Assembly: GCA_021202075.1 (NCBI GenBank)
Contig: JAJQDT010000005.1
Span: forward strand, 1-64,000
Direction of reading: 5' to 3'
Source: Lachnospiraceae bacterium
GTDB lineage: Bacteria; Bacillota; Clostridia; Lachnospirales; Lachnospiraceae
Length of the DNA stretch: 64,000 bases
The notes below the pieces were generated by a model, which worked only from the letters and a program-made list of their open reading frames with translations, ran no database searches and had not been told where the DNA came from. The position numbers and the translations under genes were made by a program. This document shows positions 1 to 64,000 of the stretch, piece after piece. Every line of letters starts with the position of its first letter. The first letter of the stretch is position 1.

Positions 1-46
1 AGAAAAATGAGCGATATACTTGGGTTGAGTAAGCATTATCCGACTT

Positions 47-1091
47 TCAGGCTAATATACCAGCATCTTCTTCTATCAAATATTTAACTCCATTCTGATT
101 TAAAGCTATCACAGGAAGTTTATTTGCCATTGCTTCAACAACAGCAGTACCTGTGGTTTCCCGCAATGATGGAAGGCATAAAATATCTGAATTGGCATAT
201 ACTTTTGGCATTTCTTCAAAAGATCTTTTTCCATGCATAATTACAGTTTTCTGTAATGCTCTGTCCTTAATCTGCTGTCTCACATCATCTATTTGATGCC
301 CACCGCCATACAAGTCAACAAGGTAAGGAATATCCGTTTTGAGTACTTTTAAAGCATCAAGCAGAAGTTCTATTCCCTTGCGGTACATGAGCCTACCAGA
401 GACTAAAATATGAATAATATCGTTTTTCTCATGCGTTAATTCTTTTCTTTCATCAAGATACTCATCGTCTACTCCCAGTTCACACATCTGGGTCAGTTTT
501 ATGTTAGTTCCGAGATGTCGTTTCATTACTGCGACGGTTTCATCATTAGAAACAAAAATAGCAGCTGCTCTTCTTGCCCCCTTCTTATAAATCGGTAAGG
601 ATACTGCAAGATTATTAATCAGGCTTCTAATTTGTTCATTCTTCTTATATTTCTGTACATAACCCTTCAATTCGTAAGGAGTCTCTTGACCCCCCCACAG
701 GTCCGAATATAAATGGGGTATCCAACTTCCACAAAAACCCCATGTTCCGAAAATCTGCGATAGCCACATGATGAACAATATCAAAATGTTCTTTTTTATT
801 CAGTTTTTTTGCCTCTTTATAAGCGTACCACTGCCAAATCACATAACTAGCAAAGTAAAACTTTCGTCCTTTTAATACTTTCCCAAGGATGCGTGGCACT
901 GAAATATAATGAAACGTAGCATTTATGCCTTCATTTTTTTCTAAATATTTTTCAATATCCTTTTGATTCCCTTCGTTGGTTAGTACATGAACATCTTGTT
1001 TCAACGACATACTTTTAGCCCAAGACCAACCTACATAAGCGTCTGACCCAATAGCGGGATTACATTCAAAAGCGGAATATAGAATTTTCAT
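47..1091 (-). pseudogene. GT4 glycosyltransferase, frameshifted at a poly-G tract (phase OFF)
   Basis: Two overlapping minus-strand reading frames make up one family 4 glycosyltransferase. The first (645-1091) starts MKILYSAFECNPAIGSD and reads to FIFGPVGG. It then leaves frame exactly at the 7-G run (690-696) and stops. The second (47-784) picks up as GGQETPYELKGY and contains the donor-binding half (VSGRLMYRKGIE, LPSLRETTGTAVVEAMA). Joining at the run restores the GPVGGGQE motif common in this family; 6 or 9 G would be in frame. The frame also ends at 47, earlier than usual for GT4 after the E-x7-E motif, so a C-terminal truncation or second lesion is possible. It is the last gene of the operon, 10 bp after the radical SAM gene. 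Acceptor and sugar cannot be told. Confidence 0.85.
690..696. repeat. 7-bp homopolymer (C7; G7 on coding strand)
   Basis: A run of seven C on the plus strand lies at the codons of the GPVGG loop of the glycosyltransferase. At length 7 the frame is broken. Lengths 6 or 9 join the two halves. It is the shortest of the five runs in this locus, and the only one not followed by TA on the coding strand. Confidence 0.85.
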
Positions 1092-1101
1092 TGCAATCGT
1101 C

Positions 1102-2277
1102 CTACTTCTTCATCTGTGCCGCAATATCAGCATCCACAATTTCTTCGCCAGTCTTGCCTTTCAGTTGCTCCTTCGATGCCGCACTTAAGCCATCGTTAAC
1201 CACAGCAGACAGATCGCATGTGCTGCACTTATCCAACTGCTCCTTTGTTACTTTTCCATCCCTGTAGTCGCAGCAAATCTTGTTCTCATACATAGAATAC
1301 GGATGCTTGGTGAACAGTGCCTTCGCCTTGTGCTTCACAACCCACCATGCAGGCTTTAAGAAGTATTTGTGCATAGCCGGAGAAACCGAGCCAATCATCC
1401 AACACTGGCGGTCACAGCAGCGCACCTTCTTACGAACAACCTCTGCTTCCGGACTGTTCCACAGCTCGTCCCAGGTCTGTGTGTTCAGGTTACCCATGAC
1501 TTCCTTATCCTTCGTTCCGTTACAAGGCATAACATCCCCATAAGGATCAATGAAAAACGTGTCGAAGCTCATGTCGCAAGGCAAAAGTCTCGGCTGACCG
1601 TAGATGTAATTGATAAGGCCATGGTTGAAATATGCTCTGAACCACTTCTTCGGACTGTTGGAGCGCAACAGTTCATTAACCAAATCCTCGAAGTTTTTAG
1701 CAACCATCGGGCGGTCATGAATAATATTTTTCGCTTCAACAAAGTAGAAACTATTGTGCAGAGAAGCTGTGGCAAACTCCATGCCCATTTCATCGGAAAT
1801 TTTATAAAGCGGCACAAGGTCGGGAGCATTCTTGTCCTGGACGGTCATTCCAAATCCCACATCTTTGATGCCCATCTCCACGAGTTTTTTCAAAGTACCA
1901 TACCCACGCTGATAGCCATTCTGAAGACCACGGATTTCATTGTTGGTTTGTTCCAAACCTTCAATTGAAATACGAATACCAACATCCGGAAACTCCTTGC
2001 ACAGTTCGACAATACGGTCCGTAAAAAAGCCGTTCGTAGAAATGACAATACGGTCGCTCTTCTTCCGAAGTTCAGCGACAATATCTCTTATATCTGTTCG
2101 GATGAACGGCTCGCCACCAGTAATGTTCGTGAAATACATTGGAGGGAGCTTCTTAATCGTTTCGATACTGATCTCTTCTTCCGGCTTGGAAGGTGCCTTG
2201 TATCTGTTACACATGGAACAACGAGCATTACATCTGTATGTAACAATTACCGTTCCGTTAAGTTTTTTCTCTGCCAT
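1102..2277 (-). CDS. radical SAM/SPASM-type protein of the polysaccharide locus
   Basis: The 391-residue protein has the radical SAM cluster-binding motif C-x3-C-x2-C (C16, C20, C23) followed by the glycine motif NITGGEP. This fits binding of a [4Fe-4S] cluster and S-adenosylmethionine. The C-terminal half carries many further cysteines (PCNGT, CCDRQCW, KICCD, CSTC), as in SPASM-type proteins that hold auxiliary clusters. It lies between an acyltransferase and a glycosyltransferase, so it probably modifies a sugar or glycan component. The substrate is not readable from the sequence. No membrane segment is visible, so it should be cytoplasmic. Confidence 0.85.
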   Translation of the reverse strand: MAEKKLNGTVIVTYRCNARCSMCNRYKAPSKPEEEISIETIKKLPPMYFTNITGGEPFIRTDIRDIVAELRKKSDRIVISTNGFFTDRIVELCKEFPDVGIRISIEGLEQTNNEIRGLQNGYQRGYGTLKKLVEMGIKDVGFGMTVQDKNAPDLVPLYKISDEMGMEFATASLHNSFYFVEAKNIIHDRPMVAKNFEDLVNELLRSNSPKKWFRAYFNHGLINYIYGQPRLLPCDMSFDTFFIDPYGDVMPCNGTKDKEVMGNLNTQTWDELWNSPEAEVVRKKVRCCDRQCWMIGSVSPAMHKYFLKPAWWVVKHKAKALFTKHPYSMYENKICCDYRDGKVTKEQLDKCSTCDLSAVVNDGLSAASKEQLKGKTGEEIVDADIAAQMKK

Positions 2278-2303
2278 AATCTTTTAACTCCTTTTTGAAG
2301 TTT

Positions 2304-3404
2304 TTATGCTTTTACTACTTTCTTCTTTATGCCTTTTTCTATATATTGATAGGCCACCGCGAATATCAGTGCCCCACCTATCGTTCCAACACAGGCGATT
2401 ATGTACGAAACCACACTCTCTCCTGCAATTGTTGTCAACCCTAATTTCTCCAAGACTCGGAAAACCATCATGTGTGCAATGTAAATTTCCAAGCTAACTC
2501 CACATATGAATTTGCTGACTGGATTGCACCAGATTTTCGTCTCAAATCCAAGTGTTCCAATCACCACAAAAGAATATCCTATTAAATGCTGTAATGTGCC
2601 AGCAAGCACCATTAAATCACTTGTTTCCGGTAAATAAATTAGATGCATGAAAGCCAATCCGAGCAGGACAAGGAATAATCCCATCACATTTCCTCGCACC
2701 GTTCCTAATTTTTCATACCAAGCTCTTATCTGCTCCCTGTACAGATATATCAGTCCACCCGCTATAAAGAAACATAACCACCGTAATACATTAGCCTCCA
2801 CATCCACTCCATCAACGGTAAAATACACACTGCAAACATAACTAACAGCTGTTGACAGAATCAGACTAAACCAAGCTCTCTTCTTGTTCCAAATCAGGAA
2901 AACGAAGAACGGAAACAAGATGTAAAATCCAAATATTACGCCAAGAGTCCAACCTACGCCGATGACGGAAATGTTAGGCGCAGGGAAGAATCCAAACATC
3001 AAAGTCAGATCAGCAAACGCTTCATAGAGAGTGCCAATACCGATCCCGCCATCAAGCAAAAAACCAACCGCCACGTCTATAAGAACAAGCAGAGCAAAAA
3101 ACGGGAGGATTTTCCAATATCTTCTGCTATAAAAATCATTCAGGCTAATCTGGTTATTTTTTATTTTTTCATAGTATCCGCAACACATGGAAAAACCGCT
3201 TATAACAAAAAATAAATAAACAAGTTCACCAAAAGATCCTATCAAGCTGTTAATGACGTAGTCTGCAATACCCCCCCCCGCAGAAATTTCGAAGCCAATG
3301 TTTGCACGAACATGCATACAAATCACTCCGATAGCCGCCAAAGAACGGATACCGTCTAGATTGTTATATCGCTGTGGTTTACCAGCCTGTGCTTCCATAT
3401 TCAA
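2304..3404 (-). CDS. membrane acyltransferase 3 (OafA-like), poly-G tract in frame (phase ON)
   Basis: A 366-residue integral membrane protein with about ten hydrophobic segments. It starts with the hallmark NLDGIRSLAAIGVICMH of acyltransferase family 3, whose members O-acetylate surface sugars. A 9-G run encodes Gly43-Gly45 (SAGGGIADY) between the first two membrane segments, and here the frame is intact. Loss or gain of one G would stop translation early, so the gene looks phase-variable and currently ON. Its ATG overlaps the stop of the upstream glycosyltransferase (ATGA), indicating translational coupling. The acetylated residue is unknown. Confidence 0.88.
   Translation of the reverse strand: MNMEAQAGKPQRYNNLDGIRSLAAIGVICMHVRANIGFEISAGGGIADYVINSLIGSFGELVYLFFVISGFSMCCGYYEKIKNNQISLNDFYSRRYWKILPFFALLVLIDVAVGFLLDGGIGIGTLYEAFADLTLMFGFFPAPNISVIGVGWTLGVIFGFYILFPFFVFLIWNKKRAWFSLILSTAVSYVCSVYFTVDGVDVEANVLRWLCFFIAGGLIYLYREQIRAWYEKLGTVRGNVMGLFLVLLGLAFMHLIYLPETSDLMVLAGTLQHLIGYSFVVIGTLGFETKIWCNPVSKFICGVSLEIYIAHMMVFRVLEKLGLTTIAGESVVSYIIACVGTIGGALIFAVAYQYIEKGIKKKVVKA
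3271..3279. repeat. 9-bp homopolymer (C9; G9 on coding strand)
   Basis: Nine C on the plus strand fall at codons 42-45 of the acyltransferase, which stays open at this length. The coding-strand context is TCTGC-G9-TATTGC. This is nearly the same as the run at 27649 and similar to those at 6565 and 37236, all followed by TA. Confidence 0.88.
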
Positions 3405-4603
3405 CTCCCGTATATCCTCATGATCTTTTGATAATACTGTTCAACCGTATCAAAGCTGATATTTTTACAGTTTTTACTGTAGGTATCAGTTAATTTCTTA
3501 TCTGCCCACAGCCTTTGAATCTGTTTCTTCAACTCAACCTTGTCCCCACTCTTAAACAGCTCTCCGGTCTTACCGACTGTGATAAGCTCCGGAATGCCAC
3601 CAATATCTGACCCAAGAACCGGTGTGCCATACATCTGGCTCTCCATTACAGAGAACGGGCAGTTCTCATACCACTCGGAAGGATAGATGGAAAACCTTGC
3701 TTCTCTAATTAAAGTCTCTAAAGCTTCACCTGTCTGGAAGCCGACTTTTTTGATGTTCTTGACACCTTTCATCTCGTCGTCCAGAGGCCCCGTCCCGGCA
3801 AAAATAAACTGTACGTCCGACAGCTCTCTGCACACAGAAATTAAGGTTTTGATGCCTTTCTCTTCTGAAAAGCGACCGAAGTACAGCACATAATCCTTCT
3901 TCGCTGTCTCCTTCCACTCCACAGTATCTATGAAATTGAGCATCGCTACAGTCTTTGGTTTAAAGACTGGGTTGTAGTCCATCTTTGATTTCATGAACTG
4001 TGTCGGGCAGATGATGGTATCAATCAGTTTATATGTTCCCTTCACCTTCCAGAATGTGGCTTCCATCGTGCCGATTGCAGATTTAGCAATCGAGCCGTGG
4101 ATGCACTTGCCTTTCGTACAGTTCATGAAAGCACCATGACCGCATTTTTCGCAGTTCTCATGTGTGGCAGGATTGTTCATCATGTGGTTCGGACATATTA
4201 GCTGATAGTCATGAGCTGTGAACACAATCTTGACCTTATGACCTGTGGCTTTCTCCCACTTCCGGATTTCCAAGATAATCGAAGGTGTCAGCTGATAATT
4301 GAAATTGTTCAAGTGACAGACATCGGGTTGAAAATCATCCAAAACCAGATGGATTTTCTTCCGTGCCTCAGACGAGTAAATGGTCTTAATCGGATAGGTC
4401 AGCTTCGACAGTTTGCTGCCACCGTGGAAATCCATGTCCGATGTGTAAGCATTCACAGCATTACCGACACACCGCCCTTCGTGTTCCATACCGAAGTATT
4501 GGACTTCATGTCCGTGCGTTTTCAGTGCATCTCCTAATTTGAATATATATGTCTCTGATCCGCCATTGGGATAGAGAAATTTGTTGATCATTAAAATCTT
4601 CAT
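3401..4603 (-). CDS. GT4 glycosyltransferase with cysteine-rich insert
   Basis: A 400-residue GT-B protein. The N-terminus (MKILMINKFLYPNGGSETY) has the glycine-rich acceptor-domain loop. The C-terminal half has YFGRFSEEKGIKTL and the E-x7-E-type donor site. Near residues 145-170 there is a cysteine-rich stretch (CPNHMM, CEKCGHG, NCTKGKC), seen in a subset of capsular GT4 enzymes and possibly metal-binding. The gene overlaps the downstream acyltransferase by 4 bp and lies 18 bp after rfbC. It probably transfers one sugar of the repeat unit on the cytoplasmic face. With rfb genes adjacent, rhamnose transfer is possible but unproven. Confidence 0.88.
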   Translation of the reverse strand: MKILMINKFLYPNGGSETYIFKLGDALKTHGHEVQYFGMEHEGRCVGNAVNAYTSDMDFHGGSKLSKLTYPIKTIYSSEARKKIHLVLDDFQPDVCHLNNFNYQLTPSIILEIRKWEKATGHKVKIVFTAHDYQLICPNHMMNNPATHENCEKCGHGAFMNCTKGKCIHGSIAKSAIGTMEATFWKVKGTYKLIDTIICPTQFMKSKMDYNPVFKPKTVAMLNFIDTVEWKETAKKDYVLYFGRFSEEKGIKTLISVCRELSDVQFIFAGTGPLDDEMKGVKNIKKVGFQTGEALETLIREARFSIYPSEWYENCPFSVMESQMYGTPVLGSDIGGIPELITVGKTGELFKSGDKVELKKQIQRLWADKKLTDTYSKNCKNISFDTVEQYYQKIMRIYGS

Positions 4604-4621
4604 GGTAGTTCATACCCTCAT

Positions 4622-5224
4622 TTAAAACTTGAATGTATCTTTCAATCCAAGCCACTTCTGATCCTTATCGCTGAGATTCAGGCTTTCGCCACTCTCTAAC
4701 TTATATCCTTCAGCACTTGCTGTTCCTTGATACTCTCCAACTACTCCCGGCCATTCAATCCCAATCTCCGGGTCATTCCAAGCCATGCCACCTTCGTCAC
4801 CGGGGTGATAAAAGTCTGTACACTTGTAACAGAATTCTGCTACATCGGAGAGAACCAAAAAGCCGTGTGCGAATCCTTCTGAAATGTAGAACTGCTTCAT
4901 ATTCTCTGCATTCAGCTCTACCCCATACCATTGACCATAAGTTTTGCTGTTACTTCTTAAATCCACAGCCACATCAAAAACGCTACCCTTGATAACACGC
5001 ACCAATTTACCCTGTGGGTATTGCTTCTGGAAGTGTAGTCCCCTCAGAACACCTTTCGTTGACATAGACTGATTGTCCTGGACAAATACCATATCTAATC
5101 CAGCCTCATGCATGTCATTCTGGTTATATGTCTCCACGAAATAGCCTCTGCTGTCACCGTGGACAGCTGGCTCAATTACATATAGTCCATCTATTGGTGC
5201 TTTCATTACTTTAATCTGTCCCAT
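4622..5224 (-). CDS. rfbC: dTDP-4-dehydrorhamnose 3,5-epimerase
   Basis: A 200-residue cupin enzyme of the RmlC family, third step of dTDP-L-rhamnose synthesis. Visible family signatures are DSRGYFVETYN, the active-site segment GVLRGLHFQ (His64), the lysine in QGKLVRVIKG and the later FYISEGFAHGF. Length and N-terminus match the family. It sits 18 bp after rfbD in the same operon, and the other three rhamnose genes are all present at 5.2-9.2 kb. Confidence 0.96.
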   Translation of the reverse strand: MGQIKVMKAPIDGLYVIEPAVHGDSRGYFVETYNQNDMHEAGLDMVFVQDNQSMSTKGVLRGLHFQKQYPQGKLVRVIKGSVFDVAVDLRSNSKTYGQWYGVELNAENMKQFYISEGFAHGFLVLSDVAEFCYKCTDFYHPGDEGGMAWNDPEIGIEWPGVVGEYQGTASAEGYKLESGESLNLSDKDQKWLGLKDTFKF

Positions 5225-5242
5225 GACGTTTCCACCTACTTC

Positions 5243-6157
5243 TTAATACTCAATCTCTTTCAAATACCTGCATACCGCATCCTGCCATGCGGGTAAAGGC
5301 TCAAATCCTGCTTCTACCAGCTTGCTTTTATCCAACCGGCTATTGAACGGACGAGCAGCTTTACTTAATCCATATTCCTCTGTAGTCACAGGAATAACGT
5401 TAGTCGTATAACACGCCTGCCTATAGATCTCCTTCGTGAAGTCATACCAACTGATATATCCGCCCTCATTTGTGGCGTGATAGTAGCCATACTTCTCGGT
5501 TTCGACCATATCCACAAGAAGCCTCGCCAAATCATATGTATAGGTTGGTGTACCAATTTGGTCATTAACGACTTTCACGGTGTCATGAGTCTTTCCGACA
5601 TTCAACATCGTCTTGATGAAGTTCTTGCCGTTAAGTCCGAACACCCATGCAATACGAACAATGAAGTACTTATCCAGTATGGACGAAACTGCCAGCTCAC
5701 CTTCCAGTTTTGTTTGTCCATAGACATTGAGAGGCTTATAGTTCTTACAGTCTGGCTGCCAAGGCTCAGTGCCTTGACCATCGAACACATAATCTGTGCT
5801 GATATAGACCATTTTGTAGCCGAGCTTCTTGCAAATCTCTGCGATATTTTTCGTACCGCCAGCATTGACCGCACGGACTTTCTCGACCTTGTCATCATCC
5901 TCTGCCATATCCACAGCCGTCCACGCGGCGCAGTGAATCACAACATCCGGATCGATTTCTGTGATGGTCTTATCAACTGCATCTGCGTCAGTAATGTCAA
6001 GTTGTACATACCGAGCTGTGGTCACAGCAGATCCGTCAGCTCCACCAGAGTAAGTTTCAGCAACATCGGAACCAACACCCTCATAGCCACGCTTATATAA
6101 TTCATTCATCACATCGTGTCCGAGCTGACCTCCGACACCAGTTACGAATACCTTCAT
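5243..6157 (-). CDS. rfbD: dTDP-4-dehydrorhamnose reductase
   Basis: A 304-residue extended short-chain dehydrogenase, last step to dTDP-L-rhamnose. The NAD(P)-binding loop is GVGGQLG (residues 7-13). STDYVFDG follows, and the catalytic pair is Tyr146/Lys150 in NVYGQTKLEGE. The start codon overlaps the stop of the phase-variable acyltransferase upstream (ATGA, 6154-6157). When that gene is out of frame, coupled translation of rfbD could therefore be altered, although frame-shifted ribosomes stop far upstream of this junction. Confidence 0.96.
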   Translation of the reverse strand: MKVFVTGVGGQLGHDVMNELYKRGYEGVGSDVAETYSGGADGSAVTTARYVQLDITDADAVDKTITEIDPDVVIHCAAWTAVDMAEDDDKVEKVRAVNAGGTKNIAEICKKLGYKMVYISTDYVFDGQGTEPWQPDCKNYKPLNVYGQTKLEGELAVSSILDKYFIVRIAWVFGLNGKNFIKTMLNVGKTHDTVKVVNDQIGTPTYTYDLARLLVDMVETEKYGYYHATNEGGYISWYDFTKEIYRQACYTTNVIPVTTEEYGLSKAARPFNSRLDKSKLVEAGFEPLPAWQDAVCRYLKEIEY

Positions 6158-7214
6158 ATGCTACCAATCCTCTTTGAAATTATATTTATTCCTCTGTCAC
6201 AAACAGGTCTTACGCTTATGCACAGCAATATTTCGACAACCATTAAAATCACAGTAGTCACAAAAATTCCCGCATTTGCACTTAATCCGTTTATTCTTGA
6301 TGTACACACATTTTCTATCAATGTTCTTATCATCAATGACTCATGTGTTGCCATAATAAATAAGGAGTTCATACCCAAGGACACAAATCCTGTATTAAAT
6401 TTGGGAACTTTCGCAACCAGAATACTCAGGCATAAAACAGCTGATATACCTAAACCGCTGGTGATAAACGTCATCAAAGGAAATCCCACTTCTAAAAAGT
6501 GGTAATCTATTAAATCCGCATAATTAGCTAAAAACAATAACAGTGCAATCGCGACTGCGCAGTACCCCCCCCCCCGCTCAAAATTTTGACTTTTTCAATT
6601 AAGAGTGGGATATTATTTCGCACCGAATACCCAAATATAATAAAGCTACTCATTAAAACCGTTCTTATAATCGTCGCTATCGGATAATACACCAATCTCA
6701 TTGCTCCAGACTCTATCTGTGGCATAAAATACGCAGCTATACTACTAATAGTAAAAATAACAATCGCAACTAATAATCTGGCTTCATCGGTTTTAAATAT
6801 TATTGCAATACATTTTGTTATTACCTTTCCAAGTATTAAACTTGCCAAAAACCATAAAACACTAATTCCAAACAAGGTCACAGTTTGGTATATATGCCAA
6901 AACAGAATGTTTACGCTAATTGTTTTTAATATCAAAAATTTGACGAAGACATCGAAAGCCAAATACAGTGCTGACCAAAATAAATAGCTTGCAATAAGTT
7001 TTTTCTCTTCTAAAAATGATTCCTTTATCGTTATTAAGGTGGCATCTTTCATAACTAAACCGCTTAGGAAGAAGAAAAGAGGCATATGAAACGAATAAAT
7101 AAACACACGCCAATAACTATCTGTTGGAAGAGCATGTCCTATAACAACAAGAAGAATTCCTATCCCCTTTGCGACATCATATTCTTTTATTCTTTTTGTT
7201 GTGGTACGTTTCAT
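6154..7214 (-). pseudogene. membrane acyltransferase, frameshifted at a poly-G tract (phase OFF)
   Basis: Two frames form one family 3 acyltransferase. 6528-7214 begins MKRTTTKRIKEYDVAKGIG and carries the family signature GILLVVIGHALPT plus several membrane helices. It runs out of frame at an 11-G run (KILSGGGG, then an artefact tail). The rest (6154-6537) continues AVAIALLLFLANYADLID and the last membrane segments. A run of 9 or 12 G would join them into about 350 residues. Its stop overlaps rfbD and its start is 2 bp after rfbB. The likely role when ON is acylation, probably acetylation, of the exported glycan. Confidence 0.87.
6565..6575. repeat. 11-bp homopolymer (C11; G11 on coding strand)
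   Basis: The longest of the five runs. At 11 the acyltransferase frame is broken; multiples of three (9, 12) restore the reading SGGG(G)YCAVAIA. The coding-strand context is GAGC-G11-TACTGC. A run of this length is expected to be the most unstable during replication. Confidence 0.9.
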
Positions 7215-7216
7215 CT

Positions 7217-8236
7217 TTATCGAGCTCCATACATTTTTTCATAGTAGTTCTGATATTCACCGCTGATAATGGTTTCCCACCACTCCCGGTTATCCAAGTA
7301 CCATTGGATTGTCTTCTTAATGCCATCCTCAAACTTCGTTTCAGGCAGCCAGCCCAACTCATTGTGAATTTTCGTCGGGTCGATAGCATAGCGCATATCA
7401 TGTCCCTTACGGTCGGTTACATGTGTTATTAAGCTCTCTGGCTTACCAAGTTCGCGGCAGATTATTTTCACGATGTCTATGTTCTTCATCTCATTATGAC
7501 CGCCGACGTTGTAGACCTCACCGACTCTGCCCTTGTGAATAATCAAATCTATCGCTCGGCAATGGTCTTCCACATAGAGCCAATCACGGACATTCAAGCC
7601 CTCTCCATACACAGGCAGCGGCTTGTCATTCAGAGCATTCGCAATCATCAGCGGAATCAATTTTTCCGGAAAATGATACGGACCGTAGTTGTTGGAACAT
7701 CTTGAAATAGTCACATGCAAGCCGTAGGTTCTGTGGTAAGCAAGGACAAGTAAGTCTGCGCTCGCTTTGCTCGAACTGTACGGACTGCTCGTGTGGATGG
7801 GTGTCTCCTCGGTAAAAAATAAATCCGGGCGGTCTAACGGCAGATCACCATATACTTCATCGGTCGACACCTGATGGTAACGGGTGATGCCATATTTCCG
7901 GCAAGCGTCCATCAGAACACTGGTACCGATAATGTTGGTCTGTAAAAAGATGCCCGGATCTTCAATAGAACGGTCAACATGGCTTTCCGCAGCGAAATTG
8001 ACCAAAATATCAGGTTTTTCTTCTTCAAAAAGTTTATACACTGCGTCTCTGTCACAGATGTCCGCTTTCACAAATCTGAATTTAGGATTGTCCATCACAG
8101 GCGCAAGGGTCGACAAATTACCCGCATATGTCAGCTTATCTAAACAAATAACGCGATAGTCGGGATATGTATCAAGCATATGAAATATGAAATTTGAGCC
8201 TATAAATCCGGCTCCGCCGGTTACGATGATCACCAT
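7217..8236 (-). CDS. rfbB: dTDP-glucose 4,6-dehydratase
   Basis: A 339-residue extended SDR enzyme making dTDP-4-keto-6-deoxyglucose, second step of the rhamnose pathway. TGGAGFIGS (residues 6-14) binds NAD. STDEVYG (124-130) is the dehydratase signature. Tyr153 and Lys157 in SPYSSSKAS are the catalytic pair. It lies between rfbA and the acyltransferase with short spacing, in the same operon. Confidence 0.97.
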   Translation of the reverse strand: MVIIVTGGAGFIGSNFIFHMLDTYPDYRVICLDKLTYAGNLSTLAPVMDNPKFRFVKADICDRDAVYKLFEEEKPDILVNFAAESHVDRSIEDPGIFLQTNIIGTSVLMDACRKYGITRYHQVSTDEVYGDLPLDRPDLFFTEETPIHTSSPYSSSKASADLLVLAYHRTYGLHVTISRCSNNYGPYHFPEKLIPLMIANALNDKPLPVYGEGLNVRDWLYVEDHCRAIDLIIHKGRVGEVYNVGGHNEMKNIDIVKIICRELGKPESLITHVTDRKGHDMRYAIDPTKIHNELGWLPETKFEDGIKKTIQWYLDNREWWETIISGEYQNYYEKMYGAR

Positions 8237-8288
8237 TTCGTTGTACTTCCTTCTATATAAAATCTGTGTGCATCAACGCATCTGTCGC

Positions 8289-9185
8289 TTAGTGCAGCAC
8301 ATCCAGATACTTTCCGTCTAATACATCTTTCAAATACTGACCATACTGGTTTTTCTTCAGAACCTCATACACAGCCAGCACATCTTCTCTACTGATCCAA
8401 CCGTTCAGATATGCGATTTCTTCCAGGCAGCCAACCTTTCTATGCTGGTGCTGTTCAACGGTCTTCACAAAGTTTGTGGCATCCACTAAAGACTCATGTG
8501 TTCCTGTATCAAGCCATGTGAAACCCTGTCCCAGCAGTTCCACATTCAAATCACTGTTTTCAAGGTAGATGCGGTTTAAGTCTGTGATTTCAAGCTCTCC
8601 ACGAGCTGACGGTGTGAGATTCTTTGCGTACTCCACCACACGGTTGTCATAGAAATACAGACCTGTCACACAGTAATTACTCTTCGGATGTTCCGGCTTC
8701 TCCTCAATGGACACAGCCTTACCATCTTTATCAAACTCAACGATACCGAAACGTTCTGGGTCATCCACATAATATCCGAACACAGTGGCTCCTTTACCGT
8801 TCTCAGCGTTCTCCACAGCGGCTTTCAGCCTTTTCTTCAAACCATGACCCGCAAAAATATTGTCACCAAGTACCATAGCCACGGTGTCTTCACCAATGAA
8901 GTCTGCACCGATAATAAATGCCTGTGCCAATCCATCGGGGCTTGGCTGAACCGCATAGGACAGCTTTACTCCAAACTGGTGTCCGTCACCAAGCAAGTCC
9001 TCAAAACGAGGCGTGTCAGCCGGTGTGGAAATTATAAGAATATCCCGTATGCCAGCATTCATCAGAACCGACATTGGGTAGTAAATCATCGGTTTATCAT
9101 ATATAGGAAGCAGTTGCTTCGATGTAACTTTTGTCAGTGGATACAGGCGAGTACCTGAGCCGCCGGCTAAGATTATTCCTTTCAT
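8289..9185 (-). CDS. rfbA: glucose-1-phosphate thymidylyltransferase
   Basis: A 298-residue nucleotidyltransferase that starts the dTDP-rhamnose pathway from glucose-1-phosphate and dTTP. The N-terminus [18 protein letters not shown] has the nucleotide-binding GGSGTRL loop. [16 protein letters not shown] and the later [14 protein letters not shown] are family signatures. Length is normal. It is 12 bp downstream of the full-length array glycosyltransferase, so the two are probably co-transcribed. Confidence 0.97.
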
Positions 9186-9197
9186 AACTCTTATTCC

Positions 9198-10337
9198 TTA
9201 TCCTATCGCTCTCCTATAGAGCTTTATCGTTTTCCTGCTTACCTCATCCCAGCTGTACTTCGTACAGATAAAATCAGCAGCGCCATCCTTATACTTCTTC
9301 ACAGCCGTGTCATCATCCATCAGTCCCTGTAGCTTCTCTCTAAGGTCGCCCACATCACTTTTCCGAAACACCACAGCCTTATCTTCAACAACCTCAGTAC
9401 ATTCTTCTATGTCACTCACCACACAGCAATTGCCGTAGCTCATAGCTTCCAACAGGCTTAAAGGCATCCCCTCCAGGTCACTAGGCAACACATATACGTA
9501 AGCGTTGCTGTACAGCTCTTCCCGTAATCTTCCGGCAACAAAGCCTGTGAAAACCACATTCTCGTTATTGCCGACCAGCTTCCTCAACTCCTGCGTAAAT
9601 TCATCCGTATCGGAAGATCCACCGGCAATGACAAGTTTCTTGTCCGTCCGCAACCCCTTATATGCTTCAGCTAAATACGTCAACCCTTTTTCCGGTACAA
9701 GACGACCAAGGTATAAAAGGTAATCGTCTTTTCTTAATCCAAACTTCTCTGTAATCTCCTTAGCTTCTCTGATCTGTGGCCGACTCACTCCGTTTGGGAT
9801 GAACACAGTTTTTCTTTTATAAGTCTTCCAAAAATACTCCTGCACACCTTTGCTAAGGACAATGATCTCCGAAGCATGTTTAACAGCCATCTTCTCGCCG
9901 ATTTTTATGTACTTAGAGCCTAACCCTCCTGACCACTTTTGGCGCCTATGGTCTATACCATGGATTGTCGCCACACATCTTTTTCCAAAAATTCCCGTAA
10001 ACCACATCCAAAAGCAAGGTCCTTCCGCATGGTAGTGAATCACATCATATCCGCTGAAAGTCGCCTTAACTGTGGCAAAGAACGATGACGACATCGCTGC
10101 AAGTCCTTTCCGATGTATTGTGAACACCGGTTTCAACTTAACTCCCTTATACTCTGACAATCCGCCATTATCACAGCCTGTCCGGTTATAACAGGTCACC
10201 TCGCAACCCATCTCAGCCAATCTGGGCGCGAGTTCTTCAACCACAACTTCTATGCCTCCACGGGAACTGTCTATGGCTGGAACCGTCTTGTGACCCAGCA
10301 TCGCGATCTTAAGAGGAACATCCCTTTCTCTATTCAT
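9198..10337 (-). CDS. GT4 glycosyltransferase, the only full-length copy of the array family
   Basis: A 379-residue GT-B enzyme. The N-terminal domain has LKIAMLGHKTVP and SRGGIEVVVEELAPRL. The donor domain has YLGRLVPEKGLTYL, GFVAGRLREELY and SDLEGMPLSLLEAM with the E-x7-E site. SD-like GAAGGGGTG lies upstream of the ATG. Eight N-terminal fragments nearly identical to its first 30-130 residues lie upstream (10.6-16.9 kb), so it looks like the expressed end of a recombining array. In GT-B enzymes the N-terminal domain mainly binds acceptor. The position next to rfbA is compatible with rhamnosyl transfer, which is unproven. Confidence 0.92.
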   Translation of the reverse strand: MNRERDVPLKIAMLGHKTVPAIDSSRGGIEVVVEELAPRLAEMGCEVTCYNRTGCDNGGLSEYKGVKLKPVFTIHRKGLAAMSSSFFATVKATFSGYDVIHYHAEGPCFWMWFTGIFGKRCVATIHGIDHRRQKWSGGLGSKYIKIGEKMAVKHASEIIVLSKGVQEYFWKTYKRKTVFIPNGVSRPQIREAKEITEKFGLRKDDYLLYLGRLVPEKGLTYLAEAYKGLRTDKKLVIAGGSSDTDEFTQELRKLVGNNENVVFTGFVAGRLREELYSNAYVYVLPSDLEGMPLSLLEAMSYGNCCVVSDIEECTEVVEDKAVVFRKSDVGDLREKLQGLMDDDTAVKKYKDGAADFICTKYSWDEVSRKTIKLYRRAIG

Positions 10338-10404
10338 TTGTTATAGACACCCCTTCATCCTAAACTCTTTTTTCTCCACGTATATTTATAACTTGCTTCT
10401 TTGA

Positions 10405-10653
10405 ACGACAATAAGCCCGCAACCAATATGCTATTTGCATATTGGCCGCAGGCTCAGCCTTACCTCCTTATCTGATTTTTATGCTCGTTCGATTGGGTCA
10501 AAACGGAGCAACCAAAAGCCACTCACATTATTTACCGGATCTTCCGGCTTGCCCAACCTCTACATAAAAACCAGTTCTAAAGAGACTAAGCCAAGCCGTA
10601 ACACCTTGTAAATAAAGGCTTTTTCTTGGTTGTCCCTATTATATCTCCATCAC
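10405..10653 (-). repeat. ~249-bp structured repeat element R1, copy a
   Basis: Read on the minus strand it begins TGATGGAGATATAATAGGG, directly after glycosyltransferase codons for HAEG. It ends in a strong hairpin (stem GCCTGCGGCCAATATGC with its complement, 5-base loop) followed by TTATTGTCGTT, like a factor-independent terminator. Internal conserved features are a GCTC...GAGC helix with loop TTGACCCAATCG and an upstream GGTTGGG that could pair with CCCAATC in that loop. It carries no ORF beyond the 23-codon tail it adds to the fragment. I do not recognise the family. Confidence 0.75.
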
Positions 10654-10969
10654 CTTCCGCATGGTAGTGAATTACATCATATCCACCAAAGGTTGCTTTA
10701 ATCGTCGCGAAGAAGGAGGATGTCATCGCTGCGAGTCCTTTCCGATGTATCGTGAACACCGGTTTCAGCTTAACTCCCTTGTACTCCGTCAACCCACCGT
10801 TATCACAACCTGTTCGGTTATAGCAAGTCACTTCGCATCCCATCTCAACCAATCTGGGAGCAAGCTCTTCAACTACAACTTCTATTCCTCCGCGGGAACT
10901 GTCTATAGCCGGAACCGTTTTGTGCCCCAACATCGCAATTTTAAGAGGAGCATTCTTTTCTTTATTCAT
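10586..10969 (-). pseudogene. N-terminal glycosyltransferase fragment F1 fused to R1a
   Basis: Starts MNKEKNAPLKIAMLGHKTVP and matches the first ~108 residues of the full-length enzyme up to VIHYHAEG. It then runs into the R1a element, which adds DGDIIGTTKKKPLFTRCYGLA and a stop. The open frame extends 13 codons upstream to 11008, but the homologous start with normal spacing is at 10969. The donor-binding domain is missing, so it cannot be an active enzyme. The tail is identical to that of F2. Confidence 0.85.
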
Positions 10970-11031
10970 TTTTACAGATACCCCCTCATCCTGAACTCTT
11001 TTCTCCACAAATAATCGTGGGTGCCTCGTTT

Positions 11032-11281
11032 AACGACAATAAGCCTGCAGTCAATATGCTCTTTTGCATACTGGCCGCAGGCTTAGCCTTACCTCCTTAT
11101 CTGATTTTTATGCTCGTTCGATTGGGTCAAAACGGAGCAACCAAAAGCCACTCACATTATTTACCGGATCTTCCGGCTTGCCCAACCTCTACATAAAAAC
11201 CAGTTCTAAAGAGACTAAGCCAAGCCGTAACACCTTGTAAATAAAGGCTTTTTCTTGGTTGTCCCTATTATATCTCCATCA
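11032..11281 (-). repeat. ~250-bp structured repeat element R1, copy b
   Basis: Nearly identical to R1a over its whole length, including the conserved TTGACCCAATCG loop block. The terminal hairpin differs at a few paired positions (GCCTGCGGCCAGTATGC with GCATATTGACTGCAGGC) yet still pairs. It follows glycosyltransferase codons for FHAEG on the minus strand, the same join as R1a. Confidence 0.75.
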
Positions 11282-11604
11282 CCCTCAGCGTGGAAATGGA
11301 TGATGTCGTAGTGGCCGAAGGTCGCCTTGACTGTGGCAAAGAAGCTGCTCGTCATGGCGGCCAGACCTTTTCTCTTAAAAGTCGGCACTGGAATCAGGTT
11401 CACACCCTTGTACTCCGACAACCCTCCGTTGTCACAGCCCGTCCGGTTGTAGCAGGTAACTTCACAGCCCATCTCAACGAGCCTTGGTGCTAACTCCTCA
11501 ACCACAACTTCAATGCCACCACGTGAACTGTCCATTGCCGGAACCGTCTTGTGCCCCAACATTGCAATCTTGAGAGAGCCACTCTTTTGTTTTCCCATTT
11601 TCAC
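11215..11604 (-). pseudogene. N-terminal glycosyltransferase fragment F2 fused to R1b
   Basis: MKMGKQKSGSLKIAMLG starts a copy of the array glycosyltransferase that ends after DIIHFHAEG, then takes the R1-encoded tail and stop. About 108 of 379 residues are present. Its start overlaps the stop of F3 by 4 bp (ATGA), so the two could be translationally coupled. It differs from F1 at residues such as IPVPTFKRKG against KPVFTIHRKG, so it is a diverged copy and not a fresh duplication. Confidence 0.85.
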
Positions 11605-12110
11605 ACAGCCCCCTCATATGCCAATCCGCCAAGTTCTCCAGTTCCAAATCTATAATCACGCCCTGTGTGGGCATCATTACCGTAAAAAAATGAGTTTTTC
11701 TTAAATCTACTATCAAATAGGACACCATGAATCGTTGCTACGATACATCGTTTTTTACAAAATATCGCCGGAATCCACATCCAGAAGCACGGGCCCTCTG
11801 CGTGGAAATGGATTACATCATAATGACCGAAGGTCGCTTTGACTGTGGCGAAGAAACTACTCGTCATTGCCGCCAGTCCCTTCCGCTTAAACGTCGGCAC
11901 TGGTTTCAGCTTTACGCCCTTGTACTCTGTCAGCCCTCCGTTATCACAGCCCGTCCGGTTGTAGCAGTTGACTTCACATCCCATCTCAACCAATCTCGGT
12001 GCTAACTCCTCAACGACGACTTCAATGCCGCCTCGTGAACTGTCCATTGCCGGAACCGTCTTGTGCCCCAGCATTGCCACCTTGAGGGGAGCCTTCTTTT
12101 CAGTTTTCAT
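11601..12110 (-). pseudogene. N-terminal glycosyltransferase fragment F3
   Basis: MKTEKKAPLKVAMLGHK starts a fragment matching the full-length enzyme to about residue 128 (RCIVATIHG). There it switches to an unrelated tail containing KKNSFFYGNDAHTG and stops. The switch falls at the same codon as in F5 and F8. The following DNA carries the short AAAAACTCAT leader-like repeat (about 11661-11700), which continues into the start region of F2. The mini-leader GAGAGGAGTTATGGATAG precedes its ATG. Confidence 0.85.
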
Positions 12111-12585
12111 CTATCCATAACTCCTCTCGATTTTTCAGATTGTAATTAGTTCTATATCCCTGTCTTTAAGCCTGTGCGTTAAAGCATCCAGCCTGTACGC
12201 TACGCCATTACTTCCAAATATATCCCTGTGCGTTATGAAATTATCCGTAACCGACAGCCAGAGTATCCTCGAAACTCTCCGGTCGGTTTATCCGTTTCAT
12301 GGATAGCCGTCTCCCATTTGCCCGAAAATTCAATCCCTGCCACGCAACAGTGAAGCCAATCCAATCATAGGTTTACCTGTTTCTTCATGGGCTTTCGCCT
12401 GTTATCTGCGAAACGAAAGCCTGCCATGAAACAGGAAAACCAATCCTACCGTCTCTCCAAAACAACCGGTTTATCAATCTGACTATGTAAAAAGACTCGA
12501 CAGTGAAACCAATAGTTGCCTGTGCGCTACATTTCGGTAGGTGCTTTACCCCTATTTTTTTGTGCAACCCTACCAAAAATCGAGG
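12111..12585. other. 475-bp non-coding stretch with inverted repeats between fragments F3 and F4
   Basis: No convincing ORF. It contains four near-copies of CCTGTGCGYTA (at about 12171, 12192, 12228 and 12519). Two long inverted repeats are also present: ACCGACAGCCAGAG paired with CTCTCCGGTCGGT near 12250-12290, and CCTGTTTCTTCATGGGCTTTCG with CGAAAGCCTGCCATGAAACAGG near 12378-12440. The stretch ends where fragment F4 breaks off. It could be a further structured element of the array. I do not recognise it. Confidence 0.5.
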
Positions 12586-12897
12586 TTATGCAACGTTTAG
12601 TTGTTGTTTAACCTCAACAAAGGATTTATCCGTTGCATGTAAACTACTCGTCATTGCTGCCAGACCTTTGCGTTTAAAAGTCGGCACTGGAATCAGCTTC
12701 ACACCCTTGTACTCCGACAGCCCTCCGTTGTCACAGCCCGTCCGGTTGTAACAGGTGACTTCACATCCCATCTCAACAAGTCTCGGCGCAAGCTCCTCGA
12801 CGACAACTTCAATACCACCGCGAGAAGAATCCATTGCCGGAACAGTCTTGTGTCCCAGCATTGCAATCTTGAGGGGAGACTTCTTTTCAGTTTTCAT
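12586..12897 (-). pseudogene. N-terminal glycosyltransferase fragment F4
   Basis: MKTEKKSPLKIAMLGHK starts a copy that follows the full-length enzyme to KRKGLAAMTSS (about residue 88). It then switches to LHATDKSFVEVKQQLNVA and stops, at a break point not used by the other fragments. The 5' leader is almost identical to that of F3 (GAGAGGAGTTATGGATAG before ATG). The junction abuts the structured 12.1-12.6 kb stretch. Confidence 0.85.
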
Positions 12898-12921
12898 CTA
12901 TCCATAACTCCTCTCAACTTC

Positions 12922-13395
12922 TCAGACAGTAACCAGTTCCATATTTCCAAGCCCTCTGTGGGCATCATTAACGTAATAAAATGAGTTTTTTGATGTGCTA
13001 GAAATACCCACGTCACCATGAATTGTGGCCACACATTTTCTTCCAAGTAGCCGTGGGAACCACATCCAAAAGCAGGGTCCTTCTGCGTGATAATGGATCA
13101 CATCATATCCGCCGAAGGTAGCTTTGATTGTCGCCCATAGCGATGACGACATCGCTGCAAGCCCTTTCCGATGAAGCGTAAACACCGGTTTAAGCCTAAC
13201 TCCCTTGTACTCTGATAACCCTCCATTATCGCAACCTGTTCGGTTATAACAGGTCACTTCACATCCCATTTCAACCAGTCGTGGTGCCAGCTCTTCAACG
13301 ACGACTTCTATACCCCCTCTGGAGCTATCCATCGCAGGAACCGTCTTATGCCCCAACATTGCTATCTTAAGGGGAGCATCCTTTTCAGTTTTCAT
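12922..13395 (-). pseudogene. N-terminal glycosyltransferase fragment F5
   Basis: Matches the full-length enzyme to CVATIHG (about residue 128), then reads DVGISSTSKNSFYYVNDAHRG and stops. The sequence after the break is homologous at DNA level to that after F8 and more loosely F3, and contains AAAAAACTCATTTTATTACG. From there it grades into the leader of F4 through GGAACTGG and GAGAGGAGTTATG. The catalytic half is missing. Confidence 0.85.
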
Positions 13396-13500
13396 CTTTT
13401 AACATAACTCCTCTCAATTTCTACGATAGTGAACAGTTCCATATCCTTCTCCGAGCAAAATATGTACATACCAAAATTGCCCTCGCCCCAGTATCGGTTA

Positions 13501-13748
13501 CACAACAATAAGCCTGTAGTAGAATGACCTCCGCCATTCTACTGCAGGCTTGTCTCAACCTCCTTCTTCAATTTTTATGCTCTTTCGATTGGGTCAAAAC
13601 AGAGCAACCAGAAGCCAGCGCTTCATCTACTCAGATTTCTCGTTTGCTCAATCTCAGCATAAAAATTGTGTTCCCAGGAGACTAAGCCAAGCCAGAAACC
13701 GTTGTAAATAAAGGATTCTTCGTGGTTGTCCCTATTATATCTCCATCA
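13501..13748 (-). repeat. ~248-bp structured repeat element R1, copy c (diverged)
   Basis: Shares with R1a and R1b the start TGATGGAGATATAATAGGG, the block TTTTGACCCAATCGAA and the end hairpin position. The distal hairpin stem has a completely different sequence (GCCTGCAGTAGAATG with CATTCTACTACAGGC) but still pairs perfectly or nearly so. Such compensatory change points to selection on RNA or DNA structure. It follows glycosyltransferase codons for FKRKG, a different join from copies a and b, so the element itself appears to have moved or recombined. Confidence 0.75.
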
Positions 13749-13984
13749 CCCTTGCGTTTGAACGTCGGCACTGGTTTCAGCCTAACTCCCTTGTACTCGG
13801 ATAACCCTCCGTTATCACAACCCGTCCGGTTGTAGCAGGTCACTTCACACCTCATCTCTACCAGTCTCGGTGCCAACTCCTCTACAACAACTTCTATGCC
13901 ACCGCGAGAAGAATCCATCGCAGGAACCGTCTTGTGCCCCAGCATTGCTATCTTGAGCAGAGCTTTATCCTTCTTCATATTCAT
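13682..13984 (-). pseudogene. N-terminal glycosyltransferase fragment F6 fused to R1c
   Basis: MNMKKDKALLKIAMLGHK starts a fragment that stops matching after VPTFKRKG (about residue 80). There the R1c element supplies DGDIIGTTTKNPLFTTVSGLA and the stop. The shared D-G-D-I-I-G-T-T tail after two different break points defines the left edge of the R1 element. A conserved cysteine-to-arginine region change (VEMRCEV for VEMGCEV) is visible. Confidence 0.85.
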
Positions 13985-14045
13985 CTATCCATAACTCCTC
14001 CCTCTAATCATAATCACAGCCAATCATATAATTTTCATGTTCCTC

Positions 14046-14074
14046 TTGACACCCTACAGAAATTCTCATATAAT
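14046..14074 (+). promoter_or_regulatory. promoter of the toxin-antitoxin pair
   Basis: TTGACA at 14046-14051 and TATAAT at 14069-14074 are separated by 17 bp, a consensus housekeeping promoter. AAAGGAGG follows just before the antitoxin ATG at 14100. Confidence 0.8.
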
Positions 14075-14099
14075 TTCTCTATCAAAGGAGGTGTTTTCT

Positions 14100-14363
14100 A
14101 TGCCAACTATCAAATCAAGCACAGATTTACGCAACAACTACAATGAAATTTCAACATTCTGCCACACCTATCGTGAACCTGTTTTCATTACGAAAAACGG
14201 TCAGGGCGATCTCGCAGTAATGAGTGTCGAAACCTATGAGCAACTGACCGGCCGCCTTGAACTTTACGGTCTGTTGAAGGAAGGGCTGGACGATGTAGCA
14301 GCCGGACGTACGCAGCCTTTTACTGAAGCTATGGATGAAATACGTGCTGCAAGGAAAAGATGA
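14100..14363 (+). CDS. type II antitoxin, Phd/YefM family
   Basis: An 87-residue protein, MPTIKSSTDLRNNYNEIS, with the Phd/YefM DNA-binding fold signature (RNNYNEI, then PVFITKNGQGDLAVMSVETYEQL). The start at 14100 is chosen for the AAAGGAGG site 9 bp upstream; an in-frame start at 14037 lies over the promoter. It overlaps the toxin by 4 bp (ATGA), typical of such pairs. It should bind the toxin and repress its own promoter. It reads on the plus strand, opposite to the surrounding glycosyltransferase fragments. Confidence 0.92.
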   Translation: MPTIKSSTDLRNNYNEISTFCHTYREPVFITKNGQGDLAVMSVETYEQLTGRLELYGLLKEGLDDVAAGRTQPFTEAMDEIRAARKR

Positions 14364-14692
14364 TCTGGCAAATCCACATTACCAGACAAGCGAAGCAAGA
14401 TATGATCAATGCGGCTGATTATATCGAGTTTATGCTTCTTAACCCAGATGCAGCAGATTCTCTCTTAGATACTGCGGAAGCCAACATTAATTCACTTTCA
14501 CAGATGCCTGATCGCTTTCGTCCGGTTGATGATCCTCTTCTCTCGTCATGGGGAGTTCGTTTCATCATGGTAAAAAACTATCTCGCGTTCTATTTCATCT
14601 CCGAAGAAAGCAAAACGGTACACATCATTCGTTTCCTTTATGGAAAACGCAACTGGCTCCATATCTTAAAGCAAGGATTCTCACTTGAATAA
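14360..14692 (+). CDS. type II toxin, RelE/ParE family
   Basis: A 110-residue protein with the RelE/ParE outline: WQIHITRQAKQDMINAADYI at the start, DRFRPVDDPLL in the middle and IIRFLYGKRNW near the end. Members either cleave mRNA on the ribosome (RelE) or poison gyrase (ParE); which applies cannot be told here. It is coupled to the upstream antitoxin. The position inside the array suggests a stabilising (addiction) role, which is inference. Confidence 0.9.
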   Translation: MIWQIHITRQAKQDMINAADYIEFMLLNPDAADSLLDTAEANINSLSQMPDRFRPVDDPLLSSWGVRFIMVKNYLAFYFISEESKTVHIIRFLYGKRNWLHILKQGFSLE

Positions 14693-14717
14693 CGCTTCCT
14701 GCAGCACAGCCTGTGGC

Positions 14718-14844
14718 TTAAGCACTTGCCTTAAGTGCTTATTAAAAGGTCCTCACGCGAAAGTCTTCCTGACTCCGCGTCAGGGCCTTTTAATAAACAC
14801 TCCGGTTCTATAACCCCTTCTGTGAGTAAAAATATGAGTTTTTC
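14718..14844 (-). repeat. ~127-bp structured repeat element R2, copy a
   Basis: Read on the minus strand it begins AAAAACTCATATTTTTACTCACAGAAGGG and passes a long imperfect hairpin (AAAAGGCCCTGACGCG with CGCGTGAGGACCTTTT). It ends in TAATAAGCACTTAAGGCAAGTGCTTAA, a second hairpin. It supplies the C-terminal tail and stop of fragment F7. Compared with copy b the hairpin arms change together (CGCGG/CGCG to CGTGT/ATACG). Confidence 0.65.
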
Positions 14845-14947
14845 TGGTCTCCACAACTTCGATTCCACCTCTTGAACTGTCCATTGCCGGAACCGTCTTA
14901 TGGCCTAACATTGCAATCTTTAGATGTCTGTCTTTCACCCTTTTCAT
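14780..14947 (-). pseudogene. shortest N-terminal glycosyltransferase fragment F7 fused to R2a
   Basis: A 55-residue frame: MKRVKDRHLKIAMLGHKTVP through SRGGIEVV covers only the first ~32 residues of the enzyme. It is followed by the R2-encoded tail TRKTHIFTHRRGYRTGVFIKRP-type sequence and a stop. The same tail ends fragment F8. The leader GAGAGGAGTTATGTGACAT precedes the ATG. Too short to be an enzyme. Confidence 0.8.
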
Positions 14948-14987
14948 ATGTCACATAACTCCTCTCGATTCTCTAAACTATGGTCAG

Positions 14988-15025
14988 TTCCGTGTCCCTC
15001 TGTAGGTTAAATAATGAGTTTTTTA
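14988..15025 (-). repeat. short leader-type repeat (AAAAAACTCATTATTTAACC)
   Basis: On the minus strand the sequence AAAAAACTCATTATTTAACC, then ACAGAGGG and GGAACTG, precedes the leader of F7. The same string with small changes occurs at about 11661-11700 and 12946-12990, and at the starts of both R2 copies. It marks where fragments and elements are joined in the array. No coding potential. Confidence 0.6.
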
Positions 15026-15228
15026 ATGACGCAAAAGCTCCTGCTATCTGAACTAATCTTCCTGGCCCTAATTTGGAATCTACTGCCCTGTTTCACCCCT
15101 TCTATTTCTGATTTTTGCTTTTATTTGAAATCATAATCTCTCTATATTTCAAATTCTCTTTACTTTCTGAAATAACTCAGTTAAAATTGAATCAGTAATT
15201 TCAAATTCACAGAAAGGTTGGTATCTCA

Positions 15229-16383
15229 ATGGATAATAAAATCCGCGCCGGAAAATTTGTTAAAAACCTGTCCGGAGATATGGCTTACCAGTCATTTCTC
15301 CCTTCCGCTCTTCCTCCGGTTCCTCCAATAAACATCGATGAGGAAATGACACAGCTTTTGATTTCTGCTCACAGCCAGCTCACGCTTCTGGATGGTCTCA
15401 CAAGGCGCATCCCCAATATGCAGCTCTTCGTGTCTATGTATGTTCGGAAAGAAGCTCTGCTCTCATCGCAGATTGAGGGCACACAGGCTACCTTAGATGA
15501 TATTCTCAACCCATTGTTGGAAGAGAATGCGAATCGTGATGTAGCTGATGTCGTCAATTACATTCGAGCTGTTGATTTTGCCGTAAATCGTCTCCAGTCT
15601 CTTCCGCTGTGCAATCGGCTGATCCGCGAAACACATGCTGTCCTGATGGAGAATGTTCGTGGTCAGGAGAAAAATCCTGGTGAGTTTCGCTGCTCCCAAA
15701 ACTGGATCGGCGGCCAGGGCAGCATCTTGAGAAATGCCCACTATATCCCGCCAAATCCTCAAGAAATGATGGAAGCCATGTCCGACCTGGAAAAGTTCAT
15801 CAATGCAGAGGACTCCATAGATCATCTGATCCGTATTGCATTGATTCATTACCAGTTCGAGACGATCCACCCATTCCTGGATGGAAATGGACGAATCGGG
15901 CGGTTAATTATCATCCTCTACCTGATGGAAAACCATGTGCTTTCCTCACCCGCACTGTATCTCTCCTGGTACCTCAAACAAAATCGCGTTGAGTACTATG
16001 ATCGCATGTCTGAAGTCAGGCGAACAGGGGACTACGAGCAGTGGATCAGGTTTTTCCTCCGTGCAGTTGCTGCCTCTGCCGAAGATGCCATTCGAACAGT
16101 CGACGGGCTGTCTGCGCTTCATGACTGTAACCAACAGCTTGTTACTGATTCCTTTGGAACCCGCTCCAGAAAAAACGCCATGCAACTGTTTTCCTATCTT
16201 GAGCAAAATCCCATCATAGAAATTCAAAAAACTGCTGTCACACTTAACATGGCATACAATACTGTCGCCAGATATGTCGCAGACTTTTGCCATCTGGGTA
16301 TTCTTCTGGAGAACACAAAAGGTACGAAAGCAAGAGTGTATTCTTACGAGCAATACCTAAAGATTCTTCGTGAGGATACGTGA
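15229..16383 (+). CDS. Fic family protein (AMPylase-type) with autoinhibitory helix and C-terminal HTH
   Basis: A 384-residue protein. The Fic motif HPFLDGNGRIGR begins at His214, with the catalytic histidine, acidic residue and phosphate-binding loop all present. An N-terminal inhibitory motif of the S-x3-E-G type is at residues 79-84 (SSQIEG), so activity should be self-restrained. The last ~80 residues look like a winged-helix DNA-binding domain (AVTLNMAYNTVARYVADF). Members transfer AMP to protein side chains; the target is unknown. AGAAAGG lies before the ATG. It is a plus-strand gene flanked on both sides by glycosyltransferase fragments with R2 copies. Confidence 0.92.
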   Translation: MDNKIRAGKFVKNLSGDMAYQSFLPSALPPVPPINIDEEMTQLLISAHSQLTLLDGLTRRIPNMQLFVSMYVRKEALLSSQIEGTQATLDDILNPLLEENANRDVADVVNYIRAVDFAVNRLQSLPLCNRLIRETHAVLMENVRGQEKNPGEFRCSQNWIGGQGSILRNAHYIPPNPQEMMEAMSDLEKFINAEDSIDHLIRIALIHYQFETIHPFLDGNGRIGRLIIILYLMENHVLSSPALYLSWYLKQNRVEYYDRMSEVRRTGDYEQWIRFFLRAVAASAEDAIRTVDGLSALHDCNQQLVTDSFGTRSRKNAMQLFSYLEQNPIIEIQKTAVTLNMAYNTVARYVADFCHLGILLENTKGTKARVYSYEQYLKILREDT

Positions 16384-16402
16384 CCGATATTCCATTTTCA
16401 TC

Positions 16403-16524
16403 TAAGCACCTTCCTAAGTGCTTATTACAGGGTCCTCCCGTATGGTCATCTTGACTACACGTCAGGGCCTTTTAATAAATACTCCGGCACTCAATTCCCT
16501 TCTATGGGTAAAATATGAGTTTTT
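16403..16524 (-). repeat. ~122-bp structured repeat element R2, copy b
   Basis: Minus-strand start AAAAACTCATATTTTACCCATAGAAGGG, hairpin AAAAGGCCCTGACGTG with ATACGGGAGGACC, and end hairpin AGCACTTAGGAAGGTGCTT. It lies directly 3' of the Fic gene and encodes the tail of fragment F8, so copies a and b bracket the F7-Fic interval. Confidence 0.65.
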
Positions 16525-16929
16525 CTTTGCGCTAGTTATTCTCATGTCACCATGAATCGTGGCCACACATCTTTTTCCAAAAATTCCCGGAAACCACATC
16601 CAAAAGCACGGTCCCTCAGCATGGAAATGAATCACATCGTATCCACCAAAAGTAGCCTTCACTATGGCGAAGAAACTACTCGTCATCGCCGCCAGACCTT
16701 TTCTTTTAATCGTCGGCACCGGAATCAGCTTCACACCTTTGTACTCTTTCAGCCCTCCATTATCACAGCCCGTCCGGTTATAGCAGGTCACTTCACAGCC
16801 CATCTCTACCAGACGAGGTGCAAGCTCCTCAACCACAACTTCGATGCCACCGCGAAAACTGTCCATTGCGCGAACCGTCTTATGACCGAGCATTGCAATC
16901 TTTAGAGGCGTGTTCTTCTTCTTTTTCAT
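16462..16929 (-). pseudogene. N-terminal glycosyltransferase fragment F8 fused to R2b
   Basis: MKKKKNTPLKIAMLGHKTVR starts the outermost copy of the array. It matches the full-length enzyme to CVATIHG (about residue 128), then reads DMRITSAKKNSYFTHRREL and ends GVFIKRP like F7. Two changes in otherwise invariant positions (TVRAMDS and DSFRGG for TVPAMDS and DSSRGG) suggest it is decaying. No gene is seen between it and 17078. Confidence 0.85.
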
Positions 16930-17078
16930 AAGTCACATAACTCCTCCTTCTAATTGCTATAGAAACTTAAGTGCTTTCATCTCTTTTTTCAAATAACTGC
17001 GGCAATTCGCGGTATTTCAGTCTCCGTGGTCATTTTTGAAATTATGGTTATCAAACACGACAAACAGCGGGCAGAGAT

Positions 17079-17405
17079 TTAATCTCCTTTATTCTGATCT
17101 TCCACAAGGTCACAGTCTTCCGCATTTTTCTTTGCGAGGGCAGAGATATTTGCTTTACTATCGGCGCCGGGTGCATGCAACTGTTCGTCTTCTCTGCGTA
17201 CGTTTCCTTTTGAAAGATCCGCTCCATGTATGAACAATGCGAAAAAGATAAATATAATTAAAATTACGATGATAGCGATAACAATCTTCACTGTTTTTCC
17301 TCTTCTTTCGTTCTGAAAATCACCTGGAATATTATTCAACAGGTATTCTCCCTTCCCATCCGGCAATGCTTTTTGCCACTGGTCTTTGCAGCTGGTCTTT
17401 ACCAC
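17079..17405 (-). CDS. small single-pass membrane protein, unknown
   Basis: 108 residues with one strong hydrophobic segment (IVIAIIVILIIFIFFALFIHG, about 41-61) between polar ends. No known domain is recognised. The start is uncertain because no clear ribosome site was found. It lies between the array and transposase remnants, and its codon make-up is unremarkable. It may be a genuine small membrane protein. Confidence 0.5.
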   Translation of the reverse strand: MVKTSCKDQWQKALPDGKGEYLLNNIPGDFQNERRGKTVKIVIAIIVILIIFIFFALFIHGADLSKGNVRREDEQLHAPGADSKANISALAKKNAEDCDLVEDQNKGD

Positions 17406-17767
17406 TAATCTTTGCAGCTGACCTTTGAATAGTCCCTGCTAGAGTATTCACTCCACCATGCCTGTTTCCGGTAAACTCAAACACAAAATAAGTGCAGATG
17501 TCAGGGATAATTACTCCCTGGCAACTACACTTTTATGGTAATAAAATAAGAGCCCACGAACTGGCTCTTATTCTATGCTTAATTCATTTATGCTTAATTT
17601 AATTATGCGCTCCGCTCAGGCGCTCGAGCGGCAGATGTATGTATGACGTGCCTCCGTTCTTACTGATCACATTCTTTCAATCACATAACTATGCCTCTTC
17701 GCATTCGTTCCCTTAGCATCTTTGTCTTAATTGATTTCTATCAGAAGCAGGTTGCCAAAATACTCCT
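17406..17767. other. intergenic stretch with a bidirectional terminator
   Basis: No gene recognised. At 17545-17572 there is AATAAGAGCC, an 8-base loop and GGCTCTTATT, a terminator-like hairpin with A/T flanks. Its stem is almost the same as the one at 30079-30110, so both probably belong to the same type of element end or terminator. Confidence 0.6.
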
Positions 17768-18031
17768 TCAGATCCCCGTCGTAGCGGTTCGCTGTCCGCC
17801 AACTCCATATGGTTGAATGCACCTGTGGGAAAAAAGGGTTCTTATTCGGGCGCCCTGATTCGGATCGTATGGTTCCATTGATTCGCCACTCTCACCCGAT
17901 ACAATATCCGCATACGAAACACCGGCCTCATCAAGGCGAGTCCTCAGAAGCCGGTTCTCATATTCTAATTTCTGGATTTTGACTCGCAGCTCTTCCATTA
18001 CATCTGCATCATGCTGTGAAATATCCTTCAA
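17768..18031 (-). pseudogene. N-terminal remnant with coiled-coil start, probably of a TOTE/helicase-type protein
   Basis: The 87-residue frame begins with a leucine-rich coiled coil (KIQKLEYENRLLRTRLDEAG) followed by PYDPNQGARI, resembling the start of large TOTE conflict-system primase or helicase proteins. That assignment is from memory of the family and uncertain. After about residue 65 the sequence leaves frame; another frame (STIWSWRTANRYDGDLKEYF) runs on to about 17734. The rest of the gene is absent. Confidence 0.35.
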
Positions 18032-18204
18032 GCAAATTCACACCCCCTGCCTGTTGATAACCGCATCCGATTGCAGCCAAATTTTCAATAATAGCATCTA
18101 ATAAAAATATCCGCGCCAAGGAAGAAGGTTTGAGTCGGATTTTTGGTTCCCGGTAAATACCAGACAGTACATAATAGGATACGCCCATAGTGCAGCTATT
18201 ATTC

Positions 18205-18855
18205 TCACGCTGTCACTGCCTTATTTTTTCTTATTATGTCCATAATCTTCTCAACAGTAGCTCCGGTTACCCGGGAAATCAGTTCCGAAGACACACCTTC
18301 CTTATTCATGTTCATAATCAATCTTTCCTGTTCTCTCTCTGCTTTCCTTTCCGCTTTTTCTGCTGCTTCTTCTGCTGCTTCTTCCGCTGCAATCCTTTTC
18401 TCGCTCTCGATATGCGTCTTTAATATCCGGTCCTGATCATACAAATCCATCATCATCGTCACTACCTCCTGCTCTCTTGATTCAAGATATTCCTTCAAAA
18501 TGCCCTGCTCTACACAGATTCGGATTGTCTCCGAAACTGCCTTGGGCGTCCTGCCATACAGCCGCACCTGCTCGTCATATATCTTTGTAAACTGCACGTA
18601 CTGTCCGATGATATCTTCGCCTTCCGTCTGCTCCGGGTGAACTGTTCCATAAATCATCTTTACCCTGACATCGATGGCGCTTTTGCGGTTCTTGTAAAAT
18701 TCCTCCTGTAGCGTGATTTCATCCGGCCTGGTAACCCGGTCACCCACATAGAGCACATACAATTCCGTCTCCGGCAGCTCCACCTTCCTGCTCCCATAGA
18801 GGTCCGCACCATTCTGGTTCAGATAATTCTGCATGGTCTGGTCTGTGTAAAGCAT
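18205..18855 (-). pseudogene. Rpn/PD-(D/E)XK transposase, N-terminus missing
   Basis: 216 residues matching only the C-terminal part of Rpn-type (recombination-promoting) nuclease/transposases: ADLYGSRKVELPETELYVLYVG, then EQVRLYGRTPKAVSETIRIC and an alanine/glutamate-rich helix. The N-terminal catalytic domain is missing; the frame begins close to the end of the wzx gene. It is most likely an inactive remnant marking past insertion at the flippase/array boundary. Confidence 0.75.
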
Positions 18856-18883
18856 TCTTGATATGGTACGCCATGCCTTATCC

Positions 18884-20368
18884 CTATCTTTTTATCCTCA
18901 GCTTTCCCTTAATCCCATTCAAAACACTAAATATGACATTCTTAAGCTCATTATCGAAAAACAGTCCATACAATAATACAAGCGCACAATAAATAATCAC
19001 ACCCACCAACACCTGAATAAGTAATGCAAGTAATGAGCCATCATAATAATGCGCTACCAATCGCACGCATAGGAACATAATTAACCCAATCACTCCGTAT
19101 GGAACTGTGTTTTTCAAAAATTTCATAAGTGAAATATATTTCCTGCTTATCCATATTTCCAAAGTCAACCCGACTATTTCAGCTGAAATAGTACCAACCA
19201 CAGCACCATAAATACCCAAGACCGGTATAAGAAGAGCTGAAAGAATTAAATTTGCTACAGCATTCAATGAGAGTATTCGTACAATCGCCTTATCTTTTCC
19301 AAGCGGGAATATAAAACACTGTCGTATGGTTTCTCCTAAACCAATGATTATTATAACAGGAGACATGTAAATAATAACTTTACCACAAATAGCAAAATCG
19401 TCCCCATAATATTCTATGGCAAATAATTCTCCTACAGCAGCCAAGCCAAATACTGATGCAAACCCTATAAGAGACGTCACCAGCAAACAATAATCAGCAT
19501 TCCTTTTTAACCCTTTAATATTATTATCAGTCGCATACTTACAAGCACGCGGAAAAAGCACCGTTCCAATGATGCTTATGAATGTGCGGGGAATCTTAAC
19601 TATTTTATCTGAGTATTCATAAAACGCTACATCATCTTTTGTAGCCAAAATTCCCAAAAGGGTTTTGTCAAACACTGTATACAGTGTTACGGCAATTACA
19701 GCCGCAAAAAGTGTAAACAGCGGCTTGATATGTTCCCGCATATCAGAAATTGAAAATCGCAACGGCGGAATCGCACGGAAAATCTGTGGCATCATGACCA
19801 GCTGTCCTACGCAAACAGATATGCACATAATTAAGGTATAAATAGCTACATCATCCGGCGACTTTACAAGGAGAAAAATAAAGAGCGTTTCTAGTATCTT
19901 GACTACAGCGTTTCTGATGGAGACCAGCTTAAATTTTTCAAGTCCATAAAATAGCCATGTAACATCAATAGCCGCAGAAAAAACATAGATTGACTGGACA
20001 AATGCAATAGTAACATTGCTTTTACAAATTAAAAATACATATATAAAATAGAAAAATAGAGACATCAAGGAGGCTATGAAATGTACAGAATATAAGCTCC
20101 AAAAAGTTTTTCTAAGAAGTTGTAAACTATCTCTCCTTTGTGCGATAATTCTCTGACCGTGTCTATTGATGCCAAGCATCGCAAAAGTAACAAAATAATA
20201 TGCTATAGTATATGTATACGTATATACTCCAAGCGAGTTGCTCCCCATAGTCCTAGTCAAATAAGGAGAAACAATAAGAGGAAGCACAAGAATTACTGCT
20301 TGGTATAAAAATTGGAATGTAAAATTACTTTTAGCGCCATCTGGCTTTAATATATTATTCTTTGTCAT
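18884..20368 (-). CDS. polysaccharide flippase (Wzx/MOP superfamily)
   Basis: A 494-residue membrane protein with about 12-14 hydrophobic segments. It begins NFTFQFLYQAVILVLPLIVSPYLTR and carries GVYTYTYTIAYYFVTFAMLG, the typical start of MOP-family flippases. It should move the lipid-linked repeat unit across the membrane for polymerisation by the Wzy-like protein at 22.3-23.6 kb. It is the last intact gene of the AT-rich upstream block; decayed transposase sequence follows directly. Confidence 0.92.
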   Translation of the reverse strand: MTKNNILKPDGAKSNFTFQFLYQAVILVLPLIVSPYLTRTMGSNSLGVYTYTYTIAYYFVTFAMLGINRHGQRIIAQRRDSLQLLRKTFWSLYSVHFIASLMSLFFYFIYVFLICKSNVTIAFVQSIYVFSAAIDVTWLFYGLEKFKLVSIRNAVVKILETLFIFLLVKSPDDVAIYTLIMCISVCVGQLVMMPQIFRAIPPLRFSISDMREHIKPLFTLFAAVIAVTLYTVFDKTLLGILATKDDVAFYEYSDKIVKIPRTFISIIGTVLFPRACKYATDNNIKGLKRNADYCLLVTSLIGFASVFGLAAVGELFAIEYYGDDFAICGKVIIYMSPVIIIIGLGETIRQCFIFPLGKDKAIVRILSLNAVANLILSALLIPVLGIYGAVVGTISAEIVGLTLEIWISRKYISLMKFLKNTVPYGVIGLIMFLCVRLVAHYYDGSLLALLIQVLVGVIIYCALVLLYGLFFDNELKNVIFSVLNGIKGKLRIKR

Positions 20369-20405
20369 TAATTACGCTTTCTCATAAACCTTAAGGTCAA
20401 TATCA

Positions 20406-21284
20406 TTATGTATAATTCCTTTTATACTTCTTGGGTAACTCTAATTTATTCCCTAACCAAAGGTTTCCTTCCTCAGAATAGTAGCGCGCCATTCCATAAA
20501 AAGGAGTAAAAGTTAATTCGCCAAGTACAGGATCTCCATCTCTATCATAAAAATCTACACGAACAAATGGAAACGGTTTAGATAATATTCTAGAATACTC
20601 AACCATTTTATCCAAGGATATTGGTCGTCTTGCCTTCATATTATTTTTCTCAGCTCCAATATCAAGGACATTCCATTGCAAATCATAAAACTCAAATTTA
20701 ACTCTAGTTTCCCTATCCACACAAGCTAATGCTAATTCCGGAACGCCATTGAAACAATAAATCTTATAGTCAATCGGCAATTTTCCATCAAGAGTTTTAA
20801 TATACTCTTCAGCAAAAATAATAGGTTTTATATGTAAATAGTGTGGCTCATAAAACTTATCAGCTCCGTACCTTGTATGTAACCATGTGTTTAATTGTTT
20901 ACTGGCAAGTGCAATATTGATATCTGCCTTATTTGTGCAAATAATATTCATTTCGCAACCATGATTGCATTTAATTGCATACTGCTCTGGCAGCTTATCC
21001 CATTCAACTAATTGCGCATCTGTCCACGAACCATATAATTTGGGAAGGATTTCTTCTAACCCGCAATCAGCAACGTAATTTCTCATATTAAACTTATCTG
21101 TGCATTGTACTAACAAAGGATGCTGCCAATTAAAAATCAACCATAATATTTTCTCATTGAAGTTTTCAGGTTTTTTTAAATTAGGATATACACCAAAATG
21201 AATTTTATATGCATACCGCACATATGATTTCGGTGCAACCCTTATCCATAATTTTCGAAGATTCTCTTTAAAATCTTTGTTCAT
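20406..21284 (-). CDS. TupA-like ATP-grasp protein
   Basis: A 292-residue protein of the ATP-grasp family first described for teichuronopeptide synthesis. Visible signatures are KIHFGVYPNLKKPENFNEKI near the start, DKFNMRNYV, YAIKCNHGCEMNII and PIDYKIYCFNG. Such proteins occur in many surface-polysaccharide clusters and probably ligate an amino acid or similar group to a sugar carboxylate. The exact substrate is not known. The ATG is preceded by AAGGAGG-like sequence (GGAGGGC). Confidence 0.88.
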   Translation of the reverse strand: MNKDFKENLRKLWIRVAPKSYVRYAYKIHFGVYPNLKKPENFNEKILWLIFNWQHPLLVQCTDKFNMRNYVADCGLEEILPKLYGSWTDAQLVEWDKLPEQYAIKCNHGCEMNIICTNKADINIALASKQLNTWLHTRYGADKFYEPHYLHIKPIIFAEEYIKTLDGKLPIDYKIYCFNGVPELALACVDRETRVKFEFYDLQWNVLDIGAEKNNMKARRPISLDKMVEYSRILSKPFPFVRVDFYDRDGDPVLGELTFTPFYGMARYYSEEGNLWLGNKLELPKKYKRNYT

Positions 21285-21342
21285 AGCGATAAGCCCTCCT
21301 TAAATTTATGCTGAAAATATTTATGCGTGTAAATTCAACACT

Positions 21343-22242
21343 TCAATTGGTATTTTTTACCCTTTTATTTTCGTCAATTCTTTCAACAGCTAACCGATAA
21401 AAAGGATATACATTGCTTATCACAAGCAGCAGCTTAATTCGAATTCTCAGTGAATTGTTGTATGCCAATGCCTCTTTGTAATACGTAATCCTTTCACGTC
21501 TACCTTTTTGTTCACGCCCCGCCTCAATTAATGCTCCTGCAAAAAATCTGGATATATAACTATTTGGTTCCTCAAACAATTTACTGTGCTTATTTTCAAA
21601 ATACTTTGCCATACTAAGGACTCTTTCTGGATGATTAGTTATTGAATCATTTTCAATGAATCTATCAACAAGGTACTTATCAACACAATAAACCGAATAC
21701 TGAGCTTGCGCACTTAATAGGAAGTCTAAATCCTGATATCTAATAACATTCGGGTCAAACTTTATGTCTTGAGTAACCTTTTTTTTCAATACCAAGGTTT
21801 GTGTGCTTATTCCGAATGGACCACGCGTTTCATTTAAAAAACCTTCCGGGGTCGACTTCATTGGTAATAATATTGATCCATTTAATCGTTTACATCTAGT
21901 TTTGCAACATACAATATCAGCATCTTTGTGCTCTTCAAATACTCGCATTTGAATTTCCAATTTGTTTGAAATCCACACGTCATCACTATCCTGAAACGAA
22001 ATATAGTCTCCTTTTGCAACATCTATTCCCAAATTTCTCGCACAACATGCCCCTTGATTATCCTGATAATAATATCTAACTCTTGAATCGGATACGCTAT
22101 CTACCACTTCTTTCGTATTGTCATCTGATCCATCATCAACAATGATAACCTCTAGATCCTTATACGTCTGACTCAACACGGAATTTAATGATCTTTCAAT
22201 TGTTTTAGCTCGATTATAAGTTGGAATAATTACTGATACCAT
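21343..22242 (-). CDS. GT2 family glycosyltransferase
   Basis: A 299-residue GT-A enzyme. It begins MVSVIIPTYNRAKTIERSL and has the nucleotide-binding IVDDGSDD at about residues 35-42. The metal-binding DSDDVW at about 96-101 and the helix GACCARNLGI are also present. No membrane segment, so it acts on the cytoplasmic face. It lies between the Wzy-like and TupA-like genes. Sugar specificity cannot be predicted. Confidence 0.92.
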   Translation of the reverse strand: MVSVIIPTYNRAKTIERSLNSVLSQTYKDLEVIIVDDGSDDNTKEVVDSVSDSRVRYYYQDNQGACCARNLGIDVAKGDYISFQDSDDVWISNKLEIQMRVFEEHKDADIVCCKTRCKRLNGSILLPMKSTPEGFLNETRGPFGISTQTLVLKKKVTQDIKFDPNVIRYQDLDFLLSAQAQYSVYCVDKYLVDRFIENDSITNHPERVLSMAKYFENKHSKLFEEPNSYISRFFAGALIEAGREQKGRRERITYYKEALAYNNSLRIRIKLLLVISNVYPFYRLAVERIDENKRVKNTN

Positions 22243-22278
22243 ATAGATTCTCCCTATTTTTTAGAGCTTGCTACGGAT

Positions 22279-23589
22279 TCATAACTGCTTGAAACCCCTT
22301 CGTATCGCCAAAAATGCTAGCAAAAAACAAAGCGATTGAGCCTGTTGAGTAAAATAAAATCGCACAAAAGAGAATATTACTTTTTGTAATAGCAAGCAGT
22401 AAATTAGCATCGCCTTTACATCTTTTTCCTTATATGCCCGCACAAAATACAAATTGCACACAAATCCAAACAACAGCATAATAATAAACACGCCCAAATA
22501 GCGCCCATCAAGATATGGCTGATAAAAGGCAGTTACGAAAGCATTCATATATATACCACCGCCAATATAATATCCCGTCTCCATCATGTCAAACGACATA
22601 TAGCGAATTTCAGTTATAAACTCTGGATAACCATTAAATATCCCAATTAATCTTAACAAAAAGAAAAATGGATACAAAAGCCCGTAAAATGAAGACACAC
22701 CATAACCATACTTTCCACTTTTATCAACTACATCAAAATAATGATCTGCATGCGGAAGCGGAGCAACAAAATATAAAAATATTTCCTTCACAAAATCAAC
22801 ATCGCCACTCCTCCTCGAAAGAGTCATATAGAATAAAAACATAAACAATGCTATGCCGCACACAATTAGAAGCCTCTTGTATTTTTTGCTTATACGGATA
22901 TTATTAATTTTATTAAATTTACAATAAAGCAAAAAAACAAGCAATAGATATATTCCGAACCACAGAATTACAGACCTGCCGCCAGTAGTAAGTACGAACA
23001 ACACCATTACCATAATACATTCTGCAATAAATAGTTTTTTCCTCTTCCCAAAGAATATTTCAATTGGCAGCAAAGCAATCAGCAAATATGTTGTCGGGGA
23101 CGCAATAAAATTATACAAAACAGTGAATAACTGTGACGAATTTAACCCATTTTCATCAACCGAAACAGCTAATGTTCTAATATAACTATAATCATACCCC
23201 GAAAGTAAAAGTCTAACTACAACTGCTAATTGTATAAAATAGTATATCAAGGAAATTGCCCCTAGAATATACATCAAATTGTAATTAATGGTATACACAG
23301 ATTGTTTGGACCTAAGACCTGAGTAAGTAGCCACATTCCGCTTCCCCAATGTAATACGTATATCCTTTGAGCCTAACAACGTTCCTAAAAAAAATGCTAA
23401 CAACCCAAATGCAGCAATCAAATAAAATTTATCACTAGGAACCACAGTAGAATATAATCCAAGTTCTGAAATTGATAAAATAATTCCCCAAATAAAGAAC
23501 ATAGAAGTAATTGGATTAAAAATAAATCTATATTTATAATAGCCATAAAAAGCGGCGACAATACATAACCCGCCTAATATATAACCCAT
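22279..23589 (-). CDS. oligosaccharide repeat unit polymerase (Wzy-like)
   Basis: A 436-residue protein with about 10-12 hydrophobic segments and a long extracytoplasmic loop around residues 255-330 (DVDFVKEIFLYFVAP, FYGLLYPFFFLLR), as in O-antigen/capsule polymerases. Sequence conservation in this class is low, so the call rests on topology and on its place between the flippase and the glycosyltransferases. It would join flipped repeat units on the outer face. Confidence 0.82.
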   Translation of the reverse strand: MGYILGGLCIVAAFYGYYKYRFIFNPITSMFFIWGIILSISELGLYSTVVPSDKFYLIAAFGLLAFFLGTLLGSKDIRITLGKRNVATYSGLRSKQSVYTINYNLMYILGAISLIYYFIQLAVVVRLLLSGYDYSYIRTLAVSVDENGLNSSQLFTVLYNFIASPTTYLLIALLPIEIFFGKRKKLFIAECIMVMVLFVLTTGGRSVILWFGIYLLLVFLLYCKFNKINNIRISKKYKRLLIVCGIALFMFLFYMTLSRRSGDVDFVKEIFLYFVAPLPHADHYFDVVDKSGKYGYGVSSFYGLLYPFFFLLRLIGIFNGYPEFITEIRYMSFDMMETGYYIGGGIYMNAFVTAFYQPYLDGRYLGVFIIMLLFGFVCNLYFVRAYKEKDVKAMLIYCLLLQKVIFSFVRFYFTQQAQSLCFLLAFLAIRRGFKQL

Positions 23590-23611
23590 AATTAATCTCC
23601 ACTAAGTTTTC

Positions 23612-24892
23612 TCAACTATCTTCAATTAAGCCATCATAGAACTCTTTATATAATAAATTTGCATTAGACTTCTTGTTCCAAACATAGTACGAGTTATCAC
23701 ACATTTTCTCATATTCGTTCTGACTCATATTAATTATTTTTTCAACCGCAATTTCAATTTTTGAAATATCTGCATCTTTAGAAAACAGAAACCCATTTTC
23801 TCCATTTTTAACTACTTCTCTTGTACCGCCAACATCAGTGGCTACGATTGGAATGCCAAATGACATTGCCTCCATTATTGAAACCGGTACTCCTTCGGAA
23901 TCAGATAAATTAACAAAACATGATACAAGATTATTCTTATACCATTCGTAAATTTCACTGTTTTTCAATCTTCCAGCAAATTTAAAGGTATCTGATTTCA
24001 ATTTTTTCTTTGCAAGTCTCGTTATTTTATCTAAATCAGGTCCATCGCCTAAATGAACCCATTTAATTTTGTAGTTTTTTGCTAAAAGCCCAGAAATCAA
24101 AGCAACTATTTTATCCAATCGTTTTACCTTACGTACACCAGCACATGAAACAATTACAAAATAAGGCTGACGTGAACAATCTATTCTTCCATGATCGAAT
24201 GTGCCCAAATACCTTACTCCAATTTTATCTGCAAAATTGGGATAGTTCTCCTTTAAATATCTGACACCATCTTCGGAACACGGATAGATGTAATCCATTT
24301 TCTCGAAGGTGTAACATCTATCTGGCACAAATCCACATGGTGCTGCGTAATCATACATATCATACCGATGTCCACGTGTTATACATCTTACATTATTATT
24401 AAAAATCCTTTCTTTTAACCTTACTGTAATACTTGCTACAGCATGCATCCAATAACTATATAATATCGTATCTTCCTCTTTTATATCTTTTATGAATTCT
24501 AAAAATTGCTTGTCACAAACAATTTTTCTATACACACTCTCAACTCGGCACAAATAATATATTCTATATATTGCTTTACGGAGTCCTAACTTTCTTGGAG
24601 ACAATTCTTTATGACGACGATCATAGGCAACTACGGATGATACTTCTGACATAATCATTTTAATCTTGCCTCTAAAGGAGCAGTCATTCTTTACGCTTAA
24701 TATCTCTACATTTCCAGGAACATCTCTCGTTTGTTGCATTTCTGGTGATGCCATGGTAGGAATCACCAGAATTTTATAAAAGTATGAAGATGCGGCTCCA
24801 ATCTCGTTTTCAATATATTCTTCTCCCTTATAATATGGATAATAATTTGTCAGTAAAATGAGAGTTTTTTGTTTCATGTTCTCCTCATCCAT
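23612..24892 (-). CDS. GT4 glycosyltransferase
   Basis: A 426-residue GT-B enzyme. KTLILLTNYYPYYKGEEYIE opens the acceptor domain. VSCAGVRKVKRLDKIV, HLGDGPDLDKI and SEGVPVSIMEAMSFGIP form the donor domain with the E-x7-E site. The frame can start at 24892 directly after the stop of the sugar transferase, or five codons later (MKQKT) where GAGGAG lies just upstream. Probably adds the second or third sugar of the repeat unit. Confidence 0.9.
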   Translation of the reverse strand: MDEENMKQKTLILLTNYYPYYKGEEYIENEIGAASSYFYKILVIPTMASPEMQQTRDVPGNVEILSVKNDCSFRGKIKMIMSEVSSVVAYDRRHKELSPRKLGLRKAIYRIYYLCRVESVYRKIVCDKQFLEFIKDIKEEDTILYSYWMHAVASITVRLKERIFNNNVRCITRGHRYDMYDYAAPCGFVPDRCYTFEKMDYIYPCSEDGVRYLKENYPNFADKIGVRYLGTFDHGRIDCSRQPYFVIVSCAGVRKVKRLDKIVALISGLLAKNYKIKWVHLGDGPDLDKITRLAKKKLKSDTFKFAGRLKNSEIYEWYKNNLVSCFVNLSDSEGVPVSIMEAMSFGIPIVATDVGGTREVVKNGENGFLFSKDADISKIEIAVEKIINMSQNEYEKMCDNSYYVWNKKSNANLLYKEFYDGLIEDS

Positions 24893-25480
24893 TCAATTAT
24901 GGTATATATTCTCACTTAATACAACCGTTTTAATTGTCAGCATAATAACTTTAAAATCTAAGACCAAAGAAATATTTTCAGCGTAAAAAACATCATTCGT
25001 GTATCTCTCTTCCAGAGTAGCACTATTCCTTTTAAGAGCTTGATTATATCCTGTTACCCCTGGCCTTACACTAAATTTCTTTTTTACATAATCTGTATAG
25101 GTCGCTTCATTACCCATCGGGCTAGGTCTCGGTCCAACAAAGCTCATATCTCCAATCAGCACATTGAAAATCTGTGGCAGTTCATCTATGCTTGTCTTTC
25201 TTAAGAAAGCACCTATTTTTGTCAATCTTTCGTCACTTGCCGAGTTATATGTACTGCCATCTTTGTTCCTTATATCCGGTGCATTCATTTTCATCGTCCT
25301 GTACTTAATCATACGGAATTTCTTCATGTTTCTTCCGTATCTATACCCACAATAAAAAATTGTACCACCATCCTCCAGTTTAATTCCTATACCGATTGGA
25401 ATTGTCAATAGTAGAATAAACGGGGATAAAATCAATGCTAAAAGAAAATCCAGCACCCTTTTTATATACCTGTCATACAT
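24893..25480 (-). CDS. initiating sugar-phosphate transferase (WbaP/PglC type)
   Basis: A 195-residue monotopic membrane protein. One membrane helix (VLDFLLALILSPFILLLTIPI) is followed by the conserved core FRMIKYRTMKMNAP, RKTSIDELPQIFNVLIGDMS and FVGPRPSP, then RPGVTGYNQ. It transfers a sugar-1-phosphate to undecaprenyl phosphate to start the repeat unit. A CapD-type dehydratase and an aminotransferase nearby could supply a 4-amino-6-deoxy sugar, but the donor is unproven. Confidence 0.94.
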   Translation of the reverse strand: MYDRYIKRVLDFLLALILSPFILLLTIPIGIGIKLEDGGTIFYCGYRYGRNMKKFRMIKYRTMKMNAPDIRNKDGSTYNSASDERLTKIGAFLRKTSIDELPQIFNVLIGDMSFVGPRPSPMGNEATYTDYVKKKFSVRPGVTGYNQALKRNSATLEERYTNDVFYAENISLVLDFKVIMLTIKTVVLSENIYHN

Positions 25481-25495
25481 TTTATTTTCTCCGCT

Positions 25496-26377
25496 TCATG
25501 GCATGTCAAACTTTTCTCTGCGTATATCCTTGATGCCAGATTGCAAATCATACTTAATATTAAAACCATAACACCTTATCTTTTCTGATAACATATATGA
25601 GGAATTAATCCCCTCAGTCAAATCATCTTGATACTCTAGGTTGTCTTCATTTTGAAAAACCCTATTAATTACCTGAGCAACTTCGAGATTTGTGTAAGCG
25701 CAATCAATCCCTAAATTAAAAACTCCGCAAACTTTCGAATTATCAATTGCCCAAATAATTGCTCTTGCAACATCCTTAACATAAATGAATTCTCTTTTTG
25801 CAATACTTTTCCCTCGAACACAAAGAGTATTTTTCTCAGCCGCAGCTTTCAAAAATTTGCTTAACATATATCCTTTATCTTCATACCCCAGCACATGAGC
25901 ACATCTGAAAATTACACTTTCTATTCCCTTTTTAGAGTATAATCTACAAAGATGCTCACAGGTCAATTTGCTAAGACCATAAAAGTTACATGGAGTTACA
26001 GCCTGATCTTCACACCAAGGCAACTTCTGGATATCTGAATACACAGAAATTGAAGAAAGATAGATTATTTTGGACGCTTTACAATTAGCCATTGCTTTGA
26101 GAATATTTTCTGTTAATATTTCATTTTCTCTAAAGGTTCCATAGCCTAAAGCTGAATCGCCCCCACGAATAGCAGCCAGATGAATAACTACATCCACATT
26201 TTTAAATGCGTTTGTCAGACTATCTACAGAATAATTAGTCTCTATGAAATTTTTATCCTTTCTGCTCCTTGATAATGCAACAATTTCATAATCAGTATTA
26301 TTAAATAGCCTTATTAACTCCTGACCTATAAATCCGCTTGCACCAGTAACTGCTATCTTCACACCATATCTCCTCAA
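25496..26377 (-). CDS. NAD-dependent nucleotide-sugar epimerase/dehydratase (SDR)
   Basis: A 293-residue extended SDR protein: IAVTGASGFIGQELI at the start (NAD loop), VVIHLAAIRGG, YLSSISVYS and the Tyr-x3-Lys pair in NFYGLSKLTCE. It may reduce or epimerise the keto sugar made by the CapD-type enzyme, as seen next to PglC-like transferases in other loci. Short spacing (15 bp) to the sugar transferase indicates one operon. Confidence 0.88.
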   Translation of the reverse strand: MRRYGVKIAVTGASGFIGQELIRLFNNTDYEIVALSRSRKDKNFIETNYSVDSLTNAFKNVDVVIHLAAIRGGDSALGYGTFRENEILTENILKAMANCKASKIIYLSSISVYSDIQKLPWCEDQAVTPCNFYGLSKLTCEHLCRLYSKKGIESVIFRCAHVLGYEDKGYMLSKFLKAAAEKNTLCVRGKSIAKREFIYVKDVARAIIWAIDNSKVCGVFNLGIDCAYTNLEVAQVINRVFQNEDNLEYQDDLTEGINSSYMLSEKIRCYGFNIKYDLQSGIKDIRREKFDMP

Positions 26378-26386
26378 TTCTATGTT

Positions 26387-27490
26387 TTACTTATTGTGAA
26401 TATAGTACCCAACCTTGTCGTATCTTCCGTTAACCGGCCTGACGAAATCGCCTGTCTCGTAATACCAGAACGAATCAACGACATCATCCGGTATTCCAAA
26501 TATATCTCGATCCATTATCGAATTTGGTTCCTGACAAAAAAACACTAACTCCATGGGATTAATGTTCCCCGTCCACTTATCAAGTTCAGAGACATCATTA
26601 TGTAAGAGGTGCTCAAACGTAAGTTTCATTAGGTTGACGCCAGTTGCTCGATTCAAAATATTCCACATGTGGCAGCCATCCAGCCTTGGAGTCATTTCGA
26701 TAATGTAAGGAGTCTGTCCTTCCAGTTTCATCTGGAAATAAACGGGTCCATTCATAATACCCACTCTTTGGCAGGCATCTTCAAATATAGACTGAACCTC
26801 TTTAACTGTTTCTGCCTCCATCACACTTGTTGGAACGATATGTTTATGAATCAAGCCGGTGTATTCAGGCCAAGTATCACGGTCTGATGCAACAAGGTAT
26901 TTTAACTTTCCATCAACCATGTAACCATTGACCGAAAGCTCCGGCCCATCTATATATTTTTCTACTATTACTTTTCCTTCCCTTGAAAACTTTCTCGCAT
27001 CTTCGAAATGTTCTTGTAATTCGCTCTGTGAGTTAATAAGAAAAATCCCACGCTGTCCCTGTGCATCGGACGGCTTTAGCATCGCTGGAAAAGGAACCAT
27101 AACTTGCTCAGGTTTACTCATGACCTGGTATGGAATATTGCCTTTGCACTCTGATGTAAGAGTATCCCGCATCGTGTTCTTATGATTGCATATATATGCT
27201 ACTTCAGATGACACAAAATGCGGCATATCAAGCTTTTCACTTATTCTACAGGCTACCGGCATTGCCAAATCTGACCCTGTCGAATAAACCACATCGATCT
27301 TGTTCTTTTGAATATGCTCGATCAATGCTGGCTCACCAAGAATATTAATAACATCAAAATGATCTGCTGCATCAGCTCCCGGTCCATCTTTCGCCATTCC
27401 ACAGGCATATGTTTCACAGCCCATTTCTTTTAACTGAAGAATCGCATCCATCTGCACCGACGCAACACCCAATATAAGTACCTTTTTCAT
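26387..27490 (-). CDS. ATP-grasp domain protein (carboxylate-amine ligase-like)
   Basis: A 367-residue protein with an N-terminal Rossmann-like domain (KKVLILGVASVQMDAILQL). An ATP-grasp core follows: PAMLKPSDAQGQRGIFLI, VIVEKYIDGPELSVNGYMVDG and the metal site IIEMTPRLDGCHMWN. Relatives ligate an amino acid or formyl-type group with ATP. In this context it may decorate a sugar amine or carboxylate. Substrate unknown. Confidence 0.85.
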   Translation of the reverse strand: MKKVLILGVASVQMDAILQLKEMGCETYACGMAKDGPGADAADHFDVINILGEPALIEHIQKNKIDVVYSTGSDLAMPVACRISEKLDMPHFVSSEVAYICNHKNTMRDTLTSECKGNIPYQVMSKPEQVMVPFPAMLKPSDAQGQRGIFLINSQSELQEHFEDARKFSREGKVIVEKYIDGPELSVNGYMVDGKLKYLVASDRDTWPEYTGLIHKHIVPTSVMEAETVKEVQSIFEDACQRVGIMNGPVYFQMKLEGQTPYIIEMTPRLDGCHMWNILNRATGVNLMKLTFEHLLHNDVSELDKWTGNINPMELVFFCQEPNSIMDRDIFGIPDDVVDSFWYYETGDFVRPVNGRYDKVGYYIHNK

Positions 27491-27508
27491 TGTTCACTCC
27501 AAATATAA

Positions 27509-28049
27509 TTAAGAAAACTTCTCCGTAAACTCTTCCCACGTTTCATCAAACCTTTCCCACTTACTTCGTGGATCGGGGTCATCCATTTTCCGTTTCACCA
27601 TTAAATCATCAAAATCTCCTATGCGCTTAGCAGGGACACCTGCATATACCCCCCCCCGCAGAAATCCGGCCGGTGACAAGACTCCCCGCACCGATGATAA
27701 CGTTATCTTCAATTTTTGTTCCCGGAAGGACTGTAGAACGGCTGCCAATAAAAACGTTATTGCCAATCTCAATTGCTCCAAGATTCAGCCTGTAATGACC
27801 TTCCGAATTTTCCATATGTTTAAACACATGATGCATTACATCGTGATTCACAAAAAGCACCTCTGAAGCTATCACAACATTGTCATGCAGTTTAATCAGC
27901 TTTGATTCCGGTGGTATATTCCTCGGCTGCCAGAAGCAGTTCTCTCCCATGGACGCGAAGATATTCTTCTTTTTCATGTATTCAGCTCTTTGGAATCCAT
28001 TCTTCATCAGCGATATTCGGATCATATTGAGCATACGTTGTACAGTCAT
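27509..28049 (-). pseudogene. hexapeptide-repeat acetyltransferase, frameshifted at a poly-G tract (phase OFF)
   Basis: Two frames form one left-handed beta-helix acetyltransferase. 27627-28049 carries LFVNHDVMHHVFKH and NNVFIGSRSTVLPGTKIEDN, then loses frame at the 9-G run after GRISAG. 27509-27781 holds the end, GVYAGVPAKRIGDFDDLM. A run of 8 (or 5 or 11) G would read SAGGVYAGVPAKRIG, the canonical family ending. When ON it should O- or N-acetylate a sugar. It follows the aminotransferase gene, so an amino sugar is a plausible substrate. Confidence 0.9.
27649..27657. repeat. 9-bp homopolymer (C9; G9 on coding strand)
   Basis: Nine C on the plus strand, coding context TTCTGC-G9-TATATGC. At 9 the acetyltransferase is out of frame by one base; 8 would restore it. 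Confidence 0.9.
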
Positions 28050-28111
28050 GCTGCCGTCCCTTCCTGTTACCTCTTATGTGCCTTCCAGCTTAATTCAGCT
28101 CTGGGCACAAT

Positions 28112-29323
28112 TCACAGATGCTCTTTCAAAACCTCTGTATACTGCTCAATCACATACTCCACTTCCTCATCGGTCAGCTTCGTATGCAGCGGCAGTGTAA
28201 CCTCATTCTCAAACCACCCATATGTATTCGGATAGTCCTTAATGTCAAACCCAAGCTCCTTATATGCTGTGTGCATCGGCAATGGTTTATAATGGACGTT
28301 GCATGCAACTCCGCGCTCTGCCATTTTTACTATTACATCATTACGCTGCTCTGTACTTATCCCCGGCACGTTCGTAATGTAAAGATGGCCGGAACCTGTA
28401 TACTCATCCGTATAATGGTTCAGCACTTTCACACCCAGCGGCCTGAAAGCGGCGTCATACCTACCGATGATTTCTTTCCTTCTCTCCAGTATGCCTTCAT
28501 ATCTCTCAAACTGAGCCAATCCCATTGCGGCAGCCACATCGGTCATGTTGCACTTATACCAAGTGCCGATAATGTCATATTCCCATGCACCAAGCTGCGT
28601 CTTTGCCAAAGCGTCTTTTGACTGACCATGGAGAGACAGGAGCATTGCCTTGTGGTAAATCTCCTCATCATCAATGCCATCGATATGCTTCCACGTGAAA
28701 GCTCCGCCCTCTGCCGTCGTAAAATTTTTGACCGCGTGAAATGAAAAATTTGAGAAATCAGCGATACTTCCGACCATTCTCCCGTGCCACTGTGCGCCAA
28801 ACGCATGGGCTGCATCTGACATAACAATCACACGGCCGATAGCTTCCTGAATGGAGTTAGCCGGATGAAAGAGGGATTTCTTCCTATTTATAATGTCAAA
28901 AATCCTGTCATAATCACAGGGGATACCGCCAAGGTCTACCGGAATGACAACTTTTGTTTTCTCCGTGATGGCAGCCTCAAGAGCATCGTAATCCATCTCC
29001 AGACTGTCCTTCTGGACATCCACCAGAACGAGTCTTGCTCCCACATGGCAAACGACAGACGCAGAAGCTGTGTATGTATAAGCTGGAACGATTACCTCGT
29101 CTCCATCACCAATGCCAAGAATGCGGAGGACCGTCTCCGCACAGGCTGTATTGGAATTCAAACACACTGCCTTCGGCACACCAATCCACTCGGCAATTTT
29201 CTTCTCTAAGTTCTTAGTCCTTGGACCGGTCGTAATCCAGCCAGAGCGAAGTGCATTTGTTACCTCAGCGATTTCTGCTTCCGTAATATCTGGTGGTGAA
29301 AACGTTATGTTCATTTTTCCCAT
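28112..29323 (-). CDS. DegT/DnrJ/EryC1/StrS aminotransferase
   Basis: A 403-residue PLP-dependent sugar aminotransferase. The internal aldimine lysine is Lys199 in SFHAVKNFTTAEGG. VMSDAAHAFGA holds the aspartate that contacts the cofactor, and WITTGPRTKNLEK is the family start. It transfers an amino group to a 4-keto (or 3-keto) nucleotide sugar. The CapD-type dehydratase at 35-37 kb could make a 4-keto substrate; rfbB product is an alternative. First biosynthetic gene after the KOW protein. Confidence 0.93.
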   Translation of the reverse strand: MGKMNITFSPPDITEAEIAEVTNALRSGWITTGPRTKNLEKKIAEWIGVPKAVCLNSNTACAETVLRILGIGDGDEVIVPAYTYTASASVVCHVGARLVLVDVQKDSLEMDYDALEAAITEKTKVVIPVDLGGIPCDYDRIFDIINRKKSLFHPANSIQEAIGRVIVMSDAAHAFGAQWHGRMVGSIADFSNFSFHAVKNFTTAEGGAFTWKHIDGIDDEEIYHKAMLLSLHGQSKDALAKTQLGAWEYDIIGTWYKCNMTDVAAAMGLAQFERYEGILERRKEIIGRYDAAFRPLGVKVLNHYTDEYTGSGHLYITNVPGISTEQRNDVIVKMAERGVACNVHYKPLPMHTAYKELGFDIKDYPNTYGWFENEVTLPLHTKLTDEEVEYVIEQYTEVLKEHL

Positions 29324-29364
29324 TGTTTCAACTCCTTCTTGTACCTCGAAATATTTGAATTGTT

Positions 29365-30012
29365 TTAATAGCTTTCAGGCTCATCCTGCTCCAGACATCC
29401 ATCCTCTGTCATCCACTCCCAGATGATTTTTCTTTTTTCCGGGTGGGCGTCCAGATATTTTTTCATCTTCTCTCCGCACGGATGTTCTTTGCACTGTTCG
29501 TCTCCGTACAGAAACCAGTTGATGCCAATGTCAAATTCTTTCTCCAGATCGGCCAGGAAATATTCACTGATTTCCATTTCTCCATCCAGAAATTTGCTCA
29601 CATCATATGAATGAAACAACTGTCTGTCACGACAGTATTCCCAGAATTCATATCCTCTGCTGGTGACAGTCTGATAAATTCGATCTGCCTGGATCTTGCG
29701 TTCTTTTACGAGTTTCTGATGCTCTTTCCGCCTTCTTGCTTCCTCTTCATCCACGATCTCGGGCATCAGCCTGCCATCCTCGTCTATCAGGAGGCGTCGC
29801 TGAACGGTGATGGTTCCCTGAAGGGCGCCCTGTGAGACTTCAATCTGTATACCTCTGGGAACGGCTCCTGTCACAGTGCCACTGTAGCCTTTAAATTTCC
29901 CGCGGATGACTTTGACCGTCTCTCCCAGCGCAGGCCGCTGTTCCGGCGGCAGCGTTCGCCAGGTGACTTTTTGTTTGTTCTTTTCTCTGCTTTCACGATT
30001 GCCATTCGTCAT
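29365..30012 (-). CDS. KOW-domain protein with HTH-regulator-like C-terminus, operon head
   Basis: A 215-residue protein. Residues about 28-56 (LGETVKVIRGKFKGYSGTVTGAV, key residues G-x4-G-x2-G) form a KOW motif as in NusG and its paralogue LoaP. No NGN domain precedes it. The C-terminal ~100 residues include INWFLYGDEQCKEHP and closely resemble the end of the neighbouring double-HTH regulator (ADWLMYGDEKAKEYP), suggesting a fusion. Position at the head of a long operon suggests control of transcript elongation, by analogy with LoaP. This is inference. Confidence 0.7.
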   Translation of the reverse strand: MTNGNRESREKNKQKVTWRTLPPEQRPALGETVKVIRGKFKGYSGTVTGAVPRGIQIEVSQGALQGTITVQRRLLIDEDGRLMPEIVDEEEARRRKEHQKLVKERKIQADRIYQTVTSRGYEFWEYCRDRQLFHSYDVSKFLDGEMEISEYFLADLEKEFDIGINWFLYGDEQCKEHPCGEKMKKYLDAHPEKRKIIWEWMTEDGCLEQDEPESY

Positions 30013-30078
30013 CGTTTTATTCGCACCCTTCTGTTTTCGGCTCTTCAGACCTGAACCTGTTCCTGTAATTCAGCGCAC

Positions 30079-30110
30079 AAAAATAAGAGCCAGTCGTGGC
30101 TCTTATTTTT
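30079..30110. terminator. factor-independent terminator, symmetrical
   Basis: AAAAATAAGAGCC, loop, GGCTCTTATTTTT: a stem with A-run and T-run on both sides, able to act in both directions. It stands between the HicB-like gene and the KOW gene, so any read-through from the regulators into the polysaccharide operon would have to pass it. Confidence 0.8.
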
Positions 30111-30274
30111 CTAAGCTTAATTCTTTTATCGCATATGATTCTTTCTGTCACACTACTTTTTCAAGGCCTTGCACGTTTTCCCACAAGTACCATCTTTGTA
30201 CCTGCTCCCGGAATACGCGTCGGATTTCGCGATTGGGAATGGCCATGAGGTTCACCTCTGCTTTCCTGTCGTTT

Positions 30275-30619
30275 CTATCCCTTCTGCAAAGCCAGCTCAT
30301 GGCTTACCGCCTTTTCGACAAAGCTATTTAAGCTTATTTCATGTGCGGCGGCGAAAATAGCTGCATTCCTGTGCAATTCCGGCGAAATCCGAACATTAAA
30401 GCTTCCTTTGTAAGCTTTCTCAGGTGTCAGCCCTTCTTCTTTGCACAATTCCAAATAATCATCTACTGCAAAGTGAAAATCATCTATCAGGTCTTTTGCC
30501 GTCTGTCCCTCATAAGAAATCAGCGCACGAATACCCATAACCTTTCCATAGAAGACGCCATCCTCCTCAGAGAACTCTACGCTTCCTACATAACCTCTAT
30601 AGCATATTGTATTGTTCAC
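30275..30619 (-). CDS. HicB-like antitoxin without recognisable HicA partner
   Basis: 114 residues starting at GTG (30619). The N-terminal HicB fold has YVGSVEFSEEDGVFYGKVMG and LISYEGQTAKDLIDDFH. The C-terminal ribbon-helix-helix DNA-binding segment has FNVRISPELHRNAAIFA. A short open frame upstream (ELLEYQVKQLTEKLEEEG) ends overlapping the GTG, so translation may be coupled. No HicA-like toxin is seen on either side. It may be orphaned or act as a regulator. Confidence 0.85.
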   Translation of the reverse strand: MNNTICYRGYVGSVEFSEEDGVFYGKVMGIRALISYEGQTAKDLIDDFHFAVDDYLELCKEEGLTPEKAYKGSFNVRISPELHRNAAIFAAAHEISLNSFVEKAVSHELALQKG

Positions 30620-30849
30620 AGAAGTCCCTCCTCTTCTAATTTTTCAGTTAATTGTTTTACCTGATATTCCAGTAATTCTGGCGCTCGGTGAAATGGCGGT
30701 GATCCTCCGTGATTTCGCGGTATTCAGGTACCCGATTTCCACCGCCTTTTCACGGAGCGGTTCCAGCCTTCACAAATATCTCATATCATCTATATACTAC
30801 AGTTTCCCTGACAGACATTCATTCATTAGTCGGAGGGACACCCCATCCC

Positions 30850-31431
30850 CTAAGTTTCTTCAGCATCTTTGCTCATTAGTGCCGCATCTGTTTCCATTCT
30901 CTCAAAAATCTCTTTTCTGATCTCCGGATGTTCTTTCATATACCTTATCATCGCATCACTTAGCGGATACTCCTTTGCTTTCTCATCGCCATACATAAGC
31001 CAGTCAGCTCCTATGCCAAGGCTCTCCTCTATTTTTTTCGCATAAAAGATGGTCAGCTTTTTTCTTCCGGCTATCACATCTCCCAGCATGGAGGCTGACG
31101 TGTGAGTCTGGCGGGCGAATTCCCTCTGCGATAACCCGCTTTCCTCATATGCCTGCCGCATCCTCTTCCTTCTCCGCTCTTCGCTTTCCTCCAGTACCAG
31201 TTCCCCGGCTCCCTCATCCCCGGTCAGCCATTCCATACTGACTCCGTATTCCTTACTTATCTTCCTGCACAGATCATCGCTAACTGCGTTTATGCCGTCC
31301 TCAACACGTTCAATCTGCTGGTACGAATATCCTATTTTGGCTCCAAATACCGTCCTTCCTAACCCGAGTTCTTCCCGCAGATACCTGATTTTACTCCCTT
31401 TTGAAATAGATTTTACTTCGATTTCACCCAT
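30850..31431 (-). CDS. XRE-type regulator with two helix-turn-helix domains
   Basis: 193 residues with two Cro/CI-like HTH units: about 8-65 (KIRYLREELGLGRTVFGAKI, YSYQQIERVEDG) and about 85-140 (LSQREFARQTHTSASMLGDVI). The tail ADWLMYGDEKAKEYP is shared with the KOW protein. It lies at the upstream edge of the polysaccharide operon and close to the ISL3 transposon, and probably regulates one of them. Confidence 0.88.
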   Translation of the reverse strand: MGEIEVKSISKGSKIRYLREELGLGRTVFGAKIGYSYQQIERVEDGINAVSDDLCRKISKEYGVSMEWLTGDEGAGELVLEESEERRRKRMRQAYEESGLSQREFARQTHTSASMLGDVIAGRKKLTIFYAKKIEESLGIGADWLMYGDEKAKEYPLSDAMIRYMKEHPEIRKEIFERMETDAALMSKDAEET

Positions 31432-31582
31432 GCTGCTTCCTCCTGCTTTATAATTCCATCATGCACCGCTTAATAGCGATTCCGCGGCGCATCTGCTGGC
31501 TCTTTGTTGATTCTACCCACTTTGGAATCATCAAAAGTCTGTCACCACCATTTATCCAAACAAGAACAGGAGGTAATCCATT

Positions 31583-32914
31583 ATGACCAGTAAACCCGAT
31601 CCCATCTCTCTGCTGGGGCTTTCACCTGAAGTAAAAATCCTCTCGGTGGAAGACTGCCCATCTCAAAACCGGATCACCCTGGATGTTGAGTTCGAACCGG
31701 AAGAACAGGTCTGCCCCAGATGCGGCTCACACCACTGCGTCCTCAAAGATACCGGGCAAACACGGGCCATCCGCCATCTTCCCTCTGCCGGCCGGTCTGT
31801 GTTCATCCGCTTCACGCCGCGGCGTTTCGCGTGTGAAGACTGCCGTGCCGTTTTTAAAGAGTCTGTCAGCTGGATCCATAAACGCCTGCAGATGACGGAT
31901 GCCCTTTTCGCGGAGATCTCCCTCCGCCTGACGGAGAATGTCTCCATACGGAGCATCGCAAACCGGGAGTATGTGACCCCCTGCGTCGTGAAGGACGTCC
32001 TCGACCTGGCAGCCGCCGGAAAACCGGCGGAGCTTCCCGTTGCCCTTTGTATGTTCGATTTCCGGGCAAAAGTCGGTACCTGGGATTCCGATATCCACCA
32101 CTGGGATTCATACGCATATCTCTGCGGGATCGCTGACGGCACCACCGGGGTATTGCTCGACATCCTGCCCGGGGCGGATATTGCCTGCCTTTCCGACTAT
32201 TTTGGCAGCTATACCATCAGTCAGCTCAGCCGGGTCCGGCTTGTTATCTGCGGTATGAACGGCATCTTTATTTCTGTAGCCAGGAAGTTTTTCCCATCCG
32301 CTGTCACCGGCATTGAACCCTGCTGTATGTCCGGCTGCCTTAATGCTGCCATGGACCGGATCCGAATGCGTGCCTTAAGTAACCCGGCCGGGCAGGAACC
32401 CGGGCAGTCCGCGGAAAACCAGCTGTCCCTTAGGGAAACCGCCCGCTTTCTCAGAATCAGGCCATCCTCCGGGGAAATCCCGGTGCCGCACAATGCCAAC
32501 GCCCAGGAACGTCTTTCCCGTGTGCTGGAGGTTTTTCCAGACATCAGCGAAATGTACACCCTTTTGACGGAATTCGGTGCCATCATAACCAGTGACTGGC
32601 CAGGCACCGTCCGCCAGGATCTTAATAAATGGCTGGAACACGCCTCCTCTTCCTCCGTCCCGGAGATCCGGGATGCAGCTTCCACAGTCCGGCACTGGCG
32701 CGGGTATCTCCTGGACGGGCTGGAATTCAGGGACCACTGTATCTGCTGCATGGAGCTCATGGGGACTATCCGGGCTTTCATGCGGGTCTCCGGCTGCTCA
32801 CACAGCTTTGAGGCCATGCGGAACCGTCTGCTCCTTATCTGCGGCACGGTCCATCCTGCCAGCCCTGCCGGAGGCGGAAGAGGCTTCCACCCTTCTTGTG
32901 GAGGCGAGTCCTGA
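31583..32914 (+). CDS. catalytically degenerate ISL3 transposase paralogue
   Basis: 443 residues aligned in outline to the following transposase: zinc-finger pair CPRCGSHHC near residue 44 and CEDC near 84, then TDALFAEISLRLTENVSI. The catalytic positions differ. VDDFH becomes FDFRA, CDMSG becomes CGMNG, IDKFHVVQ becomes IEPCCMSG, and the C-terminal GPVEALNN glutamate region is not recognisable. The frame is fully open and ends 1 bp before the next start, so it looks maintained rather than decayed. A DNA-binding accessory or regulator role is possible. Confidence 0.8.
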   Translation: MTSKPDPISLLGLSPEVKILSVEDCPSQNRITLDVEFEPEEQVCPRCGSHHCVLKDTGQTRAIRHLPSAGRSVFIRFTPRRFACEDCRAVFKESVSWIHKRLQMTDALFAEISLRLTENVSIRSIANREYVTPCVVKDVLDLAAAGKPAELPVALCMFDFRAKVGTWDSDIHHWDSYAYLCGIADGTTGVLLDILPGADIACLSDYFGSYTISQLSRVRLVICGMNGIFISVARKFFPSAVTGIEPCCMSGCLNAAMDRIRMRALSNPAGQEPGQSAENQLSLRETARFLRIRPSSGEIPVPHNANAQERLSRVLEVFPDISEMYTLLTEFGAIITSDWPGTVRQDLNKWLEHASSSSVPEIRDAASTVRHWRGYLLDGLEFRDHCICCMELMGTIRAFMRVSGCSHSFEAMRNRLLLICGTVHPASPAGGGRGFHPSCGGES

Positions 32915-32915
32915 A

Positions 32916-34262
32916 ATGCCTGCCAAAACCGTCAACCTGCTTGTAAGCCTCCCGCAGGAGCTCGACATTGGAAAACCAATAAAGCATGAACACAGCCTCG
33001 AACTGCCGGTGACGCCGCCAAAGGTTGTCCCCGTCTGCCCGCACTGCCATTCTGCCGGCTGCGTTTCCAAGGGGAGCGACGGGTTCCAGTCCATCCGGCA
33101 TGTCCCCTCCGGGAACGTCGGCGTGTTCCTGACCTTCAAAAAGCAGCGCTTTTACTGCCCGGAATGCCGGGTGTCCTTTACTCACCACTACTCCTGGCAG
33201 CACCACCCACTGCCCATCACGGACGCCCTGTACCTCTCCATACTCAGCGACCTCTCACGACCGGTACCCATCCCGGATATCGCCGCGAAAAACTGCGTCA
33301 CCGACAACATCGTCCGCGGAGTCCTGAAATCCATCGACATCCCCAGGTGCCCCGCCCTGCCGGAAATCGTCTGTGTCGACGACTTCCACGGCAACGCCGG
33401 CGTCTACAACCCCAAAAGGAAGAAGTGGGACGCCCCGGTGTTCCAGACCTGCGTCGTAGACGGGGCTTCGGGGAGGATCATCGACATCCTGCGCGATCGC
33501 AGCTCCGCAACTGTACAGGAATTCTTTCTGAGTTTCCCGGAAAGCCAGCGGAAGAATGTAAAATTCTACAGCTGCGATATGTCCGGCATCTACGCCGCTG
33601 CCGCCCGTAAGATCTTTCCAGACGCGGTCCTGTGCATCGATAAGTTCCATGTCGTCCAGTGGCTCAACCTGGCCGTCGACGCCGTCAGGCGCCGCCTCCA
33701 GAACGAGTTCCGGAACGACACAAAAAAATACCAGAAGCTGAAGGATTCCAGGCTCATGCTGCTTACAAAGGAGTGCAACCAGAGAGCCTACTGGGAGGCT
33801 TACGGTTACGAGGAAAAACTTGCGCGCCTTCAGACCCTGCTCGCCGAATTCCCGGACCTGTGCGAGGTATTTGACGCCCTGCACGAATACCATTTCTTCT
33901 GCAAGGCCGACACAGAACCCGTCCGCCGACTCAGGCTGACCGAATGGGTCAACAAGTATCTGTCATCAGATGTCGAGGAAGTCCGTAATGCCGCTAAAAC
34001 CGTGCAGAACTGGAAAGAAAATATTTTGAACAGTTTCACTCACGGTATTACGAACGGTCCGGTGGAAGCCTTAAATAATCAGATCAAACGGCTGAAGAAA
34101 ATCTCCTGCGGCGTCCATGACTTCGAAAGCTTCCGGAAGCGGATCCTTCTGTGCTTCGGAACCACCAGTTTTATCCGTAACCAGTACACCATCTTCGGCG
34201 AAAAACGCGCCAGTAAATCCAATAAGATATACATCAAAAAGGAGGAATTGAACCATGATTAA
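32916..34262 (+). CDS. tnpA: ISL3 family transposase
   Basis: 448 residues from ATG 32916, chosen because GGAGG lies about 10 bp upstream and the ISL3 zinc finger starts soon after; an open frame reaching 32592 is only overlap with the preceding gene. Zinc-binding CPHC (41-44) and CPEC (81-84) are present. The DDE candidates are the aspartates of VDDFH (155-156), Asp242 in CIDKFHVVQ and the glutamate of GPVEALNNQIKR near the end. It should catalyse transposition of the element. All key residues appear present. Confidence 0.92.
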   Translation: MPAKTVNLLVSLPQELDIGKPIKHEHSLELPVTPPKVVPVCPHCHSAGCVSKGSDGFQSIRHVPSGNVGVFLTFKKQRFYCPECRVSFTHHYSWQHHPLPITDALYLSILSDLSRPVPIPDIAAKNCVTDNIVRGVLKSIDIPRCPALPEIVCVDDFHGNAGVYNPKRKKWDAPVFQTCVVDGASGRIIDILRDRSSATVQEFFLSFPESQRKNVKFYSCDMSGIYAAAARKIFPDAVLCIDKFHVVQWLNLAVDAVRRRLQNEFRNDTKKYQKLKDSRLMLLTKECNQRAYWEAYGYEEKLARLQTLLAEFPDLCEVFDALHEYHFFCKADTEPVRRLRLTEWVNKYLSSDVEEVRNAAKTVQNWKENILNSFTHGITNGPVEALNNQIKRLKKISCGVHDFESFRKRILLCFGTTSFIRNQYTIFGEKRASKSNKIYIKKEELNHD

Positions 34263-34566
34263 CAATGTATCCCGTCACTTTGACCCCGATGATAATTTTT
34301 ACGCCCATATCCCCCATGTCAGATGCTTGCATGGGGAGTGTCCCTGCAGCCACTCCCGCCTCTGCGATATCTGGACGGAATTCCAGGTCAGCCAGATCTC
34401 CCTCGGGGAATGCAATGAACTCCTGCACGGCAACTTGCTGGAGATAACACGCCTCAGAAGCTACACAGACTACCTGCAGAAGCTCCTTAAAAGCAACGGT
34501 ATCGACCACGAGGATGAATTCCAGGCTTTAGATTCCAGGATGGATGAACCTGATCCAGAGGCATGA
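34255..34566 (+). CDS. small cysteine-rich protein of the ISL3 transposon
   Basis: 103 residues overlapping the transposase stop by 8 bp, with AAAAGGAGG just upstream. A Cys/His cluster near residues 24-37 (CLHGECPCSHSRLC) could bind a metal. The C-terminal half is helical and acidic. Not recognised as a known family. Tight coupling to tnpA suggests a transposition accessory factor. Confidence 0.7.
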   Translation: MINNVSRHFDPDDNFYAHIPHVRCLHGECPCSHSRLCDIWTEFQVSQISLGECNELLHGNLLEITRLRSYTDYLQKLLKSNGIDHEDEFQALDSRMDEPDPEA

Positions 34567-35083
34567 AGCAGAAGACAGCTTCCGGAACCCCCGGGCTTCT
34601 TCCCTCATAATATTCAGTTGTATTTTTAACTTCTCTTTGTCGGCCATCCTGCATCCGCAGGGTGGCTTCCTTCCCAGAAATGGCCAATAAAATAGAGCCA
34701 TCAAAGGCCCTATCCAAAACCATCCGGCAATAAGCTGTCCGGTTGTAAAACTGTGACCGCAAACATATAGCTTACCATCCTTTTAACTATAGATTTATGG
34801 CATGGCTGCCACCTACTTGCTGACTGAACTGAATGCCAGAACCACTCCTGTTTCTGAAAAATCACGGGACAGGGGTGGCCTTCTATACCCTTCTTTTCCC
34901 CAATTTCTTACCAAAAGCCCGGAAAGCCAGTATTTACGCGGCCTGAGGCCGCTTTCCTACCGCCATTTCACGGAGCGCCGTAATTCTTTCCGCGGATGTG
35001 GCTTGTGAAGCAAAATAGGCGTCCTGCCGTCACAATAGGATTGCAAAGCCTCCTTATGGGCAATATACAATATACCACATCCC
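34567..35083. other. intergenic stretch, decayed sequence
   Basis: No supported gene. It holds the tentative right end of the ISL3 transposon (near 34699), a GCGGCCTGAGGCCGC palindrome near 34940, and short strings (CCGCCATTTCACGGAGCG) that recur in altered form near 30680-30770. It looks like remnants of older insertions. Confidence 0.5.
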
Positions 35084-35121
35084 GAGGGAGATTGCAACTA
35101 TTTTTAGTTGCAATCTCCCTC
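35084..35121. terminator. perfect 17-bp inverted repeat after capD
   Basis: GAGGGAGATTGCAACTA, loop TTTT, then the exact complement. It lies 10 bp after the capD stop codon. On the minus strand no T-run follows, but on the plus strand TTTTT follows after six bases. A terminator is the simplest reading; the perfection of the stem is notable. Confidence 0.65.
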
Positions 35122-35131
35122 ATTCGAGTTT

Positions 35132-37228
35132 TTACGGCTTCTCCCCAACCGGATGAAAGGTCGGCACGATTTTCTCGACCATCTCTACGATGTCTGGGTT
35201 GTTTTCGTAGCTCGCGTTTGCCAGCTCCTCCAGCTGCTTCAGGAATTCTTCGACCTCAAATGGGATCGGCTTTCCGATGTAGATCAGCTCGTTGTCGGTC
35301 TTTTTGATGCCCTCCTCTGCCATTAGCTTTTCTTCGTAGAGCTTCTCGCCGGGGCGCAGCCCGGTGTAGACAATTTTGATGTCTTCGTCCGGTTTGTAGC
35401 CGGACAGACGGATCAGGTTCCTCGCGAGGGTGTCGATTTTGACCGGTTCGCCCATGTCCAGAACGAAGATCTCGCCGCCCCAGGCGTAGGTACCGGCCTG
35501 AAGGACGAGAGATACCGCTTCTGGTATCGTCATGAAAAATCTTGTAATGTACGGATCTGTAACGGTGACCGGACCTCCGGCTTCGATCTGCGCCTTGAAG
35601 CGCGGGATGACAGAGCCGTTGCTGCCCAGCACGTTTCCGAAGCGGACGGCTACGAACTGTGTACCGGTGCGTTCTTTGTTTTTGATGCTCTCGATCTTTA
35701 TTTTTCCGGAACTTCCGACAACTTCGCCCGCGGCGGCCTCTTCCCATCCTGCCGCCATATGGTCGACCGGGTCGTGCGCAGTCTGGCCGTCGATTACTTT
35801 GTCCCTGTGCGCGTGTATGAAGGGTAGCAAATCGATTCTGCCGCTCTTGCTGATGGCGTCCATACTTTGAATGACCATCTCGCAGAGGCGTTTGGAGGCG
35901 CCCATGATGTTGGTGGGATTCACTGCCTTGTCCGTGCTGATCAGGACAAAGCGCTGCGCCCCGTGGGTAAGCGCCGCGTAGGCGGTCTTATAGGTTCCGA
36001 TCACATTATTTTTGATGGCTTCGTTCGGACTGTATTCCATCAGCGGCACGTGCTTGTGCGCAGCCGCATGGAAGACAATGTCCGGGTGATAGGTCTCAAA
36101 TACCTGATTGATCCTCCTGCTGTCCCGGACGGAGCCGATCAGGACGTTCAGGTTCAGATCCGGATATTTGTCCCGCAGCTCCAGCTCAATCGCGTAGGTG
36201 GAATTTTCGTAAATGTCAAAGATGACCAGCCGCTCCGGCTTATGCCCCGCGATCTGCCGGCAGAGCTCGCTGCCAATGGAGCCGCCGCCTCCTGTGACCA
36301 GGATGGTCTTGCCCTGTATGTACTGAAAGATTTCCTGCATGTCTACCTTGATCGGTTCTCTTCCAAGCAGGTCTTCCACCGCGACGGATTTCAGGCGGCT
36401 GACCAGCACTTCGTCATTCGCCAGCTGATAAATGCCGGGCAGGCTTTTCATCCGGCATCCGGTCTCGTTGCAGATGTTCAGGATCTCTTTTTTGTCCTCC
36501 GCGTGTGCGGTCGGAATGCAAAAATAAATCTCCTCCACCCCATATGTTTTGACGATGTCCGGAATCTCGTCCCTGCCTCCGGCCACGGGCACACCCTCGA
36601 TAAAGCGATTCCATTTATTTGGATTATCATCGATGATGCAGCACGGAATCACATTCATCTTGTCCGACTGCTGAAGCTCCCGCACCACAGACCGTCCGGC
36701 TGCGCCGCCGCCAATGATCATCACCTTTTTCGCCGGAGTTCCATTCCCGACGCTGCCGTTCTGTGCCAGTATCTGTGTGTAGAAACGGTAGGTAAACCGG
36801 ATTCCCGCGACAAGAATCAGCTGCACGACCGCGCCCACTATGTAATAGGAAAACGGCATCCTCCTGAAGATAAGCGTGATGGCAACCGCGTGTGCCGCAG
36901 AAGCAGCCAAAGAAGAACACGCATACCGCAGCAGCTCGTTGAAGCCCGCGAAGCGCCAGATTCCCCGGTACATATGCGTGAACCAGAAGAAAAGAACCGA
37001 GGCGACCATGTAAAAAGGAATAAATTTAATATAGGAAAGTAAATAGGTCCTTGGGATCGTCGTGTACTGGAAATCAAAGCGCAGCCACAGTCCAAAGAAG
37101 TAGGAAAACGCGATGGCTACGGCGTCATACACCATCAGTCCGGCTGCTATGGCCTTCCAATGCTGAAATCCCTTTCTGCTGCCTGTATAATTGTATCTGC
37201 TATGAGTTTTATTGTGATTATCACTCAT
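35132..37228 (-). CDS. nucleotide-sugar 4,6-dehydratase, CapD/WbpM family, with ~60-residue insertion
   Basis: 698 residues. Four N-terminal membrane helices (about 27-145) are followed by a Rossmann domain (VMIIGGGAAGRSVV, 169-182) and the catalytic SDR domain (TGGGGSIGSE, 312-321). The triad region ISTDKAVNPTNIMGASK has Met442 and Lys446, the S-M-K type of membrane UDP-HexNAc 4,6-dehydratases. Residues about 461-521 (from GRIDLLPFIHAHRDK to KIESIKNKERTG) interrupt the usual helix-to-FVAVRFGNVLG link and are absent from typical relatives. The product would feed the aminotransferase. Translation depends on a G9 run in place of a Shine-Dalgarno site. Confidence 0.93.
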   Translation of the reverse strand: MSDNHNKTHSRYNYTGSRKGFQHWKAIAAGLMVYDAVAIAFSYFFGLWLRFDFQYTTIPRTYLLSYIKFIPFYMVASVLFFWFTHMYRGIWRFAGFNELLRYACSSLAASAAHAVAITLIFRRMPFSYYIVGAVVQLILVAGIRFTYRFYTQILAQNGSVGNGTPAKKVMIIGGGAAGRSVVRELQQSDKMNVIPCCIIDDNPNKWNRFIEGVPVAGGRDEIPDIVKTYGVEEIYFCIPTAHAEDKKEILNICNETGCRMKSLPGIYQLANDEVLVSRLKSVAVEDLLGREPIKVDMQEIFQYIQGKTILVTGGGGSIGSELCRQIAGHKPERLVIFDIYENSTYAIELELRDKYPDLNLNVLIGSVRDSRRINQVFETYHPDIVFHAAAHKHVPLMEYSPNEAIKNNVIGTYKTAYAALTHGAQRFVLISTDKAVNPTNIMGASKRLCEMVIQSMDAISKSGRIDLLPFIHAHRDKVIDGQTAHDPVDHMAAGWEEAAAGEVVGSSGKIKIESIKNKERTGTQFVAVRFGNVLGSNGSVIPRFKAQIEAGGPVTVTDPYITRFFMTIPEAVSLVLQAGTYAWGGEIFVLDMGEPVKIDTLARNLIRLSGYKPDEDIKIVYTGLRPGEKLYEEKLMAEEGIKKTDNELIYIGKPIPFEVEEFLKQLEELANASYENNPDIVEMVEKIVPTFHPVGEKP

Positions 37229-37235
37229 CTTAGTA

Positions 37236-37244
37236 CCCCCCCCC
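37236..37244. repeat. 9-bp homopolymer at the ribosome-binding position of capD
   Basis: On the minus strand CGAATC-G9-TACTAAG-ATG: the run ends 7 bp before the capD start and no other Shine-Dalgarno sequence is present. Five G can pair with the CCUCC anti-SD using one G-U pair, so the run itself may recruit ribosomes. Change in its length would alter strength or spacing. An open frame reading through the run stops on the capD start (ATGA). Confidence 0.75.
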
Positions 37245-37394
37245 GATTCGTCCCGGGCGGTTCTCCTTCAAATTTTCTCTGTATTTTATTGCACCATATC
37301 AGTTGTTCTATCTGCCGTTGCCAGGGCATGGCTTCGCCATACCGCTTTCTATAAAAGAGGCGGCTGACAATGTTTTTATGACGGCCGGCATGGG

Positions 37395-37699
37395 TCACGA
37401 CGACGAAGCGATACGCTTCCCATATCCGGTGTCTTGTAAAGCCTTGTAAGTCTTGTAATACTTGTCCATTCGCGTCATCGCGTCCGGCATCCGCATCTGT
37501 TCTTCGCTTATGCGCCCATTCTTTTTGGCGCTGCCTGCTCCGGGTGCATTTCTTCTTCCAACGCGTCAATATTACTGATTAATTCGAAATCAGGGACGAA
37601 ATCATAAATTTCCGTTATTTTCTTTTGACTGGCGGATAATGTCCGCACGATCTGCCGGACTCCCTGCGCTTCTGCATATTTTTTTGCAGTCTGATACAT
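37395..37699 (-). pseudogene. small frameshifted gene upstream of capD
   Basis: One frame (37508-37699) reads YQTAKKYAEAQGVRQIVRTL and KKITEIYDFVPDFELISNID. A different frame continues SEEQMRMPDAMTRMDKYYKT to GKRIASSS and a stop at 37395. Together they look like one ~100-residue protein with a one-base shift near 37535. No family recognised. The remaining DNA down to capD shows another open frame, but its amino acid make-up looks non-coding. Confidence 0.4.
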
Positions 37700-37890
37700 C
37701 TCTTTCCATTAAACAGATGCAAAAGAAGAAGGCAGTAAAATCCCTTAATACGGATGAATTCTACATCACAATGTTCTGTCTGTCAAGACATGAGACGGAA
37801 ATTACCAGCTTTTCACCTCTTTGCTGCAACGTATTTTCTTGCATATGAACATAATAATTGAAAGAACTCTCCTCAAACTTTCCTCATAAA

Positions 37891-37925
37891 AGGTCAAATT
37901 CGCGGTCAGAATTTGACCTCTTTTT
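37891..37925 (+). terminator. factor-independent terminator
   Basis: AGGTCAAATTC, 7-base loop, GAATTTGACCT followed by CTTTTT on the plus strand. It insulates the D,D-carboxypeptidase gene from upstream transcription; the minus-strand reading (followed by TTTTAT) could also terminate. Confidence 0.75.
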
Positions 37926-38120
37926 CCGTTCCATGCACAGATAAATTTATCCGGAATATGATTGCATTTTTCCCTGTTAATTGATATAGTGTAACCAGTT
38001 TCACTCTATAAAAGCCTGTTATAGACAGCAACTTTAAAAGTACAGATTACGTAACTGTGAAGGTGCTGATCAGTTACCGGATTACACGGTCATCCACAGA
38101 GTTTATTTAAGGAGATTTTT

Positions 38121-39632
38121 ATGTCAGGAAAAACCGGATTTGGAAGAGTTTATCACGCTAAGAAAAGTTTTTTGACACTGCTGACCATGCTGCTGCTCTG
38201 CTTTTGTCTGTTCTCATCTGATTTGTCATGCGCAGTCGTTACGGCATCGGAGTCCACGGAGGCTGAAACGGAAGAATCCACGAAGGCGTCAACGGACGCC
38301 TCCGGTTCCGACGATTCTTCGGACGCATCCACGGATACCTCTTCCAGAGACTCTGCGGATGCTTCCTCTGACAGTTCCGATGCCACGGACAGTTCTACGG
38401 AGAATTCCTCTGACGGTTCTTCCGCAGACTCTGCGGATGGTTCCTCCGACACCTCCACCGAAGACTCTGCCATCTCGATCTCGAATATTCAGAAGGTTTC
38501 CGGCGGGAAGTTTGTCAAACGCAGCGGTCAGTATTATTACCGCCTGTCAGATGGCACCTACGCCATGAACTGCCTGTTGAAGATCAAGGGAAAAATTTAC
38601 TATTTTTCAAAGACCGGCCGCCGTAAATATGGCTGGCAGGAGATTGATGGGGATTCTTATTACTTCGGCAAAAAATCCGAAGGCTATATGTACAAGAAGA
38701 AGTGGCTGACGTACGATGGCGACCGCTACTATCTGACCTCGGACGGCACTCCCGCGACAGGATGGAAGACAATCAACAGCAAGCGCTATTATTTTTCCAA
38801 AGCCGGAGTCGCCTGCCGGAGCAAAAAGACCATCGACGGGACGACTTATTATTTCAGCAGCAAGACCGGCGCCCTGCTCTATTCCGGGGCGAAGATTTCC
38901 ATCTCAGCCGACTGTGCGGTGCTGATAAATGCGAAGACCGGGGAAATCCTTTATGATAAGAATGGGACAACGAAGCACGCCAATGCCAGCACGACAAAGA
39001 TTATGACCTGTATTCTTGCGCTGGAAAACAGCAAGCTGAAGACAAAGGTGACGGCCTCTGCGAACGCCGCCGCCCAGGAGCCCACGAAGATTTACCTGCA
39101 TCAGGGTGAAGTGTTTTACATGAAGGATCTGCTGTACGGCCTGATGCTCCCGTCGGGAAATGATGCGGCCGTGGCGATTGCGGAGCACATCAGCGGAAGC
39201 ACGAAGGCGTTCGCGAAGCTGATGAATAAAAAGGCCAAAGAGATCGGCTGCACCTCGACGCATTTCGTGACGCCGAACGGTCTCGACGCCGGGCTGAACC
39301 ATTACACGACCGCGCAGGATCTCGCGAAAATTGCAGCCTATGCCTACAAAAACAGCACCTTCCGCAAGATCATACGCACTCAGACCTACAGCTTCACCAG
39401 CTTAAGCGGCTACTCCTACTATCTGACGACGACCAACGCGCTGCTTGGCAACATGAGCGGCGTGACCGGGATGAAGACCGGTTATACCAATAAGGCCGGC
39501 TACTGCTTTGTCGGCAGCGTGAAGTCAAAGGGCGGCGATACCTACATCGCGGTCGTGCTCGGCGGCTCGACCAGCGAGTCACGCTGGAGTGACGCGAGAA
39601 AGCTGCTGAGCTACGCATATAAGCTGAAATGA
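38121..39632 (+). CDS. dacA: secreted D-alanyl-D-alanine carboxypeptidase (S11) with cell-wall-binding repeats
   Basis: 503 residues. The N-terminal signal segment (about 16-43) is followed by a Ser/Asp/Thr-rich linker (44-120). Choline/glucan-binding-type repeats (about 130-255; YYFSKTG, YYFGKKS, YYLTSDGTPATGW, YYFSSKTG) come next, and the penicillin-binding peptidase domain is last. Active-site motifs are Ser290-x2-Lys293 (ASTTKIM), SGN (345-347) and KTG (452-454). It trims the terminal D-Ala of peptidoglycan stem peptides. AAGGAG lies before the ATG. Having the wall-binding module in front of the catalytic domain is uncommon. Confidence 0.94.
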   Translation: MSGKTGFGRVYHAKKSFLTLLTMLLLCFCLFSSDLSCAVVTASESTEAETEESTKASTDASGSDDSSDASTDTSSRDSADASSDSSDATDSSTENSSDGSSADSADGSSDTSTEDSAISISNIQKVSGGKFVKRSGQYYYRLSDGTYAMNCLLKIKGKIYYFSKTGRRKYGWQEIDGDSYYFGKKSEGYMYKKKWLTYDGDRYYLTSDGTPATGWKTINSKRYYFSKAGVACRSKKTIDGTTYYFSSKTGALLYSGAKISISADCAVLINAKTGEILYDKNGTTKHANASTTKIMTCILALENSKLKTKVTASANAAAQEPTKIYLHQGEVFYMKDLLYGLMLPSGNDAAVAIAEHISGSTKAFAKLMNKKAKEIGCTSTHFVTPNGLDAGLNHYTTAQDLAKIAAYAYKNSTFRKIIRTQTYSFTSLSGYSYYLTTTNALLGNMSGVTGMKTGYTNKAGYCFVGSVKSKGGDTYIAVVLGGSTSESRWSDARKLLSYAYKLK

Positions 39633-39791
39633 TGAAAACGAAAGTTCGTAACGCTTCTGCCATGGCAAAGCATATGCTACTGCCGCTTTATCCGTTAACA
39701 GATTAATTTTGAAACAAGGCTTTTGTGTCAAAATACATATTGCCAGCACACAGCAGTCAGCAGCTTATAGTAAAATACAGATAACAGATGC

Positions 39792-41171
39792 TCACAGCTT
39801 CCGGTAAATGGTAAGGACCATCGTCACGAAGCAGGCGAGTCCGCCGATGACGTTGGAGATGGGCTCGGCGAGCAGGACTCCGGCCACGCCGTCACTCATC
39901 AGGCGCGGCAGCAGGATGGTCAGAGGAAGCACGATCATGACCTTCCGGAACAGGGAGAAAAACACGGCCCGCCCGGATTTTCCCAGAGCTACATAGACGG
40001 ACTGCCCGCAGAACTGGAACAGCATGAAGACAAAGCCTGCGAAATACAGGTGCACACAGCGGACGCCCTCTGTGAGCATCTGCTGGTTGTTCGTGAAAAG
40101 AGAAAGCAACGGCTTTGGAAACAAAATCAGAAGCAGCCAGGCGAGGATGGTGTAGCCGCCTCCAGCCAGCGTCATGAAGCGGATGCCCTGTTTGACGCGT
40201 TCCGGGCGTTTTGCGCCATAGTTGAATCCGATGACCGGCTGCGCGCCGCTCGTGATGCCGGACACCGGCAGCGTGAAGATTTCCCGGATGGAATTGAGCA
40301 CCGTCATAATCCCGATGTACAGGTCGCCGCCGTAAATCCCGAGCATAGCGTTGCAGGCAATCTGCGCTACGCTGTTGGTCGCCGACATGATAAAGCCGGA
40401 CATCCCCAGAGTGATGATCTTTTTGACCCGTTGGAAATCCAGTCGGAAGTATTTTCTCTGCAGCGTCAGTTCGGGTTTTTTCCCGGTCAGGAACCTCAGA
40501 ACCCACAGGGCAGACACGATCTGGGAGAAGACCGTGGCTATCGCCGCGCCCCGGATTCCCATTCCGAATCCGAAGATCAGAATCGGATCCAGCACCAGGT
40601 TCAGGGCCGCGCCAAAGAAGGTCGTCAGCATCGCCATCCGCGGGAACCCCTGACAGGTGATAAAATTATTCAGGCCGTTTCCGAGCATGACAAATACCGT
40701 GCCGAGCAGATAAATCTGCAAATATTGATTGGCATACGGATATGTCTCATCGCTCGCGCCGAACAGGTAGAGCATCGGCCGTTTGATCAGATAGCAGAGC
40801 GCCATCAGAACGATCGATGTAAAAAACAGGAGCACCGCGCTGTTGCCGAGCAGCTTTTTGGCCTCTTCCTTCTGCCCCGCCCCTCTGGCGATCGAGCAGA
40901 GCGGCGCACCGCCCATGCCAAACAGATTCGTAAACGCAGCGATCAGCGATATAATCGGAAACACCAGCCCGATGCCAGTCAACGCGAGGCCGTCCGAATT
41001 CGGAATGTGTCCGATATAAATCCGATCCACGACATTGTACAAAAGCTGCAGGATCTGCGCCGCCATGAGCGGAATCGACTGCTCCAGGATGTGCCGTCCC
41101 ACGCTGCCTTCCGCAAAGTCACTGCTCTCTCCGTCTGCTTTTATGATTTTCCTGTTATGAAGCATTCTCAA
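39792..41171 (-). CDS. MATE family efflux transporter
   Basis: 459 residues, about 12 membrane segments, with MATE signatures SIPLMAAQILQLLYNVVDRI near the start, VFPIISLIAAFTNLFGMGGA, and the second-half repeat GVTS-like GAQPVIGFNYGAKRPER. Exports drugs or metabolites with Na+ or H+ exchange. Stands alone between the carboxypeptidase (convergent) and the alkyltransferase gene. Substrate unknown. Confidence 0.95.
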   Translation of the reverse strand: MRMLHNRKIIKADGESSDFAEGSVGRHILEQSIPLMAAQILQLLYNVVDRIYIGHIPNSDGLALTGIGLVFPIISLIAAFTNLFGMGGAPLCSIARGAGQKEEAKKLLGNSAVLLFFTSIVLMALCYLIKRPMLYLFGASDETYPYANQYLQIYLLGTVFVMLGNGLNNFITCQGFPRMAMLTTFFGAALNLVLDPILIFGFGMGIRGAAIATVFSQIVSALWVLRFLTGKKPELTLQRKYFRLDFQRVKKIITLGMSGFIMSATNSVAQIACNAMLGIYGGDLYIGIMTVLNSIREIFTLPVSGITSGAQPVIGFNYGAKRPERVKQGIRFMTLAGGGYTILAWLLLILFPKPLLSLFTNNQQMLTEGVRCVHLYFAGFVFMLFQFCGQSVYVALGKSGRAVFFSLFRKVMIVLPLTILLPRLMSDGVAGVLLAEPISNVIGGLACFVTMVLTIYRKL

Positions 41172-41298
41172 TCATCTCTTATCTTATTTTCTAATCCAGA
41201 TAAACCGGAACCAAACTTTTGCCATTTTCGTAAAAATCATTTAGAAGCGCCTGATCCAGATTCTCATGCAGAGATTTTCGCCGCAGTGGCTCATCCAT

Positions 41299-41625
41299 CT
41301 AAAACCGGATGTTTTTCCACTGGTATCGCTCAAGGTTCACTCTGCCGTCCTCAAACACAATCCCCTCGGCCTCCAGCAAAGAGACCTGGCGGTTTTCTCC
41401 GCCAAACGCAAAGGCCTTCGACACCTCGCCAAACCGGTTCACGACGCGATAGCAGGGAATATGCTCCGGATCCGGGTTGACATGCAGCGCGTACCCAACC
41501 ACGCGGGAGAGACGCCGGTTCCCGACCAGCGCCGCAATCTGCCCGTACGTGGCAACCTGCCCGTAAGGAATCTGTTTCACCACTTCATAGATTCTCTCAA
41601 ATGTATTTCCGGAATTTACACTCAT
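41299..41625 (-). CDS. short methylated-DNA-protein cysteine methyltransferase domain protein
   Basis: 108 residues corresponding only to the C-terminal Ogt/MGMT DNA-binding domain: EVVKQIPYGQVATYGQIAAL, the active-site motif IPCYRVV (Cys present, Tyr where His is usual) and SKAFAFGGENRQVSLL. The N-terminal domain of full-length Ogt is missing. It may repair O6-alkylguanine or act like ATL proteins; the retained cysteine favours the former. It has its own promoter (41679-41706). Confidence 0.88.
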   Translation of the reverse strand: MSVNSGNTFERIYEVVKQIPYGQVATYGQIAALVGNRRLSRVVGYALHVNPDPEHIPCYRVVNRFGEVSKAFAFGGENRQVSLLEAEGIVFEDGRVNLERYQWKNIRF

Positions 41626-41642
41626 TTCTCTGCCTCTTATCT

Positions 41643-41675
41643 CACCAATCGCGAAGCGATTCTTTGTTGCGCGGC
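41643..41675 (-). repeat. palindromic leader element P4
   Basis: Minus strand: GCCGCGCAACAAAG followed by AATCGCTTCGCGATT and GGTG. It begins about 4 bp after the -10 box, so it should form the very start of the transcript. Related sequences with the same GCCGCGCAAYAA start occur upstream of degV, lysC and metN. Confidence 0.55.
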
Positions 41676-41678
41676 TTC

Positions 41679-41706
41679 ATTATAGCACGAAGCAATCCTC
41701 TGTCAA
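41679..41706 (-). promoter_or_regulatory. promoter of the alkyltransferase-like gene
   Basis: Minus-strand TTGACA (41701-41706), 16 bp, TATAAT (41679-41684): near-consensus housekeeping promoter about 55 bp upstream of the start codon. Confidence 0.8.
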
Positions 41707-41885
41707 CCGCATAAAAATGATTGATTTTTTCGCAGATTCCCTTTATGATAGGTTCGTGTATTCGCCTTGCGCAGTACAAACACAGGCACGGATGGAACCA
41801 GGCTTCTGCTTCTGCATTTCCCTTGCCTGCACTAACAGCAGCTACTGTTTGCTGATTTTTCTAAAATAACAGAACGAGGACCGTT

Positions 41886-43565
41886 ATGAATATTAAGCGC
41901 GCTAAAAATGAAATCAAAGATACCATTGAAGCGTATCTTTTGAAAGATGAATTCGGGGAGTATGTGATTCCGCAGATCCGGCAGCGTCCGGTGCTGCTGC
42001 TCGGCGCTCCCGGCATCGGGAAGACACAGATTATGGAGCAGATCGCCCACGAGTGCCGGATTGGGCTGGTGGCTTATACCATCACGCATCATACCCGACA
42101 GAGTGCGATCGGGCTGCCGTTTCTCTCGAAAATGGAGTTCGACGGGCAGGAATACACCGTCACCGAATATACCATGAGTGAGATTGTCGCGTCCATTTAC
42201 AAAAAAATGGAGGTGACCGGGCTGCGGGAGGGGATTCTGTTTATCGATGAGATCAACTGTGTCTCGGAGACTCTGGCTCCGGCGATGCTGCAGTTTCTGC
42301 AGTGCAAGACCTTTGGCAGCCATGAAATCCCGCAGGGCTGGATCATCGTTGCAGCCGGAAATCCGCCCGAATACAACAAATCCGTCCGGGAATTCGACGT
42401 GGTGACGATGGATCGTGTGAAAAAGATTGAGGTGGAGCCGGATTATGCGGTGTGGAAGGAATACGCACTGAAGGAGCAGCTTCACTCCGCCGTAATTTCC
42501 TATCTCGACACGCGCCCGGGCAGCTTTTACAAGATGGAAACGACTGTGGACGGGCGCAAGTTTGTCACCCCGCGCGGCTGGGAGGATCTCTCCACCATGC
42601 TACGTGTCTATGAGTCCCTTGGAAAAGAGATGGACCGCGAGGTCGTGGTCCAGTATATCCAACATGAAATGATTGCGAAGGACTTTGCAAATTATCTGGA
42701 GCTGTATCAGAAATACCGGATGGATTATCAGCTGGACCGGGTGCTGAACGGCCAGATTGACGAGGTGCTTCTGAAAAAGGCCGCGCACGCGCCGTTCGAC
42801 GAGCGCCTTGCTGTCGTCAGCCTGTTGCTCTCCCGCTGCCGTGAGGCCATTGCCGCTTATCTGCGAGAGGAAGAGGTCAATGCACTGCTGTATGAACAGT
42901 TGAAAATCTTAAAGGAGGATATCTTTACGGATTCGGAGTCTGACTCCGCAGACATGGAAGGTACGCCTGCTGACCCGGAAAAAATGTCCTCAGCTATCGC
43001 CAGGAAATCCGCAGCCGCCACAAAATATCCCGCGGACGAGGCAGGGGATTCCGCGAACGGAGTCCCGGAAGCAGCCAGGAAGAATGTCGGCCGCACCCGC
43101 GCTTACCGGGCACACGCCTGTCTGACCGACCAGATCGCACAGGTTTATGAGGAATATGAGCAAAAGAAAACGGCCGGGCTGCTCTCCCGTGTGGAGGACC
43201 GCCAATACCGTCAGGTGGCGGAAACACTGGAGTCTTATTACCAGTGCCTGAAGACCTCGGAGCTTCGGGAGCCGGAGGACGCGTTTGCCTGGATGAAGGG
43301 TCAGTTTGACCGGGCGCAGGACGCTCTGGATGCAAGTTTCGAGGAGGCGGGCAGCCTGCTGGAGCACGCCTTTGATTTCATCGAAGCCGCATTTGGCAGC
43401 GGGCAGGAAATGGTGGTTTTTATTACAAATCTGAATACGGACGAATTCTGCGTCCGCTTTCTGCGTCAGTATGACTGCGAGCGCTACTACCAGTACAACA
43501 AGGAGCTTCTTTTCGAAGAAAAAAGCCGCTCCATTGAGGCGCGGCTTGCGGAACTTGACATCTAG
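41886..43565 (+). CDS. MoxR-type AAA+ ATPase, partner of the VWA protein at 45.6 kb
   Basis: 559 residues. Walker A GAPGIGKT (40-47), Walker B GILFIDEIN (Asp121-Glu122) and the sensor AAGNPPEYNKSVREFD are all visible in the first 250 residues. A long charged C-terminal region with an alanine/proline-rich spacer (about 350-410) follows. Such ATPases work with VWA-domain proteins in protein remodelling or metal-centre insertion. The expected VWA/DUF2201 partner lies at 45629-47419, beyond two inserted minus-strand genes. Confidence 0.88.
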   Translation: MNIKRAKNEIKDTIEAYLLKDEFGEYVIPQIRQRPVLLLGAPGIGKTQIMEQIAHECRIGLVAYTITHHTRQSAIGLPFLSKMEFDGQEYTVTEYTMSEIVASIYKKMEVTGLREGILFIDEINCVSETLAPAMLQFLQCKTFGSHEIPQGWIIVAAGNPPEYNKSVREFDVVTMDRVKKIEVEPDYAVWKEYALKEQLHSAVISYLDTRPGSFYKMETTVDGRKFVTPRGWEDLSTMLRVYESLGKEMDREVVVQYIQHEMIAKDFANYLELYQKYRMDYQLDRVLNGQIDEVLLKKAAHAPFDERLAVVSLLLSRCREAIAAYLREEEVNALLYEQLKILKEDIFTDSESDSADMEGTPADPEKMSSAIARKSAAATKYPADEAGDSANGVPEAARKNVGRTRAYRAHACLTDQIAQVYEEYEQKKTAGLLSRVEDRQYRQVAETLESYYQCLKTSELREPEDAFAWMKGQFDRAQDALDASFEEAGSLLEHAFDFIEAAFGSGQEMVVFITNLNTDEFCVRFLRQYDCERYYQYNKELLFEEKSRSIEARLAELDI

Positions 43566-43684
43566 CGGAACCCCTCTGTTGAGCGGCAGATATTCCTGCG
43601 AAATCCTCATGTTCTATGTCTGGCTGCAGAGCAAACTATGCTTCGATGAGTTTAGAATTATCTGACTGAGTACACAGACCCGCT

Positions 43685-43903
43685 TTACACACGAATGTGA
43701 TCCGTCGTCTCAGCGTTCATGGCAATCCGCCGGGCGCCGGAGCCGATGATCATCAGCCCATCGCCGTTATTCTGAATCACCCGAATCTCACTGCCCGGAT
43801 GGATTTCCCAGCTTCTCAGCGCCTGATCCATCTCCTCCGGCAGTCCCAGCATCCACTTAATTGTACAGATGGCATTGTCCGGCATTTCGGTTAATGACTG
43901 CAT
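43685..43903 (-). CDS. feoA: FeoA domain protein
   Basis: 72 residues from ATG 43903: MQSLTEMPDNAICTIKWMLG, then SEIRVIQNNGDGLMIIGSGARRIAM, an SH3-like FeoA domain as found with the ferrous iron transporter FeoB or as a regulator. AAAGGGGG just upstream supports this start. The open frame reaches 44005 but the extra residues (RRRANERNAAHLGGA) come from a palindromic element. No feoB is in the window. Placed between the AAA+ gene and ilvE. Confidence 0.8.
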   Translation of the reverse strand: MQSLTEMPDNAICTIKWMLGLPEEMDQALRSWEIHPGSEIRVIQNNGDGLMIIGSGARRIAMNAETTDHIRV

Positions 43904-43919
43904 TAAAAAGCCCCCTTTA

Positions 43920-43959
43920 GCGCCGCCCAAATGCGCAGCGTTTCTTTCATTGGCGCGCC
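43920..43959 (-). repeat. palindromic leader element P1 (feoA)
   Basis: Nested palindrome: outer GGCGCG/CGCC-type arms with GGCGCGCCAATG...TTGGGCGGCGC, inner AAACGCTGCGCATTT. It is the sister of P2 at 58335-58374 (shared AAACGCTGCGC...TTGGGCGGCGC). Lies immediately before the feoA ribosome site, so it would fold in the 5' leader. Confidence 0.65.
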
Positions 43960-44023
43960 TTCGTGCTTTTGCACGAACTTCTTCATGGCGCGGCATATCC
44001 TGCATCGGTTTTTGATGCCTCGT

Positions 44024-44107
44024 GTCATAAGGAATCCTCCGGCTTCGCCGACAATCCTTATGACATATTTCAGAATTATTGTATCAGGGAGGCCATTTGT
44101 TAGTCAA
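44024..44107 (-). promoter_or_regulatory. feoA: feoA promoter and leader hairpin
   Basis: Minus-strand TTGACT (44102-44107), 18 bp, TACAAT (44078-44083), followed within 15 bp by a long hairpin: GTCATAAGGA (44055-44064 side) pairing with TCCTTATGAC (44024-44033), with an inner GGCGAAGCC. The symmetry could also be an operator for a metal-responsive repressor; no known box is matched with confidence. Confidence 0.6.
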
Positions 44108-44281
44108 CAGCAATCTTTTTCCGCTGTCTCTCATCTTTGTTATCGGCTCATAATCTCTATTCGTTTTCTCTTATTTTGGTCATCCGAACGCAACTGATAT
44201 TTATTATAAACGGGAATATGCCCTCGCCGGGTGGCATCCCATGCTTCGCATGGGATATGCCTTGCCCGGTTCTGTGCATAG

Positions 44282-44315
44282 AAAATCCCCCACTGTAAAC
44301 AACAGAGGGGATTTT
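44282..44315 (-). terminator. terminator after ilvE
   Basis: AAAATCCCC ... GGGGATTTT with a 16-base loop, about 80 bp after the ilvE stop, ending in TTTTC on the minus strand. Another GC-rich inverted repeat (ATCCCATGC/GCATGGGAT) lies just beyond at about 44245-44265. Confidence 0.75.
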
Positions 44316-44397
44316 GCTCTTTCCATCAGGCGGCCGGGCAGGTACAGCTGCCTTTAAAATATGCCTTTAAAATATGCCTTCACAATTCATCAGTGTC

Positions 44398-45423
44398 TCA
44401 CTTGATCACATGGATCCAGCCTTCCGGCGCCTCGATGCGGCCCATCTGGATGCCGGTCAGCGTGTCGTACAGCTTCTTCGTCACCGGACCCATCTCTGTC
44501 ATGCCGCTCGGCAGGCAGATCTCATTGCCATGATCCACGATCTTTCCGACCGGAGAAATCACAGCCGCCGTGCCGCACAGACCGCACTCAGCGAAATCCT
44601 TTACCTCATCAAAGAATACCTCTCGCTCTTCTACCTCCAGGCCAAGATAGTCCTTCGCCACAGTGACCAGGGAGCGGCGCGTGATTGACGGAAGAATGCT
44701 GTCAGACTTCGGCGTCACGACCTTATTGTCCTTCGTCACGAAGAGGAAGTTCGCGCCGCCGGTCTCCTCGACCTTCGTCCTTGTCGCCGGATCCAGATAC
44801 ATGTTCTCATCAAAGCCCTTCTTATGTGCATCGACAATCGCATACAGGCTCATCGCGTAATTCAGGCCTGCCTTGATATGGCCGGTCCCGTGCGGCGCTG
44901 CGCGGTCAAAATCAGAAACGCGGATGGTCAGCGGCTTCGCACCGCCTTTGAAATACGGGCCTACCGGGGTCGTAAACACGCGGAACTGGTACTCATCCGC
45001 CGGAGCCACACCGATCACCGAGCTGCTGCCGAAAATAAACGGGCGGACATAAAGCGTCGCGCCGGAGCCGTAGGGCGGAACATAAGCCTCGTTCGCATCC
45101 ACGGTCTCGGAGACTGCCTGAATAAAACGCTCCTCCGGGAACACTGGAATCTCCAGACGCTCGCAGGAGGATTTCAGACGCGCGGCATTCAGATCCGGGC
45201 GAAACGTCACAATATGCCCATCCTCGGTCGTGTAAGCCTTCAATCCTTCAAAACAGGTCTGCGCATACTGCAGCACACCCGCGCACTCGCTGATGGCCAC
45301 GGTCGCGTCTGAGATCAGCGCTCCATCGTCCCATGCGCCGTCCTTATAGTGTGAGACATACCGCTTGTCTGTCTCTACATAGCTAAATCCCAGATTTGCC
45401 CAGTCAATGTTCTTTTTCTCCAT
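44398..45423 (-). CDS. ilvE: branched-chain amino acid aminotransferase
   Basis: 341 residues, class IV PLP enzyme of the longer (BCAT-II) type. The start WANLGFSYVETDKRYVSHYK, the cofactor lysine in GTGHIKAGLNYAMS and the end ETGGANFLFVTKDN / SILPSITRRS are family signatures. It interconverts Leu/Ile/Val with their 2-oxo acids. Own transcription unit between divergent promoters, inserted between the AAA+ and VWA genes. Confidence 0.96.
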   Translation of the reverse strand: MEKKNIDWANLGFSYVETDKRYVSHYKDGAWDDGALISDATVAISECAGVLQYAQTCFEGLKAYTTEDGHIVTFRPDLNAARLKSSCERLEIPVFPEERFIQAVSETVDANEAYVPPYGSGATLYVRPFIFGSSSVIGVAPADEYQFRVFTTPVGPYFKGGAKPLTIRVSDFDRAAPHGTGHIKAGLNYAMSLYAIVDAHKKGFDENMYLDPATRTKVEETGGANFLFVTKDNKVVTPKSDSILPSITRRSLVTVAKDYLGLEVEEREVFFDEVKDFAECGLCGTAAVISPVGKIVDHGNEICLPSGMTEMGPVTKKLYDTLTGIQMGRIEAPEGWIHVIK

Positions 45424-45628
45424 GATTTTTATCCTTCCTTCGTGTGATTTATAAAAGAAATTCTTTTTACATTGGTTTTAGTTTACGCTTGCGAAAGAAA
45501 CATGTCAAGAGGTTATGACATTTGAATCCTGTTTTTATGGATTGTCCTTTTTATTACAGCTGTGATAAAATATATGATATACTGAACAGGCAAAAATGAT
45601 GTATAGACAGAGACAGAAAGGACATTAA

Positions 45629-47419
45629 ATGAGCATTCTTTATGACGAACAGACACGCGAACTGGCTTTTGCTGAGGTGGCGCAGGATATCCTGCGGGGC
45701 GCGCAGAATGAATTGTATCTGAATATGCGGTTTCTGGATGTGGCGCTTTCATCCCTGGCGCTTTTGCCGAACGGGCAGATTCGCCCGGCCGGAACGGATG
45801 GCGCCGTCTTTTATTTTCGTCCGGATTCTCTGGCGGAGCTGTTTCGCAAAGGGCGCGAGTCGGTGAACCGGCTTTATCTGCACAGCATCCTGCACTGTCT
45901 GTTTGCGCATTTGTGGGAGAATAATACTACCGAGGCGCTTTTAGCTCCACCCGGATATGTACCAGACGATCTTTCACGAGACGGTCAGCACTTTCATATT
46001 CGTTCCGTGTCAGATAACGCCAGCCATGATAAAAACGCTTCCCGCAAAAGCAGAGCTAAAGATGCAGAATACTGGAATCTCGCCTGTGACATTGCGGTCG
46101 AGTATGTCATTGACGGGCTCTATATCCGCGCCATCCACCGGCCGATGTCCACTTTGCGGCGGGGGCTGTATCGTGCACTCGAGGAAGACGCCGCAGCGCC
46201 TCTTTCCGTAAACATGAATCCTGATTCTACTGTCACGGGTTCTTCTGCCACAGGCTCCAACCACCCCGCTGCAGCTTTTGAGGATTCTGTACCGAATTGC
46301 AGTGTTCAAAACACTTCGGATCCGATTTTGCAGAATGTCTCAGGAAACAGCGCATCTTCCGGCAATCGCCCCGCGCTGACTGCCCAGCGCATTTACCATT
46401 ATCTCTGCCGGGTTCACCCGGTACAGGCCAGGCTTGATCAGCTGAAATGGGAGTTTACCGTGGACGACCACAGCCGCTGGGAACAGAATTTGGCGGCGCA
46501 TCCCAACACGCCGGATACCCAAATGAAGAACAACTCCCAAAGGGAAGCTGACAGCAAAGAGGCCAACGATATGGGCAGTGCCCCGAATTTGGCAATTTTT
46601 GCGCCAAATCAGGCACAAAGCAATTCGCAAAAGGACACACGCCGGGAGCAGGAGCAGCGAAAACCCGACGCTTCTGACGCGCAGAAGAAGTGGGAGGATA
46701 TCCGCGACCGGATGCAGACGGAGCTCGAAACCTTCGGCAAAAATAATTCCGATGATGTGAAAGCTCTGGAGGAACAGATTTGTGCCGTGAACCGAAAGCG
46801 CTACGACTATCGCGACTTTCTGCGGAAATTTTCCGTTCTGAAGGAAGAAATGCAGGTAGACGTCGACTCGTTTGACTACATTTATTATCATTATGGCATG
46901 GACTTCTATGGAAATATGCCGCTAATCGAGCCGCTCGAGACGAAGGAAGTCAAAAAAATCGAGGATTTTGTGATCGTGCTGGACACGTCCATGTCCTGCC
47001 AGGGCGATCTGCTGCTTCATTTTCTGGAGGAAACCTACAGCATTTTAAGCGAATCCGAAAGTTTCTTCCGGAAAATCCATATCCACATCCTGCAGTGCGA
47101 CGACCGGGTGCAGGAGGATGTGCTGATTACGAATCAAAAAGAAATGCAAGAATACCTCGAACATTTCACCGTGAGGGGATTCGGCGGAACCGATTTCCGG
47201 CCGCCATTTGCACGTGTCAGTGAGCTGATGCGCAGGCAGTGCTTTACAAAGCTGCGCGGGCTGATCTATTTTACCGACGGCTATGGTACCTTCCCGGTCA
47301 AAAAGCCGCCCTACGACACCGCATTCGTCTTTTTGCGGGAGGACTACCAGGACGTGGACGTACCGCCATGGGCCATCAAACTGATCATAGATGAAGAAGA
47401 ACTGCAAAGCTTTTCTTGA
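45629..47419 (+). CDS. DUF2201-type protein with metallopeptidase-like and VWA domains
   Basis: 596 residues. The N-terminal part has SVNRLYLHSILHCLFAHLW, a metallopeptidase-like helix with spaced histidines, and LACDIAVEYVIDGLYIR. A long polar, low-complexity spacer (about 190-370) follows. The C-terminal VWA-like domain has VIVLDTSMSCQGDLL (MIDAS D-x-S-x-S), FGGTDFRPPF and YFTDGYG. It is the usual partner of the MoxR ATPase at 41886-43565. A TATACT -10 box precedes it (about 45580). Confidence 0.85.
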   Translation: MSILYDEQTRELAFAEVAQDILRGAQNELYLNMRFLDVALSSLALLPNGQIRPAGTDGAVFYFRPDSLAELFRKGRESVNRLYLHSILHCLFAHLWENNTTEALLAPPGYVPDDLSRDGQHFHIRSVSDNASHDKNASRKSRAKDAEYWNLACDIAVEYVIDGLYIRAIHRPMSTLRRGLYRALEEDAAAPLSVNMNPDSTVTGSSATGSNHPAAAFEDSVPNCSVQNTSDPILQNVSGNSASSGNRPALTAQRIYHYLCRVHPVQARLDQLKWEFTVDDHSRWEQNLAAHPNTPDTQMKNNSQREADSKEANDMGSAPNLAIFAPNQAQSNSQKDTRREQEQRKPDASDAQKKWEDIRDRMQTELETFGKNNSDDVKALEEQICAVNRKRYDYRDFLRKFSVLKEEMQVDVDSFDYIYYHYGMDFYGNMPLIEPLETKEVKKIEDFVIVLDTSMSCQGDLLLHFLEETYSILSESESFFRKIHIHILQCDDRVQEDVLITNQKEMQEYLEHFTVRGFGGTDFRPPFARVSELMRRQCFTKLRGLIYFTDGYGTFPVKKPPYDTAFVFLREDYQDVDVPPWAIKLIIDEEELQSFS

Positions 47420-47639
47420 ACAATCTCCAGACGACTCAATATGGGGGTTATAAAATCCATATGCTTATGATATGATTCGAGCGACAAAAGCCTGTTTTCT
47501 AAGAATCGGACACAATACATGGTAATATTCATATGCAATCGAATACCATATGTAGTGCCCATCGATTGGAAAATGACCTTTTGTCGGGCAAATCATGATA
47601 TAGAGAACACAGACAAAGGAAAACAGGAAACATATGTAC

Positions 47640-47673
47640 GAAAGCCCAGAGTGCTGGCACACTCTGGGCTTTC
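47640..47673. terminator. terminator between the VWA gene and degV
   Basis: GAAAGCCCAGAGTG, 4-base loop, CACTCTGGGCTTTC (with a CA bulge). It lies 10 bp after the degV stop on the minus strand and may serve both converging genes. The stretch 47420-47639 shows no gene. Confidence 0.75.
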
Positions 47674-47682
47674 TATCATTAA

Positions 47683-48573
47683 TTAATGTACTCTCATATC
47701 CCCCACAAAAAACAGCGCAACAGTCCCCGGACCGGTATGGCTGCCGATGGTTGTGCCAATGTCGTTGATCTGCACGGGCTCCGCCAGATTCGGAAACGCT
47801 GCCTCTACCAGATCCGCGACCGACCGGGCGTCTTCATAGCATGCGGAATGGCACATATAGCATTTCCCATTGTAGTCCATTCCGTCTTTGGCATGCTCTT
47901 TCATCCGTTCCACGATTTTGCGGATGACCGCTCGCTTGCCCCGGATATTATTGCGCGGAATCAGTTTTCCCTCATCATCCACATTCAAAAGCGGGCAGAT
48001 ATTCAGCATGTTGCCAATGAACCCGGACGTCTTCGAGACGCGTCCTCCCTTGATGTAAAAGGTCAGGTCGGTTGAAAAGAACCAGTGATGGATGGTCAGC
48101 CGGTTAGCCAGTGTCCAGTCATACAGCTCCTCCAGCGGCGCACCGGCATCGCGTTTATCGGCAAGCAGCTCCATGAGCAGCCCGTAGCCCGAAGACGCGC
48201 CGAGAGAATCTGCCACCAGAAGCTTCCGATCCGGAAACTCCTCCAGCAGCATATCACGCGCGATGCAGGCCGAATTATAAGTGCCCGAAATACCGCTGGA
48301 AAGACTGACATGCAGAATATCCAGCCCCTGCTCCAGAAACGGGCGGAAATAGTTCAGGAACTCCTCTACATTGATCTGCGACGTTTTCGTCTGGGCGCCC
48401 TCCTGCATTTTCCGATAGAATACGTCAAACGGCATTGACTGCCCCAGATCGTCAAAATACTCTTTCCCGTCCAGTGAATAGTGCATGCAGACGTAACGAA
48501 TATCCCGCCCATCCAGATGCTCCTTCGTCAAATCAACCGTCGAACAGCAGCTCAATACATAATTCTGACCCAT
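47683..48573 (-). CDS. DegV family fatty-acid-binding protein
   Basis: 296 residues. TSQINVEEFLNYFRPFLEQG, SLSSGISGTYNSA and the second-domain TDLTFYIKGGRVSKTSGFIG are the DegV/FakB signatures. Such proteins bind a fatty acid and present it to a fatty-acid kinase for phospholipid synthesis. The kinase is not in the window. Leader starts with the AGCCGCGCAATAAA motif right after a TATAGA -10 box (about 48669-48690). Confidence 0.94.
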   Translation of the reverse strand: MGQNYVLSCCSTVDLTKEHLDGRDIRYVCMHYSLDGKEYFDDLGQSMPFDVFYRKMQEGAQTKTSQINVEEFLNYFRPFLEQGLDILHVSLSSGISGTYNSACIARDMLLEEFPDRKLLVADSLGASSGYGLLMELLADKRDAGAPLEELYDWTLANRLTIHHWFFSTDLTFYIKGGRVSKTSGFIGNMLNICPLLNVDDEGKLIPRNNIRGKRAVIRKIVERMKEHAKDGMDYNGKCYMCHSACYEDARSVADLVEAAFPNLAEPVQINDIGTTIGSHTGPGTVALFFVGDMRVH

Positions 48574-48902
48574 TGTTTTTCCTCCCTCAAAAATCCGAAA
48601 TCTGTTAAATATCCGTACCCGCCTGCGTGCATGAACGAAGACCGCGCCCCCTCACCAAATCAATTTTTATTGCGCGGCTTCTATAGTCTCAACCATGCCA
48701 ATACGCAAAAACATCCAGCTACATTTATCACGTAATTTTTGTGTTCTGTGATATAGTTTTTAAAACCATATCTCATGTTTATATCGATTTTACGACCTGC
48801 ATTCCTGTTTGTCAAGAGCATTTGTTCCGTATCCGGTCAACTCCAGAAACCATTTGTTTTGCATTGAATCAATTCCAGGCATGTCTGGCAGAATCATTCA
48901 TT

Positions 48903-49898
48903 CTACAATTCCAGCCGTCTCCTTCGCTTCGGTACCGGTTCATTTTTTCGCTGGAAATCCATGATCAGGCTCTGTGAAAGCGGATCATTTTGCCGTACCG
49001 CGCAGGTGGACAGAGAGACCAGAAGCGTCTCTGAATTATTCCGGTCGGCGAACCGCTCCAGATACCACTGCAGTCCTTCGGTATCCCTGTTTTTAAGAAA
49101 ATGCTTTCCAAACATGAGAAGGTGAGATTGTATATAATTCTCATAGTTCGTTCTGGCCTCCGGATCCAGCCAATACGGATCACGCAGCCGCGCAAGAACC
49201 AGTTCCGTCAACAGGTTCTCGTTTTCCTGTGCCAGTGCATAAGGAAACAGGCTGTCATACAATGCAAAGTCAAACCTTCTGTTCTGGAAACAGTTGCGGT
49301 AGCGGATGCCCGTGCCATGAACATGGGTCTCCAGAATGCGGGCGGGGGTATTCTCCACGCCTTCTTCATAAAATTCCGGAAAAACCAGACGGGCGGTACA
49401 TACAGTATTGGAAAAAAATTCGACGGTCAGCTCCTCCGGCAGCTCATCGAGCACCTGCTTCAGACCGGTCGCAGCGTCCGGCTCCGCATTCAGGCAAATC
49501 TCTTTTACTTGGCGGCATCCGTTAAACACACCGCTTCCCCAATCGTTCAGATCACCTGAAAATTCCAGTCGGCGCAGATGGCCGCAATTATAAAAGCAGT
49601 ACCGCCCCACGCGGCGAAGTGTCGACGGGAGAATAAGCTCCTCCAGCCGGTCGCCGCACATTTCTGTTCTTTTGGCTGTTCCATGCGGAAACAGATGAAC
49701 GCTTCCATCCAAAAGCCCGTCCGCAATCGCATTTTCATCCATATGCGCAGAGAACACATAGGGCGCAAGCTCCCGCACGGGCAGCCCGTCCATCTGTTCC
49801 GGTACCACAACCCTGCCGTCACGCGAAAAACAGCGCAGGATCACTGCGCCGTCTCCTTTTTTTTCATATGCAAATGTCTGAAAATCCCAATTCTCCAC
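48903..49898 (-). CDS. BspA-type leucine-rich repeat protein
   Basis: 331 residues. The N-terminal half has LRR-5-type repeats (GLPVRELAPYVFSAH, LEELILPSTLRRVGRYCFYN, LRRLEFSGDLNDWGSGVFNG, VKEICLNAE). The C-terminal half is helical (LVLARLRDPYWLDPEARTNY). No signal peptide is visible, so it is probably cytoplasmic, unlike secreted BspA proteins. Function unknown. No clear operon partners. Confidence 0.8.
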   Translation of the reverse strand: MENWDFQTFAYEKKGDGAVILRCFSRDGRVVVPEQMDGLPVRELAPYVFSAHMDENAIADGLLDGSVHLFPHGTAKRTEMCGDRLEELILPSTLRRVGRYCFYNCGHLRRLEFSGDLNDWGSGVFNGCRQVKEICLNAEPDAATGLKQVLDELPEELTVEFFSNTVCTARLVFPEFYEEGVENTPARILETHVHGTGIRYRNCFQNRRFDFALYDSLFPYALAQENENLLTELVLARLRDPYWLDPEARTNYENYIQSHLLMFGKHFLKNRDTEGLQWYLERFADRNNSETLLVSLSTCAVRQNDPLSQSLIMDFQRKNEPVPKRRRRLEL

Positions 49899-50080
49899 AA
49901 TCAGTCTCCCACATTACATTTCCGTGCATTCCACGCTGCATGTAAGAAACAGCGCTCCGGGTGGTTGTAAATAAAATAAACGATGAAAGTTGTTTTACTG
50001 TCAAAACGCAATCACAATTGTAATTCAGATTGTATATGACAAGAATTCGAAAATGGCCTGCAAAACCCAGCGATTTCCAA

Positions 50081-51397
50081 TTACACATGCGTCAGCACAA
50101 AGATATCATAAATCGCCCGGATGGCGCGTTCGAAGTCGTCATCTCTTACGCCGATGATGATATTCAGCTCACTGGAGCCCTGGTCGATCATCTTGACATT
50201 GATGTTTGCGTGGGCAAGGGCGGAAAAAATCCTGCCGGCGGTGCCGCGCATCGCGCGCATCCCGCGACCCACAACGGCGATCAGCGCGAGGTCGGACTCG
50301 AGGTCGAGCATGTCCGGATTGACCGCGCGGTGAAGGCCTGAGATGACGCTCTGCTCTTTTTCCATAAACTCACTCTGGTGAATGATCACGGAAAAGGTGT
50401 CGATCCCGGACGGCACATGCTCGAATGAAATGCCGTTCTCCTCAAATACCTGCAGCACCTTGCGGCCAAAGCCAATCTCGGAGTTCATCTGGTCTTTTTC
50501 AATCGTGACCGCGCAGAAGCCTTTTTTCCCGGCTATGCCTGTGATAGTATAATTCGGCTGACGGCAGGTGTTTTCCACAATCAGGGTACCCGGATCCTGC
50601 GGGCGGTTCGTGTTCCGGATGTTGACCGGAATGCCCTCTTTGCGCAGCGGGAAAATCGCATCCGCATGCAGCACGGTCGCACCCATGTAGGAGAGCTCGC
50701 GCAGCTCCCGGTACGTGATCGTCTCAATCGTCGCCGGATCATTTACAATCTTCGGGTCGCAGAGCAGAAAACCGGAGACGTCCGTCCAGTTCTCATAGAG
50801 ATCCGCGTGTACCGCGCGCGCCACGATCGAGCCGGTAATATCAGAGCCGCCGCGGGAAAACGTCTTAATGCTTCCGTCCGGCATCGCGCCATAAAAACCG
50901 GGAATGACCGCCGTCTGCATGCCCTCAAGCCGTGCTTTCATAACATCATTGGTCTTCTCCGGATCAAAAACGCCGTCTTCGTCAAAGCAGACCACCTCGG
51001 CCGCGTCCACAAACGGGAATTCCAGATAAGCGGACATAACAAGCCCATTGAGATACTCGCCGCGCGAAGCCGCGTAGTCGCTGCCCGCCTGCTCCTCAAA
51101 CCGTTCCCTGATCGTCTCGAACTCTCCGGTCAGATCCAGCTCCAGCCCAAGGCCGTCAATGATCTCCTGATACCGCGCCGCGATTGCCGCTATCTTCTGG
51201 CTGATATCCTGCCGTCCTGCCGCATGATAACAGTCATACAGCATATCCGTCACCTTCACATCACCCGAAAAGCGCTTGCCCGGCGCTGACGGCACCACAT
51301 ACCTGCGTTCCTTCTCCGCATGGATAATCGCCCCGACCTTGCGGAACTGCTCCGCACTCGCCAGAGAGCTGCCGCCAAACTTCACTACCTTTTTCAT
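50081..51397 (-). CDS. lysC: aspartate kinase
   Basis: 438 residues from ATG 51397 (GGAGG 9 bp upstream), giving the canonical start MKKVVKFGGSSLASAEQFRKV. Later signatures are KTFSRGGSDITGSIVARA and the C-terminal ACT domains (VTIEKDQMNSEIGFGRKVLQ, LALIAVVGRGM) for allosteric control. It phosphorylates aspartate, first step to lysine, threonine and methionine. dapB and dapA lie just upstream on the same strand. Confidence 0.96.
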   Translation of the reverse strand: MKKVVKFGGSSLASAEQFRKVGAIIHAEKERRYVVPSAPGKRFSGDVKVTDMLYDCYHAAGRQDISQKIAAIAARYQEIIDGLGLELDLTGEFETIRERFEEQAGSDYAASRGEYLNGLVMSAYLEFPFVDAAEVVCFDEDGVFDPEKTNDVMKARLEGMQTAVIPGFYGAMPDGSIKTFSRGGSDITGSIVARAVHADLYENWTDVSGFLLCDPKIVNDPATIETITYRELRELSYMGATVLHADAIFPLRKEGIPVNIRNTNRPQDPGTLIVENTCRQPNYTITGIAGKKGFCAVTIEKDQMNSEIGFGRKVLQVFEENGISFEHVPSGIDTFSVIIHQSEFMEKEQSVISGLHRAVNPDMLDLESDLALIAVVGRGMRAMRGTAGRIFSALAHANINVKMIDQGSSELNIIIGVRDDDFERAIRAIYDIFVLTHV

Positions 51398-51624
51398 TGT
51401 GAAACATCCTCCAATTCCTGTCCTGCATCGTTTACGGTGCAGGACGCAGGCAATGTTCCGATTCACAAAGTGAATCGAGAACGGTACCGATTTTTTATTG
51501 CGCGGCTCTCCTTACTTATCTTAATCTGTCAAACAATGCCGCAATCATCCTGCCGCGCAGCTCAACTTACATCTTATTTTGCAAGCACTGCGAACCGCTG
51601 AATGCATCATGTCATCTGGAGAGC

Positions 51625-52383
51625 TTACAATTCTATCACATCACTCATCCCATAATATCCGGCCGGTTTTCCGGCAAGAAAAGCCGCCGCCTGCACAGCG
51701 CCTTTCGCAAAAATGCTTCGCGAATACGCGGTGTGTTTAAATTCAATCACCTCATCGAGCCCCGCGAAAATAATCTCGTGCTCCCCGACAATCGTGCCGC
51801 CGCGAACCGCGCTAATACCGATTTCGGACTTGTCGCGGCGTCTCTTCTCCTGGCTGCGGTCGTATGTGTATTCATACGCACCATCCATCGCCTCATTGAT
51901 GCTGTCCGCCAGCGCGATCGCGGTGCCACTCGGCGCATCCAGCTTGCGATTGTGGTGTTTTTCCACGATTTCCACATCAAACCCCGCCGGGGCAAGCACC
52001 TTCGCGGCTTCCTTAATCAATGCCTGCAAAAGATTGATGCCCATGGACATATTCGCAGACTTCAGGATCGCCACCTTTTCGGACGCAGCCGTGATCGCAT
52101 CCAGCTGTTCCTGCGTGTAGCCCGTCGTGCAGAGCACCGCCGGCACCAGCTTTTCCACACAGTAAGCAAGCAGGCCGTCCAGAGCCTTCACAGACGAAAA
52201 ATCAATCACAACATCCGCTTCCACGTCACAGTCCGCAGGGGAAGCAAATACCGGATATGGGCGGTCGCCGGAATCGTACACATCAAAACCGGCCACGATC
52301 TCCATGCCCTCCTGTTCCGCTACAATATCGGTCACCACGCGCCCCATATGGCCGCAGCAGCCGCTCATAATGACTCTTACCAT
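51625..52383 (-). CDS. dapB: 4-hydroxy-tetrahydrodipicolinate reductase
   Basis: 252 residues. VRVIMSGCCGHMGRVVTDIV is the NAD(P)H loop, VEKHHNRKLDAPSGTAIALAD is the catalytic signature with His and Lys, and SAVRGGTIVGEHEIIFAG is the second family block. Reduces the DapA product in lysine and diaminopimelate synthesis. It follows dapA by about 215 bp holding tandem repeats. Confidence 0.97.
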   Translation of the reverse strand: MVRVIMSGCCGHMGRVVTDIVAEQEGMEIVAGFDVYDSGDRPYPVFASPADCDVEADVVIDFSSVKALDGLLAYCVEKLVPAVLCTTGYTQEQLDAITAASEKVAILKSANMSMGINLLQALIKEAAKVLAPAGFDVEIVEKHHNRKLDAPSGTAIALADSINEAMDGAYEYTYDRSQEKRRRDKSEIGISAVRGGTIVGEHEIIFAGLDEVIEFKHTAYSRSIFAKGAVQAAAFLAGKPAGYYGMSDVIEL

Positions 52384-52420
52384 TATCGATCCCTCTTAAC
52401 TGTCTTCTATTTCTTATCCT

Positions 52421-52590
52421 GCATAGTTTTCTTCCGACAGGCTACGCGCATTCTTTTTCCGGTAAACTCCGCATCATTTTCCTCCGGCAGGCTCCCGCCC
52501 GTTCTGGTTCTGGAAAAATCCGCATCCATTTTCTTCCGGCAGGCTCCCGCCCGTTCTGGTTCCGAGAGGCCTGCATATATTCTGCTTCGG
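52421..52590. repeat. ~51-bp imperfect tandem repeats between dapA and dapB
   Basis: Three consecutive units start GCATAGTTTTCTTCCGACAGG, GCATCATTTTCCTCCGGCAGG and GCATCCATTTTCTTCCGGCAGG (52421, 52471, 52522), with a partial fourth from 52573. Units 2 and 3 are nearly identical through CCCGCCCGTTCTGGTT. Non-coding. Confidence 0.8.
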
Positions 52591-52599
52591 GCAGCCGGA

Positions 52600-53484
52600 T
52601 TACAACAGCCCGTACTCCTTCATCGCCTTCTCAAGCCGTGCTGCGTTCGTTTCTTCCATCTCAAAAAGCGGCGCGCGCAGCGGGCCGGCCTCCATGCCCA
52701 TCAGATTCAGCGCCTTTTTGACCGGAATCGGATTCACCTCGCAGAAAAGAGCCTCAATCAGATCCAGTGCCCTAAGCTGCAGCTCGCAGCTCTTCTTTAT
52801 ATCACCCTCGAAGAACGCTTCCGTAATGTCGTGCGTCTGGCGCGGCGCGATATTGGACAGAACCGAGATCACGCCGATACCGCCCAGGGACATAATCGGT
52901 ACAATCTCCGCGTCATTGCCGGAATACAGATCCACCTGACCGCCCGCCAGGCTCATCAGCTTCGCAATCTGCTCAATGTTCGCGGATGCTTCCTTTACGC
53001 CGACGATGTTTTCCACATTCTTCGCCAGCCATGCCACCGTCTCCGGCAAAACGTTGCAGCCGGTGCGGCTCGGCACGTTGTAAAGAATAATCGGCAGCGA
53101 TACAGATGCCGCGATTTTCGAATAATGCTGCTTCAGGCCGTTCTGCGTCGCCTTATTGTAATACGGGCTCACCAGCAGCAGGCCGTCCACACCCATCTTC
53201 TCTGCCTCTGTCGAGAGATAAATCGCGGTCTCCGTTGAATTCGACCCGGTGCCCGCAATGACCGGAATGCGCTTCGCCGTCTTCTCCGTCACATAGCGGA
53301 TGACGTCCAGATGCTCCTCATGCGAAAGTGTGGAAGACTCGCCGGTCGTGCCGCATACGATAATCGCATCCGTGCCGCCCGCAATCTGCATCTCCACGAG
53401 CTCGCCCATCTTCTCATAATTGACCGTGCCGTCCTCGTGCATCGGTGTAACAATCGCGACTCCCGCTCCCTTAAAAATAGCCAT
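52600..53484 (-). CDS. dapA: 4-hydroxy-tetrahydrodipicolinate synthase
   Basis: 294 residues from ATG 53484 (AGGAGG upstream), start MAIFKGAGVAIVTPMHEDG. It has CGTTGESSTLSHEEH, YYNKATQNGLKQHYSKIA, the tyrosine of LYNVPSRTGCN and the Schiff-base lysine in VGVKEASAN. Condenses pyruvate with aspartate semialdehyde, first committed step to lysine and cell-wall diaminopimelate. Confidence 0.97.
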   Translation of the reverse strand: MAIFKGAGVAIVTPMHEDGTVNYEKMGELVEMQIAGGTDAIIVCGTTGESSTLSHEEHLDVIRYVTEKTAKRIPVIAGTGSNSTETAIYLSTEAEKMGVDGLLLVSPYYNKATQNGLKQHYSKIAASVSLPIILYNVPSRTGCNVLPETVAWLAKNVENIVGVKEASANIEQIAKLMSLAGGQVDLYSGNDAEIVPIMSLGGIGVISVLSNIAPRQTHDITEAFFEGDIKKSCELQLRALDLIEALFCEVNPIPVKKALNLMGMEAGPLRAPLFEMEETNAARLEKAMKEYGLL

Positions 53485-53976
53485 ATTCCATCCTCCTGTC
53501 CTGGAAATATTATACATAGCAAAGGGACTGGCGAGCAGTCCCAAAGAATTCGCATTTCATCCTTCAAGATAGCTCTCCATCGCCCTGCGATGACAGTCAT
53601 ATGGTTCTTCACCATATGCCCAGAAAAACGGTCTCAGGCGGCCGCTCTCCTTCGGCGTGTTTCCCTTTCCACAATCTTCCACTGCGCCTGAACGCATCCG
53701 ACTCTGTACTGATGAACCACGCAACCTCTATCTGCATTTGGAACCTGCTGCAAGATAACTGATGCATCCTGCAGCCGTTCCTACCTTTGTCCAACTATAG
53801 CACTCGTAAAATGGAATGTCAATGTTATTTCCCATTGTTTTTCTGAAATGCCGCATATCACCATACAATATCCGATGCACATTCGCAATATTTGCAATCA
53901 TGCAAAGTGCAAATGAAATGGAGCGTTACAGGCGAAAAATACAGATCATTTTTATCTGACAAAAGGAAACAAAGCG

Positions 53977-54834
53977 TCAGTCTTTGACGCTTAAAATCTG
54001 CAGGGCCGCGTATGCCGCCTCCAGATAGGGATTCTCCGCCTGTGCGAACGCGCCTGCTTCCGTCAGCTCGGACAGCTTCGGATCAACCGGCATTTTTCCG
54101 GCGACGAGAATGCCCATCTCCTTTGCCGCCTCTTCAATCCGGCTCTCACCAAATACCGGGATTTTCTTTCCGCAGTCCGGACAGACAAGATAGCTGTAGT
54201 TTTCGATCAGGCCAAGCACCGGGATGTTCATCGCGTCCGCCATGTTATAGGCCTTTTTCACGATCATCTTCACCAGATCCTGCGGCGTGGTCACGACGAA
54301 AATGCCATCGACCGGGAGCGACTGAAATACGGTCAGCGGCACATCTCCGGTTCCGGGAGGCATGTCCACGAGCAGATAATCCAGCTCGCCCCAGATAACG
54401 TCATGCCAGAACTGCTTCACCAGCCCGGCCAGGATCGGCCCGCGCCAGATGACGGGATCCTCCGGATTGGAAAGCAGCAGGTTGATGGAGATCACCTTTA
54501 TATCATTGTCCGTCAGCCGCGGATAGATTCCCGCATCGTCCGCCTCGGCCAGTCCGGTCATGCCATACATTCTCGGGATCGACGGCCCTGTGATGTCCGC
54601 ATCCATTATCCCGACCCGGTAGCCCTTTGACGCCAGCAGATTCGCCAGCGACGCGGTCACCATCGACTTGCCGACGCCGCCCTTTCCGCTCACGACGCCA
54701 ATCACGTGTTTCACATCTGAATATGCATTCATCTCCTCCTGCATACTCTCCGGCTGCCCGCCATTCGCGCTCGGGCACCCCTCACAGCTCTCTCTGTCGC
54801 AGCTGGCCGCGCTGCTGCATGTTGAATCCGCCAT
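53977..54834 (-). CDS. Mrp/NBP35-type P-loop ATPase
   Basis: 285 residues from ATG 54834 (AGGAGG 9 bp upstream). A cysteine-rich N-terminus (CSSAASCDRESCEGC) precedes the deviant Walker A SGKGGVGKS. DADITGPSIPRMYG, DMPPGTGDVPLTV and the CxxC pair in VCPDCGKKIPVFG follow. Members carry and transfer iron-sulfur clusters. Stand-alone gene. Confidence 0.94.
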   Translation of the reverse strand: MADSTCSSAASCDRESCEGCPSANGGQPESMQEEMNAYSDVKHVIGVVSGKGGVGKSMVTASLANLLASKGYRVGIMDADITGPSIPRMYGMTGLAEADDAGIYPRLTDNDIKVISINLLLSNPEDPVIWRGPILAGLVKQFWHDVIWGELDYLLVDMPPGTGDVPLTVFQSLPVDGIFVVTTPQDLVKMIVKKAYNMADAMNIPVLGLIENYSYLVCPDCGKKIPVFGESRIEEAAKEMGILVAGKMPVDPKLSELTEAGAFAQAENPYLEAAYAALQILSVKD

Positions 54835-54933
54835 TTTTCCATTCCTCCTACTCATATATAATAGTAGCCGCACAATAAATAATCGGTACCGTTCTCGCCT
54901 TCTTAAATTGAGTCGTCCTTTGGATTTTATACT

Positions 54934-55098
54934 TCACTCTTCATTTAACTCCTCAAACAAAGCTTCTACACTGTCAAACCTCCTGGCATCCGGGTCATTA
55001 ATCATCTGATCTCCTTCCTCCATGGCTGCAAGAGTAATCGAATTCAGATTGTTATACTTGTATCTGCCCTGACGGTCATAGTCATTCTCTTTTCGCAT
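54934..55098 (-). CDS. RelB/DinJ-like small antitoxin-type protein, no toxin partner
   Basis: 54 residues, MRKENDYDRQGRYKYNNLNS to NDPDARRFDSVEALFEELNE. The C-terminus matches the toxin-binding tail common to RelB/DinJ antitoxins (D-P-x-A-x-R-F-x-S-V-E-x-L). The DNA-binding N-terminal part is replaced by a short polar stretch. AGGA lies before the ATG. No toxin-like ORF is adjacent, so it may be a remnant or a solitary regulator. Confidence 0.6.
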   Translation of the reverse strand: MRKENDYDRQGRYKYNNLNSITLAAMEEGDQMINDPDARRFDSVEALFEELNEE

Positions 55099-55233
55099 AT
55101 TTCCTGTCCATATCCTGACGTTCTTTTATCGTTTTTTCATTATATGCGTTTTTATGCCCATTGTAAATACATTGCAGAATAATTTCGTAAATTACCCATT
55201 ATCTACAGCCAATGGGCTTGCAGTCGACCTGTT

Positions 55234-57237
55234 TCAAAAATCCGCCCCATCCTCTTCAAGCAGCCGCCGCAAATACCGCGCAACGACCCGCGCAAAGCCC
55301 GAAGTATCGCGAATATAGGTAAAATCCTTTCCGAAGATTTTTTTTTCCGCCGCCAGCTCCGATTCCTTTCCGGTAAACACACCAAGCACACAGACACCGG
55401 CGCCGCGCAGCTTTCTCACCTCGAAGGCCGTATCCTGCACCGCGTAATCGCCATAATAAGGGCGGGGATTGCGGCTGTTCGGACGATTGACGATGATGTC
55501 ATTCGGCTTTCCGTCGCTGAGCACGATGAGAATCTTTCCTTCCTCTTCCCGCCGCAAAAGCGAGTCGCCCGCTGCCCGGATGGCCAGACCGTCCCGGTTG
55601 TTCGAGGAAGCGACAAAATTCAAAAGCTTCCGGTTATCCTTGCGCGGCGCATCGTACGTGCGAAACCGCTGCAGCACGGTATAATCCCAAAAAGTACAGA
55701 AGCTTGTGATCTGCAGCGGAATCCGATTGGCCAGGAGCGCCTCTGCCAGAATAAAAGCCTGCATCGCGACGTCGCCCTGCCGGTCGCGCTGAGAGCCGCT
55801 CGCGTCAATCAGAATATCCACGGCAAACTCTGCATTGCTGCGGCGCTGCATCTTCGTAAACAGCCGCCCGGGAGGATCCTTTCTCTCGATCTGCCACAGC
55901 CGCCGCGGAACAATCGAGCCCGCGTACGAATCCTGCCATTCCGGCTCGCTGCGCCGGTTCAGGGAGCGCCTCAGTTCATCCGAGAGCTGTTCGACATTGC
56001 GGGCGATCAGATGCTGGTGGTTCCGAAAATGCACCCTGTTCTTTTCCGCATACCGTTTCGCTTTCACGTATTGCGCGTTGGAGAGGACCGGATTCTCCAG
56101 AATCCCCTCGGTATCGTACAGGCTGCAGTCCGCGTGCGCCCCGCGGCAGAGCCTTAAGTTTTTCTGCTCCTGCTCTCTCTTTGTCAGGTACGACCGGCCA
56201 TAATTCAGTTCCATATAGGAGTGCATTTTTTCAGCCGATTCTTCATCAATCAGGATGACCTTTCGCTTCGCCTTCGGCGGCTGCTCCGGCTCCTCGTCCG
56301 GCTCCTCCCGCAGCGTCGTGACCATCTGATTCATCTGATTAAAATACTGCTCCAGCAAATCCTCCGAAATCTCTTCTTTGAGAAAATCACTCCAGTCAAA
56401 CTCCTGCAAATCCTCGAGCGTCACAGAAAGAACCTGCTCCAGGCTGCCATGCTTTCGCTCAAAAGATTTATCAATCAGGGTATTATACAGGGTATCCACC
56501 GTGCGGATGATTCCCATGGAAACTGCCGCCCTGTCATCTCCGCTATTCTCAAAACTCCGGTTATCTCTGGCAGTTCCTCCTTCTGCGCATTCTTCCCGAA
56601 TGCTCCGGCCGTCCCGGACGCTTCCTTCATCTGCGCTTTCTTCCTGAATGCTCCGGCCGTCCCGGGCGCTTCCTTCATCTGCGCTTTCTTCCTGAATGCT
56701 CCGGCCGTCCCAGACGTTTCCGCTGTCTGCGCCTTCACTCTGAATATTCTCCAACGTCCGGATCCGCTGCACGCTCTCCCGTATCTGCTTTTCGCCGCCG
56801 CAGTCCCCGTACAGGCTGTACTTCATCCACGCGATTTTCACCCGCCCAGGCAGCGTGGCGCTCATTTTGTGAAACGAATGCTCCAGCAGATCCGAAAACG
56901 CCTTTTTGCGCAACTCGGGCACGCCCGGGCGCTCCGCCGCCACCGGCCGCCAGACGGCAGCGTCTACGCAGAGCTGGGCGAGCTCCGCCAGCGGCCGCTC
57001 ATCCGCCCCCAGGTAAACCTTTTTCACCAGATAAAGTGCGAATGCGTTTTTGTCAAAAAAACGCGCGAATGCGCCCTGCTTGACTGCGTCATACAGGGAA
57101 ATATACTTCGAGCGCCCGTATGATTCCGCATCCAGCTTCGTATCCAGCGCGTAGTCTCCGCTGACGGTCCACATCAGGTTGCGGAGCCGGTTCTCTATAT
57201 CTATGTCTGTCCGGAAATCCGTCTCGTCATATGTCAC
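55234..57237 (-). CDS. VWA-domain protein (CobT/NorD-like), partner of the AAA+ ATPase upstream
   Basis: 667 residues from GTG 57237, chosen because GGAGG lies 7 bp before it; the longer frame starting at 57276 lacks a site. The C-terminal VWA domain has DILIDASGSQRDRQGDV (MIDAS D-x-S-x-S), SSNNRDGLAIRAAGD and VLSDGKPND. An internal 16-residue tandem repeat (GRSIQEESADEGS type, about residues 165-230) splits the protein. The AAA+ partner lies 265 bp upstream. Likely a remodelling complex of unknown target. Confidence 0.88.
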   Translation of the reverse strand: MTYDETDFRTDIDIENRLRNLMWTVSGDYALDTKLDAESYGRSKYISLYDAVKQGAFARFFDKNAFALYLVKKVYLGADERPLAELAQLCVDAAVWRPVAAERPGVPELRKKAFSDLLEHSFHKMSATLPGRVKIAWMKYSLYGDCGGEKQIRESVQRIRTLENIQSEGADSGNVWDGRSIQEESADEGSARDGRSIQEESADEGSVRDGRSIREECAEGGTARDNRSFENSGDDRAAVSMGIIRTVDTLYNTLIDKSFERKHGSLEQVLSVTLEDLQEFDWSDFLKEEISEDLLEQYFNQMNQMVTTLREEPDEEPEQPPKAKRKVILIDEESAEKMHSYMELNYGRSYLTKREQEQKNLRLCRGAHADCSLYDTEGILENPVLSNAQYVKAKRYAEKNRVHFRNHQHLIARNVEQLSDELRRSLNRRSEPEWQDSYAGSIVPRRLWQIERKDPPGRLFTKMQRRSNAEFAVDILIDASGSQRDRQGDVAMQAFILAEALLANRIPLQITSFCTFWDYTVLQRFRTYDAPRKDNRKLLNFVASSNNRDGLAIRAAGDSLLRREEEGKILIVLSDGKPNDIIVNRPNSRNPRPYYGDYAVQDTAFEVRKLRGAGVCVLGVFTGKESELAAEKKIFGKDFTYIRDTSGFARVVARYLRRLLEEDGADF
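56570..56752 (-). repeat. 48-bp in-frame tandem repeats inside the VWA gene
   Basis: About four units of 48 bp encode DGRSIQEESADEGSAR and variants. Two central units are almost identical at DNA level (CCTGAATGCTCCGGCCGTCC...). Unit number may vary between strains without loss of frame. Confidence 0.8.
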
Positions 57238-57502
57238 AAAAATTCCTCCGCATTTCCTGAAAAACCATGCCTTCATAAGAAACGATTATGTGCTTCGTAA
57301 TTCCATGTAATTTCATGTGATTCCATGTGATTCCAATCGCTCTTTTCACCGCTCGCATGACGCGGAAGCTTCAACGTTCTTCGTTTTCTTCGGTCGATGC
57401 CAGGGAACTGTCGCGAAATATCTTATTCTTCCTGCGCCGCCTAATATGCAGTTAGCAAGCGATAAAATACTCGGTGTAGCCGGACGAACATCCGGCAGAT
57501 AA

Positions 57503-58516
57503 TCAACTGTGCAGAAATACATCCCCCGGCGTCCAGCTTTCCGGAATCCTCGTCATCACAATGTCCTCTGCCAGCTCCCGCTCGAACAGGTCAAATGTCT
57601 TGTTCACAATCCCCATCCGCACCGCGAGCCTCGGGGCGAGCCCGGCGCGCACCGTCTTCAGTGCGCCGATCAGCCCTCGCAGATCCAGCGGCTTCGTGGA
57701 GATCTCATTGTTATTCGCTTTCGCCTGCAGATCCAGAAACAGGCCGCAGATCTGCCGCAGTCCTTCTTCTGTGAAGTCCGGAAAGATCTCCGTCAGAATA
57801 AAATGCAGCGATTCTTCGGTCACCGGCGGCATCTCAATCACCAGAAAGCGCGATACCAATGCCTCGTTCAGTTCTCTTGTTCCCGCATATCCATAGTTCA
57901 TGGTTCCGATGAAGCGTGTCGCGTCGTGAAGCCGGATCTTTTCATATCCCGGCACATCCAGAATCCGGCGGTAGTCCAGCGCCGCATGGAGGACGGAGAC
58001 CGCGTCATTTTTCGCCATATTGATTTCGTCAAAAATGCCAAACCCGCCGTTCACCGCGCAGTCATAGACCGGACCGGTGCGCAGCTGCACCTCATTGTTG
58101 CGGAACGTATCCGTGCCGATCAGCGCGCTGCTGTCCATATTGACATGAAACGAAATATTCCAGGAAGGCCGTCCAAAGACCCAGGCCAGATTCTCCGCCA
58201 ACACATTTTTACCGGTCGCCTTCGTGCCGGTCAGCAGAATATTTTCCCCCTGCAAAAGGGCCGAAGCCGCCATCTCAAACGTCTCCCGCCCATAATATGG
58301 CAGAGCCGGCGGTACGATACGCTCCCGCACAGCAGCGCCGCCCAAACGCGCAGCGTTTCTCTTATTGGCGGCGCGTTCTGCCGCCGAGCGGATGCGAGGG
58401 GGCGTTTCCGCAGCAGCGCCATCTTCCTCCAAATACCGGTTTCGAAATTCGATGATTGCATCCAAAAGTGCGGGATTCACGCCCTGATCCCGCAAAGCCT
58501 GGAAAATACGATCCAT
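57503..58516 (-). CDS. MoxR-type AAA+ ATPase with GKN Walker A
   Basis: 337 residues. Walker A reads GTKATGKN (97-104), with Asn where Thr/Ser normally coordinates Mg2+. Walker B is FGIFDEINMAK, and the sensor region is IGTMNYGYAGTRELNEALVSR. The family is CbbQ/NirQ-like and pairs with VWA proteins; the VWA gene follows downstream. Residues about 46-63 (AERAANKRNAARLGGAAV) are encoded by palindromic element P2, which seems to have been inserted in frame in the linker before the ATPase domain. Confidence 0.88.
   Translation of the reverse strand: MDRIFQALRDQGVNPALLDAIIEFRNRYLEEDGAAAETPPRIRSAAERAANKRNAARLGGAAVRERIVPPALPYYGRETFEMAASALLQGENILLTGTKATGKNVLAENLAWVFGRPSWNISFHVNMDSSALIGTDTFRNNEVQLRTGPVYDCAVNGGFGIFDEINMAKNDAVSVLHAALDYRRILDVPGYEKIRLHDATRFIGTMNYGYAGTRELNEALVSRFLVIEMPPVTEESLHFILTEIFPDFTEEGLRQICGLFLDLQAKANNNEISTKPLDLRGLIGALKTVRAGLAPRLAVRMGIVNKTFDLFERELAEDIVMTRIPESWTPGDVFLHS
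58335..58374 (-). repeat. palindromic element P2 inside a coding region
   Basis: GCGCCGCC and GGCGGCGC form outer arms; AAACGC-GCA-GCGTTT is the inner palindrome. It shares AAACGCTGCGC and the spacing with P1 at 43920-43959. Here it is translated (NKRNAARLGGA) within the AAA+ ATPase, as known for Rickettsia palindromic elements. Confidence 0.7.
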
Positions 58517-58565
58517 TGATAAGTTCTCCCTCTATGCTATCTGGTTCTAATGACAGTAAAATAAC

Positions 58566-59228
58566 CTACACGCGCCGCCGGTCGATGACTCTGGAGATAA
58601 ACATCCCGATCATCTGGATGAGCTGCGCCAGAATGACCAGCAGCACGACCGTCACCATCAGAACCTTCGGCTGCCAGCGCTGATAGCCATAGCGCAAGGC
58701 AATATCTCCGAGACCGCCGCCCGCACAGGCGCCGGACATTGCGGAATATCCGAGGATCGTCGTCATCGCAATCGTCGCGTTCACGACCAGAGACGTGCGC
58801 CCCTCCGGAATCAGCACCTTGCGGATGATCTCCCACACGCTCGCTCCCATACTCTGCGCCGCCTCGATCACGCCGCGGTCCACCTCCTTCAGAGAGGACT
58901 CCACCATGCGGGCAATGTAAGGCGCAGCCGCCACGGTAAGCGGTACAATGGTCGCCGTGGCGCCGTAGCTTTTCCCGACGATCAGCCTTGTCAGCGGCCG
59001 AATCGTGATCATCAGAATCAGGAACGGCACACTCCGCAGCAGATTTGTGATCACATCCAGTATTTTATAGACAAGCGGGTTCTGTTTGATCCCGTCCGCA
59101 CCGGTCACCGTCAGCACGACCCCCAGCGGCAGACCGATAATGTACCCAAACAGTGTAGACATGCAGGTCATCCACATCGTCTCGCCGACACCCTCGATAA
59201 TCATTGTGATTGTTTTGCTATCCAACAT
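58566..59228 (-). CDS. metI: methionine ABC transporter permease
   Basis: 220 residues with about five membrane helices and the permease signature EAAQSMGASVWEIIRKVLIPEG that contacts the ATPase. It begins MLDSKTITMIIEGVGETMWM after CGGAGGAATG. Forms the membrane channel of the D/L-methionine importer with MetN and MetQ. It is separated from metN by 146 bp holding two palindromes. Confidence 0.94.
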   Translation of the reverse strand: MLDSKTITMIIEGVGETMWMTCMSTLFGYIIGLPLGVVLTVTGADGIKQNPLVYKILDVITNLLRSVPFLILMITIRPLTRLIVGKSYGATATIVPLTVAAAPYIARMVESSLKEVDRGVIEAAQSMGASVWEIIRKVLIPEGRTSLVVNATIAMTTILGYSAMSGACAGGGLGDIALRYGYQRWQPKVLMVTVVLLVILAQLIQMIGMFISRVIDRRRV

Positions 59229-59300
59229 AATTTACATTCCTCCGAATCGGACAGATTCGCGCGTATCCACAATGCATTTTGCGGCTGCTTTCCTATATGT

Positions 59301-59370
59301 CCGCCATCGGGTTTTGATGGCGGATGCAGGCCACGCCATTGTGCGCAGCACAATTTACAGTTGGCGTGGC
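59301..59370. repeat. two palindromes between metN and metI, including P3
   Basis: CCGCCATC-GGGTTTT-GATGGCGG at 59301-59323 and, right after, a nested palindrome 59329-59370: outer GCCACGCCA/TGGCGTGGC, inner ATTGTGCTGCGCACAAT on the minus strand. The inner TGCTGCGCA core and layout match P1 and P2, while the stems differ and still pair. Confidence 0.65.
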
Positions 59371-59374
59371 TCTC

Positions 59375-60385
59375 CTATCCTACGTAATTCTCCAGCTCCT
59401 CCACCGACAGTCTGGCATTTTTCAGCCATGCGATCATTTTCTCGCCCAGCAGCTCATCCTCGGGCAGCTGCAGCACCATCTCTCCTTTCGCGACACCGTT
59501 CAGATTCCGTGTGTTCGCGTAAAGGATGTTAACCGGCGACTTAAACGCCAACACCATATTGCCGATGACCGGCTCAAAGGAAGAATTCTCGGAGAAGACT
59601 ATGCGCACGCACTTTTTCCCTTTCATCTCCGTGACGTTCTCATAGCCCTGATAGATCAGGCGCTTTGCCTCCTTCGACTTCGGAGCAAGGAAGATTTCCT
59701 CCGTCGTGCCATGCTCCACCAGATTTCCCTGGTCGATGATAGCCACGTGCGTGCAGATTTCCTGCACGACCGCCATCTCATGCGTGATGACCACGATGGT
59801 GATGCCATACTCCCGGTTGATCTCCTTCAAAAGCTGAAGGATCGACTTCGTGGTCTGCGGATCAAGGGCACTCGTCGCCTCATCGCAGAGAAGGATTTTC
59901 GGATCCGACGCCAGCACGCGGGCAATCGCCACGCGCTGCTTCTGACCGCCGGAGAGCTGCGCCGGGTATGCGTTCACCTTCTCCTCCAGGCCAACGATTT
60001 TCAAATAGTCCAGCGCCTTCTTCCGCGCCTCAGTCTTTTTCACGCCTGCAATCTCCATCGGAAAACACACGTTATCCAGCACACTCCGCTGCATCAGCAA
60101 ATTGAAATGCTGGAAAATCATGCCGATATCCTTGCGCATCTCCCTCAGCGCCCTGTCAGACAGCGCCGACAGATCCTGACCGTCGATAAAGACTGTCCCG
60201 GCAGTCGGCCGCTCCAGGAAATTCAGGCAGCGCACCAGTGTGCTCTTGTCGGCGCCGGACATGCCGATAATCCCGTAAATGTCGCCCTTGTAAATATCCA
60301 GGCTGACATTTTTGAGCGCATGCACTTCCGTATTCTTCTGCCGGAACTCCTTGTCCAGATTCTGTATTTTGATAATAGGCTCCAT
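59375..60385 (-). CDS. metN: methionine ABC transporter ATP-binding protein, unusual Walker A
   Basis: 336 residues from ATG 60385 (GGAG 5 bp upstream; a GTG at 60400 is the alternative). Signature LSGGQKQRVAIARVLA and Walker B ILLCDEATSALD are normal, and a C-terminal NIL regulatory domain (VRIVFSENSSFEPVIGNM) is present. The Walker A reads GMSGADKST: the glycine before the catalytic lysine (GAGKST in relatives) is aspartate. Its own -10 (TACAAT) lies about 40 bp upstream, followed by the AGCCGCGCAAT motif. Confidence 0.93.
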   Translation of the reverse strand: MEPIIKIQNLDKEFRQKNTEVHALKNVSLDIYKGDIYGIIGMSGADKSTLVRCLNFLERPTAGTVFIDGQDLSALSDRALREMRKDIGMIFQHFNLLMQRSVLDNVCFPMEIAGVKKTEARKKALDYLKIVGLEEKVNAYPAQLSGGQKQRVAIARVLASDPKILLCDEATSALDPQTTKSILQLLKEINREYGITIVVITHEMAVVQEICTHVAIIDQGNLVEHGTTEEIFLAPKSKEAKRLIYQGYENVTEMKGKKCVRIVFSENSSFEPVIGNMVLAFKSPVNILYANTRNLNGVAKGEMVLQLPEDELLGEKMIAWLKNARLSVEELENYVG

Positions 60386-60596
60386 AACTGCTCCGTTCAC
60401 GTATTAATGATTGATTGCGCGGCTTTCATTGTACCACACATACACTTGAACTGCACGATATTTTTTTGTTAACCGTATAAAAATCCCGGGTTTTCACGCT
60501 TGCAGGGAACAAAATTCTTTTTAAAGGAATAACCTTCCACTTAAAGGAACGAACGTGTGTACATATTTATGCCTTACAAGGTATCCTTTCAGATAG

Positions 60597-60692
60597 AAAA
60601 GACCGCCCTTCCTGCCACCAGGGGAGCGGTCTTCTTTAACGCTGACATATCTCCAAGTCAAATACCCTGATGCAAGCAGCGGGGTATTTGAC
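60597..60692 (-). terminator. terminator and second hairpin after metQ
   Basis: AAAAGACCGC ... GCGGTCTT (60597-60633) followed by TTTTC on the minus strand is a standard terminator. Just before it in the reading direction, GTCAAATACCC/GGGTATTTGAC (60657-60692) forms another hairpin. They separate metQ from metN, about 400 bp apart, so the two are probably not one simple operon. Confidence 0.75.
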
Positions 60693-60789
60693 CCTCGCGG
60701 CAGTTGCCAAATATCCGTGCATGCACGGCTACCTGGCTCGTTGCTTCGCGGGAATCAATGCCTCAATTGACTTTCTTCGCTAAACTCAT

Positions 60790-61662
60790 TTACTCGGTCA
60801 CTGCCTCAGTCTCAACCTCATCAGCTGCCTCATCCTCCGCTGTTTCTTCATACGGAAGCACCGCGCCGTCGTAGGTCTCGTTGATGTAGTCTTTGATCTC
60901 GTCTGACTGCAGAACCGCCACCAGAGCCTGAACGCCTTCGTTGTCCTCGTTGCCTGCCTTCACTGCGATGATATTCGCGTAGGTCGTGGCCGCCTCAGAA
61001 TCCGATGTCTCGTAGGCAATCGCATCGTTCGCCACAGAAAGCCCTGCTTCCAGCGCGTAGTTGCCGTTCAGGACTACCAGCGCCACCTCCGGCGTGTACT
61101 GAGAAACCTGCGCCGCCTCTACCTCGAGAATCTCAACATCCACGCTGTAGGATTCAATGTCATTGATCGTAGCGGTCAGACCGGCGTCCTCGTTCAGCGT
61201 CAGCACACCGTTCGCCTCAAGCAGCAGAAGTGCTCTCGCCTCATTCGTCACATCGTTCGGCACCGCGATCACATCGCCGTCTTCCAGCTCATCCAGGCTG
61301 GACTTGGTTCCCGGATAAATTCCAAACGGCTCATAGTGAATTTTCGCTACGCTCACAATATCCGTGCCGTATTCCTCATTGAACTCATCCAGATATGGCG
61401 TGTGCTGGAAATAATTCACCAGAATCTCGCCCTCCGCTACCACGGTATTCGGCTGTACGTAATCGGAGAAAATCTCAACATCCAGCTCCCATCCCTCTGC
61501 TTCCAGTGTCTCACGAGCCGCCTCCAGAATCTCCGCATGCGGGGTCGAAGAAGCCGCCACCGTAATCACATTGTCCTCGTCCGCAGAAGCCGTGACCGAA
61601 AGACCCGCCACAGCAGTAACAGCCAGACTCAGTGCCAGTAACTTCGCAATTGTTCTCTTCAT
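60790..61662 (-). CDS. metQ: methionine ABC transporter substrate-binding protein, lipobox cysteine absent
   Basis: 290 residues from ATG 61662 (GAGGAGG 8 bp upstream). The signal peptide MKRTIAKLLALSLAVTAVAG is followed by LSVTASADED. At the expected lipobox (VAG-C) the residue is Leu, so lipid anchoring is not possible there; cleavage after ASA by signal peptidase I is likely. The mature part has FFQHTPYLDEFN-like YFQHTPYLDEFNEEYG and the NLPA/MetQ core. The tail is very acidic (EDEAADEVETEAVTE). Confidence 0.92.
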   Translation of the reverse strand: MKRTIAKLLALSLAVTAVAGLSVTASADEDNVITVAASSTPHAEILEAARETLEAEGWELDVEIFSDYVQPNTVVAEGEILVNYFQHTPYLDEFNEEYGTDIVSVAKIHYEPFGIYPGTKSSLDELEDGDVIAVPNDVTNEARALLLLEANGVLTLNEDAGLTATINDIESYSVDVEILEVEAAQVSQYTPEVALVVLNGNYALEAGLSVANDAIAYETSDSEAATTYANIIAVKAGNEDNEGVQALVAVLQSDEIKDYINETYDGAVLPYEETAEDEAADEVETEAVTE

Positions 61663-61969
61663 AATAAATTCCTCCTCTTTTTCTGGCAGCGCCCCGGAAC
61701 CAGTGCAATCTGCAGCACAGCGGCAGCTGCGGTTTTTGAAATCTGGGATAATCATAAACCAGATTGTTCGATTCGTCAAATTTTTTCTGACTATAGCTGG
61801 TTATAACCTGAATTTATAACTGCCGTTCGAAACGGTTTCGATATTTTTTATAAAACCGCTCTTTCTTTTTTGCACTACATTTGCTATAGTACATTCTTAG
61901 GAACAGCCGCAGAGCAGTTCACCTAACCAGCGGCTGTCTTTTCACGCAAACCTGAAAGGAGCCCTTCCC

Positions 61970-62218
61970 ATGAAAAAATTCCAGACACTGAAACGCATCG
62001 CCGCAATGATCGGCGTGATTTTACTGGTCGGTATGTATCTTGCAACTTTAATACTCGCGCTCAGCTCCAGCCCGCAGGCGCAGAACCTGCTGATGGCTTC
62101 CATCGTCTGCACGGTGGTGATCCCGATCCTGATCTACGCGATGGAGCTTGTCGCACGCATGCTTGGGCCTTCCTCTTCAGAAGAGGAGGACAACCTGGCA
62201 AAAAACAAGAAAAAGTAA
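61970..62218 (+). CDS. small two-helix membrane protein, unknown
   Basis: 82 residues after GAAAGGAGC. Two hydrophobic segments (MIGVILLVGMYLATLILAL, about 13-31, and LLMASIVCTVVIPILIYAM, about 40-58) and a charged tail ending in lysines are visible. No family recognised. It is convergent with the GH2 gene. An inverted repeat (GCCGC...GCGGC, about 61906-61947) lies in its leader. Confidence 0.75.
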   Translation: MKKFQTLKRIAAMIGVILLVGMYLATLILALSSSPQAQNLLMASIVCTVVIPILIYAMELVARMLGPSSSEEEDNLAKNKKK

Positions 62219-62231
62219 ACTGAAGCCTTCA

Positions 62232-64000
62232 TCACCGGATATCATACACGCTTCGCAGCCTCAGCTTCGAAGCATCTCCGCTCTGGATTTTCACGCGCTT
62301 TGTGCCCGCGTTCATATCGAAGTAGTTGTCTGAGAGGAGCAGATCCTCGTTCTCATTGCGGATCTCGACGCTCTTCGCATAGGCCGAAGCTGTCACCTCA
62401 ATCTCATCCCCTAAGACGCGGCAGGAAAGCTGCGGATCCTCATAGCGGAAGTATTTCGGATATGAGAAAATCACCGTTCCGTCTGAAATAATTTCCCCGT
62501 CCTTTTCCAGCTCATAGCTGATGTAGTCGCGGTAGATGTCTGCATCCGGAAATTCGATTTTATCCAGCCAGACGCTTGTAAGCGCCGGAACCAGAACGAC
62601 CGTCTCTCCGCTTTTCTGAATCTTTGCGGATGAGCCGCGCAGCGCCCAGCGGACAGTCACCGTCTCATCCTGCATCGTCTCGTTTGCCACATTGAGGCGG
62701 ATGGATTTTTCAAATTCAAAATGCTCGCGCACCAGATCCTTGCCGGAGGTCATCAGTCCCTGCTCCTCGCAGGAAATCATCAGCGGAGCAAAAAAGCGCT
62801 TCGCGTAGTAGTGCAGGGCCTTCAGGCGGCCACAATAGTCGATCGACGACCAGGAGGCCACCGGCCAGCAGTCATTGAGCTGCCAGTACACCGCGCCCAT
62901 ACAGCGTCCGCGGTTCCGGCGGAAATGCTCAACGCCATAGCGAATACCGTCTGCCTGCAGCAGCTGCGACGCGTACAGAACCGTCTGAAAATCGGACGGG
63001 TAGCGGTAGGTCTGCTGCATATAATTCATAATCTTGCCGTTCGCGCTGCCATTTCTCTGATGCTTTTCCATCACGTAAGAGAAAATATTGTAATCCGCCG
63101 GATCGTCGCTGATCTGCTCAATCGTTTTCATAGCAGGGAACGACTGGAAACCAAACTCGGACAGGTAGCGGAAAAAGAATTTCCGGTATTCCGTAAACGG
63201 CTTGTCGCCGTGCCAGACCTCCCAGTAATGGACATCGCCCCGGTTCGGATCCCTCGGATTGTCAAAGCTGCCGCCTGAAGACGGACTGGACGGCCAGTAA
63301 AAGGTCTGCGGATCGTATTTGGCCAGCTTCTCCGGGATGACCCGCTCGTACATAAACAGGTAGTCCCGCACCTCCTGCGGCTTCGACACCCAGCTATTGC
63401 GGTCGTCGACAAAGGATTCCATCTCATTGTTGCCGCACCAGAGCCCCAGGCTCGCATGATGGCGCAGCCGTTTAATATTGTCCGCAAATTCCGCGCGGAT
63501 ATTCGCCTCAAACTCCGGCGTCAGGTCATAGACCGCACAGGCGAACATAAAGTCCTGCCACACGACAAGCCCCAGCTCATCGCAGGCGTCGTAAAACCAG
63601 TCGTCCGGATAGTAACCGCCACCCCAGACGCGGATGGAATTAAAATTCGCCCACTTCGCCTTCTCCAGCAGGGTGCGCGTCGTCTGCGGCGTCACGCGGC
63701 CGAGCAGGTGATCCTCCGGGATATAATCCGCACCCATCGCAAAAATATCCACGCCGTTGACCCGACAGGCGAACGATTCGCCCCACTGGTCCTTCTCCCG
63801 GTGCATCGTCAACGTGCGAAGGCCGATGCGGCGCGTCCAGGTATCAAGTAAAATCATCACCGGTGCTTCCGTTGCCATATCCGGCCCTGGCTGCCCATCG
63901 TCCTCCTGCCCGGCTGCCTCGCCCGAAAGGGAAACGGATTCTTTCGTTTTTCTTATCTCATATAGTTCCACCGATACCGTATACAGATTCTGCTCGCCGT
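62232..64000 (-). CDS. GH2 glycoside hydrolase, beta-mannosidase-like, N-terminus beyond the window
   Basis: The frame is open to the right edge (GEQNLYTVSVELYE...), so the N-terminal sugar-binding domain is cut off; 589 residues are present. The TIM-barrel catalytic residues are visible: acid/base glutamate in LWCGNNEME and nucleophile in YLSEFGFQSFP. VNGVDIFAMGADYIPEDH and AVYWQLNDCWPVASW are beta-mannosidase/exo-glucosaminidase-type signatures. It probably removes mannose from N-glycan or mannan fragments inside the cell. A GTG at 63971 is only an internal codon. Confidence 0.9.
   Translation of the reverse strand, partial: GEQNLYTVSVELYEIRKTKESVSLSGEAAGQEDDGQPGPDMATEAPVMILLDTWTRRIGLRTLTMHREKDQWGESFACRVNGVDIFAMGADYIPEDHLLGRVTPQTTRTLLEKAKWANFNSIRVWGGGYYPDDWFYDACDELGLVVWQDFMFACAVYDLTPEFEANIRAEFADNIKRLRHHASLGLWCGNNEMESFVDDRNSWVSKPQEVRDYLFMYERVIPEKLAKYDPQTFYWPSSPSSGGSFDNPRDPNRGDVHYWEVWHGDKPFTEYRKFFFRYLSEFGFQSFPAMKTIEQISDDPADYNIFSYVMEKHQRNGSANGKIMNYMQQTYRYPSDFQTVLYASQLLQADGIRYGVEHFRRNRGRCMGAVYWQLNDCWPVASWSSIDYCGRLKALHYYAKRFFAPLMISCEEQGLMTSGKDLVREHFEFEKSIRLNVANETMQDETVTVRWALRGSSAKIQKSGETVVLVPALTSVWLDKIEFPDADIYRDYISYELEKDGEIISDGTVIFSYPKYFRYEDPQLSCRVLGDEIEVTASAYAKSVEIRNENEDLLLSDNYFDMNAGTKRVKIQSGDASKLRLRSVYDIR

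Follow-up and report, generated by a model that had tools for sequence, protein, structure and literature searches.

The five poly-G tracts in the 64,000-base stretch of DNA analyzed here (the window) probably belong to a genome-wide contingency set which, judging from sequence, would act through four layouts: inside a gene, as part of a hairpin and Shine-Dalgarno element ahead of capD, in a promoter spacer and at the junction between two genes. The tracts would slip in length at DNA copying, and for those inside genes the length would thereby decide whether the remainder of a glycan enzyme is read in frame. Surface-glycan genes with G tracts that toggle the reading frame, several per genome, are familiar from Campylobacter, Helicobacter and Neisseria; for gut Firmicutes, discussions of phase variation mostly concern DNA inversion. 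If the tracts slip, single commensal cells would display different surface sugars without recombinases, and such differences matter for how phages attack, how antibodies bind and how strains persist.

Tracts within genes, leaders and promoters

A complete scan of the window found exactly five C/G runs of at least six bases, every one at a glycan gene and every one poly-G when read on the coding (minus) strand. The scan bears out the original prediction, which had listed runs of 7, 9, 11, 9 and 9 bases at polysaccharide genes and no comparable runs in the housekeeping part. The frames agree with its account of three genes interrupted at the run (690, 6565 and 27649), one intact ORF (3271) and one run at a Shine-Dalgarno site (upstream of capD), and TA directly follows four of the five runs as described, the exception being TC after the run at 690. 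A tract inside an enzyme gene (layout 1) accounts for four of the five, three of which are out of frame and divide one gene into halves in different frames. No clear gene-junction case was found among the five; junction and promoter-spacer tracts lie outside the window.

The G7 tract (690-696, minus strand) lies at the GPVGG motif of a GT4 glycosyltransferase gene (47-1091, minus strand) and is out of frame in the assembly, splitting the gene into halves of 645-1091 and 47-784 in two frames. A family search placed PF00534 in half 47-784 and returned no family match for half 645-1091; GPVGGG is a conserved GT4 motif. The G9 tract at 3271-3279 (minus strand) lies close to the 5' end of a membrane acyltransferase gene (2304-3404, minus strand; acyltransferase 3 family, 366 aa, PF01757, E = 5.3e-33). 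This gene is intact, its frame being unbroken across the tract (ISAGGGIADY). A second membrane acyltransferase gene of this family (6154-7214, minus strand) is put out of frame by a G11 tract (6565-6575, minus strand), which leaves an upstream ORF (6528-7214) with PF01757 and a downstream ORF (6154-6537) without a family match. Near the 3' end of a hexapeptide-repeat acetyltransferase gene (27509-28049, minus strand), another G9 tract (27649-27657, minus strand) is likewise out of frame and separates ORFs 27627-28049 and 27509-27781; PF00132 matched the upstream half, and WbbJ/NeuD-like matches were all under curated cut-offs. The 20-mer ATTTCTGC-G9-TAT is common to the tract sites at 3260-3285 and 27640-27660, although the genes are of different families. 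Elsewhere in the window, 9957-16954 holds numerous clustered copies, each a few hundred bases long and diverged from one another (~75-86% identical), with mostly short ORFs.

The run spectrum of the window is bimodal, with 21 runs of five bases, none of six, one of seven and four of at least nine. Under a first-order Markov model of the window, ~0.3 runs of at least nine bases were expected compared to the four seen, a number reached in 0 of 40 simulations. Runs of at least seven bases were not in excess under the same model (5 seen, ~4.7 expected), and the signal therefore lies in the long runs, their placement and the TA context. The context is also directional, as TACCCCCCCCCG occurred nine times in the genome and zero times in the reversed control.

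The genome is a 5.55-Mb draft assembly of 173 contigs with an estimated contamination of 5.46%; the window is on contig C19. The genome contains 59 C/G runs of at least seven bases, five in the window and 54 elsewhere. The earlier notion of a five-tract system was thus too narrow. TA follows 21 of the 59 runs, counted over the window and the other stretches. Several tract stretches have 36-42% GC, with most other stretches near 43-55%. The G9-TA pattern was present in 61 of the 116 genomes searched, this one included, and the best capD relatives were bins from metagenomes, most of them labelled Lachnospiraceae, Clostridiales or Clostridiaceae; the source of the window is accordingly treated here as a gut bacterium of this type.

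The fifth window tract (G9, 37236-37244, minus strand) ends 7 nt upstream of the ATG of an intact gene for a capD-like UDP-sugar 4,6-dehydratase (35132-37228, minus strand; 698 aa, PF02719, E = 1.2e-116; PseB/FnlA-like matches under curated cut-offs). It occupies the Shine-Dalgarno position and the 3' arm of a hairpin predicted by folding, the 5' arm and loop of which lie approximately at 37245-37260 (minus strand). A paralogue on contig C167 likewise has a G9 tract 7 nt upstream of its ATG. We surveyed 80 capD-like loci, 76 of them with at least 100 nt of upstream sequence, and found a G run of at least six bases between -250 and +60 nt of the aligned start in 14. The 13 leaders studied (layout 2) comprised 11 of these together with the window capD and the C167 paralogue; L223, L232 and L233 were left out, with runs 54 to 226 nt ahead of the aligned start. 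Tract lengths ranged between loci from G6 to G11, and the tract ended 6-8 nt upstream of an ATG in 11 of the 13 leaders (exceptions, L206 and L229). In 12 of the 13, the 30 nt upstream plus the tract folded better than shuffles (mean z = -2.39; window capD, -2.14; L229, +0.78), with stems that differed among leaders. As poly-G pairs readily with any C-rich stretch, this folding is only suggestive. The capD tract may serve as both hairpin 3' arm and ribosome-binding sequence, its length setting the number of Gs free for the ribosome. We also considered a leader ORF coupled to capD, as one frame ends in RGGVLR and a stop on the ATG both in the window and on C167. This reading was rejected and the hairpin/Shine-Dalgarno reading preferred, because the frame is not constant among the 13 leaders and the ORF in the window has no coding signal. 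The 2^5 glycan states proposed originally are unsupported, because length in a 5' leader, the site of the capD tract, would more likely tune initiation than frame, and because further tracts exist elsewhere.

In a promoter-spacer arrangement (layout 3), consensus-like -35 and -10 boxes flank the tract, the length of which would change the spacing between them. Such boxes were found at 16 of the 71 tracts without upstream coding signal and 3 of the 16 with weak upstream signal, compared to 1 of the 52 with an upstream gene (16/71 versus 1/52, p = 0.001). Examples include L100 (TTGACA-20-TATAAT) and the pair L110 and L111, which have a common -35 side and tracts of G9 and G10.

Tracts at gene junctions

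On contigs C99, C104, C167 and C94, a gene has the tract at its 3' end. Two of the frames meet a stop within ~20 nt, and the remaining one continues to a stop overlapping the ATG of the next gene (layout 4). Contig C31 has the same junction pattern, but with a short leader ORF ahead of a 1105-aa protein. This tract (L049:6808) sits between two ~1100-aa genes with similar starts; these starts may resemble those of phage tail proteins. The downstream gene gave only weak GDSL-lipase matches, under the cut-off.

The frequency of this arrangement was determined by script across 139 distinct tracts of at least eight bases, 52 of them with an upstream gene. A closed-frame junction was defined as one in which one frame stops on the next start and both other frames are closed within 25 nt. 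Among the tracts with an upstream gene, 10 of 52 were closed-frame junctions, compared to a rate of 0.94% among 20,680 in-gene positions picked at random (p = 6e-11). The test was devised after the cases in the genome itself (4 of 17) had been seen, and the relatives alone pass it (6 of 35, p = 9e-7). A looser test that accepted any overlap and ignored the other frames was weak (14 of 52 versus 13.4%, p = 0.007), so it is the closed frames that carry the junction signal. These counts refer to script-defined sets and not to a hand list of 30 sites viewed by eye; L063, which has the junction architecture and an Ala-Ala tail and falls below the script's coding-score filter, is uncounted.

Pattern searches extended the set. 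Fixing only the tract and GCRGCATGA returned 12 loci. The ATGA frame was open back to the tract in all of them, and in 9 the two remaining frames met a stop within 25 nt. For the eight loci new to the search (four were known before), the ATGA frame was open in 8 of 8 and the others were closed in 5 of 8. The AA-type motif had nine matches in 6 of the 47 genus genomes compared to one in the reversed control. It was found in 3 of 397 genomes of a family draw, one being a chance match inside a gene (L171, with a gene B of 11 aa), and in 3 of 392 genomes of an order draw, one of them in another family. At the two new order-draw loci, the ATGA frame was open in both, and both other frames were closed in L266 but not in L267, where one runs 78 nt; the ORF that starts at the ATGA of L266 is only 2 aa long. 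By these counts, the AA-type junction motif is uncommon. A looser ATGA pattern gave 74 matches in 28 of the 47 genus genomes compared to 4 in the control.

Folding predicted hairpins that would mask the ribosome site of the downstream gene (B). In comparisons unmatched for GC content, lower accessibility was predicted for the Shine-Dalgarno region at 11 junctions than for that at 56 natural ATGA overlaps (0.25 versus 0.43 unpaired, p = 0.002), with a lower predicted local energy (-23.7 versus -15.0 kcal/mol, p = 4e-4, GC likewise unmatched). Predicted accessibility of the start codon at the 11 junctions was not below that of the natural overlaps (p = 0.31). Compared to shuffles, 20 junction spacers had a mean z of -1.7; 14 were below -1 and 6 above, three of these positive (L060, L173 and L179). 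As judged by eye, the main stem of the folded spacers lay mostly beyond the early stops, and no T run was evident after the main stem in any of the 20.

The upstream (A) and downstream (B) genes were homologous at 8 of 20 junctions, compared to 12 of 229 other adjacent pairs in a background not restricted to glycan loci (p = 3e-5). In 6 of the 8 homologous pairs, the alignment of A ends 0-17 residues ahead of the tract, near the end of B itself, which marks the read-through tail as an addition; the exceptions are L274, which aligns only partly, and L180, whose alignment extends nine residues past the tract. In L180, three cytidylyltransferase genes follow one another in tandem, and each of their junctions bears a tract. 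At L131, a GT2 gene and a GT8 gene are followed by read-through tails with identical letters throughout, and the tails precede two GT8 genes that are 70% identical, as if the spacer and B had been duplicated together.

The tract, the frames, the stop/start overlap, the paralogy and the Ala-Ala tails described below can be read in the DNA itself, and we infer from this arrangement that tract length switches translational coupling to gene B. The tract lies roughly where protein A naturally ends. Ribosomes in two of the frames would stop at once and leave intact the predicted hairpin masking the Shine-Dalgarno sequence of B; in the third, they would translate through the hairpin, stop on the start codon of B and reinitiate, turning B on.

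The read-through tails have a characteristic end. At closed-frame junctions with an upstream gene, the tail ended in Ala-Ala in 7 of 10 cases and in Ala in 9 of 10. The corresponding figures were 0 of 7 and 1 of 7 at closed-frame junctions without an upstream gene (Ala-Ala, p = 0.01) and 5 and 66 of 939 among other long ORFs (Ala-Ala, p = 7e-13). An AA-blind search of the genus genomes was also analyzed, using 72 of the 74 matches (two of three near-identical G006 rows were left out). Ala-Ala ends were found in 9 of 16 matches with the ATGA frame open and the others closed, in 1 of 7 whose ATGA frame was open but whose others were not both closed, and in 0 of the 49 lacking an open ATGA frame (16 versus 49, p = 4e-7); several of the 72 rows come from the same tract, and the span limit makes L062 and L063 of the genome itself 'not open'. 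Seven of the nine Ala-Ala cases were known before, and the two new ones use GCT. The first Ala codon thus varies (GCG, GCA and GCT), which points to the residue.

The genome's own tmRNA tag, AEDNLAYAA, likewise ends in Ala-Ala. Taken with this YAA end and the frequent A/B homology at junctions, including the tandem cytidylyltransferases of L180, the concentration of Ala-Ala tails at closed-frame junctions with an upstream gene suggests that the open frame may mark A for destruction while B is made, and hence that the switch may trade A for B. Under such a reciprocal switch, the read-through frame would give A a C-terminal tag resembling the tmRNA degradation tag, A being destroyed and B made; in the other frames, A would be stable and B off. 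The proposed effect of the tail on A is one that we infer, and we hold this reading, which extends the coupling explanation and can be true together with it, to be possible rather than likely. GCNGC might instead serve RNA or reinitiation, 12 of the 20 A/B pairs are not homologous and some junction tails end in one Ala or none. A shade more tentative is the generalization that hypervariable junction tracts switch reciprocally between alternative enzymes encoded in tandem, so that chains like L180 would choose one of several enzymes.

The junction cases could also be ordinary intragenic ON/OFF contingency sites that happen to lie close to the 3' ends of genes in operons, where the stop overlaps the following start in any case. 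Stop/start overlaps are common, with 11% of 517 genes ending on or beside a start, and at L060, L115 and L117 the post-tract residues resemble, by reading, the protein's own C-terminus. The ~20-fold enrichment of closed-frame junctions over random in-gene positions, the tails extending beyond the homologous end of A in 6 of 8 pairs, and the Ala-Ala end seen in 0 of 56 natural ATGA overlaps versus 7 of 10 junctions argue against this explanation, which we consider improbable compared to switched coupling.

Relation to known switches

The nearest described system is the pil1/pil3 leader switch of Streptococcus gallolyticus, in which, according to the passages of PMC3894217 dealing with it, GCAGA repeats, a leader peptide and a transcription terminator were shown by experiment to act together. 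As in pil1, a slipping repeat would alter the frame of an upstream ORF, and only the longer frame would bring ribosomes into a hairpin and turn the downstream gene on; the steering of ribosomes into a hairpin by a slipping repeat is thus a known principle. In contrast to the dedicated leader peptide and terminator described for pil1 in those passages, the repeat here is poly-G and is usually placed where a complete enzyme gene ends, the predicted hairpin lies over the Shine-Dalgarno sequence, and the stop falls on the next start codon. Several copies are present per genome, and the tails often end in Ala-Ala.

Campylobacter, Helicobacter and Neisseria possess poly-G contingency genes (see PhasomeIt, PMC6321876), and the tract passages of PMC6437147 concern C. 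jejuni (cgtB) rather than gut Firmicutes. The tracts described here resemble those of the three genera in lying in surface-glycan genes, several per genome, with putative frame toggling, but differ in their occurrence in what are apparently Lachnospiraceae-type gut bacteria and in the co-occurrence of junction, promoter and hairpin/Shine-Dalgarno layouts. Homopolymer-driven C-terminal switching in Helicobacter canadensis, as outlined in the relevant passages of PMC2823697, similarly has a tract that alters the protein C-terminus; at the junctions here, by contrast, the new end falls on the start codon of the next gene, with a predicted masking hairpin. Poly-C phase variation of mga in Group A Streptococcus provides a Gram-positive case of C/G-tract slippage, a property only presumed for the present tracts, although in the passages of PMC10330708 on mga it affects one regulator gene and the only changes described are in that protein.

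Among the matches listed from the open-licence literature, we found no report of poly-G tracts controlling the next gene by coupling or of such tracts in Lachnospiraceae glycan loci, and a term search of a 2025 review (PMC11868660) gave no match for translational coupling, attenuation or homopolymeric tracts. The poly-G form, placed at enzyme-gene ends and putatively acting on start-codon access, was likewise not found among those matches. If the proposal is true, the junction layout would be a compact means for a repeat to control the next gene or swap two enzymes, beyond breaking one. In annotations it would appear only as unusual C-terminal tails; its spelling (a tract, two early stops and one open frame to the next start) can be searched for in genomes.

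Tract lengths and broken frames

Slipped-strand switching, as originally proposed, is partly supported by the glycan-enzyme sites, by the three of four in-gene window tracts that are out of frame and by the unequal lengths of some flank-matched tracts; what did not stand was its restriction to five tracts. Of nine tract pairs with matching flanks, all from different genomes or paralogous loci, four were of unequal and five of equal length. Ahead of the same capD gene, for example, the tract is G9 on C167 and G8 in a relative. Many tracts of relatives were retrieved by a search for at least nine Gs, which narrowed the range of lengths. Tract-associated frame shifts outside the window were found on C22 and C86.

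Homopolymer assembly error had been named as what would refute the switching, and no general error pattern of this kind was seen. Where coding signal was present on both sides in the genome, A/T runs of at least seven bases were in frame in 55 of 58 cases (3 shifted), compared to 12 of 18 C/G runs of at least seven bases (6 shifted; Fisher p = 0.004). Homopolymer errors do occur on some sequencing platforms and the genome is a draft, but it is very unlikely that the broken frames are sequencing or assembly errors, because A/T runs hold frame more often than C/G runs and length miscalls would be unable to produce the long runs, TA context, junction frames or promoter placement. The names of several related records (NODE_..._cov), the genome itself not among them, also suggest short-read assemblies.

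Three further groups of tract sites were observed. A paralogous gene family (L061:892 and 7485, L067:425 and L077:458) has a G7-G8 tract in the context ...ACAATGC-G-(T)CAGAACGA..., with one of its four copies (L077) in frame in the assembly. At L051:8201 (contig C33), a broken ORF contains a G9 tract, and a run of Ns marking a scaffold gap occurs shortly beyond the tract. A related locus in three genomes (L088:1156, L089:1503 and L107:1501) has tracts of G9, G11 and G9, respectively, with a similar downstream flank.
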